From assembly GCA_026415155.1 (NCBI GenBank), contig JAOAHQ010000064.1, forward strand, positions 1-41,208: a stretch of DNA of 41,208 bases, given 5' to 3'. This stretch comes from Rhodocyclaceae bacterium. Lineage in GTDB: Bacteria; Pseudomonadota; Gammaproteobacteria; Burkholderiales; Rhodocyclaceae. Below the pieces are notes generated by a model. That model was not told where the DNA came from. It did not search any database and worked only from the letters and a program-made list of their open reading frames with translations. The position numbers and the translations under genes were made by a program. Positions 1 to 41,208 of the stretch are shown here, in pieces (the first letter of the stretch is position 1; each line of letters starts with the position of its first letter).

Positions 1-138
1 CGTCAGGCCAGCGCTTTGCCTTCGGCTTCCTCCAGATTTCCAGTCGCCCAGAACACCCTTGCCGTTCGGCTAACTCTTCCCCTTGCCGGGCGAGTAGAGG
101 ACTTCCACCTCCAAGTAAGTGCGCCCTGCCGGGCGCAC
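1..138 (-). mobile_element. Group IIC-type intron, 5' end (runs off left edge)
   Basis: Read on the minus strand from 138 leftwards, the sequence opens GTGCGCCCGG, folds back at once (GTGCGCCC/GGGCGCAC), and then carries words typical of bacterial group II intron domain I: GTTAGC (74-69), GGCAAGGGTGT (63-53) and a GGAAATCTGGAGGAAGC stretch (about 40-24). Their order and wording match my memory of the Oceanobacillus-type group IIC intron. The intron starts about five bases after the T-run of the tRNA-Met terminator; insertion behind terminator hairpins is the known habit of class C introns. The encoded reverse transcriptase would lie left of position 1, so it cannot be seen whether the intron is complete. 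Short protein calls often made on such DNA are artefacts. Confidence 0.8.
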
Positions 139-142
139 CAAC

Positions 143-172
143 AAAAAACCCAACCGATCAGGGTTGGGTTTT
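143..172 (-). terminator. Intrinsic terminator of tRNA-Met
   Basis: An 11-bp stem (145-155 paired with 162-172, loop 156-161) is followed on the minus strand by six T residues (148-143). It lies directly downstream of the tRNA gene. The first two A/T pairs of the stem overlap the T-run. This hairpin is also the apparent landing site of the adjacent group II intron. Confidence 0.88.
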
Positions 173-177
173 AGAAT

Positions 178-254
178 TGGTGGTGATGGGGGGACTTGAA
201 CCCTCGACCTACGGATTATGAATCCGTCGCTCTAACCGGCTGAGCTACATCACC
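178..254 (-). tRNA. tRNA-Met (CAT), elongator type
   Basis: The minus strand reads GGTGATG...CATCACC-A-CCA, with the 7-bp acceptor stem at 254-248 and 188-182, discriminator A at 181 and CCA encoded at 180-178. The D-arm (GCTCAGCCGGTTAGAGC), the anticodon loop with CAT between GGATT and AATCC, and the T-arm (GGTTCAAGTCC) are all intact. The 5' pair G-C at the end of the acceptor stem makes it an elongator rather than an initiator tRNA, which has an unpaired first base. The gene is 77 nt with CCA. Confidence 0.97.
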
Positions 255-269
255 ACGCGAAGGGGCGCG

Positions 270-299
270 ATTATCCCGGCGCAATGGGCGGCTTGTCAA
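270..299 (-). promoter_or_regulatory. Sigma70 promoter of tRNA-Met
   Basis: On the minus strand TTGACA (299-294) and GATAAT (275-270) are 18 bp apart. The predicted start is close to 263, about 9 nt before the mature tRNA 5' end. This is a near-consensus promoter, as expected for a tRNA. It lies back to back with the start of the UbiH-family gene at 320. Confidence 0.75.
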
Positions 300-319
300 G
301 AGCGGCGGCGGGATGCGGA

Positions 320-1474
320 ATGAATTACGATGTCATCATCGTTGGCGGCGGGCTCGCTGGTCTCTCCCTGGCCGTCGCGCTGCGCAAGAGCCGGCTTTCG
401 GTGGCCCTCGTCGAGGGGCGGCCCCCGGTCCGGCCAGAGGGCTGGGATACGCGCATCTATGCATTAAGCCCCGCCAATGCGAGTTTTCTCGGGGCGATTG
501 GCGTCTGGCCGCACCTCGATGAAGCCCGCTTGACGCCGGTGCGCAAGATGGTGGTGCGCGGCGATGGTGCCGGCGTGCTCGAGTTTTCGGCCTATCAAAG
601 CGGGGTGGGGGAGCTCGCCTGGATTGCCGAGGCTTCGCTCGTGCAGCTGGAGTTGTGGGAATCGGCAAAGCGCCAGGGCAATCTCGAGCTCTTTTGCCCG
701 GCAAAGCCCGCCTTGCTCGATATCGGTGATGATTCGGCGGTGCTGGAGCTAGCCGACCGGCGCACTCTGACGGGCAAGCTCATCGTTGCCGCCGACGGGG
801 CGGATTCCTGGACGCGCGCGGCGGCTGGGATTGAAGTCGAGTTCAAGCCTTACGATCGCGTTGGCGTGGTGGCCAACTTCTCCGCCGCCCGGCCGCATCG
901 CGAGACGGCCTTCCAGTGGTTTCGCGATGATGGCGTGCTCGCCTATCTGCCCTTGCCCGGCAATTTGATCTCGATCGTCTGGTCGGCGCCGACGGCCCTG
1001 GCCGAGGAGCTCTTGCGTCTCGACGAGGCGGCTTTGTGCGAGCGCGTTGCGGCGGCGGGCGAATGCGCGCTGGGGCGCCTTAAGCTCGTCACGCCGCCTG
1101 TGGGTTTTCCCTTGCGCCTGATGCGCGCGCCGCGCTTCGTCTCCCACCGGTTCGCGCTGATTGGCGATGCGGCACACACGATTCATCCGCTCTCGGGGCA
1201 CGGCATCAACCTTGGCTTTCAGGATGCGCAAAGCCTTGCCGAGGTGCTTAGCGCCTGCCCGCCTCACATCGACTGCGGCGACCTGCAGTGGTTACGGCGC
1301 CACGAGCGCGCGCGGCGCGAGGAAGTTGTGGCGCTCCAATCGGTCACCGATGGCCTGTTCCGCCTCTTCGGCACGCCCTTCCCGCCCCTCGCCGCGTTGC
1401 GCAATCTCGGTTTGAACCTCGTCGACCGTTTGCCGGTCGTAAAGGATTTTTTTGTGCGCTACGCGATGGGCTAG
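320..1474 (+). CDS. UbiH/UbiF/VisC/COQ6-family FAD-dependent hydroxylase
   Basis: An FAD-dependent aromatic monooxygenase of the ubiquinone-ring hydroxylase family, 384 aa. It has the N-terminal dinucleotide fold VIIVGGGLAGLSLAVAL, the family motif DTRIYALSPAN after the first FAD segment, and the second FAD motif GDAAHTIHPLSGHGINLGFQD near residue 282. Family members hydroxylate the benzoquinone ring of ubiquinone precursors at the membrane. Which position (C1, C5 or C6) this one modifies cannot be told from sequence, because betaproteobacteria use various combinations (UbiH, UbiI, UbiF, UbiM, UbiL). The ATG at 320 (protein MNYDVI) is preferred because the FAD fold starts at once; an in-frame ATG at 284 would add 12 unconserved residues. 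The stop codon TAG uses the first base of a small inverted-repeat element, so the C terminus may have been set by that insertion. Confidence 0.9.
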   Translation: MNYDVIIVGGGLAGLSLAVALRKSRLSVALVEGRPPVRPEGWDTRIYALSPANASFLGAIGVWPHLDEARLTPVRKMVVRGDGAGVLEFSAYQSGVGELAWIAEASLVQLELWESAKRQGNLELFCPAKPALLDIGDDSAVLELADRRTLTGKLIVAADGADSWTRAAAGIEVEFKPYDRVGVVANFSAARPHRETAFQWFRDDGVLAYLPLPGNLISIVWSAPTALAEELLRLDEAALCERVAAAGECALGRLKLVTPPVGFPLRLMRAPRFVSHRFALIGDAAHTIHPLSGHGINLGFQDAQSLAEVLSACPPHIDCGDLQWLRRHERARREEVVALQSVTDGLFRLFGTPFPPLAALRNLGLNLVDRLPVVKDFFVRYAMG

Positions 1475-1619
1475 GAAACGCTGAATAAATCTGCTCAGCG
1501 CTTGGATGGCTGCGTTCTCCGGTGCTCGGGGCCTCGCCTAACTGCTTGTTAGTCTTAAGTTCCTGCGCTCCGTGCGCCTTGCCCTTCAACCGCTCGCGAC
1601 GATTTCTTCAGCGTTTCCT
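1473..1619. mobile_element. 147-bp MITE-like element with 19-bp terminal inverted repeats
   Basis: AGGAAACGCTGAATAAATC (1473-1491) is repeated inverted at 1601-1619 with one mismatch. The interior has no coding capacity and there is no transposase. The left end coincides with the stop codon of the upstream hydroxylase gene; the right end is 37 bp before the dsbC start. No clear target duplication is visible. It fills almost all of the ubiH-like/dsbC intergenic gap and could carry dsbC transcription signals. This is a non-autonomous IS derivative by structure; the parent family is not recognised. Confidence 0.7.
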
Positions 1620-1655
1620 TTGCGCTTTCCTGATCCTTTCTCAACCGGAGTCTTT

Positions 1656-2378
1656 ATGAAAATCAAAATCTTAGTGTGCGGCGTCGCAGCGCTGTCGATC
1701 GCCCAGAGTGTGCTGGCCGATGAAGCGAGCGTGAAAAAAGGCATCGAAGCCTGGCTGGGCAGCGCGGGGCCGAAAGTCGAGGCCGTGCGCAAGCTGGGCG
1801 CCTTGGATCTTTACGAAGTCCAAGTCGAGGGTGATCTGCTTTATACCGATGCTGCGGTGAGCCATGTGATTCTCGGCGACATCATCGACGTCAAGGGCCG
1901 CCGCAATCTGACCGAGGAGCGCCGGCAGAAGCTCGCGCAGATCAAGCTCTCCGACCTGCCGCTCAATCTCGCCGTCAAGCAGGTGAAGGGCAATGGCAAG
2001 CGGACGCTGGTGACTTTCGAGGATCCCAACTGCTCCTATTGCCGCAAGCTCGCCAAGGAGCTACAGGGCGTGACCAACGTGACGATCTACACCTTCCTCT
2101 ATCCGATCCTGTCGGCCGATTCGAGCGAGAAGGCGAAGAATCTTTGGTGCGCCGCCGATCGGGCGAAGGCCTGGAACGAGCTGATGATCGACGGCAAGGC
2201 GCCGCCGGCCGCCAATTGCGACCATCCGACCGAGCAGGTCTCGGCGCTCGGCCGCCGGCTCAACATCCGCGGCACGCCGACGCTGTTCTTCGCCGACGGC
2301 AGCCGCGTGCCGGGTTATATGCCGGTGGCGCTCATCGAAAAGGCGCTCGACAAGGGAAGCGCGGCCAACCTGAGGTAA
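1656..2378 (+). CDS. dsbC: Thiol:disulfide interchange protein DsbC
   Basis: Periplasmic disulfide isomerase, 240 aa. A signal peptide (residues 1-21, ending VLA) leads into an N-terminal dimerisation domain (about 25-85) and a C-terminal thioredoxin domain. The active site is CSYC (126-129) in DPNCSYCRKLAKEL; E. coli has CGYC. The cis-proline loop is RGTPTLFF (206-212), and a second cysteine pair (165, 188) matches the structural disulfide of the family. DsbC reshuffles wrong disulfides in exported proteins and is kept reduced by DsbD. The start at 1656 is chosen because the signal peptide begins there and CCGGAG lies 5 nt upstream; the frame is open further upstream, but that part falls in the inverted-repeat element. 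Cys-rich exported proteins encoded in this window (11.3, 16 and 18 kb) are plausible clients, which is inference only. Confidence 0.95.
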   Translation: MKIKILVCGVAALSIAQSVLADEASVKKGIEAWLGSAGPKVEAVRKLGALDLYEVQVEGDLLYTDAAVSHVILGDIIDVKGRRNLTEERRQKLAQIKLSDLPLNLAVKQVKGNGKRTLVTFEDPNCSYCRKLAKELQGVTNVTIYTFLYPILSADSSEKAKNLWCAADRAKAWNELMIDGKAPPAANCDHPTEQVSALGRRLNIRGTPTLFFADGSRVPGYMPVALIEKALDKGSAANLR

Positions 2379-2383
2379 TCAAA

Positions 2384-2403
2384 GTCGGCGCTGGCGGGAC
2401 GGC
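2384..2403 (+). repeat. Dispersed 20-nt word, copy 1 (intergenic)
   Basis: GTCGGCGCTGGCGGGACGGC, preceded by AAA. It matches the consensus fully and is the only copy outside a gene; it lies just after the dsbC stop codon. Confidence 0.6.
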
Positions 2404-2408
2404 CCGCC
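2393..2408. other. Short hairpin between convergent dsbC and diguanylate cyclase genes
   Basis: GGCGGG (2393-2398) pairs with CCCGCC (2403-2408) across a 4-nt loop. There is no T-tract, so an intrinsic terminator is only possible. The hairpin overlaps one copy of the dispersed 20-nt word (2384-2403). Confidence 0.3.
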
Positions 2409-2456
2409 GCGCGACCCACCCCGCGGCGAAGACGGGGCAAACCTCAGGCATGGGGT

Positions 2457-4289
2457 TCAGTAATGGGCGTCGGGATCCCACATATCGGGGGTAAAGCGCA
2501 CCACTTTGTTGCGGCCGGTGGCCTTGGCCTTGTAAAGGGCGACGTCGGCAAACTTGACGACTTGCCAGAAGGAATCGGAATCGTTCGGGAATTCGGCCAC
2601 GCCGATCGAGATCGTCTTCTGCAGCATGCCGCCGGGCAGCGGAATCTTGGTCGCCTCGACGTCGGCGCGAATTTTTTCGGCCACTTTAAGCGCGGCCTCG
2701 GCGCCTGTGTCGAGCAGAAGGAGCATGAACTCTTCGCCGCCATAGCGCACCGCCATGTCTGAGCTGCGCACGTTGCGCTGCAGGATGTCGGCGAGCGTCT
2801 TGATGACCTTGTCGCCGGCCTCATGGCCATGCGTGTCGTTGACTTGCTTGAAGAAATCGAGGTCGAGCATGAGCACCGAGAAGGGGCTTTTCCTGCGCTG
2901 GCTCGTCGCCACCAGGGCGCTGACGTATTCCTCGAGGAAGCGGCGGTTGTAAAGCCCCGTCATCGCATCGCGCAGGGCGTTTTCGCGCAAGTGCTCCATG
3001 AGGCGCTTGGCTTCGAGCACCGGCCCGGCCTCGCGCAGATAGACGCTGACGAAAGGCGCCATCATGTGGGCCAGCTGGGCTTCGTCGGCCGAGACGACGA
3101 CCTGCACCACGCAGCCGGCCATGCCGGATTGGATGATCGGCAGGCAGATGTGGGTGTCGCCTGGATTGGCGGGCCGGAACATCGTGCAAAGCCCCGGAAA
3201 ACCGACGGCATTGACCTCGTGGCCCGTGCGCTTGGCGCGGCAGAAGCTTGCATCGACGAGTACCTGGGGATCGCACCAGCGGCAGTTGCCGCTCACCTCG
3301 CCATCGACGAGCATTGGTGTCATACGGTTCTTGCTCGCGGCGATCTCGTAGATCGAGTAGCGGCTGAAGCTGTATTTCTGCTCGAGGATGTCGCCCAGGC
3401 GCCGGTAGATGTCGAGCTTGGTTTGATCCTCCTCGATCGCCTGCTTGAACTGCGAGGCCTCGACGAGGCTTTCGACCATCTCGGCGGTCAGCACGAGCTG
3501 GTTGCCGCCCTGGTTGCAATGCTGGCCCATGAGCTGGCCGACGCGCGAACGGATCGTCGTGATCTCGCGCTCGAGGAAGTCCATCAGCTTGTTGATGTTG
3601 AGCGCGATTTCGCCGACTTCATCCGAGCTTTGCTGACGGATGCGGCCGGAAAAATTGCCGCCGACGGCCTGGGAGGTGACTTCGCGCACCGCCTGGGCGG
3701 TTTCGGTGAGTGGGTTCATGAGCCGCCTCAGCAGGGCGAGCGAGAGCAGCGCCGCGAGGAAGACCGCGAAGCTCACGAAGATGACGGCGAGGATGCCTTC
3801 GCGGCGCACCTCGCCGAGCGAGATGTCGATCATTACCGCGCCGAGCACGGTGCCATTCAAGACCGCATGGCATTGCAGGCAGTTGGGCACGCCCTGATCG
3901 TTGGCGATGTAGGGAATGACGGCGCGGAAGACGAGGTCTTGCTCGGTCTCGATGACCTCGAAGCGTTCCTTGCCATTGGAGAGCACCTTTTCGACGCCAT
4001 CGGCAGCCTTCTCGCTCGCGAGTCCCGGCCCGAATTGCTCGATGACTGCGGGGCCCCGCACGACGCGCACCTGCTGCACGCCTGGCACCATCGCCACGCG
4101 CGCGAGGAACTGCTGGCGCTTGTCGATCGTGCCATTGATCATGCTTTCCGTCAGCCCGACCTTGACGGTCTCGGCGACCGAGCGCGCATGCCGCTCGGCG
4201 GTATAGAGGGAGAAGCGGCGGTAACCATAGGCCGAGAGCGTCGTCAGCACCACGACCAGCATGGCGAGGATGCTGACGAAGAACATCAA
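2457..4289 (-). CDS. Membrane diguanylate cyclase with c-heme-type sensor, HAMP, Cys-rich GAF-like and GGDEF domains
   Basis: Makes cyclic di-GMP at the inner membrane. Numbered from the start given (610 aa): TM1 about 1-22; periplasmic domain with CLQCH (137-141), a covalent-heme CXXCH motif as in DUF3365/Tll0287-type sensors; TM2 about 166-188; HAMP about 189-245; a middle region 285-430 unusually rich in Cys (CRWC 336-339, then 350, 368, 382, 393) that looks like a modified GAF domain; GGDEF domain about 435-600. The catalytic motif RYGGEEF is intact (GGEEF 517-521) and the product-inhibition site RSSD (508-511) lies five residues before it, so an active, feedback-inhibited enzyme is expected. 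Start: TTG at 4289 has no clear ribosome site. An in-frame CTG at 4313 (MNKLKHKTL) sits 9 nt behind GGAGG and may be the true start. The signal sensed is unknown; redox, NO or oxygen are reasonable guesses. Confidence 0.9.
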   Translation of the reverse strand: MMFFVSILAMLVVVLTTLSAYGYRRFSLYTAERHARSVAETVKVGLTESMINGTIDKRQQFLARVAMVPGVQQVRVVRGPAVIEQFGPGLASEKAADGVEKVLSNGKERFEVIETEQDLVFRAVIPYIANDQGVPNCLQCHAVLNGTVLGAVMIDISLGEVRREGILAVIFVSFAVFLAALLSLALLRRLMNPLTETAQAVREVTSQAVGGNFSGRIRQQSSDEVGEIALNINKLMDFLEREITTIRSRVGQLMGQHCNQGGNQLVLTAEMVESLVEASQFKQAIEEDQTKLDIYRRLGDILEQKYSFSRYSIYEIAASKNRMTPMLVDGEVSGNCRWCDPQVLVDASFCRAKRTGHEVNAVGFPGLCTMFRPANPGDTHICLPIIQSGMAGCVVQVVVSADEAQLAHMMAPFVSVYLREAGPVLEAKRLMEHLRENALRDAMTGLYNRRFLEEYVSALVATSQRRKSPFSVLMLDLDFFKQVNDTHGHEAGDKVIKTLADILQRNVRSSDMAVRYGGEEFMLLLLDTGAEAALKVAEKIRADVEATKIPLPGGMLQKTISIGVAEFPNDSDSFWQVVKFADVALYKAKATGRNKVVRFTPDMWDPDAHY

Positions 4290-4375
4290 GGTCTTGTGCT
4301 TGAGTTTGTTCAGGACCGCTCTCCTCCAAACGGCGCCTTCATCCTAGCCAATATCCCTTTTGTTGTCGAGGCTTT

Positions 4376-5557
4376 TCAGGGGTTGTGCCAGCGCGGCAGC
4401 AACACCCACATCTTACATTTTTGTTTCATTCTACCGGCAAGCTCGCCAGCTTCTGGGCCGCTGCCCCAGAAAAAATCGGCGCGCACCGGCCCCTTGATCG
4501 CGCCGCCCGTGTCTTGGGCCAGCATCAGGCGACGAAGGGGGGCGTCCATAGCGGGACGCGTCGTCGCAAGCCACACGGGAGCGCCCAAGGGGGTGTAACG
4601 CGGATCGACGGCGAGCGAGCGCTCAGGGGTCAGCGGCACGCCCAAGGCGCCGGGCGGGCCACTGCCGGTGACGGGCAGTTCGCGGAAGAAGACGAGGCTC
4701 GGATTGACCTCGAGCAATTCCTTGACCCGGGCGGGATGGGCCGCCGCCCAGGCCTTGATGCCCTGCATCGAGGCTTCATGAGGCTGCAATTCGCCCTGCT
4801 CGATCAGCCAGCGGCCGATCGAGCGGTAGGGGTGGCCGTTTTGGTCGGCATAGCCGATGCGGATGCGGCGGCCATCCGGCAGCTCGACCTGGCCTGAGCC
4901 CTGGATCTGCAAGAAGAAGAATTCGACGGGATCCTCGACCCACAGCAGCGCTTCGCCGGCGCGCTTTTCTTCCTCGGCCGCCCATTCGGCGCGGCTGTAG
5001 TAGGGCACGAGGCGGCGGCCTTCAAGCCGGCCTCTGAGCCGCAAGGACTTGAGTTCCGGGTAGAGACTCGCGAGATCGACGACGATCAAGTCCTCCGGCG
5101 GGCCGAAGACGGGCGTCAGATAGGGCGGCGTCTTCGTCCGGCTGCCGCGGATCACCGGCTCGTAATAGCCCGTGACGAGCCCTTCGCGCGAGCCATTGGG
5201 CTCGATGAGCGCCCAGGGGCGAAAATGCGCCTCGAACCAGGCACGTGCGCTCTCCTGAGCCGTCTGGCCAGCGCCGACGGCGGGCGTCGTCCCGCCCGCA
5301 CTCATTTTTTGCGCGGCCTCGCAGGTCGCTTTCCAAAGCGGCCGCTTCGCGATGGCAGGGCACTGGGCGCGGAAGAGTTCGAGGAGTGCCGCGTGATCTT
5401 CGCTCTCCCAGCCGGGTAGCTCAGACCAATCGGCAGGGGCGTAGGGTTTGGCCGCCGGCGAGGGCTTTTCGGCTTCCGCGCAGGGCGGGCAGGCGGGCGG
5501 CGGCAGCGCCGCGCAGCCAGCCAGCCCGACGAGAAGTGCTAAATTCCAGAATTTCAT
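4376..5557 (-). CDS. mltA: Membrane-bound lytic murein transglycosylase A
   Basis: Outer-membrane lipoprotein, 393 aa, that cleaves the MurNAc-GlcNAc bond of peptidoglycan to give 1,6-anhydro ends. The signal peptide ends in the lipobox LAGC (VGLAGCAAL). The MltA domain includes the conserved GLVTGYYEP stretch, and the 3D domain near the C terminus carries LAQDTGGAIKGPVRADFFWG, which holds the catalytic aspartate. The length is normal for the family. The ATG at 5557 is chosen because the lipoprotein signal starts there; the frame is open upstream but crosses the divergent gene at 5576. Only 18 bp separate the two divergent starts, so each promoter must lie within the other gene. A copy of the dispersed 20-nt word lies inside the coding region (5259-5278). 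Confidence 0.93.
   Translation of the reverse strand: MKFWNLALLVGLAGCAALPPPACPPCAEAEKPSPAAKPYAPADWSELPGWESEDHAALLELFRAQCPAIAKRPLWKATCEAAQKMSAGGTTPAVGAGQTAQESARAWFEAHFRPWALIEPNGSREGLVTGYYEPVIRGSRTKTPPYLTPVFGPPEDLIVVDLASLYPELKSLRLRGRLEGRRLVPYYSRAEWAAEEEKRAGEALLWVEDPVEFFFLQIQGSGQVELPDGRRIRIGYADQNGHPYRSIGRWLIEQGELQPHEASMQGIKAWAAAHPARVKELLEVNPSLVFFRELPVTGSGPPGALGVPLTPERSLAVDPRYTPLGAPVWLATTRPAMDAPLRRLMLAQDTGGAIKGPVRADFFWGSGPEAGELAGRMKQKCKMWVLLPRWHNP
5259..5278 (-). repeat. Dispersed 20-nt word, copy 2 (in mltA)
   Basis: The minus strand reads GTCGGCGCTGGCCAGACGGC. It fits the consensus GTCGGCGCTGGCRRGACGGC at all but one position. It is in the sense orientation inside mltA. Confidence 0.55.
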
Positions 5558-5575
5558 TTTCGACAAGCTTACCCG

Positions 5576-6430
5576 ATGAGCGCCCTGGAATCCCTGATCG
5601 CACGGCTCGAAGCGCTGCTCGAACGCGCCGAACGCCTGCTGCCGCCGCCGCCCGCGCCGCCCGACTGGCAGGCGCTCGCCTACCGCTGGCAGGGCGGGCG
5701 CCTCTTGCCAGTGCGGCAGGTGCACCTCATCGATCTCGACGACCTTCAAGGGATCGAGGCGCAAAAGGCCGCGATCGTGCGCAATACGCGCCAGTTCGTC
5801 GAGGGCCGGCCGGCCAACAACGTGCTCTTGACCGGCGCGCGCGGCACCGGCAAGTCTTCGCTCGTCAAAGGGGTGCTTGCCAAGTTCGCTAAACGGGGCT
5901 TACGGCTCATCGAGGTCGATCGCGACGATCTCATCGACCTGCCGGCGATCATCGATCTCGTCGCCGACCGCCCGGAGCGCTTCATCGTCTTTTGCGACGA
6001 TCTTTCCTTCGAAGCGAGCGAGCCCGGCTACAAGGCCTTGAAAAGCGCGCTCGATGGTTCGATCGCCGGCGCGCCGGAGAATTTGCTCATCTACGCCACC
6101 TCGAACCGCCGCCATCTGATGCCCGAGATGATGAGCGAGAACCTCGAGGCGACGCGCGGGCCGGAGGGCGAAATCCATCCCGGCGAAACGACCGAGGAGA
6201 AGATCTCGCTTTCCGAGCGCTTTGGCCTGTGGCTTTCCTTCTATCCCTTCAGCCAGGACGAATATCTCGCCATTTGCGCGCATTGGCTCGAAACGATGCT
6301 CGGCAAGTCGGCGCTCGCCCGACGGCCCGGCTGGCGGCAAGAGGCGCTGCAATGGGCCTTGCAGCGCGGCTCGCGTTCTGGCCGGGTAGCCTGGCAGTTC
6401 GCGCGCGACTATGCGGGACGGTTCAAGTGA
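5576..6430 (+). CDS. DUF815-family P-loop ATPase
   Basis: A 284-aa ATP-binding protein of the DUF815 (AAA-like) family, found widely in proteobacteria but without an established function. Visible features: an N-terminal amphipathic helix with a proline run (PPPPAPP, about 23-29), Walker A GARGTGKSS near residue 88, and Walker B-like FIVFCDDLSF near residue 140. The remainder, including LLIYATSNRRHLMPEMMSEN, resembles the sensor region of AAA proteins. It overlaps the next gene by four bases (GTGA), so translation of the two is probably coupled. In many betaproteobacteria this gene sits before the mutT-type gene, as here. Confidence 0.88.
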   Translation: MSALESLIARLEALLERAERLLPPPPAPPDWQALAYRWQGGRLLPVRQVHLIDLDDLQGIEAQKAAIVRNTRQFVEGRPANNVLLTGARGTGKSSLVKGVLAKFAKRGLRLIEVDRDDLIDLPAIIDLVADRPERFIVFCDDLSFEASEPGYKALKSALDGSIAGAPENLLIYATSNRRHLMPEMMSENLEATRGPEGEIHPGETTEEKISLSERFGLWLSFYPFSQDEYLAICAHWLETMLGKSALARRPGWRQEALQWALQRGSRSGRVAWQFARDYAGRFK

Positions 6431-7359
6431 AGCTCACCGAAGTCGCAGCGGCCGTCCTTTTGCGCGAGGATGGTTGTTTTTTGCTCGGTCAGCGGGCGGC
6501 CAACACTTTTTATGCCGGCTACTGGGAATTCCCGGGCGGCAAGGTGGAGGAAGGCGAATCGCCCCGCGCAGCGCTCGAGCGCGAACTGCGCGAAGAACTG
6601 GCCATCGAGGTGCTGGAGGCCACGCCCTGGCTCGTGCGCGAACACGTCTATGAACACGCCCATGTGCGGCTCTATTTTTTTCGCGTCACGCAGTGGCGCG
6701 GCGAAGTGCGCGACCACGTGCATGCGGCGCTGGCCTGGCAGAAGCCGGGCGCAACGAGCGTTTCTCCCATGCTGCCGGCCAATGCGCCGGTGCTCGCCGC
6801 CCTTGCGCTGCCGAACTTTTATGGCATCACGCATGCTTGGCAGATCGGCGTGGCGGCGCAATTGGCCGGGCTCAAACGCGCCCTGGCGGGCGGCCTGCGA
6901 CTCGTCCAGTTGCGTGAGCGGGCGCTCGATGAGGCGGTGCGGCGCGACTTCGTTGCCCAAGCCGTCGCGTTATGCCATCGCCAAGGCGCGCGTGTGCTGG
7001 TCAACGGCGACGATCAGCTCGCCCGGGCAAGCAATGCTGACGGACTGCACCTCACGGCAGCGCAGCTCATGACGCTGGCAAGCCGCCCCGACTTTCCGCT
7101 CGTCGCCGCCTCCTGCCACACGCGCGAGGAGCTTTGGCATGCCGCGCGCCTCGGGCTCGATTTCGCGGTGCTAGGGCCCGTGGCGGCAACAGTAAGCCAC
7201 CCGGGGCAGGCCGGCCTAGGCTGGCCTTGCTTTGCCGAGCTCATCGGGGGCTTGCCGCTGCCTGTCTATGCGATCGGCGGGCTGGGGCGCTTGGACATCC
7301 CCGCTGCCCAGGCCGCAGGCGGCCAAGGGGTGGCGGCTATTCGCGCCGCGTGGGCGTGA
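6427..7359 (+). CDS. Nudix hydrolase (MutT-type) fused to a thiamine-phosphate-synthase-like domain
   Basis: A 310-aa two-domain protein. The N-terminal half (about 1-130) is a Nudix hydrolase with a complete Nudix box (GGKVEEGES...RELREELAI), most similar to MutT, which removes 8-oxo-dGTP from the nucleotide pool. The C-terminal half (about 135-310) is a TIM-barrel of the ThiE/TenI type ([39 protein letters not shown]). This fusion is common in betaproteobacteria; whether the ThiE half still makes thiamine phosphate is doubtful and not decided by sequence. The GTG start at 6427 overlaps the upstream stop (GTGA). The 3' end overlaps the convergent yacG gene by 23 bp. Confidence 0.88.
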
Positions 7360-7537
7360 GCTCGGGCTGACCGAAATCGTCCGGGGGCGCTTCCGCAGGG
7401 ATGCGGTAAGTCTCGCTCGCCCAGGCGCCGAGATCGATCTGTTTACAGCGCTCGGAACAGAAAGGCCGATAGGGGCTTTGCGGCCCCCAGACCACTTCGG
7501 CGCCACAGGTGGGGCAGGCGACGACGCGCGGCTTCAC
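7337..7537 (-). CDS. yacG: DNA gyrase inhibitor YacG
   Basis: A 66-aa zinc-finger protein with CPTC (8-11) and CSERCK (27-32), the C-x2-C-x15-C-x3-C zinc site of YacG. In E. coli YacG binds GyrB and blocks DNA binding by gyrase. The GTG start overlaps the zapD stop codon (GTGA), so it is the last gene of a coaE-zapD-yacG run on the minus strand. Length is normal. Confidence 0.93.
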
Positions 7538-8289
7538 AGGTTGCAGTAGGTGAGCTCGAAGTCGATGTCCGCCTCGGTTTGCTTCGGCCGCATGTCGGTG
7601 TCCGGCACGGTGAAGCGGATGTTGAGCGCATACTTGTTGGCCGAGATCTCGGGCACGGCGGCATGCTCGCGCGACAGCCGCAGGCGGATGAGCAAGGTGC
7701 TGCGGCCGGAGAGCATCTGCTGAAACGCGCCGCGCGGCGCGACTTGCCGCTCGGGCCGGCCCGAGGCGCGTAGAAGGCGCAGCACGATCGATAGCCCCGC
7801 GTTGATCGGCAAGAGCGGCTTGATCCAGCCCATCAAGTCATTGCGGCGCTGGGCCGCGTCGCGGTTGAGCCAAAAATGATAAGAGGGCAGATCGAACTCG
7901 CAGACGCCGCCGGGAATGCTCGCACGGTTCTTGATGCCCATCAGCCATTCGTTCTCGCGCAGATGCTGGCCGGTCTTGCCATGCATGGCAAGCAGCGCCG
8001 TCGAAGCCTGCTCGATCTCGTAGAGCGCGCCGTTCAAGGCCTCTTCGGAGATGTCCGGATTGTTGCGGAAGGAGAGCAAGATCTGCCGCTGGCGCTCGAG
8101 CTCTTGCACGAGGTCGAACTTGAGGTCGGCGCGGCTCGAAATTTCGAGGATCTCGAACAGCGTGACGAGCGAGACGTGATGCTCGAGGGGGCCCTCGGCC
8201 TCGGCGAAATAAAGCGCCTTCTCGAACAGGTCTTCGAGACGCAGCAAGGTGCGGATGCGCTCGTGGAGGGGATATTCGTAGGTGATCAC
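7534..8289 (-). CDS. zapD: Cell division protein ZapD
   Basis: A 251-aa cytoplasmic protein of the ZapD (YacF) family, which bundles FtsZ filaments at the division ring. It starts [19 protein letters not shown], the family hallmark, and is full length, with [15 protein letters not shown] near residue 130 and a C-terminal beta-rich half. The start is GTG at 8289. Position between coaE and yacG is conserved in beta- and gammaproteobacteria. An 80-bp gap with an inverted repeat separates it from coaE, so it may have its own promoter. Confidence 0.94.
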
Positions 8290-8311
8290 GCGCCGGCCCG
8301 GTCAAGGATGC

Positions 8312-8333
8312 GGCGAATTTTGACCGATTCGCC
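8312..8333. other. Inverted repeat in the coaE-zapD gap
   Basis: GGCGAAT (8312-8318) and ATTCGCC (8327-8333) form a perfect 7-bp inverted repeat with an 8-nt spacer, 23 bp upstream of the zapD start. It could be an operator or a leader hairpin; no T-run follows. Confidence 0.35.
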
Positions 8334-8369
8334 CACAAACCTCAACCGGAGCTTCGGCGAAAAGGCCCT

Positions 8370-8990
8370 TCAATCGCGGGTTTGGGCGGCGAGCGCCAGG
8401 TAACGTGCGTGCAAGCGCTCGACCTCGGCATACAGCGTGGCGAGATCGTTCTCATTGACGATGACGTCATCGGCGCAAGCGAGCCGCGCCTGACGCGTCG
8501 CCTGGGCGGCGAGGATGGCCTCGGCTTCGGCGCGGGAAAGATGGCTTCTTGCCATCACGCGGGCGATTTGCAGCGCCTCGGGGCAGTCGATGACGAGCAG
8601 GCGGTCGAGGCGCTCGCGCATGAAGCCGGTTTCGACGAGGAGCGGCACGACGAGGATGACATAGGGAAAGTCGGCGCTGGCGGCACGGCTAAGCTCTCTT
8701 TCGACTTCGGCGCGGATCAAGGGGTGCAGGATCGCTTCGAGGCGGCGGCGTTCGGCAGGGTCGCCAAAGACGCGGCGGCGCATCGCGGCGCGGTCGAGGG
8801 CGCCCTCGGGCGTGAGGATGGCTTCGCCGAATCCGGCGACAAGCGGCGCGATCGCAGCGCCGCCGGCGGCGGTGAGCGCATGGGCGATCGCGTCGGTGTC
8901 GATGACCCGCGCCCCGAGCCGGGCAAAGCGTTCGGCGGCGGCGCTCTTGCCGCTGCCGATGCCGCCGGTGAGCCCCACGACGAATGTCAT
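8370..8990 (-). CDS. coaE: Dephospho-CoA kinase
   Basis: Last step of coenzyme A synthesis: ATP-dependent phosphorylation of the 3'-hydroxyl of dephospho-CoA. The 206-aa protein starts MTFVVGLTGGIGSGKSAAA with the P-loop GGIGSGKS, followed by VIDTDAIAH (substrate aspartates) and the lid region LLVIDCPEALQIARVMARS. The start at 8990 is chosen because it forms an ATGA overlap with the upstream SPOR-protein stop and matches the family N terminus; an ATG at 9002 would add four residues. A copy of the dispersed 20-nt word lies antisense within the gene (8670-8689). Confidence 0.94.
   Translation of the reverse strand: MTFVVGLTGGIGSGKSAAAERFARLGARVIDTDAIAHALTAAGGAAIAPLVAGFGEAILTPEGALDRAAMRRRVFGDPAERRRLEAILHPLIRAEVERELSRAASADFPYVILVVPLLVETGFMRERLDRLLVIDCPEALQIARVMARSHLSRAEAEAILAAQATRQARLACADDVIVNENDLATLYAEVERLHARYLALAAQTRD
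8670..8689 (+). repeat. Dispersed 20-nt word, copy 3 (in coaE)
   Basis: GTCGGCGCTGGCGGCACGGC, preceded by AAA; one base off consensus. It is antisense to coaE. The same 23 bases (with AAA) occur on the opposite strand in the caspase gene at 23 kb. Confidence 0.6.
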
Positions 8991-9622
8991 GATGCGAGGC
9001 ATTCACCGATGACGAGATGGGTCGAATCCCGAATGAGCTCCGGCAACTTCGCGGGCAGTTCCTGAGCGGGGGCAGTGAGCTCTACTGCGAACCGGAAAGG
9101 CGGCAGCTCGCGCTTGCCGAGTCTTGCCGAACGCACGCCTTTCTTGGCCAAAGCCTGCAGGTGCTCTTCGGCCAGGGTCTGGCTGCGGAAGACGCCGAGC
9201 GAGACGACGAAGGGCCCTTGCGCCGCATCCTCGACGATCTCGTTCTCCGTCACCCCGAGCTGGCGTAGCTCGTTCCTCTTTTTCTCGGCCGCCGCCCGGT
9301 CGGCGAGATGGCCGATCAACACCCAATGGGCAGGCTCCTCGGCCCGCGGCACAAGCCGCCCTTCCCAGCCGGCCAGCGACTCGATGGCCGAGAGCATCGC
9401 CTCGGCCTCGGGCTTCGCTAGCCACTCGATGCGCCGGCAGGCTTTCTGCGGCGGTGCGGCTTCTGCTTTACCGTCCTTGCTCACGATGCGCAGCTTCTCG
9501 GGCGCAAGCTGCCGAGAAAGCCGCTCCGGTTCGCGTCCGGCCGCCTCTCCTCCCCAATGGCTCTGCCCCCAGACGAAGAGCAGGGCGTTGGCAAGCAGCA
9601 GGACGAGAAACAGAAGCCGCAT
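8987..9622 (-). CDS. SPOR-domain protein, membrane anchored
   Basis: 211 aa. A single N-terminal hydrophobic segment (LLFLVLLLANALLFVWG, about 3-19) probably anchors it to the inner membrane facing the periplasm. A SPOR-like domain covers about residues 95-165 (AHWVLIGHLADRAAAEKKRN...GPFVVSLGVFRSQTLAEEHL). SPOR domains bind denuded glycan strands at the division septum. Its coupling (ATGA overlap) to coaE and nearness to zapD fit a cell-envelope or division role, but no specific partner can be named. The C-terminal 45 residues are not recognised. Confidence 0.8.
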   Translation of the reverse strand: MRLLFLVLLLANALLFVWGQSHWGGEAAGREPERLSRQLAPEKLRIVSKDGKAEAAPPQKACRRIEWLAKPEAEAMLSAIESLAGWEGRLVPRAEEPAHWVLIGHLADRAAAEKKRNELRQLGVTENEIVEDAAQGPFVVSLGVFRSQTLAEEHLQALAKKGVRSARLGKRELPPFRFAVELTAPAQELPAKLPELIRDSTHLVIGECLAS

Positions 9623-9631
9623 GGCGATGCG

Positions 9632-10996
9632 TCAGCCCACCTTGGGCAGATGCTTGAGCGATTCCTGGATCGCCTCGGCCGGATACTCGAAGTCCTCGAG
9701 CTTGCCGGCAAAGTAGCTCTCGTAGGCTGTCATATCGAAGTGGCCATGCCCCGAGAGGTTGAAGAAGAGCACCTTCGGCTCGCCGCTTTCCTTGCAACGC
9801 AGCGCCTCGTCGATCGTGGCGCGGATGCCGTGGCAGGATTCGGGCGCCGGGATGATGCCCTCGGCGCGCGCGAACATCACGCCGGCCTCGAAGGTGGCGA
9901 TCTGCGGCACGGCCACGGCCTCGATAAGCTTCTCGTGATAAAGCTGCGAGACCAAGGGGGAATCGCCGTGATAGCGCAGGCCGCCGGCATGGATGCCCGG
10001 CGGCATGAAGTCATGCCCGAGCGTATACATCTTCATGAGCGGCGTATAGCCCGTCGCATCGCCATAGTCGTAGGCATAGACGCCCTTGGTGAGCGTGGGG
10101 CAAGACGCCGGCTCGACGGCGACACAGCGCAGCTTCTCGGCGCGCTTGTCGCCCGCCGCCTGGTCGGCGAGGAAGGGAAAGGCCACGCCGCCGAAGTTCG
10201 AGCCGCCGCCGCAGGGCGCGAAGATCATGTCCGGATAGAGGCCGAGCTTCTCGAACTGCTTCTTCGCCTCGAGCCCGATCACGGTCTGGTGCAGGATCAC
10301 GTGGTTCAACACCGAACCCAGCGCATACTTGGTGCCGGGCACGGTGACGGCCTCTTCGACCGCTTCCGAGATCGCGATGCCGAGGCTGCCGGGGTTCGTC
10401 GGGTCTTTTTCGAGGATGTCGCGGCCGGCCTTGGTCAAATTCGTCGGGCTCGCGAGCACTTCGCCGCCCCAGGTCTGCATCATGAGCCGCCGGTAGGGCT
10501 TTTGCTCAAAGCTCACCTTGACCATGAAGATGCGCACCGGCAGGCCAAAGAGCTGGCCGGCGAGCGCCAGCGATGAGCCCCACTGGCCTGCACCGGTTTC
10601 GGTGACGAGCCGCTGTGTGCCGGCGATCTTGTTGAGATAGGCCTGCGCCACGGCCGAATTCGGCTTGTGCGAGCCGGCCGGCGAGACGCCTTCGTATTTG
10701 TAGAAGATCTTGGCCGGCGTGCCGAGCAGCGCCTCGAGGCGATGAGCGCGATACAAGGGGCTCGGCCGCCACAGGGCATAGACGCGCCGCACTTCCTCGG
10801 GGATGGGAATCCAGCGCTCGGTGCTCACCTCCTGCTCGAGCACCGGCCCGGGGAAGATCGCCAGCATTTTGTCGGGCGAGACGGGCTGGCCGTCGGGGCC
10901 CAGGGGCGGCGCCGGCGGACTCGGCAGATCGGCGGCGATGTTGTACCAGTGCGTTGGAATCTCGGTTTCGTCGAGGACGACGCGCGTCGGGCTCAT
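9632..10996 (-). CDS. TrpB2-type tryptophan synthase beta-like protein
   Basis: A PLP enzyme of the stand-alone TrpB2 class, 454 aa, longer than TrpB1 by an N-terminal extension ([20 protein letters not shown]). The PLP lysine lies in [14 protein letters not shown] and the phosphate-binding loop is [21 protein letters not shown] is also typical. TrpB2 proteins condense indole with serine (or possibly phosphoserine). They often salvage indole without a TrpA partner, and no trpA is nearby. The ATG at 10996 is preferred over one at 11035 because a strong GGGAGG lies just upstream. It stands apart from trp genes, upstream of the SPOR-coaE run by 9 bp, and could be the first gene of that unit. Confidence 0.92.
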
Positions 10997-11066
10997 GGCT
11001 CCCTCCCTGTCATTTTGATGAAAAGCCGCAACCATACTGGATCGGTGAGCCGGGTCAAGAGGCTTT

Positions 11067-11276
11067 AACCCAGATTGTCCATTGGAACGCGAGCGGTGCT
11101 CGCCGGCGAGGGCGAGGAGATGCGCGCTCGGGCGACGAGTCCATAGCGGTGCCTCTGGACGAGGAGCACGGGCGCGCAGATACCGCCCGCAGCCCGAGCG
11201 CCGCCGCGTAGGGCAGTGCGAATGTCGTTGAGCTTCCTCATGGATGGCCTGCCCGGTCTAATGGACAATCTGGGTT
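11067..11276. mobile_element. 210-bp inverted-repeat element
   Basis: AACCCAGATTGTCCATTGG (11067-11085) recurs inverted at 11258-11276 with one mismatch. It makes up most of the 341-bp gap between trpB2 and the Cys-rich gene at 11338. A 58-residue open frame on the minus strand begins [14 protein letters not shown] inside the element and reads into its left repeat; it resembles no protein I know. No transposase is present, so this is a MITE-like or decayed IS element. No target duplication is evident. Confidence 0.68.
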
Positions 11277-11337
11277 GAACACAAGCGCCATGAAAAGTCG
11301 GATACTTCGTTTGGGTAACCCATCACCGGAGGATGCG

Positions 11338-11661
11338 ATGAAGCGCGCTTGGGTCTGGATCATCGGCTTGCTGGTCAGCGCTGCCTGGGCCGGCCAGGAT
11401 TTCAACTGCATGCAAGGCTGTCTTGGCCAGGGCTATGACCGCGGCTATTGCGCCGGCGTCTGCGCCACGGGGCCGGCGGGCGGCAGCCTGCTCGATCAGC
11501 CAGGGCTGCCCAAGAACCCGGCCTTCGAGCAGGTCAAGCCCGAGATGCCGCGCCAGCGGCCGCCGAGGATCGCCGATCCGAAATGCATGAAGGAGTGCCA
11601 GCGGCGCGGCCACGACTACATGTTCTGTTACAAGCGCATGTGCTCCTATTCGCTCGACTGA
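11338..11661 (+). CDS. Small exported Cys-rich protein with two CX3CX9CX3-4C motifs
   Basis: 107 aa with a signal peptide (MKRAWVWIIGLLVSAAWA). The mature part has two copies of a cysteine motif: CMQGCLGQGYDRGYCAGVC near the N terminus and CMKECQRRGHDYMFCYKRMC near the C terminus, joined by a Pro-rich linker. Similar small proteins occur in other proteobacteria; function unknown. The paired spacing suggests two helical hairpins each closed by two disulfides, by analogy with eukaryotic twin-CX3C/CX9C proteins (analogy only, not homology). ATG at 11338 follows CGGAGG. The stop codon is 8 bp before the cyclase start, so the genes are probably co-transcribed. Confidence 0.82.
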   Translation: MKRAWVWIIGLLVSAAWAGQDFNCMQGCLGQGYDRGYCAGVCATGPAGGSLLDQPGLPKNPAFEQVKPEMPRQRPPRIADPKCMKECQRRGHDYMFCYKRMCSYSLD

Positions 11662-11669
11662 CGCCGCGC

Positions 11670-13547
11670 GTGAAGACCCTGCTCGCTCGCTCGGGATGGC
11701 TTGCGTTTGCGATCGCGCTCGTGTCGGCGGGTCTCATGCTCGCCTCGCTGCGCCTCGAATGGGCAAGCCGCCTCGAGCATTTCTATCTCGACGCCTGGCA
11801 TCGCCTCGCCGGCAAGCGCTTCGAGCCGAATCATGCCGCGCTCGTCATCGTCGATGATGCTTCGCTCGCCCGCCATGCCGATACGCCGCTCGTCTTCTGG
11901 ACGCCGCTCTTCGCGCAAGCCGTCGAGACTTTGCGAACCGCCGGGGCGCGCGTCGTCGTGCTCGATTTCATCTTCTCCGGCAGCCCAGAGCAGTGGCTCG
12001 CGAAACTCGGCGCTGGCGAGACGGCCGCCGTGCGCCAGTATGACCAGCCTTTCCGCCAAATGCTCAACGGCGGCCAGGTCGTGCTCGCCGGTTATCTGAT
12101 CGGCGCGGGCGAGACGGAAGAGGATTTCATCCTGCCGAGCCCCGACTACCTGCTTTCCTTGCCGAATCAGGATCTCGCAAGCCATGTGGGGCTCGCGAAC
12201 CTGACCCTCGATGCCGACAGCGTCGTGCGCCACTTCCGCGCGCGCTTTGCGATTCAGCCGGCGATGCGCGCGGCAGGGCTGCCCGAATATGCCCTCGCCT
12301 CCTTGGCCGCCCGCCAGGCGGGGCTGGCCGGACTGCCTGAAGAGCGCGCGCGCATCGTCTTCGCCGGTCCGCCCGGGAGTTTCCCCACGGTCTCTTTCGC
12401 AACGCTGCTCGCCCCGAATGCCGCCAATCGCCCGGAAATTCAGGCGCTGCGCGACAAGGTGGTCATCGTCGGCGCGGGCTACGCCGGCATGAACGACGTC
12501 CATCCGACCCCCTATTCGAACACCTTCGGCGCCGCCGACCGCATGATGTCGGGCCCCGAAATCCAGGCCAACATCGTCGAGACCCTGCTCGCAGGCCGTG
12601 TCGTGCAGCCGCTGCCGCTGCCCGCCGTAGCGCTCGCCGCGCTCCTTGCCGCCTGGGCTTGCGCCTATGTATTACTCCGCTTCGGTTTGGGCTGGGGCGC
12701 AGGGGTTTTCGTGCTGCTTGCGATGCTGGCTGCCGGCGCGGGCTATGGGGCCTTCCTCGTCGACCTCGACGTACCGGTCGCGCAAATGCAGCTCTCGCTC
12801 CTGCCGGCTTTGCTGTTGGCCGGGGTGAGCAAATTCACGCGCGCCGAGCGCGAAAAGCGCCATCTCTCCGCGCTTTTCAGCCGGTATGTCTCGCCGGGCG
12901 TGTTACAAGCCCTGCTCGCCCATCCCGACATGCCAGGCTTGGGCGGGCGGAGGCGCGAGGTCACGGTGCTCTTCTCCGACATCCGCGATTTCACGACGCT
13001 CTCGGAGCGCCTCGAGCCCGAGGAGGTCGTCGAGCTGCTCAACGAATATTTCGAGCGTGCCTGCGCGGCCTTGCTCGCCGAGGAGGCGACGATCGACAAG
13101 TTCATCGGCGATGCGGTGATGGCCGAATTCGGCGCGCCGCTCGATCAGCCCGATCATGCCGAACGCGCTGTGCGCGCCGCGCTCAAGCTTCATGCGACGG
13201 CGCGCGAATTCTCGTCCTGGGTCGAACGCCGCTTTGCTGGGCGCAGCTTGCCGCGCTTTGCGATCGGCATCGGCATCCATACCGGTCCGGCGGTCGTCGG
13301 CAACATCGGCTCACATCAGCGCATGGAATACACGGCGGTTGGCGATACGGTCAATACCGCCTCGCGATTGGAGGGCATGACGAAGAGCGTCGGCTGCCCG
13401 ATCCTGGCGAGTGCCGCGACGGTAGCGGCGCTTCCCCGGCCGGAAGCCTTCCGACTGGGCCGCCGCCACGTCCTGAGCGTCAAGGGCAAGCAAGGCGAGG
13501 TCGAGGTCGTCGAAGTCTGGCCGGAAGGCGAAGGACAGCCGACGTGA
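11670..13547 (+). CDS. CHASE2-domain adenylate/guanylate cyclase (class III)
   Basis: 625-aa membrane receptor cyclase. An N-terminal TM helix (about 9-26) is followed by a periplasmic CHASE2 sensor domain (about 35-310, with FEPNHAALVIVDDASLARH and VVVLDFIFSG). Three TM helices lie between about 315 and 395. The cytoplasmic catalytic domain (about 430-600) carries the metal-binding aspartates in LFSDIRDFT and DKFIGDAVMAEFG, and the transition-state motif VGDTVNTASRLE. The lysine of DKFIGD with the aspartate of GDTVN is the pattern expected for ATP, so cAMP is the likely product. GTG start at 11670; an earlier start would read into the Cys-rich gene. The stop overlaps the Sel1 gene start (GTGA). 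The CHASE2 ligand is unknown. A copy of the dispersed 20-nt word lies at 12006-12025. Confidence 0.93.
   Translation: MKTLLARSGWLAFAIALVSAGLMLASLRLEWASRLEHFYLDAWHRLAGKRFEPNHAALVIVDDASLARHADTPLVFWTPLFAQAVETLRTAGARVVVLDFIFSGSPEQWLAKLGAGETAAVRQYDQPFRQMLNGGQVVLAGYLIGAGETEEDFILPSPDYLLSLPNQDLASHVGLANLTLDADSVVRHFRARFAIQPAMRAAGLPEYALASLAARQAGLAGLPEERARIVFAGPPGSFPTVSFATLLAPNAANRPEIQALRDKVVIVGAGYAGMNDVHPTPYSNTFGAADRMMSGPEIQANIVETLLAGRVVQPLPLPAVALAALLAAWACAYVLLRFGLGWGAGVFVLLAMLAAGAGYGAFLVDLDVPVAQMQLSLLPALLLAGVSKFTRAEREKRHLSALFSRYVSPGVLQALLAHPDMPGLGGRRREVTVLFSDIRDFTTLSERLEPEEVVELLNEYFERACAALLAEEATIDKFIGDAVMAEFGAPLDQPDHAERAVRAALKLHATAREFSSWVERRFAGRSLPRFAIGIGIHTGPAVVGNIGSHQRMEYTAVGDTVNTASRLEGMTKSVGCPILASAATVAALPRPEAFRLGRRHVLSVKGKQGEVEVVEVWPEGEGQPT
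12006..12025 (+). repeat. Dispersed 20-nt word, copy 4 (in the cyclase gene)
   Basis: CTCGGCGCTGGCGAGACGGC, preceded by AAA; one base off consensus. Sense orientation within the CHASE2 coding region. Confidence 0.55.
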
Positions 13548-14158
13548 GACGCACCGCCTTCACGCTCGCCGCCTGCCTCGCAGCCATGCTGGCCTTGCCC
13601 GCTGCAGCCGACGAGGCGGAAAGAATCGAGGCGGCACTACGCCTCTACGAAGCGGGCCAGGGCCGCAAGGCCATCGCCACCTTGCTACCCTTGGCGCGCC
13701 AAGGGCAAGCCGAAGCGGCCTATTGGCTCGGCCGCATCCATTATTACGGCAAGGCCGGCGTGCCACGCGACTGGCGCACTGCGGCGCGCTGGTTCGAACG
13801 GGCCGCGCGCGCCGGCCATGCGGGCGGCCAGTACAAGCTCGGCGGCATGTATTACGCCGGCCGGGGCGTGAGACGGGACCTCGGGCAGGCGATCGACTGG
13901 TGGGCGAAAGCTGCCGCCCAAGGGCATCCTGAAGCGCTCAACAATCTGGGCGCCCTGGTGAGCACAGGCACCGGCGTGGCTGCGGATGCCGAGCTTGGCC
14001 TCGCGCTGCAGCTCATCGCCGCGGAAAAGGGTTCGGCAGACGCGCAGGAAAATGTGCGCCACAAGCTGGAGAGTGAGGCAGCAAAGGCGTTGGCGCGGGA
14101 ATTTGCCGCGAGCCCTGAAAGGCTTGTGGAGCGGATCGTCCGCCGAAGCGGAGAATGA
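13544..14158 (+). CDS. Exported Sel1-repeat protein
   Basis: 204 aa. A signal peptide (about 1-22, ending LPAAADEA) is followed by three Sel1-type tetratricopeptide-like repeats (AAYWLGRIHYYGKAGVPRDW; GGQYKLGGMYYAGRGVRRD; EALNNLGALVSTGTGVAAD). Sel1 proteins serve as protein-protein adaptors, often in the periplasm. The GTG start overlaps the cyclase stop codon by four bases, so the two are translationally coupled and the protein may be a partner of the cyclase sensor domain. It ends 17 bp before the convergent repeat-protein gene, which marks the border of the divergent export locus. Confidence 0.86.
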   Translation: MRRTAFTLAACLAAMLALPAAADEAERIEAALRLYEAGQGRKAIATLLPLARQGQAEAAYWLGRIHYYGKAGVPRDWRTAARWFERAARAGHAGGQYKLGGMYYAGRGVRRDLGQAIDWWAKAAAQGHPEALNNLGALVSTGTGVAADAELGLALQLIAAEKGSADAQENVRHKLESEAAKALAREFAASPERLVERIVRRSGE

Positions 14159-14174
14159 AGCCTTGAATGAAGCC

Positions 14175-14513
14175 TTACTTGCCGCCGATGGCGCCGACGC
14201 GATTTCCGGCGGCGTTTTGCTGGCCGACGGCAGCCGCCGTCGCGCCTTGTGCGCGCGCATCGATGCGCGTATTGCCGATCAGATTGACGCCGCCGCTCGT
14301 CGCCTGCTGCGCGGCTGGGGTGCCGGAGGGCGCCGCGGCACTTGCGCTGCTCGCCGTGCTGCCGGAGTAAGTCTTGCTTTCCGCCGCCGTCATCGCCGGC
14401 AGGGGCGCGCCGCTCGCGAAGCCGCGCGGATGGCTCGAGCGCTGCACCGGTTCTTCCTGGGCCCCAACCTGCGCGCCTGCCAAGAAGGCAAGACCGAGGA
14501 AAACTCTCTTCAT
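14175..14513 (-). CDS. Secreted G/N-rich repeat protein (one repeat)
   Basis: 112 aa. Signal peptide MKRVFLGLAFLAGAQVGA, a low-complexity middle (Ser/Ala/Pro) and one C-terminal copy of the locus repeat (GGVNLIGNTRIDARAQGA followed by TAAAVGQQNAAGNRVGAIGG). The same unit occurs twice in the neighbouring gene at 14585. Repeats of this type, with regular G-N turns between short hydrophobic strands, resemble curlin-like or beta-solenoid units; that is inference. Last gene of the minus-strand arm, behind a probable attenuator hairpin, so it should be made in smaller amounts. ATG at 14513 is preferred because the signal peptide starts there. Confidence 0.75.
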   Translation of the reverse strand: MKRVFLGLAFLAGAQVGAQEEPVQRSSHPRGFASGAPLPAMTAAESKTYSGSTASSASAAAPSGTPAAQQATSGGVNLIGNTRIDARAQGATAAAVGQQNAAGNRVGAIGGK

Positions 14514-14530
14514 CTGTCGTATCCCGAAGG

Positions 14531-14564
14531 AAAAACGGCGGCCCGCCTTTTTGACGAGCCGCCG
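14531..14564 (-). terminator. Intrinsic terminator/attenuator between two repeat-protein genes
   Basis: Minus strand: CGGCGGC (64-58 of 14500) pairs with GCCGCCG (42-36), and five T residues (14535-14531) follow. It lies between the gene ending at 14585 and the gene starting at 14513, so it should cut down read-through into the last gene. Confidence 0.6.
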
Positions 14565-14584
14565 CATCTGCTCAAATGAGCCGA

Positions 14585-14917
14585 TCAGTTGCCGCCGATC
14601 TGACCGACGGTGTTCTCGGCCTTGTTGCCCTTGCCAACGGCGACGGCGGTTTGCTTGCCGGCGACCGCATTGATGTTGGTATTGCCCTTGATGTTGGTGC
14701 CGCCCTTGATGGCGCCGACGGTGTTCTTCGCCGTGTTGCCTTGACCCACGGCCACGGCGGTCTGCTGGCCGGCGACGGCGTTGATGTTGGTGTTGCCCTG
14801 GATGTTGACGCCGCCAGAGGTGGCTTGCACGCTGCCCGGCGCAGCTTGCACACCGGCCTGGGCGAAGGCGAGGGCGGAGGCGGCGGAAAGGATGCTGGCG
14901 ATGATGAGTTTGCGCAT
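14585..14917 (-). CDS. Secreted G/N-rich repeat protein (two 37-residue repeats)
   Basis: 110 aa. Signal peptide (about 1-20, ALAFA) followed by two nearly identical 37-residue repeats that fill the mature protein: GGVNIQGNTNINAVAGQQ-TAVAVGQGNTAKNTVGAIK and GGTNIKGNTNINAVAGKQ-TAVAVGKGNKAENTVGQIG. Alternating hydrophobic residues with Gly-Asn turns and Gln/Asn ladders suggest stacked beta-strand-loop-beta-strand units, similar in style to curlin repeats (Q-x-G-x-x-N-x-A), so a fibre subunit is plausible. No cysteine is present. A clear AAAGGAG lies upstream of ATG 14917. Together with the genes at 14175, 15909, 18191 and 18701 it forms a family on both arms of the locus. Confidence 0.82.
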   Translation of the reverse strand: MRKLIIASILSAASALAFAQAGVQAAPGSVQATSGGVNIQGNTNINAVAGQQTAVAVGQGNTAKNTVGAIKGGTNIKGNTNINAVAGKQTAVAVGKGNKAENTVGQIGGN

Positions 14918-14949
14918 GGTGATGCTCCTTTACTAGGTGGTGGGAAAGA

Positions 14950-15609
14950 TCAGCCGATCACGCGGAACTGCACGCGACGGTGTTTCGGGTCTGTCGGGTC
15001 AAGCCCCGGCAGAAGATCGGTCGGCCCCTTGCCGACGGGCACGATGCGCGTCGGGTCGATGCCGAACCGGTCGATCAGGTAGTTCATCACGGCGAAGGCG
15101 CGCTCGCGCGAGAGCGCCATGTTGCGCTGGTAATTGCCCGTGATGTCGGTATGACCTTCGACGAGCAGGCGAATGCTCGGGTCTTTCTGCATCAGGCCGG
15201 CGATCGATTGCAGGAAGGGGATCGACTCGGGCAGGATCTGGCTGCTGCCGGCCTTGAACTGGATCGGGAAGGCGATCGCGTTTTCCGAAACCTGCATCGT
15301 CTGAGCGACCGCTGGCTGAGGTGCAGCTACGGCATAGCTGGGCGTCTGGGCCGGCATTGGGGCAGGGGCACTCTGCGGCGCGGCCTGAGGCTGGGCTGGC
15401 GCGGCATCGGCTGGCGCCGAATCACCGAACACGATGGCCCGCGTCTTGAATTTCTTTTCTCCACTCTTGCCGCTGCCCATGAGCTTTTGTTGCAATTCTT
15501 CGACGCTCGGCGCCTTCTCATAGACGGTGACTTCTGCCCACGCGCCAGCCGCCAGCATGAGGCTCGCCGTCAGGCCGGTGGCCCATCTCCAAGACTTACT
15601 TGCAGACAT
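14950..15609 (-). CDS. OmpA-family peptidoglycan-binding protein
   Basis: 219 aa. Signal peptide (about 1-25, AGAWA) then an Ala/Pro/Gln-rich linker (about 68-105), then an OmpA-C domain (about 110-219) with PIQFKAGSSQILPES, LLVEGHTDITGNYQRN and LSRERAFAVMNYL. The Asp of GHTD and the Arg of SRERA are the family's diaminopimelate-binding residues. There is no beta-barrel and no lipobox, so it is a soluble periplasmic protein that binds the wall. Its start overlaps the upstream gene's end by 14 bp, which implies coupled expression. In this locus it could anchor or brace the export apparatus to peptidoglycan (inference). Confidence 0.9.
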   Translation of the reverse strand: MSASKSWRWATGLTASLMLAAGAWAEVTVYEKAPSVEELQQKLMGSGKSGEKKFKTRAIVFGDSAPADAAPAQPQAAPQSAPAPMPAQTPSYAVAAPQPAVAQTMQVSENAIAFPIQFKAGSSQILPESIPFLQSIAGLMQKDPSIRLLVEGHTDITGNYQRNMALSRERAFAVMNYLIDRFGIDPTRIVPVGKGPTDLLPGLDPTDPKHRRVQFRVIG

Positions 15610-15898
15610 TGATGATCTCCTTCGCCGTGACGATCGTTTCCTTGGAATCCTTGCTGCCGGGTGAGGCGCCGACGTTCATCGTGCAGGTGCCGGCGCGTTT
15701 GCTGCCGATATTGACCTGGGTCTGCTGCTTTTGCATGCCTTCGGCGCCGCTTTGCAGATAGCCTTTCGCCAAGGCCTTATTGACCTTCGATTGGCCGCGC
15801 GGATTGAGATGCGTGCCTTCATTGAGCGCCCAGGCCGGCAACACGATTGTCGCTGCCAAACCGATGATGACGCTTACCGCGAACTTGCCGAGCTTCAT
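15596..15898 (-). CDS. Small exported Cys-containing protein of the repeat-protein operon
   Basis: 100 aa. Signal peptide MKLGKFAVSVIIGLAATIVLPAWA, a basic-polar middle (LNPRGQSKVNKALAKGYLQSG) and a C-terminal part with two cysteines (GTCTMNVG... and ...EIINVCK at the very end). The piece VNIGSKRAGTC resembles CINIGTKGVDGC at the end of the protein encoded just upstream (15909-16421), so the two may share a disulfide-closed cap. ATG 15898 follows GAGGAGA. Not recognised as a named family; function unknown. Confidence 0.72.
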   Translation of the reverse strand: MKLGKFAVSVIIGLAATIVLPAWALNEGTHLNPRGQSKVNKALAKGYLQSGAEGMQKQQTQVNIGSKRAGTCTMNVGASPGSKDSKETIVTAKEIINVCK

Positions 15899-15908
15899 CG
15901 TTCTCTCC

Positions 15909-16421
15909 TCATTCACAGCCATCGACGCCCTTGGTGCCGATGTTGATGCAACCCTTCTGGCCCACGCCGCCGACGACATTGGTGATGTTGCCGACGCCGA
16001 CGGTCACATTGCCCTTCCCGCCCTTGACGACGCCGACATTGGTCTTCGCCGTATTGCCGGCCCCTGCGGCGACCGTCGTCATATTGCCCACCGCGGCATT
16101 GATCTGGGTCGGACCGCTCGTGTTCTTCGCCACGCCGACGTTGCTCTGCGCCTTGTTGTAGGCGCCGGCGGCCACCGTCGTCTGCGCACCGACCACCGCA
16201 TTGATCTCGGTGCTGCCGCCGCTGCCCTTGACGACGCCGACATTGCTCTGCGCCTTGTTGCCGAGCCCCGCAGCCACTGAAGTCTGCGCTCCGACGACGG
16301 CATTGATCTCGGTATTGCCGCGCACAACCCCCCCTTGCGTTTGGGCTTGAGCCAGCTGCGGAACACCGCCCACGAGGCATAGCACCGACGCTGCCACGAT
16401 GACACTCTGTGCTTTTTTCAT
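15909..16421 (-). CDS. Secreted G/N-rich repeat protein (three to four repeats, Cys cap)
   Basis: 170 aa, first gene of the minus-strand arm. Signal peptide (about 1-26, PQLAQA), then repeats starting GGVVRGNTEINAVVGAQT, GGSTEINAVVGAQT and SGPTQINAAVGNMT, each followed by a second strand pair of the form VAAG-x-x-NKAQSNVGV. A shorter fourth unit (GNVTVGVGNITNVVGG) and a capped end CINIGTKGVDGC with two cysteines follow. The repeats are the same family as those at 14585 and 14175. Likely a beta-helical or amyloid-like surface subunit; the cap may stop or nucleate stacking (inference). ATG 16421 is chosen over an ATG four codons upstream because GGGAGCG precedes it at the right distance. Transcription would start in the shared divergent region. 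Confidence 0.8.
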   Translation of the reverse strand: MKKAQSVIVAASVLCLVGGVPQLAQAQTQGGVVRGNTEINAVVGAQTSVAAGLGNKAQSNVGVVKGSGGSTEINAVVGAQTTVAAGAYNKAQSNVGVAKNTSGPTQINAAVGNMTTVAAGAGNTAKTNVGVVKGGKGNVTVGVGNITNVVGGVGQKGCINIGTKGVDGCE

Positions 16422-16464
16422 GGTCGCTCCCATGGTGCCTTCAACGCACCCATTGATTCGGGGG

Positions 16465-16549
16465 TTGACAAGCCTTCGCTTGGCTTGCTCTCATTCAAGA
16501 CGGATACTCTCCGCCAGTTGTTGACCGAAGTCAACACTGTCGAGAATTT
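16465..16549. promoter_or_regulatory. Divergent control region with palindromic operator
   Basis: A perfect 7-bp palindrome TGTTGACCGAAGTCAACA (16519-16536) lies between the divergent arms. It contains TTGACC on the plus strand (16521-16526), followed 17 bp on by GAATTT, and TTGACT on the minus strand (16534-16529), so it could hold two back-to-back -35 boxes under one repressor. A second inverted repeat CAAGCC/GGCTTG (16469-16474, 16482-16487) overlaps another TTGACA (16465-16470). The -10 matches are weak. That the 209 bp between starts drive both arms is inference from gene orientation. Confidence 0.45.
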
Positions 16550-16630
16550 TCTCTCTAAGGTAACGGTATCTGGGCAGGCCAAGCCGTGTCGTCGGCGACA
16601 GGCTCGATCAATTCATTCGTGAGGTTTGTC

Positions 16631-18178
16631 ATGAAGACGCAACAATCCCTGGTCACGGTTTTTCCTTCCATTCCTTCTCCTTGGCCTGCGGTGCTGGCAT
16701 TGAGCCTGGCGTTGGCAGGATGTGTCGCCGATCCGCCCAAGCCCGAGACGGCAACGGTCGCCACGGCCGTGAAGACGCCGGCGGCGAAGACGGTGACCAA
16801 TTTCACGCCAGCCCTGCGCTGCATGGACGACCTCCTGCTTGCCTATGGCAAGCGCGATATCGTCATCACGACGGCGGGTATTCCCGATTCAACCGGCAAG
16901 GTGATGGCCGGCACCAAGGAGATGCTGATCACCGCCGCCTCGAAGATGTCGATCAAGAGCAAGGCGCTCACCTTCATCGACTACGATACTGAGCGCGCCG
17001 ATCTCTTGGCGCTCTTCCAAGACATCCAGGCAGCGGGCGCCTTCCAGCACAAGCTGCCCAACTATTACATCCGCGGCGCGATCACCCAGCTCGACGAGAA
17101 TGCGATCGACGCGCAGCAGGGTGCGGGGATCGCCTTGCCCTTCCTCGATCTCGGCGTCTCACGCGATCAGGTCTCCTCCGTCGTGTCGATCGACATGAAC
17201 GTCGGCGAAACCACCTCGCGCATGATTTTGCCGGGCGTCAATGCCAGCAACTCGCTCGTCATCACGCGCACCGGCAAGGGCGGCGAGCTGGGCGGCCGGC
17301 TTGGCAAGGTCGGCTTCTCGTTCAACATGTCGCTTAACAAGGCGGAAGGCTTGGGTTCCGGCGTGCGCGCGCTGATCGAGCTCGGCATGATCGAGCTCGT
17401 TGGCAAGCTGACCAATGTGCCGTATTGGAAATGCCTCGAGATCGAGAAGACCAATCCGGTCATGATCGAGCAGGCGCGCGAGTGGTATGACGGCATGAAG
17501 CCCGAAGACCGCGTCAAGCTCGTGCAAAGGAAGCTTGCCGGCATGAACTATTACCAAGGGCCTGTGAATGGCATCGTCTCGAAGGAGCTTACGAGCGCCA
17601 TCGGCAAGTTCCAAGCCGAAAACGGCCTCATCGCCGATGGGCGCATCAATTTCGAGCTCTATTACGCGCTGCTCGATGCCGATCAGCCGCTGGCAGCCGA
17701 TCCGACGGCCGCGGCTGCGCCGGTCGTCGCGGCTGCGCCGCGGCCGGCGGCAGCAAGCGGGCCCCTCACGGTCAAGCTCGACACGGATCGCGGCCCGCGC
17801 CCCACCTACCGGACGAAAGAGTTCTTACAGGCGCGTGTGCAGCTCTCGGGCGATGGCATCCTCTATTGCTACTACCGCGACAACTCCGGCGTGATCGCGC
17901 GCATCTTCCCGAACCGCTTCAATCCGGATTCCTTCGTGCGGGCGGGTCGGCCGATGTCCTTGCCTCCCGAAGGATCGCCGTTCAAGATCCGCTTCGATCA
18001 GCCGGGACAGGAGCAGATCGTCTGTTACGCAAGCGAACGCGATCTGCCCTTGCCGGCAAACCTCAAGGCGGCGGATCTGACCCCGCTCAAGGTCGCCTCG
18101 CTCGAGGAAATCGCGCAGGCCTTCCGCAAGTCGAATCCGAACGTCGCCGAGGCGAAGCTCGAGATCACGGTGCGATGA
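16631..18178 (+). CDS. Lipoprotein with CsgG/HfaB-like region, peptidoglycan-binding and DUF4384 domains
   Basis: 515 aa, first gene of the plus-strand arm. A lipobox LALAGC puts the lipid on Cys31. Residues about 60-270 have the layout of CsgG/HfaB outer-membrane secretion lipoproteins: LFQDIQAAGAFQH, then NYYIRGAITQLDE (compare EGSIIGY in CsgG), a VVSIDMNVGETTSR beta-hairpin region, and a final helix GSGVRALIELGMIELVGKL. Residues about 290-345 are a peptidoglycan-binding repeat (RVKLVQRKLAGMNYYQGPVNG). After an Ala/Pro linker comes a DUF4384 domain (about 378-475). CsgG-type proteins form the pore that exports curli subunits; this one would be tied to the wall by its extra domain. GAGG lies 7 nt before ATG 16631. 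The CsgG call rests on remembered patterns, not on a profile search. Confidence 0.78.
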   Translation: MKTQQSLVTVFPSIPSPWPAVLALSLALAGCVADPPKPETATVATAVKTPAAKTVTNFTPALRCMDDLLLAYGKRDIVITTAGIPDSTGKVMAGTKEMLITAASKMSIKSKALTFIDYDTERADLLALFQDIQAAGAFQHKLPNYYIRGAITQLDENAIDAQQGAGIALPFLDLGVSRDQVSSVVSIDMNVGETTSRMILPGVNASNSLVITRTGKGGELGGRLGKVGFSFNMSLNKAEGLGSGVRALIELGMIELVGKLTNVPYWKCLEIEKTNPVMIEQAREWYDGMKPEDRVKLVQRKLAGMNYYQGPVNGIVSKELTSAIGKFQAENGLIADGRINFELYYALLDADQPLAADPTAAAAPVVAAAPRPAAASGPLTVKLDTDRGPRPTYRTKEFLQARVQLSGDGILYCYYRDNSGVIARIFPNRFNPDSFVRAGRPMSLPPEGSPFKIRFDQPGQEQIVCYASERDLPLPANLKAADLTPLKVASLEEIAQAFRKSNPNVAEAKLEITVR

Positions 18179-18190
18179 AGGAGACGGGCG

Positions 18191-18682
18191 ATGCGCAGGC
18201 ATTGGCTGCTAGGCGCGTGGTTGTGTGCCGCGTCGCCGGCCTTCGCGGGCGAGATCATCATCGTCGATCCCGCCCGCGAGAAGGCGCAGTCGCTGCCTGC
18301 GCCGGCCGCTTCGCCCCGGCATGAGGAATCGCGCGCGCGTGCGCTCGATGAAGCGCGTGCGCGCAGCGGCCGCGAGGCGATCGCGCCGCGCATCCTCCTC
18401 GAAGGCGAGCCGGGCGCGCCCGCAGGCGAGCGCGTGCGCGAAGCGCGCGGCTATCTCGACGAGTCTGCCGTCCCGCCAGCGCCGGCTTTGATCATCAAGA
18501 GCGGCCCGCCGCCTTCCGACGCGAGCCAGGCACGCGAGAAGGCGCGCGCTTGGGTCGCACCGCCTGCCGCCAACAACCCGAGCCGCTGCCGCACCGAAAA
18601 CACCGTCGGCGGCATCGAGGGCAATGTGCAAGGGCATACGGTCATCCAGGGCAATGCGAGCGGCGTTACTATCTGCAAATGA
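18191..18682 (+). CDS. Exported protein with C-terminal G/N-rich module
   Basis: 163 aa. Signal peptide (about 1-19, SPAFA), a charged Arg/Glu/Ala-rich middle (about 35-125) and a C-terminal module CRTENTVGGIEGNVQGHT...GNASGVTICK. This module begins and ends with a cysteine and shares NTVGxIxGN with the repeat proteins of the opposite arm. A single strand-turn unit closed by a disulfide is likely. It could be a minor subunit, cap or nucleator for the repeat proteins (inference). GAAGGAG precedes ATG 18191, 12 bp after the CsgG-like gene. It carries an antisense copy of the dispersed 20-nt word (18467-18486). Confidence 0.72.
   Translation: MRRHWLLGAWLCAASPAFAGEIIIVDPAREKAQSLPAPAASPRHEESRARALDEARARSGREAIAPRILLEGEPGAPAGERVREARGYLDESAVPPAPALIIKSGPPPSDASQAREKARAWVAPPAANNPSRCRTENTVGGIEGNVQGHTVIQGNASGVTICK
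18467..18486 (-). repeat. Dispersed 20-nt word, copy 5
   Basis: The minus strand reads GCCGGCGCTGGCGGGACGGC, preceded by ATCAAA as in copy 1; one base off consensus. Antisense to the exported-protein gene. Confidence 0.55.
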
Positions 18683-18700
18683 CTGCATGAGGAGATCGGC

Positions 18701-19078
18701 ATGAGAAAAGCCCTTTGGATCGGTGTGATGACGCTCGGGGCGGCGGCCATCGCAGAAGCGCAAATCAGCATTTCGTCGGGCGGTCAAGACGTGCGCATCG
18801 GCGCCGACGGCGCCGTGAGCGTCAAGGGCGCGGGGCAGGATGTGCGCGTCGGCGCCGGCAGCCAGGTGTCGGTCGGCAGCGGCAACGAAGTCGGCTCTTC
18901 CGTGGGTTCGATCGCGCCGGGCGCCAATATCGAGGGCGTCACGATCATCAACGGCAAGCTGTGGATCGACGGCAAGGAGATCCCCCCCGGGGTCAAGACC
19001 TACAAGTCGCCGAAGACCGGCAAGATTTACAAGATCGAGCGCCAAGGCAAGAACGTTTCCGTCACCAGCAACGACTGA
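18701..19078 (+). CDS. Secreted G/N-rich beta-repeat protein
   Basis: 125 aa. Signal peptide (about 1-20, AIAEA), then short repeats SGGQDVRIGADGAVSVKG and GAGQDVRVGAGSQVSVGS, and a unit GNEVGSSVGSIAPGANIEG that matches the GN-x-x-x-x-x-VGxI signature of the minus-arm proteins. The C-terminal 45 residues are a basic tail (KSPKTGKIYKIERQGKNVSV). The alternating V/I-G pattern predicts a beta-roll or solenoid. GAGGAG lies upstream of ATG 18701. Probably part of the same export/fibre system; not a named family. Confidence 0.74.
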   Translation: MRKALWIGVMTLGAAAIAEAQISISSGGQDVRIGADGAVSVKGAGQDVRVGAGSQVSVGSGNEVGSSVGSIAPGANIEGVTIINGKLWIDGKEIPPGVKTYKSPKTGKIYKIERQGKNVSVTSND

Positions 19079-19085
19079 GGCCGCC

Positions 19086-19619
19086 ATGAACGCGTTGCGT
19101 ATCGTTTTGCTGGCGGCAAGCCTTGCGATCTTTCCCGCACGGGCTGAACTCATCGTCGCCGACAAGAGCGTGCCGCCCCACGAGTTCGCCTACGAGCACC
19201 CCTTCCTGCGCTTTCTCGTCTTTTCGAGCCCCGAGACGCGCGGCCAGGCGATCCTGCCACCCGCGCCGGTGTTCGTCGCCCCTCCGCCGCTCCTCTGGCG
19301 CGCGCCCGGGGCCATGCCGCCCTATCCGCCGGCCACACCGCGGGGATTCAACCTAAGCGGCGCGCCAAGCAACCGCGATCTTGCGAGCTATTCGCTCGCC
19401 CGCGCGCACGCGATGGGGCAGGGGGTCTATCGGCGCGAGAACGGCTGGTCGCTCTATTTCGGCCCGACGACCTGGCTCGGCACGCCGCTTTACGGCTGGG
19501 GCGCGCCGGCTTATCCGCCCGTCGCGCCGGGGGCGAGCCATCCCTCGAACCGCGACAATGCGAGCTACCTGATCGAGCGCGCGCACCGCTTCAGCCAGGA
19601 TGCCTACCGCAAGCCCTGA
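19086..19619 (+). CDS. Exported protein with duplicated SNRDxASY motif
   Basis: 177 aa. Signal peptide (about 1-20, FPARA), a Pro-rich centre (PPAPVFVAPPPLLWRAPGAM) and two copies of one motif: SNRDLASYSLARAHAMGQG-VYR and SNRDNASYLIERAHRFSQD-AYR, separated by a Tyr/Trp/Gly-rich stretch (SLYFGPTTWLGTPLYGWGAP). Not recognised as a known family. The duplicated motif is probably a short helix pair. The start is 8 bp after the preceding gene; the end overlaps the next start by 20 bp. Confidence 0.68.
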   Translation: MNALRIVLLAASLAIFPARAELIVADKSVPPHEFAYEHPFLRFLVFSSPETRGQAILPPAPVFVAPPPLLWRAPGAMPPYPPATPRGFNLSGAPSNRDLASYSLARAHAMGQGVYRRENGWSLYFGPTTWLGTPLYGWGAPAYPPVAPGASHPSNRDNASYLIERAHRFSQDAYRKP

Positions 19620-20505
19620 TTGGCTGCGCCTGCTGCAGCGCCTTCTTTTAGGCGCGCTTCTTTTCTTTTGTTTCCTGCAAAACGCGGCAGGCCAAACACT
19701 CGAGCGCCTGCCGGCGCCACAGCCCGCGAGCTACGAAGCGATCCTCGCCGCGAAGAGCGAGAGCGTGCAGGTGTTTGCTTACCCGGGTCGCCAGCCAATC
19801 TACGTCATCGACTTCCCGACGCTCGCGGCGCAAGGCCGCATGTTCAACCGCATCGTCGCCCTCGTCGAGCGCATGGGCGTGGGCCGCGCGCGCGTGCTCG
19901 ACGATCAGGAACTCGCCCAATTCATCCGCTCGGTGGGCAAGACCGAATATACCTTCGCCTATGGCAACGATTTTCTCGTCTCCGAGCTCGTCGTCTTCTT
20001 CAATCTCGCCGAATACGGCTCGATCGCCTTGACTGCCGAAGAGCGCGCGCTGCGCGCGTTTCTGATCGAGCAAGGGCTGATCCGCGAGCGCTTCGGTTTT
20101 CTGCAAGCGGTGCGCCCCAATGCCGTGATCCTCTCGATTCCGCAGGAAAAAGCGGGGGGTAACGAGCCCGCCGTGACGGCGCTCGCCCGCCAGACGATCC
20201 TGATGCACGAAATCGCGCACGCCGAGTTTTATACCAACCCGCTCTACCGCGCCTGGTGCCGCACGTTCTGGCGCGAGGTGCTCACTGAACGCCAGCGCAG
20301 CGCTCTGCGTGCCTTTCTCGCCAAATCGGGTTACGATCCGGATAACGAAGAATTGATGATCAACGAAGCCCAGGCGTATCTTCTCTACACGCCCGATCCG
20401 CGCGCCTTCAATGCCCAGATGGCAGGGCTTGCGGAGCGGGAACTTGCCGAGATGCGCGCCGCCTTTCTGAAAGGATTTCCCGATGCGCCCCTTTACAAAC
20501 GCTAG
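19600..20505 (+). CDS. Exported HExxH putative metallopeptidase
   Basis: 301 aa. An N-terminal hydrophobic segment (about 10-30, LLQRLLLGALLFFCFLQNAA) is a signal peptide or anchor. HEIAH at 203-207 is a zincin motif, and NEAQAY (Glu256), about 50 residues on, could be the third zinc ligand of a gluzincin. The rest has no family I can name. Given its place among surface-protein genes it might trim or mature exported subunits, or be an inactive relative. The ATG at 19600 overlaps the previous gene by 20 bp, and its own end overlaps the next gene by 23 bp, so tight coupling is likely. Confidence 0.66.
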   Translation: MPTASPDWLRLLQRLLLGALLFFCFLQNAAGQTLERLPAPQPASYEAILAAKSESVQVFAYPGRQPIYVIDFPTLAAQGRMFNRIVALVERMGVGRARVLDDQELAQFIRSVGKTEYTFAYGNDFLVSELVVFFNLAEYGSIALTAEERALRAFLIEQGLIRERFGFLQAVRPNAVILSIPQEKAGGNEPAVTALARQTILMHEIAHAEFYTNPLYRAWCRTFWREVLTERQRSALRAFLAKSGYDPDNEELMINEAQAYLLYTPDPRAFNAQMAGLAERELAEMRAAFLKGFPDAPLYKR

Positions 20506-21142
20506 TATCGGATTTCGCCATTGGTTTGTCTGCCTGATCTGCGCCCTAGCCTGCACCGCCTTCGCCCAAGAAGACCGCGGTGCCCTGATCACCGCCCTGG
20601 AGGGCAAGGCCACGCTCGTCAAAGGCATCGAAAAGCGGCCGCTCGCTCCCTTCGAGCGGCTCGAAGCGGGCGACGTCGTCTCGCTCGAACAGGGCAAGCT
20701 CACCATCGTGTTTTTCCTCACCGGCCGGCAAGAAACCTGGCAGGGCACGGGCAAGCTCGAAGTCGGGCCTGGAGAGGGCAAGGGCAGTGGACTCCCTGCG
20801 CCCGAGGCGAAGACCCTCGCGCCCTTCCTCGTCAAACAGATCGCCCGCACGCCGACCCTGCTCGCCCAGGGCCGCGCCGGGGTGATGCGCCTGCGGGCGA
20901 TCGCTACACCCGAGGCAATCGCCAAGGTCGAGGAGACCTACAAGCGCTTGCGCATGGAAACCCCCGCCGAGGATCTCGCGCCCGAGATGTACCGGCTCTC
21001 GGCGCTCTTCGACATGAAGGCCTTCGAGGCGCTCGATGTCGCGGTCAAAGAGCTCGAGGTGTCGCGGCCGAACCACAACGAGGCGAAGCTGCTGGCGAAT
21101 CTTTATCGCAAAGCGTTGAAAAATGTTCAGGAAGCCCGGTAG
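20483..21142 (+). CDS. Exported FecR-like domain protein
   Basis: 219 aa. A signal peptide (about 1-28, ALACTAFA) precedes an N-terminal beta-domain (GKATLVKGIEKRPLAPFERL, then LEAGDVVSLEQGKLTIVFF) that resembles the FecR periplasmic fold in its spacing of 'G-x-V..G..L..GD.V..' elements. A helical C-terminal half follows (about 115-219). Free-standing exported FecR-like domains occur in surface-polymer loci and usually act as binding modules. ATG 20483 follows AAAGGA; it lies inside the end of the previous gene. Function not known. Confidence 0.6.
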   Translation: MRPFTNASIGFRHWFVCLICALACTAFAQEDRGALITALEGKATLVKGIEKRPLAPFERLEAGDVVSLEQGKLTIVFFLTGRQETWQGTGKLEVGPGEGKGSGLPAPEAKTLAPFLVKQIARTPTLLAQGRAGVMRLRAIATPEAIAKVEETYKRLRMETPAEDLAPEMYRLSALFDMKAFEALDVAVKELEVSRPNHNEAKLLANLYRKALKNVQEAR

Positions 21143-21179
21143 GATTCACTCGATTCTTTTTCTTTGCTGGAGACAGGCA

Positions 21180-22244
21180 ATGAAAACCGCCCTCAAGATT
21201 TCTCTTGCCGCAGTGGCTTGCTTGACGAGCTCCGCTGCCTTCGCTACGTCATGTGCATCCGTTTTGTCTTCTTATGCGAGCGGTTCCGTTCCTAATGAAC
21301 CGCAATACCACCCAGAATGTTTTGGTGCGAGCCCTCAGACATCAACTGTCTCGATCAACCAGACGGCCTTCACGCAGATCTCGGCGATCTCGACCGCGCT
21401 GGCGAACCGTTTCCTGGCTGCGCCGCCGACTCGTGTCGCAGGGCTTAATGCCGGCACCGCTGCTGCTGCACCGGGTAAGCTCTGGAATGTCTGGGGCAAT
21501 CTGACCGATGGTCGCACTCGGCAGGAATATTTCCGGCCGCTTACCGGCAACAACATCCGCATCTCGACGGATTCCCTGACGACGGTGATTGGCGGTGACT
21601 ATGCGATTTCCTCGATGCTGGTTGCTGGCGTCTCGGCGTCTTTTGATCGAGCGTCCGGCGAGAGCTATGCAGGGGGGGTGAAATCGGTTGATCTGCTAAA
21701 CAAAGGCTACATCATCGCGCCCTACGTCGGCATGAGCATCAGCAAGGAACTGGCTCTTGATGCCTCGATTGGCTTGGGAGTAGGCGAACTTTCCCAGACC
21801 GACAACGTCACGGCCGAGGCCGACCGCTGGTTCCTGGGCGTCAACCTCAACTACTCGAGCTGGCTCGGCAACACCCAGCTTTCTGGACGGCTGGGTTGGT
21901 TGCATGGCGAGGAAAAATACGACAATGCCAAGAACAATGGTGCAATATTCAACAACACTGGCGCAAGGAACCGCATCGACCAGTTGCGTCTTGGCGGCCA
22001 GGCCGCCTGGTGGATGAATGGCGTAATGCCCTATGTGGGCCTTGCCTATGTCTATGAAGATCGCCGCACGACGCTTGCGGGCGCCAAGGATCCGATCGGC
22101 AAGGACGGCTGGCAGTGGACGCTCGGCGCGAACTTCCTCTCCGTCGGTGCAGGCGTGACCGGCGGCATCGCCTACACCGAGGAGGAAGGGCGCAGCAATC
22201 AGCGCAATCGCGTGCTCTCTGCCAACATCGGCCTGCGCTTCTGA
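21180..22244 (+). CDS. Outer-membrane beta-barrel protein, autotransporter-barrel-like, without passenger
   Basis: 354 aa. Signal peptide (MKTALKISLAAVACLTSSAAFA), a short N-terminal region with two cysteines, then about 260 residues of alternating amphipathic strands (DYAISSMLVAGVSASFDRAS; ADRWFLGVNLNYSSWLG; RLGGQAAWWMNGVMPYVGLA) ending in the aromatic C-terminal signature NIGLRF typical of outer-membrane barrels. This resembles an autotransporter (type V) barrel, but a passenger of any size is missing. It may be an outer-membrane docking or translocation partner for the repeat proteins. The first third has visibly less GC-rich codons than its neighbours, which hints at separate ancestry. 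GGAGACAGG precedes ATG 21180. Confidence 0.75.
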   Translation: MKTALKISLAAVACLTSSAAFATSCASVLSSYASGSVPNEPQYHPECFGASPQTSTVSINQTAFTQISAISTALANRFLAAPPTRVAGLNAGTAAAAPGKLWNVWGNLTDGRTRQEYFRPLTGNNIRISTDSLTTVIGGDYAISSMLVAGVSASFDRASGESYAGGVKSVDLLNKGYIIAPYVGMSISKELALDASIGLGVGELSQTDNVTAEADRWFLGVNLNYSSWLGNTQLSGRLGWLHGEEKYDNAKNNGAIFNNTGARNRIDQLRLGGQAAWWMNGVMPYVGLAYVYEDRRTTLAGAKDPIGKDGWQWTLGANFLSVGAGVTGGIAYTEEEGRSNQRNRVLSANIGLRF

Positions 22245-22253
22245 TTCTTTCCC

Positions 22254-23051
22254 ATGCTGTCGAACAAGGCCGCGGGCGTGCTCGCGGCCTTTTCGTTTTG
22301 GCTTGCCGGTTGCGCCTGCGGCCTGCCGGTGGGCGAGCTAAAGCGGCTCGATCAGGCGCTCGAACGCGCAGGCTTCGAACATCGCCGTCTGATGAGCGCC
22401 GACTTTCCCGTCCATGCCTGGCTGCGCCGCGGCGAGGGCGAGGCGCTCTCCGTCGTCATCGAAGGCGATGGCGCGGCCTGGTTCAATCCGCGCTGGCCGC
22501 CGCCTGATCCGACGCCGGAACACTCCCAGACCGCCGCGCTGGCCGCTGCGCTCGGCGGCCCGGTCGCTTATCTTGCCCGCCCCTGCCAGTTCGAGCGCGC
22601 TGCCGCGTGCCGCATGGAACACTGGACGACGGCGCGCTTTGCGCCCGAGCTCCTCGAATCGCTCGATGCCGCGCTCGAGGAACTAAAACGAGCTGCCGGC
22701 GCGAAGCGGCTGCGCCTCGTCGGTCATTCGGGCGGCGGCGTGATGGCGGTGCTGCTCAGCCTACGGCGCAGCGATGTTTCAGCCGTGGCGACCTTCATGG
22801 CGCCGCTCGCGGTTAACGAGTGGACGCGCATGCAAGGCTTGTCGCCGCTCGTAGGGGCCGATCCGATGCGGCTTCCTTCGCTGGCGGTGCCGTCCATGCA
22901 TGTCGCGGGCGGGCGCGACGCGGTCGTGCCGCCTGCCATCGTGCGCGCCTATGCCGAGGCGAAAGGTGGTAAATATGTGCTCTGGCCCGAGGCCGATCAC
23001 GCCTGCTGGCCAATCGAGCGCGCCAGAGAACTCATCGGGAGCCTGCCATGA
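22254..23051 (+). CDS. Lipoprotein alpha/beta hydrolase
   Basis: 265 aa. Lipobox LAGC (Cys20) in FSFWLAGCACG. An alpha/beta-hydrolase fold with nucleophile motif GHSGGG (Ser159), a likely acid Asp222 (AGGRDAVVPP) and His249 (EADHACW) gives a complete catalytic triad. The substrate is unknown; exported esterases or peptidases of this kind often act on cell-wall or lipid esters. The stop overlaps the start of the caspase-like gene (ATGA), so they are coupled. It carries a weaker copy of the dispersed 20-nt word (22384-22403). Confidence 0.8.
   Translation: MLSNKAAGVLAAFSFWLAGCACGLPVGELKRLDQALERAGFEHRRLMSADFPVHAWLRRGEGEALSVVIEGDGAAWFNPRWPPPDPTPEHSQTAALAAALGGPVAYLARPCQFERAAACRMEHWTTARFAPELLESLDAALEELKRAAGAKRLRLVGHSGGGVMAVLLSLRRSDVSAVATFMAPLAVNEWTRMQGLSPLVGADPMRLPSLAVPSMHVAGGRDAVVPPAIVRAYAEAKGGKYVLWPEADHACWPIERARELIGSLP
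22384..22403 (-). repeat. Dispersed 20-nt word, copy 6 (divergent copy)
   Basis: The minus strand reads GTCGGCGCTCATCAGACGGC, preceded by GGGAAA as in copy 3. The two ends match and the centre differs. Weakest copy apart from copy 8. Confidence 0.35.
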
Positions 23052-24103
23052 TGCGTCATCTCGTTTTCCTGCTTTTCTTCGCGGCCCAGTCCATCTGGGC
23101 GCAGTTTCCGCCGATGTTCATGGGCGGCCCGCCAGGCTTTGCCCAGTTCCAGGCGATGGTCCTGCAGCGCCACCAGGCGAGGACGCTGCTCTATCGGGAG
23201 GCGCTTGAAGAACTGCGCAAAAACCCCAAAGCCGCCGATGTGCCGCTCTGCCCCGCCGGGGTGAAGCCCAAGGCCGGCGAATGCCTCCTGCCGCCCGTGG
23301 CGGCGGCTCCGCCTGCCGTGGAAAAGCCAGCAGCGGCGCCCGTCGAGGAGAAGGCCCCGGCGAGTGCCGTGCCGCCAGCGCCGACTTTCGTCGGCCGCCG
23401 TATCGCCTTGCTCGTCGGCAATAATGCCTATCCGCCGCCGATTCCGGCGCTCGAGACGCCGATCGCCGATGTGACGCGCATCGCTTCCGTCTTGAAAGGG
23501 CGTTTCGGCTATGAGGTCGAACTCCTCAAGGATGCCGGCAAGGAGGCCATCATCGCTGCCTTGAACCGGCTCGCGACGCAAGCGCGGCCCGAGGATGCGG
23601 TACTGATCTTCTACGCCGGCCACGGCTACGAGATGGATGACACGAAGATGGGCTATTGGATTCCCATCGATGCCTCGGTCAAGACCGCCAAGGGCTGGAT
23701 CTCGAACGACGACATCGCGCGCCTCTTAGCGGCGATTCCGGCGCGGCAGATCATCCTCGTCTCGGATTCCTGCTTTTCTGGCACGCTCGCGCGCGAGAAA
23801 AAATTCACGCGGCCGGCAAGCACGCGGCCGGAGGAGCTCTTCCACCGCCGCTCGGTGGTCGTATTGACCTCGGGCGACGAGGAACCCGTCTCCGACGAAG
23901 GCAAGGAGGGCCATTCGATCTTCGCCTGGAATCTGATTCGCGCGCTCGAGGCAGCGGGCGGCATCACGCCAGGATATGAGGTCTGGCGCGACGTGCATCG
24001 CGGCGTGACGAAGGAATACCCGCAGACGCCGCAATACGGCGCCGTAGTCTCGGCCGGCCACATGGACGGCGGGGAGTATCTTTTCCGCCTCGAAAAGCGT
24101 TAG
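23048..24103 (+). CDS. Exported caspase-like (C14) protease
   Basis: 351 aa. Signal peptide (about 1-18, QSIWA), a Met/Pro/Ala-rich N-terminal region with a linker (about 82-112), then a caspase p20-like domain (about 117-345). The catalytic dyad is visible: His192 in FYAGHGYEMDD and Cys242 in LVSDSCFSG. IALLVGNNAYPP is the first strand typical of bacterial metacaspases and orthocaspases. It may cleave after Arg/Lys, but specificity cannot be read. Placement in an export locus suggests processing of surface proteins; PEP-CTERM/sortase-like roles are not supported by anything here. It starts MMRH at an ATGA overlap. It carries an antisense copy of the 20-nt word (23366-23385). Confidence 0.88.
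   Translation: MMRHLVFLLFFAAQSIWAQFPPMFMGGPPGFAQFQAMVLQRHQARTLLYREALEELRKNPKAADVPLCPAGVKPKAGECLLPPVAAAPPAVEKPAAAPVEEKAPASAVPPAPTFVGRRIALLVGNNAYPPPIPALETPIADVTRIASVLKGRFGYEVELLKDAGKEAIIAALNRLATQARPEDAVLIFYAGHGYEMDDTKMGYWIPIDASVKTAKGWISNDDIARLLAAIPARQIILVSDSCFSGTLAREKKFTRPASTRPEELFHRRSVVVLTSGDEEPVSDEGKEGHSIFAWNLIRALEAAGGITPGYEVWRDVHRGVTKEYPQTPQYGAVVSAGHMDGGEYLFRLEKR
23366..23385 (-). repeat. Dispersed 20-nt word, copy 7 (in caspase gene)
   Basis: The minus strand reads GTCGGCGCTGGCGGCACGGC with AAA before it, the same 23 bases as copy 3 in coaE. Here the plus strand encodes AVPPAPTF; in coaE the copy encodes AASADF, so the likeness is at DNA level. Confidence 0.6.
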
Positions 24104-24136
24104 CATTCGTCATCGGCCGACCGAGGAGCATCGATC

Positions 24137-25645
24137 ATGATCCGCCTACTGTTCGCTGTGTGCCTGTCTTGGCTGGCGACGCTCGCCTGGGCCAAGAACT
24201 ATGCCCTATTGATCGGCAATGCCGCCTATTCGATGGCACCTTTGGATAACCCCGTCAACGATGCCGTCGACTTCGCCAAGACCTTGAAGGAGATCGGTTT
24301 CGACACGCGCGTGCTGACCGACCAGAACCAGGAGGCGATGCTGCAGGCGATCCGCGACTTCGGCGAGCGGATCAAGAACAACGATGGCATCGGGCTCTTC
24401 TTCTTCGCCGGTCACGGTGTGCAGGTCGATGGTGAAAACTACCTCTTGCCGGTCGGCGTGCCGATTAGGAACGAAGAGGAAGTCAAGAAAAACGCGGTGC
24501 CGGCGAATCTCGTGCTGCGCTACATGGAGGATTCGAAGAACCGCGTCAATGTCGTCGTGCTCGATGCTTGCCGCAACAATCCCTTCATCAAGACGCGCTC
24601 GCTGAAATCGCGGGGCCTGGCGCCGATGGATGCGCCCTCGGGCTCCCTGATCGCCTTCTCGACCGCCCCGGGCACCGAGGCGCTCGATGGCATTGGCCGC
24701 AATGGTCTTTACACCAAGCATCTGATGGCGAATGCCAAGGTGCCGGGGCTCACTGTCGAGCAGGTCTTCAAGCGCACGCGCGAGGCGGTCGAGGCCGAAT
24801 CGGAGCGGATCGCTGGCCGCCGCCAGTCGCCGCGCGAGGAGTCGAGCCTCAAGGGTGCCGACATGTACTTCGTGCCGCCGCCGGCGGGCCAGAAGGTCGA
24901 CGATGCCGCGATCGAGCTCGCCTACTGGAACAGCATTGCCAATTCGGAGAGCACGGCCGACTTCGAGTCCTATCTTGCCCAATATCCGAATGGCAAGTTC
25001 GCGGAACTCGCGAAGAACCGCCTGCAGACCTTGAAGAGCCGGCAGACGACGCTGGCCCGTTCCGAAACCCGTGCAGCCGATGGCGGTCAGCTGCCGCCGC
25101 CGGCCGCGGCCGCGGCCCCTGCGCCGGCCTATGGCCAGCCGAGCTATCCGCCGACGCGAGTGGCGGCCGCGCGTCCCGGCGGGGTTTATAGCTCGGCGCG
25201 CGCCTTCAGCTTTTCCGACGATGAAGGCGCCGTCGTCAAGGCCGCCGAGTTCCTCTCGATCAGTTGCCGCGACATGATCCGCAACAAGAAGGTCGCGTTG
25301 CAGCTCGATGACAGGAGCGGCGGCGGCGAGGTGGTGCGCCAGTCGCTCGAAGCGAAATTGAAGAGCATCGGCGTCAAGCTCGCCGCCAACAAGGCCGGCG
25401 CCGATTTCGTCGTGCGCGGCAAGATCACCGGCTCCTCGGGCGTCAATCGCTTGGTCGGCATCAACGAAGTGGATCTCACCGCGGATTTCACGCTGCTCCT
25501 CAAAAACGGCAATGCCGTGGCTTCGACTTCGGCCTATGGCTCGAGCTTTGCCGGTTCCAACCGCCAGCAGGCGATCCGCGCGCTCTGGGATGAAAAGAGC
25601 GAGGAGGTCGTCGGCCGGCTGTTCGGCGACTATTGTTCGGATTGA
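24137..25645 (+). CDS. Exported caspase-like (C14) protease with C-terminal lipoprotein-type alpha/beta domain
   Basis: 502 aa. Signal peptide (about 1-19, LAWA) and then directly the caspase domain (about 20-255): YALLIGNAAYS, His93 in FFAGHGVQVDG and Cys145 in LDACRNNPF are the catalytic pair. A helical stretch with FESYLAQYPNGKFAELAKNRL (about 274-298) and a Pro/Ala/Tyr linker (about 315-350) lead to a C-terminal domain (about 355-502) with GADFVVRGKITG and VDLTADFTLLL. That pattern recalls the CsgG/FlgO/LPP20 group of outer-membrane-associated domains, which would link protease and secretion parts in one chain (tentative). GAGGAG precedes ATG 24137, 33 bp after the first caspase gene. Confidence 0.87.
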   Translation: MIRLLFAVCLSWLATLAWAKNYALLIGNAAYSMAPLDNPVNDAVDFAKTLKEIGFDTRVLTDQNQEAMLQAIRDFGERIKNNDGIGLFFFAGHGVQVDGENYLLPVGVPIRNEEEVKKNAVPANLVLRYMEDSKNRVNVVVLDACRNNPFIKTRSLKSRGLAPMDAPSGSLIAFSTAPGTEALDGIGRNGLYTKHLMANAKVPGLTVEQVFKRTREAVEAESERIAGRRQSPREESSLKGADMYFVPPPAGQKVDDAAIELAYWNSIANSESTADFESYLAQYPNGKFAELAKNRLQTLKSRQTTLARSETRAADGGQLPPPAAAAAPAPAYGQPSYPPTRVAAARPGGVYSSARAFSFSDDEGAVVKAAEFLSISCRDMIRNKKVALQLDDRSGGGEVVRQSLEAKLKSIGVKLAANKAGADFVVRGKITGSSGVNRLVGINEVDLTADFTLLLKNGNAVASTSAYGSSFAGSNRQQAIRALWDEKSEEVVGRLFGDYCSD

Positions 25646-25660
25646 TCGAGGAGAAACATC

Positions 25661-26449
25661 ATGCGTTCCATATTTGCACTTGCGGCGGCATCGTTTGCGA
25701 TGGCAGCGCTCGCTCAGCCGGTCTTCGACAGCCCCTCGCCGACCGCCGGTTCCTCGACTTCCCAAAAGGCCCACGAGATGGCCGACCGCGGCATGTACAA
25801 GGAAGTGCAATACGTCAATGCCCACAAGCGCGGGCCGAGCCTCGTCGTCATCCCTGGCGAGATCAAGAGCAACAACGCGACCTTCACGCAGAAGTTCGGC
25901 CCCAACAACATCGCCGATTTCGCCGAATTGGAGCTGGGCCGCGCCAATTTCGCCGTGCTCGAGCGCGCCGACATGGGGCCGCTATTGCGCGAATTCGAGC
26001 TCGCCTACACGATGGGCGATCCGGCGGCGGCGCGGAAGACCTTGCAAAAGGGCAAGCTCAAGACGACCAAATGGGTCGTCAAGTTCGATGTCCTGAAGGC
26101 CGAGCAGGTCGCCAAGGCCCAGGAAGGCTTCGATGGCCGCGCGATCGGCAATGTGATCGGCATCCTGGGCGGCGGCCGCGGCTCGGCGGCCGTCGGCACG
26201 GCGGTCGGCTCGGTGCAGACGGGGGAGGCGACCGGTGTGTGGATCATCGGCATGCGCTACAAGATTCTCGATGCCAACACCACCGAGCAGGTCGCCACCG
26301 GCTACACGGAAGAGAAGATGGAGGTTGGCGCCAAGTCGACTTCGGTACTGGGCGTCTCGCAGGGCGCACAAGGGGGCTTGACGCTCGATGGCATGGTGCA
26401 GCGCCTCGTGCAAAAGCTCGTTTGGGAAATCGATTCGCGTTACAAGTGA
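25661..26449 (+). CDS. CsgG-like exported protein, paralogue 1
   Basis: 262 aa. Signal peptide (about 1-18, MAALA) without a lipobox. The body follows the CsgG pattern: LVVIPGEIKSNN (61-72), LGRANFAVLERADMGPLLRE (92-111; compare SRWFIPLERQGLQNLL in CsgG), a Gly/Ala-rich insert (158-190), the strand pair GVWIIGMRYKILDANTTEQV, and a last helix DGMVQRLVQKLVWEID. CsgG-family proteins form oligomeric outer-membrane channels or periplasmic rings. Without an N-terminal Cys this one would stay soluble or join its lipoprotein paralogue in a mixed ring (inference). It starts 15 bp after the caspase gene with GAGGAGAAA upstream. It is closely related to the next gene, a recent tandem duplication. Confidence 0.78.
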   Translation: MRSIFALAAASFAMAALAQPVFDSPSPTAGSSTSQKAHEMADRGMYKEVQYVNAHKRGPSLVVIPGEIKSNNATFTQKFGPNNIADFAELELGRANFAVLERADMGPLLREFELAYTMGDPAAARKTLQKGKLKTTKWVVKFDVLKAEQVAKAQEGFDGRAIGNVIGILGGGRGSAAVGTAVGSVQTGEATGVWIIGMRYKILDANTTEQVATGYTEEKMEVGAKSTSVLGVSQGAQGGLTLDGMVQRLVQKLVWEIDSRYK

Positions 26450-27300
26450 TCGTTTGAAAGGGGAACCCTGAACATGAAGTTCGTCGCGCAACGCTCGGCG
26501 CTCGCCGCCTTGCTTTCCGCTGCTTTGCTCTCTGGCTGCATGCAGTCCAATCCGCCGAAGCCCGAGGATGCCAACAATCCATCGCCGACTGCCGGTTCGG
26601 ATACCTCGCAAAAGGCCAACGAGATGGCCGACAAGGCGATGTACAAGCCAATCGAGTACCAGAACGTGGCGATCCGCGGCCCCAATCTCGTCGTCATCCC
26701 CGGCGAGATCAAGAGCAACAACGTGACCTTCACGCAGAAATTCAGCCCCAACAACATCGCCGACTTCGTCGAACTGGAACTGGGCCGCGCCAATTTCGGC
26801 GTGCTCGAACGTTCCGACATGGGGCCGATGCTGCAAGAATTCCAGCTCGCCTATACGATGGGCGACCCCAATGCCGCGCGCAAGGTGCTGCAAAAGGGCA
26901 AGTGGAAGACGACCAAGTGGGTCGTCAAGTTCGACATCCTGAAAGCCGAGCAGGTCGCCCAGGCCCAGCAGGGCTTCGATGGCCAGGCGGCCGGCCAGCT
27001 CATCAACATCCTCGCCGGCGGCAGCCGCGAAGGCGCGGCCGCCGGCCAGGTGGTGAGTTCGATCAAGACCGCAGAGGGCACGGGTGTGTGGATCATCGGC
27101 ATGCGCTACAAGATCCTCAACGCCAATACGACCGAGCAGGTGGCGACCGGCTATACGGAAGAAAAGATGGAAGTCGGCGCCAAATCGACCTCGGTGCTCG
27201 GCTTCTCGCAAGGCGCGCAAGGCGGCTTGACGCTCGATGGCATGGTGCAGCGCCTCGTGCAAAAGCTCGTCTGGGAGATCGATGCCAAATACAAGGGCTC
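25661..27300 (+). repeat. Tandem gene duplication of CsgG-like paralogues
   Basis: The segment 25735-26449 is repeated at about 26580-27295 with long identical runs (for example around GGCATGGTGCAGCGCCTCGT at both 3' ends). The two units encode proteins that are clearly paralogous over about 240 residues. They differ at the N terminus (plain signal peptide versus lipobox) and at the C terminus (extra tail in the second). Confidence 0.85.
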
Positions 27301-27409
27301 GGGCGCCGCCCCCGAACCGCCACCTGCGCCCGCGCCTGCCGCCAAGCCGGCGGCGGCCAAGCCCGCGGCGACGGGCAGCGCTCCTGCTAAGAAGAAGACG
27401 ACGCAGTAG
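26474..27409 (+). CDS. CsgG-like lipoprotein, paralogue 2
   Basis: 311 aa. Lipobox LLSGC with Cys22. From residue 35 to about 275 it matches paralogue 1 nearly position for position (SPTAGSDTSQKANEMADKAM; VVIPGEIKSNN; FGVLERSDMGPMLQE; GVWIIGMRYKILNANTTEQV; DGMVQRLVQKLVWEID). It then adds a Pro/Ala/Lys-rich tail of about 35 residues. The acylated Cys and CsgG-like body make it the better candidate for an outer-membrane ring. It is the last gene of the plus arm, and its end overlaps the convergent coaX gene by 23 bp. Alternative reading: an LpoB/DUF799-like outer-membrane lipoprotein with no channel role. Confidence 0.78.
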   Translation: MKFVAQRSALAALLSAALLSGCMQSNPPKPEDANNPSPTAGSDTSQKANEMADKAMYKPIEYQNVAIRGPNLVVIPGEIKSNNVTFTQKFSPNNIADFVELELGRANFGVLERSDMGPMLQEFQLAYTMGDPNAARKVLQKGKWKTTKWVVKFDILKAEQVAQAQQGFDGQAAGQLINILAGGSREGAAAGQVVSSIKTAEGTGVWIIGMRYKILNANTTEQVATGYTEEKMEVGAKSTSVLGFSQGAQGGLTLDGMVQRLVQKLVWEIDAKYKGSGAAPEPPPAPAPAAKPAAAKPAATGSAPAKKKTTQ

Positions 27410-28115
27410 CGGCGATCGCCAAGCCTTCGAGCACGAGCTGCTCGATCTGGCGCTTGGGCGGCGGCAGATGGGGCCAGAGCGCCTCTGCTGCCCCGCCCGA
27501 GACGATGAGCGTTGGCTCGGCGCTGGCAAGACGCCCGGCGAGCGCCCGCAGGCGCTCGATGGCGCCGAGGGTGGCCATGAGGCAGCCGCTCTCGATCGCA
27601 TCGTCGGTATTGGCCGGCAGCTCACGATAGGCGCCGCGCGCCTCGGGCAATCCGGCCGTGTGGCGGGCAAGCGAGGCGCGCATGAGCGCGAGGCCCGGCA
27701 GGATCAGCCCGCCGCGGAACTTGCCCTCGCTGTCGAGGAAATCGATCGTCGTCGCGGTGCCGGCCATCACGACGATCGCCGCACCGCGATGCAGATGATG
27801 CGCGCCGATGAGCGCCGCCCAGCGGTCGGCGCCGAGCTGCTCGGGGCGCGCATAGCCGTTCGTCACGCCGCAGCCGGCGGCCGTGCTCGCGAACCAGTCG
27901 AGCGGCGCGGCAAGCGCATCGGCGAGCGCCGCAATGCGCGCAGCGACCTCGGCTCCCGCGACGTTGCAGGCGAGGATGCGCGCCGGGCGCGCGGGTAACG
28001 CGCCGGAAAGTGCCTCAAGCGCTGCGTAGGCGAGCGCGCCTCGCGCAAGCCAGGTGCTGCCCGACCAAAGCCCCCACTTGAGGCGAGTGTTGCCGGCATC
28101 GAGACACAGGATCAT
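27387..28115 (-). CDS. coaX: Type III pantothenate kinase
   Basis: First step of coenzyme A synthesis, ATP-dependent phosphorylation of pantothenate. The 242-aa protein starts MILCLDAGNTRLKWGLW (phosphate-binding DxGNT), then ADRWAALIGA, MAGTATTIDFL and the GGLILPGLALM loop, all CoaX signatures. Type III enzymes need a monovalent cation and are not inhibited by CoA. The start overlaps the birA stop (ATGA). With coaE at 8.4 kb the window holds the first and last CoA steps in separate places. A weak copy of the 20-nt word lies at 27516-27535. Confidence 0.94.
   Translation of the reverse strand: MILCLDAGNTRLKWGLWSGSTWLARGALAYAALEALSGALPARPARILACNVAGAEVAARIAALADALAAPLDWFASTAAGCGVTNGYARPEQLGADRWAALIGAHHLHRGAAIVVMAGTATTIDFLDSEGKFRGGLILPGLALMRASLARHTAGLPEARGAYRELPANTDDAIESGCLMATLGAIERLRALAGRLASAEPTLIVSGGAAEALWPHLPPPKRQIEQLVLEGLAIAATASSSS
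27516..27535 (+). repeat. Dispersed 20-nt word, copy 8 (weak)
   Basis: CTCGGCGCTGGCAAGACGCC, two bases off consensus, antisense to coaX. Confidence 0.35.
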
Positions 28116-28888
28116 GGCCGTGACCGCAGCGAGACTTCGCCCGAGAGCACGCGCTCGATGCGGCCCTCCGTTTCAAAGAGCAGCGCCCCGTCGACATCGA
28201 TGCCGCGGCAGATGCCTTCGCGCGGCGGTGCCATATCTGAGAGCAGGCAAATCGGCGCCTCTTCGTAGGCGTGATGCGTGCGCCAGGCTTCCCGCAGCGC
28301 GGCGAAGCCCTGCGCGCCCAAAATCTCGAGCGTCGCAGCCAGTTCCACCAAGAGCGCGGCGAGCAAGGCGTTTGCATCGACACTCTCATCGAGCGCGGCG
28401 CTCATCGCGCGCACTTCGCCGGGCAGTGCCACGGGCAGCCTGAGATTCAATCCGATGCCGATCACGGCCGCCTGCGGCGCGCCGGGTACGAGTTCGACGA
28501 GGATGCCGGCGAGCTTCTTGCCGTCCTTGAGCACGTCGTTGGGCCATTTGAGCGCGAGGCGGGCCGTCTTTCCAGCGCCGACTTTGGCGAGCGCCTCGAT
28601 GACGGCCAGCCCCGCCGCAAGCGAGAGGCCCGCGGGAAAGCGGCCCGGCGCGAAACGCCATAGCAGGGAAAAGGTGAGGCTCTCGCCGGGCGCGGAAAAC
28701 CAGGGGCGGTTGCGCCGGCCGCGGCCGGCGGTCTGCCGCTCGGCGACGATGACGCTGCCCGAAGGCGCGCCGGCTTCGGCGCGCGCGAGCAAAAGGGCAT
28801 TCGTCGAATCGCAGACCTCGATGAGATCGATGTCGAAGCGGCAGGCAGCCTCACCCAGGGCGCGATGGAGCGCGGCAAAATCGAGCAT
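28112..28888 (-). CDS. birA: Biotin--[acetyl-CoA-carboxylase] ligase
   Basis: 258 aa. Attaches biotin to the carrier protein of acetyl-CoA carboxylase. The catalytic core is complete: IEVCDSTNALLLARA, the biotinyl-AMP loop AERQTAGRGRRNRPW, and LKWPNDVLKDGKKLAGILVE. There is no N-terminal winged helix, so unlike E. coli BirA it should not act as a repressor. The start at 28888 is chosen because the family N terminus lies there; the open frame extends upstream into glnG. coaX follows with an ATGA overlap, a conserved pair. The gene holds a sense copy of the 20-nt word (28563-28582), in the KVGAGKTAR stretch. Confidence 0.93.
   Translation of the reverse strand: MLDFAALHRALGEAACRFDIDLIEVCDSTNALLLARAEAGAPSGSVIVAERQTAGRGRRNRPWFSAPGESLTFSLLWRFAPGRFPAGLSLAAGLAVIEALAKVGAGKTARLALKWPNDVLKDGKKLAGILVELVPGAPQAAVIGIGLNLRLPVALPGEVRAMSAALDESVDANALLAALLVELAATLEILGAQGFAALREAWRTHHAYEEAPICLLSDMAPPREGICRGIDVDGALLFETEGRIERVLSGEVSLRSRP
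28563..28582 (-). repeat. Dispersed 20-nt word, copy 9 (in birA)
   Basis: The minus strand reads GTCGGCGCTGGAAAGACGGC, preceded by AAA and followed by CCGCC as in copy 1; one base off consensus. Confidence 0.55.
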
Positions 28889-28895
28889 GCCGCGA

Positions 28896-30302
28896 CTATA
28901 CCCTGCCCGTGTCCTCCTCGAGCCCGAGTTCCTGGATCTTGCGCGTGATGGTGTTGCGGCCGATGCCCAAGAGCTGCGCCGCCTCGATGCGCCGCCCGCC
29001 GGTGGCGGCAAGCGCCCGGCGGATCAAGGTGGCCTCGAAAATCTTGCCGAGCTCCTCCCAAATGGCCCCGGGCTGGCGGGCGAGCATTTCGTCGGCGGCG
29101 CTCGCCAGCAGGGTCTGCCAGTCGCCGGCCGTGCTGGCGGCGGGGTTGGCGCGCATCTCGGCTGGCAGATCGTCGAGCTCGATCTGCTGGCCGGGCGCCA
29201 TCACCGTGAGCCAGTGGCAGAGGTTTTCGAGCTGGCGCACATTGCCCGGCCAGGGCGCCGCTTGCAGGAACTTGAGCGCAGCGTCCGACAGCCGCTTGGG
29301 TTCGACGCCGAGCGACTGGGCGCTTGCGGCGAGGAAGTGCCGCGCGAGCATCGGGATGTCCTCGCGCCGCTCGCGCAAGGGCGGCAGGCGCAGGCGAATC
29401 ACGTTGAGACGGTGGAACAGGTCTTCGCGGAAGAGGCCGTCCTTGACGCGCTGCTCGAGATTCTGGTGCGTGGCGGCGATCACGCGCACATTGGCGCGGA
29501 TCGGCTCGCGGCCGCCGACACGGTAGAAATGGCCATCGGAAAGCACGCGCAAAAGCCGTGTTTGGAGTTCCGCCGGCATGTCGCCGATCTCATCGAGGAA
29601 CAAGGTGCCGCCGGCGGCCTCTTCGAACCGGCCGCGGCGCAGGCTATGGGCGCCCGTGAAAGCGCCTTTTTCGTGGCCGAAGAGTTCCGATTCGAGCAGA
29701 TCGCGCGGGATCGCCGCCGTGTTGAGCGCGATGAAGGGGCCATCCTTCCGGGGGCTATGGCGGTGGAGCGCGCGCGCGACGAGCTCCTTGCCGGTGCCCG
29801 ATTCGCCGTTGATGAGCACCGTGGCGTGCGATTGGGAGAGGCGGCCGATGGCGCGAAAGACCTCCTGCATCGCCGGCGCCTGCCCCAAGATTTCCGGCGC
29901 GACCGAAGCGGCGCTGGCAGCCTCCGGTGGGGGGCCGCCCTGTTCGAGGGCGCGCCGCACGAGGGCGACGGCCTGATCGACATCGAAAGGCTTGGGCAGA
30001 TACTCGAAGGCACCGCCTTGAAAGGCGGCCACGGCGGAATCGAGATCGGAATAGGCGGTCATGATGATGACCGGCAGCTCGGCATGGCGCGCCTTGACCT
30101 CGCGCAGCAAGTCGAGTCCCGAGGCGCCCGGCATGCGGATGTCGGAGATCAGCACGCGCGGCCGCTCGCCCTTGGCGAGCGCCGCGAGCGCCTCGTCGGC
30201 CGCGCCGAAGCTTGCGCTGTCGATCCCTTCACGGCCGAGCGCCTTTTCGAGCACCCAGCGGATCGAGCGGTCGTCGTCGATGATCCAGACGGAGTGGTTC
30301 AT
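28896..30302 (-). CDS. glnG: Nitrogen regulation response regulator NtrC
   Basis: 468-aa sigma54-dependent activator. Receiver domain about 1-120 with phospho-acceptor Asp54 (LISDIRMPG) and Lys in YLPKPFD. AAA+ domain about 145-375 with Walker A GESGTGKE and the sigma54-contact loop GAFTGAHS. Fis-type helix-turn-helix at the C terminus (IEAAQLLGIGRNTITRKIQELG). When phosphorylated by NtrB under nitrogen limitation it drives glnA and other Ntr promoters. A matching NtrC box and sigma54 promoter stand before glnA in this window. The start overlaps the glnL stop codon (ATGA). Confidence 0.96.
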   Translation of the reverse strand: MNHSVWIIDDDRSIRWVLEKALGREGIDSASFGAADEALAALAKGERPRVLISDIRMPGASGLDLLREVKARHAELPVIIMTAYSDLDSAVAAFQGGAFEYLPKPFDVDQAVALVRRALEQGGPPPEAASAASVAPEILGQAPAMQEVFRAIGRLSQSHATVLINGESGTGKELVARALHRHSPRKDGPFIALNTAAIPRDLLESELFGHEKGAFTGAHSLRRGRFEEAAGGTLFLDEIGDMPAELQTRLLRVLSDGHFYRVGGREPIRANVRVIAATHQNLEQRVKDGLFREDLFHRLNVIRLRLPPLRERREDIPMLARHFLAASAQSLGVEPKRLSDAALKFLQAAPWPGNVRQLENLCHWLTVMAPGQQIELDDLPAEMRANPAASTAGDWQTLLASAADEMLARQPGAIWEELGKIFEATLIRRALAATGGRRIEAAQLLGIGRNTITRKIQELGLEEDTGRV

Positions 30303-31387
30303 TCGTTCGTCCTGTCTTTCGTTGGTTGCACCGGCAGGCGGAGAGTGAAGCAGGTGCGGCCGGGCACCGAGTCGGCTTCAATGCTGCCTTGATGCTGTTG
30401 CACGAAACTTTGCGCGAGCGCAAGCCCGAGCCCCGTGCCGCCTTCGCGGCCCGAGACGAGCGGATAGAAGATGCGGTCGCGGATCTCTTCGGGAATGCCC
30501 GGCCCGTTATCGATGATCTGAACTTCGATGGCGAGGCGAAAGCGTTTCTTCGCCAGCGTGACCTGGCGGATCGCGCGCGTGCGAAAGACGATCTCGCCCT
30601 CGCCTTGCATGGCCTGGGCGGCATTGCGCGCGATGTTGAGGATCGCCTGGATCAACTGCTCGCGGTCGCCCGTGATGTCAGGCAGCGAGGTGTCATAGTC
30701 GCGCATCACCTTGACGCCGGGGAACTCGGCGTGGATGAGCCGCCGCACGCGTTCGAGGATTTCATGGATGTTGAGCTGCGCCGGCTGCATCGCGCGGTGC
30801 GAGGAGAGCAGCCGGTGCATCAGGTCCTGCAGCCGGTCGGCTTCATGGATGATGACCTCGGTATATTCCTTGAGCGCCGGATTGTCGAGCTCGCGGGCAA
30901 GAAGCTGTGCTGAACCGCGGATGCCGCCCAAGGGGTTCTTGATCTCGTGGGCGAGGTTGCGGATGAGCTCCCGGTTGGCGCGGCTTTGCACGGCTTCGCG
31001 CTCTTCACGCGCGGCGCGCAATTGGTAATCGATCGGCCGGAATTCGAGCAGCAGGCGGGCGCCGGCCGTTTCGATCGGGGTGACCGTGCAGTCGAGATGG
31101 ATGGCCTCGCCCTTGTCGCGCTTGACGATGATGTCGTGCCCCGTATAGCTCCAGTTGTTGTTGAGCGCATTGTCGAGCGCGGCGGCGAGCGCCGCCGGGT
31201 TGCCGAGCAGCTGGCCGATCGGCAGCCCCAGGCAGGCGCGCCGGCTCATGGCGAAGAGATTCTCGGCCGCCGGATTGCAGTGGCGGATACGCAGTTCGCC
31301 ATCGAGCAAAATGACCGCCGAGGCGAGGAGATCGAGACCGGCGAAGGCGGGATCTTCTTCGTGGCTGCGGGTCTGGGCGGCGTGCAT
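30299..31387 (-). CDS. glnL: Nitrogen regulation sensor kinase NtrB
   Basis: 362-aa cytosolic histidine kinase/phosphatase, partner of NtrC. PAS domain about 17-125, His147 in NLAHEIKNPLGGIRG, and ATP-binding motifs NIARNAAQAM, DNGPGIPEE and GGTGLGLALAQSFVQQH. There are no TM segments, as in all NtrB; its activity is set by the PII protein GlnB. Position between the DUF4124 gene and glnG, downstream of glnA, is the usual betaproteobacterial order, so part of its expression may come from glnA read-through. Confidence 0.95.
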   Translation of the reverse strand: MHAAQTRSHEEDPAFAGLDLLASAVILLDGELRIRHCNPAAENLFAMSRRACLGLPIGQLLGNPAALAAALDNALNNNWSYTGHDIIVKRDKGEAIHLDCTVTPIETAGARLLLEFRPIDYQLRAAREEREAVQSRANRELIRNLAHEIKNPLGGIRGSAQLLARELDNPALKEYTEVIIHEADRLQDLMHRLLSSHRAMQPAQLNIHEILERVRRLIHAEFPGVKVMRDYDTSLPDITGDREQLIQAILNIARNAAQAMQGEGEIVFRTRAIRQVTLAKKRFRLAIEVQIIDNGPGIPEEIRDRIFYPLVSGREGGTGLGLALAQSFVQQHQGSIEADSVPGRTCFTLRLPVQPTKDRTNE

Positions 31388-31421
31388 GCCGAAAAGCTCG
31401 CAAAAAGCGCGCCAGACGGGA

Positions 31422-31901
31422 TTACTTCAGATTCGCGAGTTCCTTGCGCAACGCCTCGAGGTTGCGCTCATGCAGTTGCACCCGGTCGCGGTAGGTCTTG
31501 AGCCGCTCCTCGCGGCGGCCGACATGGATGCCGCCGCCGACGATGCGCTCTTCGGGGGGATAGAGATTTTCCTGCTCGGCGAGTTCGCGCTTGGCGGCTT
31601 CGAGATGTTTCTGTTCGGCGGCAAGCTCCTGCTCCAGGATGGCGCGCCGGTCGTTGTCGCGCGCCTTCTGCTGGTCGATATTGACGCGCGGAAAATCCGT
31701 AGGCGTGGCCTGGCGCGGCTTCGGTGCCGAGAAGGTCGTTACCGGCTTGTCCTGCATGAGGATCTCGCAGGTGCCCCGCGTCGGCTTCTGATTCGTATAG
31801 GTCGTGCGCCCGTCCGGCCCCAGGCACTTGTAGAGCGTGCCGCTTTGGGCCAGTGCCCCAGCGGGCAGGAAGAGCGCGGCAAGCAAAGGCGTGATCTTCA
31901 T
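31422..31901 (-). CDS. DUF4124-domain exported protein
   Basis: 159 aa. Signal peptide (about 1-18, GALA), then a DUF4124 domain (LYKCLGPDGRTTYTNQKP, with Cys26 and Cys45), then a long helical region with a coiled-coil look (AILEQELAAEQKHLEAAKRE; RLKTYRDRVQLHERNLEALR). DUF4124 proteins are common between glnA and glnL in betaproteobacteria; function unknown. Confidence 0.85.
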   Translation of the reverse strand: MKITPLLAALFLPAGALAQSGTLYKCLGPDGRTTYTNQKPTRGTCEILMQDKPVTTFSAPKPRQATPTDFPRVNIDQQKARDNDRRAILEQELAAEQKHLEAAKRELAEQENLYPPEERIVGGGIHVGRREERLKTYRDRVQLHERNLEALRKELANLK

Positions 31902-31930
31902 GACGGGCTAGTGTAGGCCAAAGGGGCGCG

Positions 31931-31963
31931 AAAAAAAAGGACGGGGGCAAGCCCCCGTCCTTT
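31931..31963 (-). terminator. Intrinsic terminator behind glnA
   Basis: A 13-bp perfect stem (31936-31948 with 31951-31963) is followed on the minus strand by a run of eight T (31938-31931; the first three pair in the stem). It ends 23 bp after the glnA stop and should limit read-through into the DUF4124-glnL-glnG genes. Confidence 0.9.
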
Positions 31964-31986
31964 CCTGCCGTCCGGCGAGCGCCGAC

Positions 31987-33396
31987 TTACGCCGAATAGT
32001 ACATCTCGAACTCGACCGGATGGGTGGTCATGCGGAACTTGGTGACCTCCTCCATCTTGAGCTCGATGTAGGCATCGATGAAGTCGTTCGAGAAGACGCC
32101 GCCGCGCGTGAGGAACTCGCGGTCCTTGTCGAGATGTTCGAGCGCCTGATCGAGCGAGGAGCAGACGGTCGGGATCTTGGCGTCCTCTTCCGGCGGCAGA
32201 TCGTAGAGGTTCTTGTCGGCCGGATCGCCCGGGTGGATCTTGTTCTGCACGCCGTCGATGCCGGCCATCAACATCGCCGCGAAGGCAAGATACGGGTTCG
32301 CAGTCGGATCCGGGAAGCGCACCTCGATGCGGCGCGCCTTGTCGGACGACACGAAGGGGATGCGGATCGAGGCCGAGCGGTTCCGCGCCGAGTAGGCGAG
32401 CTTCACGGGCGCTTCGAAGCCAGGCACAAGGCGCTTGTAGCTGTTGGTGCCGGGATTGGTGATCGCGTTCAGCGCACGGGCGTGTTTGATGATGCCGCCG
32501 ATATAGTAGAGCGCGAATTCGGACAGCCCCGCATAGCCGTTGCCGGCGAAGAGGTTCTTGCCATCCTTCCAGACCGACTGGTGGCAGTGCATGCCGGAGC
32601 CGTTGTCGCCGACGATCGGCTTGGGCATGAAGGTCGCGGTCTTGCCATAGCTGTGCGCGACGTTATGGACGACGTACTTGAGGATCTGCGTCCAGTCGGC
32701 GCGGCGCACCAGGGTGTTGAACTTGGTGCCGATCTCACACTGGCCGGCGGTGGCGACTTCGTGGTGATGCACTTCGACCGTCACGCCGCAATCTTGCAGC
32801 GCGAGCACCATCGCGGCGCGGATGTCGTTTAAGCTATCGACCGGCGGCACCGGGAAATAGCCGCCCTTGACGGCAGGACGGTGGCCCAGGTTGCCGCCGT
32901 CGAACTTCTCGGCGGCAGCCCAGGCAGCCTCTTCCGAGAACACCTTGCAGTAGGAGCCCGACATGTCGACCCGCCATTCGACTGAGTCGAAGATGAAGAA
33001 CTCGGGCTCGGGGCCAAAGTAAGCGGCATCGCCGATGCCCGTGCTCTTCAGATAAGCCTCGGCGCGCTTGGCGATCGAGCGCGGATCGCGGTCATAGCCT
33101 TTGCCATCGGCCGGCTCGACGACGTCGCAGGAGAGCACCAACGTGGTCTCGTCCATGAAGGGATCGATGAAGGCGGTGGCTGGATCTGGCATCAGCAGCA
33201 TATCGGAGGCCTGGATGCCCTTCCAGCCGGCGATCGAGCTGCCGTCGAAGGCGTGGCCGTCCTCGAACTTCTCGAGGCTGAAAGCGGACACGGGCACGCC
33301 GACGTGCTGTTCCTTGCCGCGAATGTCGGTGAAGCGGAAGTCGACGAACTTGACTTCCTTCTCCTGGACCATCTTCATTACGTCTTGGGGGGTCAT
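31987..33396 (-). CDS. glnA: Glutamine synthetase type I
   Basis: 469-aa dodecameric enzyme that makes glutamine from glutamate, ammonia and ATP. The beta-grasp N terminus ([21 protein letters not shown]), the latch DGSSIAGW, the metal-binding EPEFFIFD, the loop [17 protein letters not shown] and the adenylylation site NLYDLPPEE (Tyr near 398) are all present. It is therefore expected to be controlled by GlnE. ATG 33396 follows CAGGAG. Upstream are a leader hairpin, a sigma54 promoter and an NtrC box, so transcription responds to nitrogen through the glnL-glnG pair downstream. Confidence 0.97.
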
Positions 33397-33430
33397 GGGA
33401 TACTCCTGGTCGGTGAGCTGAGAAATCGGT

Positions 33431-33448
33431 TTGGGCCTGAGCGCCCAA
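33431..33448 (-). other. Leader hairpin of glnA
   Basis: TTGGGC and GCCCAA form a 6-bp stem with a 6-nt loop inside the predicted 5' untranslated region, between the sigma54 promoter and the glnA start. On the minus strand it is followed by AAACC and no T-run, so it is not a terminator; it may stabilise the messenger. Confidence 0.4.
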
Positions 33449-33462
33449 AAAGCGGGAAAGGC

Positions 33463-33481
33463 TAAGCAGTTAGTATGCCAA
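33463..33481 (-). promoter_or_regulatory. Sigma54 promoter of glnA
   Basis: The minus strand reads TTGGCATACTAACTGCTTA, with GG and GC separated by exactly 10 nt, the -24/-12 spacing of TGGCAC-N5-TTGCW. The start would be close to 33455, giving a leader of about 60 nt. The NtrC box about 75-85 bp upstream supports the call. Confidence 0.82.
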
Positions 33482-33553
33482 GCATTCTGGCGCGCCTGGG
33501 CGATTGTGCCATAACGAAAAAAACGCCGCAGCGCAGACCGGAATGTTTTTGTG

Positions 33554-33570
33554 TGCACCAATATAGTGCA
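33554..33570 (-). promoter_or_regulatory. NtrC-binding site upstream of glnA
   Basis: The minus strand reads TGCACTATATTGGTGCA, an almost perfect copy of the NtrC consensus TGCACYAAAWTGGTGCA. It sits upstream of the sigma54 promoter in the usual enhancer position, 19 bp from the end of the metal-transporter gene. A second, weaker half-site around TGGCAC (about 33515) is uncertain. Confidence 0.85.
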
Positions 33571-33588
33571 TCACGAAGCCAGGATGCC

Positions 33589-34794
33589 TCATAATGGGGC
33601 GCCATTGCCGACTCGGCCATGCACGGTAATGGAGCGCAGCCAGGCCGCCGAGGGCTGGCGTCGTTGCAGCGCGGCCTGCAGCCGGGCGAGCGTCTGGGCA
33701 TCGACGGAATCCGGGAAGATGATCTCCGCCTCGACCTGCTGGCCGAGGTAATGGAGCACACAGCGTTCGAAGGGCGGCGCGTCCTCGCCGAGCAGCTCGC
33801 GCAGATGGGTCTCGATGGCCTCCCGTTCGGGCAGCTCGGCGCGCGGCTGGGGCTGGGAATCGTCCTCGGCATCGACGTGCACGAGCACGTCGAGCACGGC
33901 GGGATGGGTTTTCAGCACGCGCTGACGCGCCATCTCGGCGATGCGATGGCCTTCGGAGACGGAAATGCGCGGATCGACGCGGATGTGGGCATCGACGAGC
34001 GCCTTGCCCGCCATGCGCCGCGTGCGCAGTTCATGCAGATCGACGACGCCCTGGGTCTCGGCCAAGGTGGAGCGGATCGCCGCGACTTCTTCTTCCGCCA
34101 GCCCCGTATCGACGAGCTCGCGCAAGGCCTCCCAGGCGAATTCGAGCCCCATCTTGAGGATCATGAAGCCGACCAGCACGGCGGCGAGGAGATCGAGAAA
34201 GCGCCAGCCGAGGAGACTGCCGCCGATGCCGACGGCGACGACGAGCGCGGAGGCCGCATCGGCGCGCGTGTGCCAGGCATTCGCCATCATGACGGAAGAA
34301 TGCAGGCGCTCGGCGACGGCCTTGAGGTAGTGAAAGAGCCCTTCCTTGGCAAAGAGCGTCAGCAGCGCGATCCACAGCGCCAGGGGATCGATCGGCGGCA
34401 CCTCGTCCATGCGCTGCAGCTGCTGGCCGGCGGCGAGCAGGATGCCGCCGCCCACGATGGCGAGCGAGACGCCGAGCACGAGGGTGGCGGCGGTCTCGAT
34501 ACGCGCGTGTCCATAGGGGTGAGCGGCATCGGCCGGATGCGCGCCCTGGCGGTTCGCCCACAGCACGAGAAAGTCGGAGAGCAGATCGGAAAACGAATGC
34601 AGGCCGTGGGCGATCAGCGATTGCGAATGGGCGAGCCAGCCGATGATGAGCTGCACGACGGTGAGCAGCAGATTGACGGCCACACTCACCCAGGTCGCTT
34701 TCTGCGCCGCGGCGAGCCGTTCGGGCGAGGCGAGCTCCGCCGCGAGCGAGCCCGGGGCATGCAAGGAATGGTCGTGGGAATGCGGGGAATGCAC
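33589..34794 (-). CDS. Cation diffusion facilitator metal efflux protein
   Basis: 401 aa. His-rich cytosolic N terminus (HSPHSHDHSLH), six predicted TM helices between about 30 and 225, and both metal-site motifs: HSFSDLLSDF (HxxxD-type in TM2) and NAWHTRADAASA (HxxxD in TM5). The C-terminal cytoplasmic domain is longer than in small CDF proteins (about 170 residues) and looks duplicated (VLDVLVHVDAEDD; VEAEIIFPDSVDA). Probable substrates are Zn2+, Co2+, Cd2+ or Fe2+, exported against protons. The start is GTG 34794, only 39 bp from the divergent nadA start. Confidence 0.9.
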   Translation of the reverse strand: MHSPHSHDHSLHAPGSLAAELASPERLAAAQKATWVSVAVNLLLTVVQLIIGWLAHSQSLIAHGLHSFSDLLSDFLVLWANRQGAHPADAAHPYGHARIETAATLVLGVSLAIVGGGILLAAGQQLQRMDEVPPIDPLALWIALLTLFAKEGLFHYLKAVAERLHSSVMMANAWHTRADAASALVVAVGIGGSLLGWRFLDLLAAVLVGFMILKMGLEFAWEALRELVDTGLAEEEVAAIRSTLAETQGVVDLHELRTRRMAGKALVDAHIRVDPRISVSEGHRIAEMARQRVLKTHPAVLDVLVHVDAEDDSQPQPRAELPEREAIETHLRELLGEDAPPFERCVLHYLGQQVEAEIIFPDSVDAQTLARLQAALQRRQPSAAWLRSITVHGRVGNGAPL

Positions 34795-34800
34795 TTGCCG

Positions 34801-34823
34801 TATACTCCGTGATCCTCATTGTA
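34801..34823. promoter_or_regulatory. Face-to-face -10 boxes between the CDF gene and nadA
   Basis: TATACT (34801-34806, plus strand) would serve nadA, and TACAAT (34823-34818, minus strand) would serve the transporter gene. The -35 regions would fall inside the opposite coding regions and are poor matches, so this is a weak prediction. Confidence 0.4.
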
Positions 34824-34833
34824 GCCCTGCGCC

Positions 34834-35934
34834 ATGCCGACTGCTGCACCGCTGCCCTTCGATGCCTACAACACCTTGAGCGACGAGGAGGCAGGCGCAC
34901 GCATCGTCGAAGCGCGCCGGCGGCTCGGGGCGCGCGCCGTGATCCTCTGCCACCACTACCAGCGCGCCGACATCTACCGGCATGCCGATCTCACTGGCGA
35001 TTCGTTGAAGCTCTCGCGGCTCGCCGCGCAGTCCGATGCCGAATTCATCGTCTTCTGCGGCGTGCACTTCATGGCCGAGGTCGCCGACATCCTCTCGCGG
35101 CCGGAGCAGATCGCCATCCTGCCGGATCTCGCCGCCGGCTGCTCGATGGCCGACATGGCGAATCTCGCCAAAGTCGAACGCTGCTGGCGCGAGCTCTCTA
35201 CCGTGCTCGATCCGGACGAGCGCGTCACGCCCGTGACCTACATCAACTCCGCCGCCGATTTGAAAGCCTTTTGCGGCGAGCACGGCGGCATCGTCTGCAC
35301 TTCGTCGAATGCGCCAAAGATCCTCGACTGGGCCTTCGCGCGGCGCGAGAAAGTGCTGTTCTTCCCCGACCAGCATCTCGGCCGCTGGAGCGGACACCTG
35401 CGCGGCATTCCCTTCGAGGCGATGCCGGTCTGGAACCCCGATCTGCCGCTGGGGGGCTTAACGCCCGAGCAGATCGAGCGCGCCAGGATCATCCTTTGGC
35501 ATGGCTACTGCAATGTGCATCAGATGTTCCAGCCGGCCCAGATCGACCGGTTCCGCGCCCAGTATCCCGAAGGCAAGGTGATTTCACATCCCGAATGCCG
35601 TTTCGAAGTCTGCGAAAAGTCGGATGCCGTCGGCTCGACCGAGACCATCATCAGGGTGGTGAAGGAATCGCCGCCCGGCACGCGCTGGCTCGTTGGCACA
35701 GAGCTCAACCTCGTCGAGCGGCTTGCCGAGGAAGTGAAGCCCGAAGGCAAGATCGTGCAGTTCATGGCCGGCACGATCTGCATGTGCTCGACAATGCAGC
35801 GCATCGACCCGCAGCATCTCGCCTGGTGCCTCGACAACCTCGCCGCCGGCCATATCGTCAATCAGATCAAGGTGCCCGAGCACGAGGCGCGGCTTGCCAA
35901 GCTCGCCCTCGAGCGCATGCTCACGGCATCCTAG
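34834..35934 (+). CDS. nadA: Quinolinate synthase A
   Basis: 366 aa. Condenses iminoaspartate with dihydroxyacetone phosphate to quinolinate in NAD synthesis, using a [4Fe-4S] cluster. The three cluster cysteines are in VFCGVHFMAE, WHGYCNVHQMF and GTICMCSTMQR. Triplicated-fold motifs VILCHHYQRADIYRHAD and SHPECRFEVCEKSD are present. It is of the longer NadA type (about 360 residues). There is no nadB or nadC nearby. No strong ribosome site lies before ATG 34834, but the start fits the family. Confidence 0.95.
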   Translation: MPTAAPLPFDAYNTLSDEEAGARIVEARRRLGARAVILCHHYQRADIYRHADLTGDSLKLSRLAAQSDAEFIVFCGVHFMAEVADILSRPEQIAILPDLAAGCSMADMANLAKVERCWRELSTVLDPDERVTPVTYINSAADLKAFCGEHGGIVCTSSNAPKILDWAFARREKVLFFPDQHLGRWSGHLRGIPFEAMPVWNPDLPLGGLTPEQIERARIILWHGYCNVHQMFQPAQIDRFRAQYPEGKVISHPECRFEVCEKSDAVGSTETIIRVVKESPPGTRWLVGTELNLVERLAEEVKPEGKIVQFMAGTICMCSTMQRIDPQHLAWCLDNLAAGHIVNQIKVPEHEARLAKLALERMLTAS

Positions 35935-35960
35935 TGATCCGCAACGCATGCAGCGGAGAG

Positions 35961-36128
35961 GGGATTGGCGGAGCGGGCGACTCATGGTTCGCGGGCGGGG
36001 CATCCGTAAGGCGCGGGCGCGGGGCGCCCACAACTCGCTAACGCTCAAACAGGTGGGCGCCTTGTCCGCGCCCCCAGCCTACGGCAGCCGACGCCCGCTC
36101 ACAAATCGCCGCCCGCTCCGCCAATCCC
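35961..36128. mobile_element. 168-bp element with perfect 19-bp terminal inverted repeats (copy A)
   Basis: GGGATTGGCGGAGCGGGCG (35961-35979) is repeated exactly inverted at 36110-36128. The interior has a second inverted word GGGCGCCCAC/GTGGGCGCC (about 36022-36060) and a GC-rich stretch with no coding potential. It fills most of the 251-bp nadA-ilvD gap. An inverted second copy lies at the right end of the window, so this is a dispersed family. It may be a MITE, or a REP-type element whose RNA forms a long hairpin at the end of nadA; no transposase is seen. Confidence 0.8.
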
Positions 36129-36185
36129 ATGTGCGCGCCGTTTTCATTTCACCTTTTCCCAAGCCATAATTCCCTCGGAGAAACC

Positions 36186-38033
36186 ATGCCTGCCTATCGT
36201 TCCCGCACCTCGACCCACGGCCGCAACATGGCCGGCGCGCGCGCGCTGTGGCGCGCCACCGGCATGAAGGACGAGGATTTCGACAAGCCGATCATCGCGA
36301 TCGCCAATTCCTTCACCCAGTTCGTGCCGGGACATGTGCATCTCAAAGACCTCGGCCAGCTCGTCGCGCGCGAGATCGAGGCAGCCGGCGGCGTGGCCAA
36401 GGAGTTCAACACGATCGCGATCGACGACGGCATCGCGATGGGCCATGGCGGCATGCTCTATTCCCTTCCTTCGCGCGATCTGATCGCCGATTCGGTCGAA
36501 TACATGGTCAATGCCCACTGCGCCGATGCGCTGGTGTGCATTTCCAACTGCGACAAGATCACGCCGGGCATGCTGATGGCGGCCTTGCGGCTCAACATTC
36601 CGACCATCTTCGTTTCCGGCGGGCCGATGGAGGCCGGTAAGGTCAAATGGCAGGGCCAGGCGCGCAAGGTCGATCTCATCGATGCGATGATCGAAGCCGC
36701 CAATCCGCACAACAGCGACCGCGAGGTCGCCGCGATGGAGCGCTCGGCCTGCCCGACCTGCGGTTCCTGCTCGGGGATGTTTACCGCCAACTCGATGAAT
36801 TGCCTCACCGAGGCGCTCGGGCTGGCGCTTCCTGGCAACGGCACGCTGGTGGCGACTCACGCCGACCGTGAAAAACTCTTCGTCAAGGCCGGCCGGCTGA
36901 TCGTCGAGCTGGCCAAGCGCTGGTATGAGGCGGAAGATGCTTCCGTGCTGCCGCGCTCGATTGCGAGCTTCGCGGCCTTCGAGAACGCCATCGCGCTCGA
37001 CATCGCGATGGGCGGCTCGACCAATACGGTGTTGCATCTCCTTGCCGCCGCCCAAGAAGCCGGCGTCAATTTCACAATGGCCGACATCGACCGCATGTCG
37101 CGGCGCGTGCCGAACCTTTGCAAGGTCGCCCCCGCAACGCAGCAATACCACATTGAGGACGTGCATCGTGCCGGCGGCATCATGGCGATCCTGGGTGAGC
37201 TCGACCGCGCCGGCCTCATCCATCGCGAGGTGCCAACCGTGCTCTATGCTTCGCTGGGCGAGCAGATCGATTTGTGCGACGTGCGGCGCACGAAAAACAA
37301 GCGGGTGCATGAGTTCTACCGCGCCGCACCCGGCGGCGTGCCCACGCAAGTGGCGTTTTCGCAAAACCGCCGTTTTCCGACGCTCGACCTCGACCGCGCG
37401 CAAGGCTGCATCCGCGACATCGAGCACGCCTACTCGCAAGATGGCGGCCTTGCCGTGCTCTACGGCAACCTCGCCGAAAAAGGCTGCATCGTCAAGACCG
37501 CCGGCGTCGATGAATCGATCCTCAAATTCACTGGCCGTGCGCGCGTCTGCGAATCGCAGGAAGAAGCCGTCGAGAAGATCCTCGGCGGCGCAATCCGGCC
37601 CGGCGATGTCGTCGTCATTCGCTACGAAGGCCCCAAGGGCGGCCCCGGCATGCAGGAGATGCTCTATCCGACCTCCTACTTAAAGTCGATGGGCTTGGGC
37701 AAGGTCTGCGCGCTCTTGACCGACGGGCGCTTTTCGGGCGGCACCTCGGGCCTCTCGATCGGCCATGTCTCGCCGGAAGCGGCCGCAGGCGGCACGATTG
37801 CCCTCGTCGAAGAAGGCGATACGATCGAGATCGACATCCCGAATCGTCGCATCCACCTAGCAGTGCCAGAGTCGGTGCTGGCAAGACGGCGCGAGGCGAT
37901 GGCGGCGAAAGGCGAGGGCGCCTGGAAGCCGGCGCATCGCCAACGGCCGGTCTCGGCGGCGCTCAAGGCCTATGCGGCGATGGCGACTTCGGCCGATACC
38001 GGCGCGGTGCGCGACGTTTCGAAGCTTTCATGA
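36186..38033 (+). CDS. ilvD: Dihydroxy-acid dehydratase
   Basis: 615 aa. Third step of valine, isoleucine and leucine synthesis, dehydration of dihydroxy acids by an Fe-S enzyme. Cluster cysteines lie in [11 protein letters not shown] and in [18 protein letters not shown], typical of the 4Fe-4S E. coli-like form. [13 protein letters not shown] and the C-terminal [20 protein letters not shown] are also conserved. ATG 36186 ([19 protein letters not shown]) follows CGGAGA; upstream in-frame sequence belongs to the repeat element. The stop overlaps the next gene (ATGA). A copy of the 20-nt word lies near the 3' end (37871-37890). Confidence 0.97.
37871..37890 (+). repeat. Dispersed 20-nt word, copy 10 (in ilvD)
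   Basis: GTCGGTGCTGGCAAGACGGC, one base off consensus, sense orientation, encoding part of ESVLARRRE in yet another frame. Confidence 0.5.
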
Positions 38034-38449
38034 AAACCTTCCACGACTTTTACAGCGGCCGGCTCTGGTCGGTGATGTCCTGGGAGCAGCTCGATGCCTT
38101 CTGGAAGCGCATCGACCCGGCCGCCGGCTGGTATGTCTATGCCGTCGGCGAGCCGCCGCCCGTCAAGCCCGCCTCCGCCGAGGCGCTTGCCGCCTTCCTC
38201 GTCGAGGTCGATGCTCTCTTGCATCGCGAACATCATCACGATTACTGCGGCATCGTCTATGCGGATGATCTCGAGCATCCCAGCTTCGTGAAAATCTTCG
38301 ATCCGAACAATCTCGGCGTATCCTGTGGCTTTTCGACCAACCCGCCGTTGCCGGGCTGGATTTTGAGCCGCGTGCCGCCCGAGGAGCTGCGGCCCACGGC
38401 GCCTTTGCCCGAGGGGCGCCGGCGGTGGTGGCGTGCGCTGTTTGGCTGA
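38030..38449 (+). CDS. Conserved small protein, function unknown
   Basis: 139 aa, cytosolic (no signal or TM). Tyr/Trp-rich start [20 protein letters not shown], a His cluster [16 protein letters not shown] near residue 75 and [20 protein letters not shown]. It starts inside the ilvD stop (ATGA), so it is co-translated. Similar proteins occur beside various genes in betaproteobacteria, with no assigned function. The His cluster might bind metal. Confidence 0.75.
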
Positions 38450-38474
38450 TTTTTTGGAAAAGGGGAGCGAGACG

Positions 38475-39062
38475 ATGGCAAGCACAGCAAAGAAAAAGCC
38501 TGCGACGAAGAAGGCCGCCACCCAGCCGGCGGCGAAGCGGGCCACTGTAAAGAAGCCAGCGGCGAAACAAACCGTGGCGAAACAGACCGTGGCCAAGCGC
38601 GCGGCGCAGAAGCCGCGGCAGGCCACGGGGGAAGTGCTCCTCGAGCTCAAGCAGCTTGCCAAGGAACTCAATCAGGCCGCCAAGGGGCTCTCCAAGGCCT
38701 CAGCAAACAATCCGCGCGAAGTGTCGGCCATCCTTGGCAACGTCGAACGCATCACCGCGGAGGCGGCGACCAAGTCGCTCGCCGAGGCTGAAGCCGCCAA
38801 GGAGCAGGTCGGCCAGGCGCTCGCATCGCTCTCGCGCGATTGGAGCCGCAGAGAGCTCGAAGAACTGCTCGGCAACGTCAGCCGTCATCTCACCAACATC
38901 ATCGTCGCGCAGGAATTCCAGGATTTGGCCGGCCAGTCGCTCAGAAAGGCGATGAAGGCGCTCGTCGGCGCGATCATCGTCGTCGAATCCGGCGGGCCGA
39001 CCGAAGAGCAGCGCCTATCGCAAAAAGACGTCGATAGCCTGCTCAAGGAATTGATGCCTTGA
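38475..39062 (+). CDS. CheZ-like protein with histone-H1-like Lys/Ala tail
   Basis: 195 aa. Residues about 1-60 are Lys/Ala/Pro/Thr repeats (AKKKPATKKAATQPAAKRAT; KQTVAKQTVAKRAAQKP), as in AlgP/H1-like DNA-binding tails. Residues about 65-180 are helical, and IIVAQEFQDLAGQSLRKAM matches the CheZ catalytic stretch QDFQDLTGQ, with the Asp and Gln that dephosphorylate CheY conserved (DLAGQ). The C terminus SQKDVDSLLKELMP matches the CheZ peptide that binds CheY (DxVDDLLDSL). No chemotaxis gene is nearby, so the target may be another CheY-like receiver. The ATG at 38475 follows AGGGGAG. An alternative call is phasin-like, but the DLAGQ and VDSLL motifs argue for CheZ. Confidence 0.75.
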   Translation: MASTAKKKPATKKAATQPAAKRATVKKPAAKQTVAKQTVAKRAAQKPRQATGEVLLELKQLAKELNQAAKGLSKASANNPREVSAILGNVERITAEAATKSLAEAEAAKEQVGQALASLSRDWSRRELEELLGNVSRHLTNIIVAQEFQDLAGQSLRKAMKALVGAIIVVESGGPTEEQRLSQKDVDSLLKELMP

Positions 39063-39068
39063 CAGGGC

Positions 39069-39085
39069 GCCATGCCTTGCATGGC
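39069..39085. other. Hairpin behind the CheZ-like gene
   Basis: GCCATGC and GCATGGC pair perfectly across a 3-nt loop, 6 bp after the stop codon. No T-run follows. It could slow RNA decay or support termination. The rest of the 190-bp gap up to the cytochrome gene holds only a promoter candidate. Confidence 0.35.
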
Positions 39086-39175
39086 CAGGGCTATCGGCAG
39101 CCTGTCATCGCCAGGGTCTGTCGCGGCGTTACTTGCTCGAGGCCGCTGGAAAGCCGCGCCGAACTTGCGGAACAT

Positions 39176-39203
39176 TTGCAAGGCGGTGGTTTTCCGCTAG
39201 ACT
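39176..39203 (+). promoter_or_regulatory. Probable sigma70 promoter of the cytochrome gene
   Basis: TTGCAA (39176-39181) and TAGACT (39198-39203) are 16 bp apart. The start would lie near 39210, about 43 nt before ATG 39253. Confidence 0.5.
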
Positions 39204-39252
39204 CGCGGCTCGGATTTTCGCCCTCCAATCAAACATTTTTACGAGGAAAACC

Positions 39253-39564
39253 ATGAAATTGATTGCTGCTGCGCTGATCGCCGCCGGTGCGCTCGTTTCC
39301 ACGCCCGCGCTGGCCAACCTGGAGCTCGCCAAGAAGAGCAACTGCATGTCCTGCCATCAGGTCGATAAGAAGCTCGTCGGCCCCTCCTATCAGGACGTCG
39401 CCAAGAAATATGCCGGCGACAAGGATGCCGTCAAGAAGCTTACCGCCAAGGTCAAGAATGGCGGCAAGGGCGTGTGGGGTGAAGTGCCGATGCCGCCCAA
39501 CGCGGCCGTCAAGGACGCCGACATCGAGACCCTCGTCAAGTGGATCCTCGCCGGCGCCAAGTAA
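39253..39564 (+). CDS. Small c-type cytochrome (c551/c552 type)
   Basis: 103 aa. Signal peptide (about 1-21, TPALA) and a class I cytochrome c of the c8 group: heme site CMSCH (31-35), GPSYQDVAKKYAGD, and the axial Met in VPMPPN. These periplasmic electron carriers serve nitrite reductase and cytochrome oxidases. CGAGGAAAA precedes ATG 39253. A strong two-way terminator follows, so the gene is monocistronic. Confidence 0.93.
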   Translation: MKLIAAALIAAGALVSTPALANLELAKKSNCMSCHQVDKKLVGPSYQDVAKKYAGDKDAVKKLTAKVKNGGKGVWGEVPMPPNAAVKDADIETLVKWILAGAK

Positions 39565-39580
39565 AAGGAGCGGATTGCCC

Positions 39581-39614
39581 AAAGAAAAACCCGGCCTAGG
39601 CCGGGTTTTTCTTT
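39581..39614. terminator. Bidirectional intrinsic terminator after the cytochrome gene
   Basis: A perfect 34-bp palindrome with a CCCGGCC/GGCCGGG core flanked by A5 and T5 runs, 16 bp after the cytochrome stop codon. The T-run on the plus strand (39606-39610) makes it a typical Rho-independent terminator. Confidence 0.92.
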
Positions 39615-39626
39615 GCCTGCGAGCGT

Positions 39627-39655
39627 TTGACAGGATTGCCGCCGCGCGCAAAAAT
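39627..39655 (+). promoter_or_regulatory. Probable sigma70 promoter of the binding-protein gene
   Basis: TTGACA (39627-39632) and AAAAAT (39650-39655) are 17 bp apart, 36 bp before ATG 39691. Confidence 0.5.
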
Positions 39656-39690
39656 TTTTCGCCGATTTCCCCACTCATGGAGACTGACCA

Positions 39691-41013
39691 ATGAAGCCAT
39701 GCGTCAAAGCCTTGAGCCTGTCCGTCGCTGCCGCCGTGCTCGTCATGGGGTGCGGCAAGGAAGAACCGCCGCCTGCCCCGGCCGTCCAGGCCCCGCCGCC
39801 GCCCCAGGAAGTGATCGTCAAGATCGGCCATGTCGCGCCGCTCACTGGCGGCATCGCCCATCTCGGCAAGGACAACGAAAACGGCGCGCGCCTCGCGCTC
39901 GAAGAGGCCAATGCCGAGAAGCTCACGATCGGCGGCAAGCCGGTCAAGTTCGAACTCGTCGCCGAGGATGACCAGGCCGATCCCAAGGTTGGCAATACCG
40001 TGGCGCAGAAGCTCGTCGATGCGAAGGTGGTCGGCGTCGTCGGCCACTTGAATTCCGGCACGACGATTCCCGCCTCGGCGATCTACCATCAGGCCGGCAT
40101 TCCGATGATCTCGGGCTCGGCCACCAATCCGGCGCTCACCGAGCAGGGCTTCAAGAACGTCTTCCGCGTCGTCGGCCGCGACGACCAGCAAGGCCCGGCG
40201 GTCGCCAACTATCTGATCGCGACGGCCAAGCCCAAGACCGTCGCCGTCATCGACGATGCCACGGCCTATGGCGAGGGGCTCGCCAACGAGGTCGAGAAGA
40301 CCTTGAAGGAGGCCGGCATCAAGGTGCTGCCGCGCGAGAAGGGCACCGACAAGACGGCAGACTGGAAGGCGATCCTGACCAAGATCAAGGGCAAGAAGCC
40401 CGATGCCGTCTTCTATGGCGGCATGGACGCCACCGGCGGCCCGCTCTTGAAGCAGGCGCGCGAGCTCAAGATCGGCGCCGTGTTCGCCTTCGGCGATGGC
40501 GCATGCACCGACAAGATGGCAGAACTCGCCGGCGCCGCGGCCGAGGGCCTCATCTGCTCGCAGGCGGGCATTCCCGTGCAGGCGGCGGGCAAGAAGTTCC
40601 TCGAGGCCTACAAGGCGAAGTACAACATCGATCCAATCCTCTATGCGCCCTTCACCTACGATGCGGCGAAACTCCTCGTCGAGGCGATGAAGAAGGCCGA
40701 TTCGACCGAGCCGGCCAAGTATCTGCCGGCCCTGCAGTCGATCCAGTACGACGGCGCCTCGGGCCACATCGAGTTCGACGAGAAGGGTGATCGCAAGGAT
40801 GCCGAGATGACGATCTTCACGATGAAGGACGGCAAGATCACCCCCTTGGCGATCATCAAGGGCGGCAAGTCGCTGACGCTCGAGGAATATGCGGCGCTTT
40901 CTGCTCCGGCCGCGCCGGCACCGGCACCGGCTCCGGAGGCCGCCAAGCCCGCCGAGGCCGCGCCGGCCGCTGCTCCTGCCCCGGCTCCGGCTCCAGCGCC
41001 AGCGCAGAAATAA
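39691..41013 (+). CDS. Branched-chain amino-acid-type ABC transporter binding lipoprotein
   Basis: 440 aa. A signal with the lipobox VMGC (Cys21, MGCGKEE) is unusual for LivJ-type proteins of Gram-negatives, which are mostly soluble. The periplasmic binding domain (about 42-385) has VKIGHVAPLTGGIAHLGKDN, VGHLNSGTTIPASAIYH, IPMISGSATNPALTEQG and VAVIDDATAYGEGLANE, as in LivJ/LivK. The last 40 residues are an Ala/Pro repeat tail (APAPAPEAAKPAEAAPA...). No permease or ATPase genes follow within the window. The ligand may be Leu/Ile/Val or another small molecule, as this family is broad. GGAGACTGACC precedes ATG 39691. Confidence 0.9.
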   Translation: MKPCVKALSLSVAAAVLVMGCGKEEPPPAPAVQAPPPPQEVIVKIGHVAPLTGGIAHLGKDNENGARLALEEANAEKLTIGGKPVKFELVAEDDQADPKVGNTVAQKLVDAKVVGVVGHLNSGTTIPASAIYHQAGIPMISGSATNPALTEQGFKNVFRVVGRDDQQGPAVANYLIATAKPKTVAVIDDATAYGEGLANEVEKTLKEAGIKVLPREKGTDKTADWKAILTKIKGKKPDAVFYGGMDATGGPLLKQARELKIGAVFAFGDGACTDKMAELAGAAAEGLICSQAGIPVQAAGKKFLEAYKAKYNIDPILYAPFTYDAAKLLVEAMKKADSTEPAKYLPALQSIQYDGASGHIEFDEKGDRKDAEMTIFTMKDGKITPLAIIKGGKSLTLEEYAALSAPAAPAPAPAPEAAKPAEAAPAAAPAPAPAPAPAQK

Positions 41014-41032
41014 ATCCTGCCGACGGCTCACG

Positions 41033-41058
41033 CAACGGCGCCCCACGGGGCGCCGTTG
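41033..41058 (+). terminator. Terminator-like hairpin behind the binding-protein gene
   Basis: A perfect 12-bp stem (41033-41044 with 41047-41058) lies 19 bp after the stop codon. Only TCGTATTG follows, not a T-run, so termination strength is uncertain. Confidence 0.6.
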
Positions 41059-41100
41059 TCGTATTGAACGGATATTGATCCGAAACGAATGAACTGGAGA

Positions 41101-41208
41101 GGGAAGCGGCAGGGCGGGTGGCGATTTGTGAGCGGGCGTCGGCAGCCGTCGGCGCAGGGCGCGGATGAGGCGCCCACTTGTTCGAGCGACAGCGAGTTGT
41201 GGGCGCCC
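41101..41208 (-). mobile_element. Dispersed inverted-repeat element (copy B, cut by window end)
   Basis: Read on the minus strand, 41208-41101 follows copy A (36022-36128) closely: GGGCGCCCACAACTCGCT, then ...GTGGGCGCC..., then GACGCCCGCTCACAAATCGC and the terminal repeat region with several changes. The remaining part lies beyond 41208. With copy A in opposite orientation about 5 kb away, the pair is a substrate for inversion of the ilvD-to-binding-protein segment. Confidence 0.75.

Follow-up and report, generated by a model that had tools for sequence, protein, structure and literature searches.

A caspase-containing locus of exported proteins in a Rhodocyclaceae bacterium that looks like a relative of the curli machinery

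Organization of the locus

The window analysed here is a 41,208-nucleotide contig of a Rhodocyclaceae bacterium (JAOAHQ010000064.1), and the locus under study occupies positions 14175–27409. It consists of two divergent arms whose ATGs, at 16421 and 16631, flank a shared 209-bp regulatory region (16422–16630), in agreement with the initial annotation. By inspection of the translations, a signal peptide or lipobox opens every arm product, which bears out the claim that the arms encode only exported proteins. Two exported genes were added to the earlier list, namely those for a Pro-rich protein and a FecR-like protein. Open reading frames were called from GC by codon position, and the caller missed real genes in the window. 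The divergent region carries the dyad TTGACCGAAGTCAA (16521–16534), for which 0.11 occurrences are expected in the window and which is present at the same place in genome G002; we take it to be of the FNR/ANR type. A scan for the sigma-70 consensus found one promoter-like site, a number below chance, and alignment of the region with locus L098 was uninformative. A CHASE2-adenylate cyclase gene adjoins the locus.

The minus-strand arm begins with rpA3 (15909–16421), an exported candidate fibre subunit in which alignment reveals β repeats of ~34–36 residues. It is followed by rpA4 (15596–15904, likely start near 15898), a small exported protein with the C-terminal element C-x-M-N-V-G...I-V-T-x-x-IIN-x-C, by the gene for an OmpA-type wall anchor, and by two further exported proteins. 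Of these, rpA2 (14585–14917) has two ~37-residue units, GNTNINAVAGxQTAVAVGxGNxAxNTVGxI, and relatives detectable by repeat scan, and the small rpA1 (14175–14567, likely start at an internal Met near 14513) has one curlin-like unit near its C-terminus. The GxGNxA element of the present repeat is reminiscent of the curlin unit. The minimal curlin unit is given as X6QXGX2NX10 in PMC3521004. On the plus strand, downstream of csgG1, lie two small exported proteins, rpB1 (18191–18682), with an Asn/Gly-rich C-terminus and two Cys, and rpB2 (18701–19078), with a VGSGNEVGSSVGSI motif. Thus, the description of the small proteins as repeat proteins holds for the tandem repeats of rpA2 and rpA3 and the single unit of rpA1, but rpA4, rpB1 and rpB2 have no array. 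None of the repeat proteins (rpA1 among them) matched a Pfam or NCBIfam family above its cut-off, and an NCBIfam search of the small proteins returned no named family. The AlphaFold model of rpA3 (pLDDT 74.9, pTM 0.68) displays regular strands, and its two best Foldseek matches, both statistically weak, are FapC of the Pseudomonas Fap system and then CsgA. The exporter of Fap is FapF, of another type than csgG1. Repeat periodicity and the β-rich model make rpA1–rpA3 a candidate functional amyloid.

The OmpA-type wall binder (14950–15609, minus strand) is confirmed by Pfam (OmpA, E = 2.1e−17). An Ala/Pro linker follows its N-terminal signature APSVEELQQKL...KTRAIVF. This signature occurs in 48 of 58 OmpA-cluster members, as judged with a pattern written after the N-termini had been read; the ten misses comprise, on reading, six apparently different OmpA proteins, two Variovorax variants and two truncated ORFs. 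The plus-strand arm continues with the exported Pro-rich protein (19086–19619), whose family is unassigned, and an exported candidate metalloprotease (19600–20505) that has the predicted HExxH motif (HEIAHAEFYTN ... NEELMINEAQAY). The exported product of 20483–21142 has no Pfam match and is named FecR-like from what we take to be resemblance. The predicted outer-membrane β-barrel (21180–22244) is borne out and is of the autotransporter type (Pfam Autotransporter, E = 6.5e−7, 29.8 bits against a cut-off of 26). For the supposed lipoprotein hydrolase (22254–23051), inspection upholds the lipoprotein part, with a LAGC lipobox at the start, but all alpha/beta-hydrolase matches fall below curated cut-offs (Hydrolase_4, 1.3e−4). 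The arm ends with casp1, casp2, csgG2 and csgG3.

CsgG-like proteins

The lipoprotein csgG1 (16631–18178, plus strand) combines a CsgG fold (~residues 50–270) with PG_binding_1 (2.5e−10) and DUF4384 (8.7e−18) domains, as had been proposed. Against Pfam CsgG it reaches 13.8–13.9 bits, below the curated cut-off of 20.8, and a whole-genome search returned no CsgG at E ≤ 0.001. More sensitive methods recover the relationship. Profile-profile comparison matches csgG1 to CsgG (93.7%, E = 1.9e−7) and structure comparison finds the CsgG fold, with PelC and FlgT also among the matches. In addition, ~85 N-terminal residues match the HfaB model (E about 3.4e−6 to 3.7e−6), as do 36 of 44 csgG1 family members at E ≤ 0.1. 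A CsgG-type oligomeric pore in the outer membrane has two transmembrane hairpins per subunit; in the monomer model of csgG1, residues 180–193/199–214 and 219–226/229–235 are candidate strands for them, partly of low confidence. A PDB sequence search with alignment A1 gave mostly PG-binding-type matches and none to CsgG; an outer-membrane lipoprotein carrier protein appeared at 0.013. Assignment of csgG1 to the CsgG/HfaB superfamily is supported by its modelled fold.

Three CsgG-like proteins had been proposed, and the case is marginal for the other two, csgG2 (25661–26449, plus strand, without lipobox), a distant CsgG-like protein, and its lipidated paralogue csgG3 (26474–27409, plus strand, with lipobox), 76% identical in alignment A2. 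Neither window protein matched Pfam CsgG, and the better methods that rescue csgG1 do not clearly rescue this pair. Four of ten family members matched Pfam CsgG at E ≤ 1 (best 0.0071), and one relative, taken with its frame neighbours, scored above the cut-off at 22.3 bits. Comparison of A2 with the CsgG set by hhalign gave 1.6%, the profile comparisons A1–A2 and A2–A4 gave 1.0% and 0.9%, and a PDB sequence search with A2 yielded nothing at E ≤ 1. Identification of csgG2 as CsgG through a deeper profile was also tried; no bridge could be built, because a phylum-wide A2 search (299 genomes) gave one weak match (6.2e−5, G542) beyond G000 and G002. The pair was found in at least 1 of the best 80 of 143 csgG1 loci, a minimum since the flanks were cut at 10 kb. 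csgG2 and csgG3 look like a local addition to the csgG1 locus. The C-terminal domain of casp2 (residues 331–502) is elsewhere a separate gene directly upstream of a csgG2 relative, and together the three may represent a second CsgG-like module recruited in the present lineage.

Conservation of the neighbourhood

The gene set was expected to be kept together in other genomes, and its neighbourhood is conserved far beyond the present one: variants of the locus turn up in records of Azospirillum, Variovorax, Accumulibacter, Thiodiazotropha and Rhodocyclus. Carriers in culture include Rhodocyclus purpureus DSM 168 and Propionivibrio dicarboxylicus DSM 5885 (loci L099/L100). All counts of csgG1 loci refer to the best 80 of 143 relatives, divided by hand into 43 genus-level groups, with loci lacking a listed name set to Azospirillum. 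In this set of the best 80 of 143, relatives of rpA4, detected by HMM, are present in 51 loci (33 of 43 groups), of the HExxH protein in 15 loci (12 groups; motif HE..H.E...N in 9 of the 15), of rpB2 in 9 loci, of rpB1 in 4 loci (4 groups) and of the Pro-rich protein in 4 loci. Neighbour clusters were mostly named by inspection, among them a sigma-factor-like cluster (22 loci, 13 groups) and a CHASE2-type cluster (18 loci, 4 groups). The most position-specific neighbours of csgG1 elsewhere are exported repeat proteins, which fall into at least four repeat classes across loci. A repeat scan detected them in 41 of the best 80 of 143 loci after tightening, which came after the result of a looser scan (48 of 80, including some antisense shadows) had been seen; the 45 control loci exclude L021, where the system is present, and a few of them are right-hand fragments of it. 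No repeat protein was detected near csgG1 in any of the 20 Azospirillum loci. One Myxococcota record (L175) is very like a Betaproteobacterial one (L149), a closeness that makes mis-binning possible.

Exported caspase-like proteases

Both predicted C14 caspase-like proteases are exported and have the domain with its His-Cys dyad, according to Pfam and the translations: casp1 (23048–24103, plus strand; 3.6e−29; FYAGHG, DSCF) and casp2 (24137–25645, plus strand; 2.9e−34; FFAGHG, DACR). The csgG1 loci (best 80 of 143) contain 71 caspase ORFs in 1.40 Mb, or 50.6 per Mb, against 83 matches in ~205 Mb of 61 related genomes (~0.4 per Mb), a background computed with rounded genome sizes and a different detector and clades. 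A control of 32 loci (175,840 bp), too small to weigh, gave one match, the system's own locus in G209. In the literature excerpts consulted, orthocaspases cleave after Arg/Lys (PMC6426788), DUF4384 is an accessory domain of orthocaspases (PMC7475262), and a survey of metacaspase operons reports OmpA in 14 of 217 and sigma factors in others (PMC3501461). Those excerpts present bacterial caspase homologues chiefly as proteases of cell death or stress whose neighbours vary, and name no CsgG or repeat-protein partner of orthocaspases or metacaspases. What sets the present case apart from these enzymes, with which casp1 and casp2 share Peptidase C14 and the His and Cys, is the recurrence of an exported protease next to a CsgG-type locus. 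Among the matches listed in open-licence literature, titles and the starts of abstracts describe no CsgG locus with bacterial caspases; CsgG and caspase words do occur together in other contexts.

Relation to known systems and possible function

As in curli, a CsgG-fold lipoprotein lies beside exported tandem β-repeat proteins. Unlike in curli, csgG1 bears PG-binding and DUF4384 domains and is accompanied by a dedicated OmpA, an rpA4-like protein, caspases and at least four repeat classes. Curli proper is ruled out, since searches of four carrier genomes (two of them 84–87% complete) detected neither Curlin repeats (PF07012, E ≤ 1) nor CsgE or CsgF (E ≤ 0.1 each), with E. coli controls positive. 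The locus appears to encode a so far undescribed relative of curli. The initial annotation read it as a surface-fibre secretion system in which proteases take the place of CsgE/CsgF. The CsgG fold of csgG1, the recurring gene set and the tandem-repeat neighbours favour the first part, and we consider a CsgG/HfaB-type secretion and surface-fibre system the probable identity of the locus. The second part finds no support: CsgE and CsgF went undetected in the four carrier genomes, yet the rpA4-family small cysteine protein (in 51 of the best 80 of 143 loci) and the OmpA anchor are better candidates for accessory factors than the proteases.

An unlikely alternative is that csgG1 and the repeat proteins do not make free fibres but a surface coat that anchors a polysaccharide adhesin, in the way HfaABD anchor the holdfast of Caulobacter. 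According to PMC6707917, HfaB is related to CsgG and is required for HfaA and HfaD to reach the surface, and HfaA resembles CsgA; csgG1 shows the partial HfaB match described above. However, its 26.5 bits lie far below the cut-off of 300 of the HfaB equivalog NF037935, which rules out a holdfast equivalog on score, its caspase and OmpA partners differ, and Pfam revealed no recognisable polysaccharide gene in the two arms. We give somewhat less credence to an envelope sensor or regulated self-digestion module, in which csgG1, OmpA, the caspases, the FecR-like protein and the CHASE2-cyclase would monitor the envelope and set off proteolysis or lysis, with the repeat proteins as structural passengers. 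The adjoining cyclase, the recurrent CHASE2-type and sigma-factor-like clusters and the Azospirillum loci fit such a module; CsgG-fold proteins do include other lipoproteins, and PMC3501461 considers caspase homologues in the context of programmed cell death. Against it, a sensor has no need of the repeat proteins that are the most position-specific neighbours of csgG1, and in the structure comparison the Z scores of CsgG entries exceed those of PelC by 2 to 4 and those of FlgT by 2.5 to 4.7. That the caspases form an unrelated protease or defence island adjoining the export locus by chance appears improbable given their density and presence in 23 of 43 groups (best 80 of 143 loci), even if caspases are numerous in some genomes, G323 and G333 having 14 apiece, and the PADLOC caspase model matches casp1 and casp2 (6.1e−10 and 7.4e−16). 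A defence system was rejected, as the nine proteins scanned of 17 matched only this model and, through the OmpA domain, MotB-type ones.

For the favoured surface-fibre system, csgG1 would form an oligomeric outer-membrane channel like CsgG, which its PG-binding and DUF4384 domains may tie to the wall or to partners. rpA1–rpA3, exported unfolded by Sec, would pass csgG1 and stack outside as curlin-like β-solenoid fibres, while rpA4, and perhaps rpB1 and rpB2, could be small escorts or nucleators that form a C-terminal disulfide. The dedicated OmpA protein would fix the assembly to peptidoglycan, its conserved K-x-R-[GAS]-I-x-[LF] peptide docking onto, or being cut by, a partner. The exported His-Cys caspases, whose association with the locus is observed, and the HExxH protein may then act on the assembly in the envelope; their likeliest roles would be to trim or license the anchor or the subunits, or to degrade subunits that misfold in the periplasm. 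More speculatively, and with rather little confidence, we envisage a widespread unnamed pathway: fast-evolving curlin-like repeat proteins would leave through a wall-tethered CsgG/HfaB-type channel, and exported caspases would control the fibre by cutting OmpA at K-x-R|[GAS]-I-x-[LF], a cut that switches surface fibres from one state to the other, be it held and released or unlicensed and licensed.

The locus adds a candidate functional amyloid family that Curlin_rpt misses in the four carrier genomes tested, and offers a defined genetic context for testing an exported caspase. It would link bacterial caspases to cell-surface building; if a caspase does cut the OmpA linker, this would be, as far as we know, the first defined role in that process for exported bacterial caspases.

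Organization and conservation of the locus

The two divergent arms proposed in the initial annotation were confirmed, and the region between them measures 209 bp. The leftward arm (−) comprises rpA3, rpA4, ompA, rpA2 and rpA1. The rightward arm (+) comprises csgG1 (16631–18178), the small exported proteins rpB1 and rpB2, Pro-rich, HExxH and FecR-like proteins, a barrel, a lipoprotein hydrolase, the caspase-like proteases casp1 and casp2, and the distant CsgG-like proteins csgG2 and csgG3. The CsgG fold of csgG1 is shown by structure prediction. Directly to the left lies a CHASE2-adenylate cyclase (11448–13547; Pfam 5.5e−36 and 9.5e−27), followed by a Sel1-repeat protein, and the right flank encodes pantothenate kinase (PanK) and biotin ligase. 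The window spans an entire contig, and the source genome is 2.38 Mb and 83.5% complete. The divergent promoter contains the dyad TTGACCGAAGTCAA (16521–16534; 0.11 matches expected in the window), which we take to be an FNR/ANR-type site; G002, a genome of the same genus, has a match in the corresponding region (L021, 15945–15958). Elsewhere on the contig, a DsbC-type disulfide isomerase is encoded at 1572–2378 (Thioredoxin_2 1.5e−28, DsbC_N 3.4e−14), and several proteins of the locus have a C-terminal Cys pair.

The neighbourhood was also found to be kept together elsewhere: all 17 genes were matched at the locus in G002 and in G209, a member of another genus. In G209, one gene stands for both csgG2 and csgG3, and an unrelated gene stretch is inserted between the FecR-like and HExxH genes. 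Identity to G002 ranges from 64% (rpA1) to 91−92% (csgG1, csgG2), with 67% for the flanking PanK. Within the genus, csgG1 is present in 4 of 19 genomes, once as a 51% relative, and across the order it is matched at E ≤ 0.001 in 19 of 300 genomes, in several by its peptidoglycan-binding part only. The locus can be lost, because G003 of the same genus retains nothing except a decayed casp2-csgG2/3 remnant beside panK (L023, 7038–8107).

Five parts recur together across genera

A wider search yielded 143 csgG1 relatives, the best named one coming from a Rhodocyclaceae MAG (L098). We examined the best 80 of the 143 loci (hereafter the best 80), which represent 43 genus-level groups as judged from record titles. 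Carriers include Rhodocyclaceae, Azospirillum (20 loci), Terasakiella, Magnetospirillum, Accumulibacter, Variovorax, Noviherbaspirillum, Azohydromonas, Thiodiazotropha, Oleiphilus and two Myxococcota records, among others. Using the window proteins as tblastn queries (E ≤ 1e−3) over the best 80, we detected OmpA in 64 loci, casp1 in 50, casp2 in 44, the HExxH protein in 15, rpA2 and rpA3 in 13 each, rpA4 in 10, rpA1 and rpB2 in nine each, the Sel1 protein in seven, the Pro-rich protein and lipoprotein hydrolase in four each, rpB1 in three, the FecR-like protein and barrel in two each, and csgG2 and csgG3 in one each; these are lower bounds, because flanks extended at most 10 kb and contig ends cut many loci. 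In the window, 7.5 kb separate the end of csgG1 from the start of csgG2. Taken together with the searches described below, five parts recur together, namely, the exporter, a repeat protein, an rpA4-like protein, the OmpA anchor and a caspase; none of the four partners is found at every locus.

To locate repeat proteins, we scanned for proteins that are exported, contain internal repeats 25−45 residues long and are rich in N/G/Q/S/T/D. Within 3 kb of csgG1 in the best 80 (556,055 bp) there were 53 matches with no mutual overlap, covering 41 loci and 27 of 43 groups. Beyond 4 kb (715,125 bp) there were three, and a control set of 45 loci (376,992 bp) gave none. In L117 of Azospirillum, a repeat protein lies ~7 kb from csgG1. 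The repeats fall into several sequence classes, assigned by reading, with a similar layout: GNTNINANAxNVNAVAVGxGNTAKNAVGxI (37), NSTVISTNANNSASGFLSSANQSVGxATQNGKIT (34), SNVTASNIKQNQSGLLNQQKMAIGNA (31) and GGDVKINVKTGAVIQKNTGIANKNEVNIGSV (38). The predicted model of rpA3 (pLDDT 74.9, pTM 0.68) displays regular strand groups. FapC and CsgA were the first two of its 73 Foldseek matches (E = 9.6e−3 and 0.15, TM 0.10), and VIA-align gave 5.9 for CsgA and 4.3 for FapC, neither above an antifreeze protein (6.3). These structural matches are suggestive of an amyloid nature and are no proof of it.

The rpA4 family is marked by a C-x-N-[IV]-[GN]...[IV]-IN-x-C-like element at the C-terminus. Two HMMs (E ≤ 0.01) detected the family in 51 of the best 80 loci, from 33 of 43 groups; its two subfamilies align with 92% probability. 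The OmpA cluster consists of 58 proteins of up to 420 aa. Their N-terminal signature, in which [KR]-x-R-[GAS]-[ILV]-x-[LF] comes after an E-E/E-V helix, is present in 48 of the 58 and in 30 of 31 groups. The pattern, drawn up after the sequences had been read, matched 2.4% of shuffled N-termini and 3.4% of 563 other ORFs.

Other genes near csgG1 vary among the best 80. At 31 loci from 17 groups (e.g. L106, 12477–12854), csgG1 is adjoined by a small exported CWQ-x-G protein, for which we recognised no counterpart in the window. CHASE2-type proteins occur in 18 loci (4 groups; one member Pfam-checked), sigma-factor-like proteins in 22 (13 groups) and anti-sigma-like proteins in 16 (7 groups), and some versions of the locus look sigma-factor controlled. 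By inspection, sigma-factor-like/anti-sigma-like genes lie between csgG1 and the caspase in L163 (13447–14711) and L175 (5918–7368).

Caspases and the csgG2 module

Starting from casp1 and casp2, we built an HMM, iterated it over the loci and found caspases in 54 of the best 80 loci (23 of 43 groups). Of the 47 loci having >9 kb on each side of csgG1, 41 contain a caspase (the six without are L103, L124, L160, L167, L172 and L174). Both His and Cys motifs are present in 59 of 71 caspase ORFs. Caspase density is 50.6 per Mb at csgG1 loci, whereas 61 related genomes gave 83 Pfam C14 matches, or about 0.4 per Mb (rounded genome sizes summed), a gap of two orders of magnitude in a rough comparison involving another detector and other clades. 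In L102, L108, L113 and L121, ORFs of 974−1075 aa carry a caspase-like domain in which the His/Cys patterns matched nothing; these are possibly pseudo-caspases.

Counting the window's genome, 17 of the 300 genomes searched in the order have a relative of csgG2. In 15 of 15 loci (L035–L049, G000 and G002 set aside), a protein resembling the casp2 C-terminal domain (residues 331–502) lies directly upstream of the csgG2 relative, as a separate protein in 14 and as casp2 itself in G209. A Ser/Thr kinase gene follows in the wider neighbourhoods L093, L094, L096, L097 and L015. Thus, casp2 (24137–25645) combines a caspase with a csgG2-partner domain, and this fusion connects the caspase to the csgG2 module.

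Orthocaspases are described as cleaving after positively charged residues (PMC6426788), and the conserved Arg-[Gly/Ala/Ser] of the OmpA linker would suit a protease of this kind. However, the motif is also present in L103, L167 and L172, where no caspase lies nearby, and its hydrophobic flank, likewise conserved, would fit docking too.

Possible function and relation to known systems

CsgG and HfaB have been tied to export of CsgA-like proteins (PMC6707917). In the proposed system, csgG1 would serve as the channel, the repeat proteins would form the fibre, the OmpA-type protein may anchor it and the proteases may act on this assembly. We consider such an export-and-fibre function fairly probable, and any specific role of the caspases far less so. 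The main difficulty for export of a fibre comes from the 20 Azospirillum loci (L105–L133), which keep the exporter, OmpA and caspase, and in which the repeat scan found no repeat protein within 3 kb of csgG1 (0/20).

Partial precedents exist. A 2012 metacaspase survey (PMC3501461) reports that 14 of 217 operons include OmpA domains and that others include sigma factors, and a Burkholderia biofilm operon in which a CHASE2 kinase accompanies a LysM/FecR protein (PMC5192318) is a precedent for the FecR/CHASE2 surroundings. The 2012 curli survey treats CsgG as a member of a larger family, and its main text has no mention of caspase, HfaA or Azospirillum (PMC3521004). Among the matches listed from the open-licence literature, no paper describes this system. 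The locus is a conserved variant of the CsgG/HfaB kind that is apparently undescribed and is strongly associated with exported caspases.
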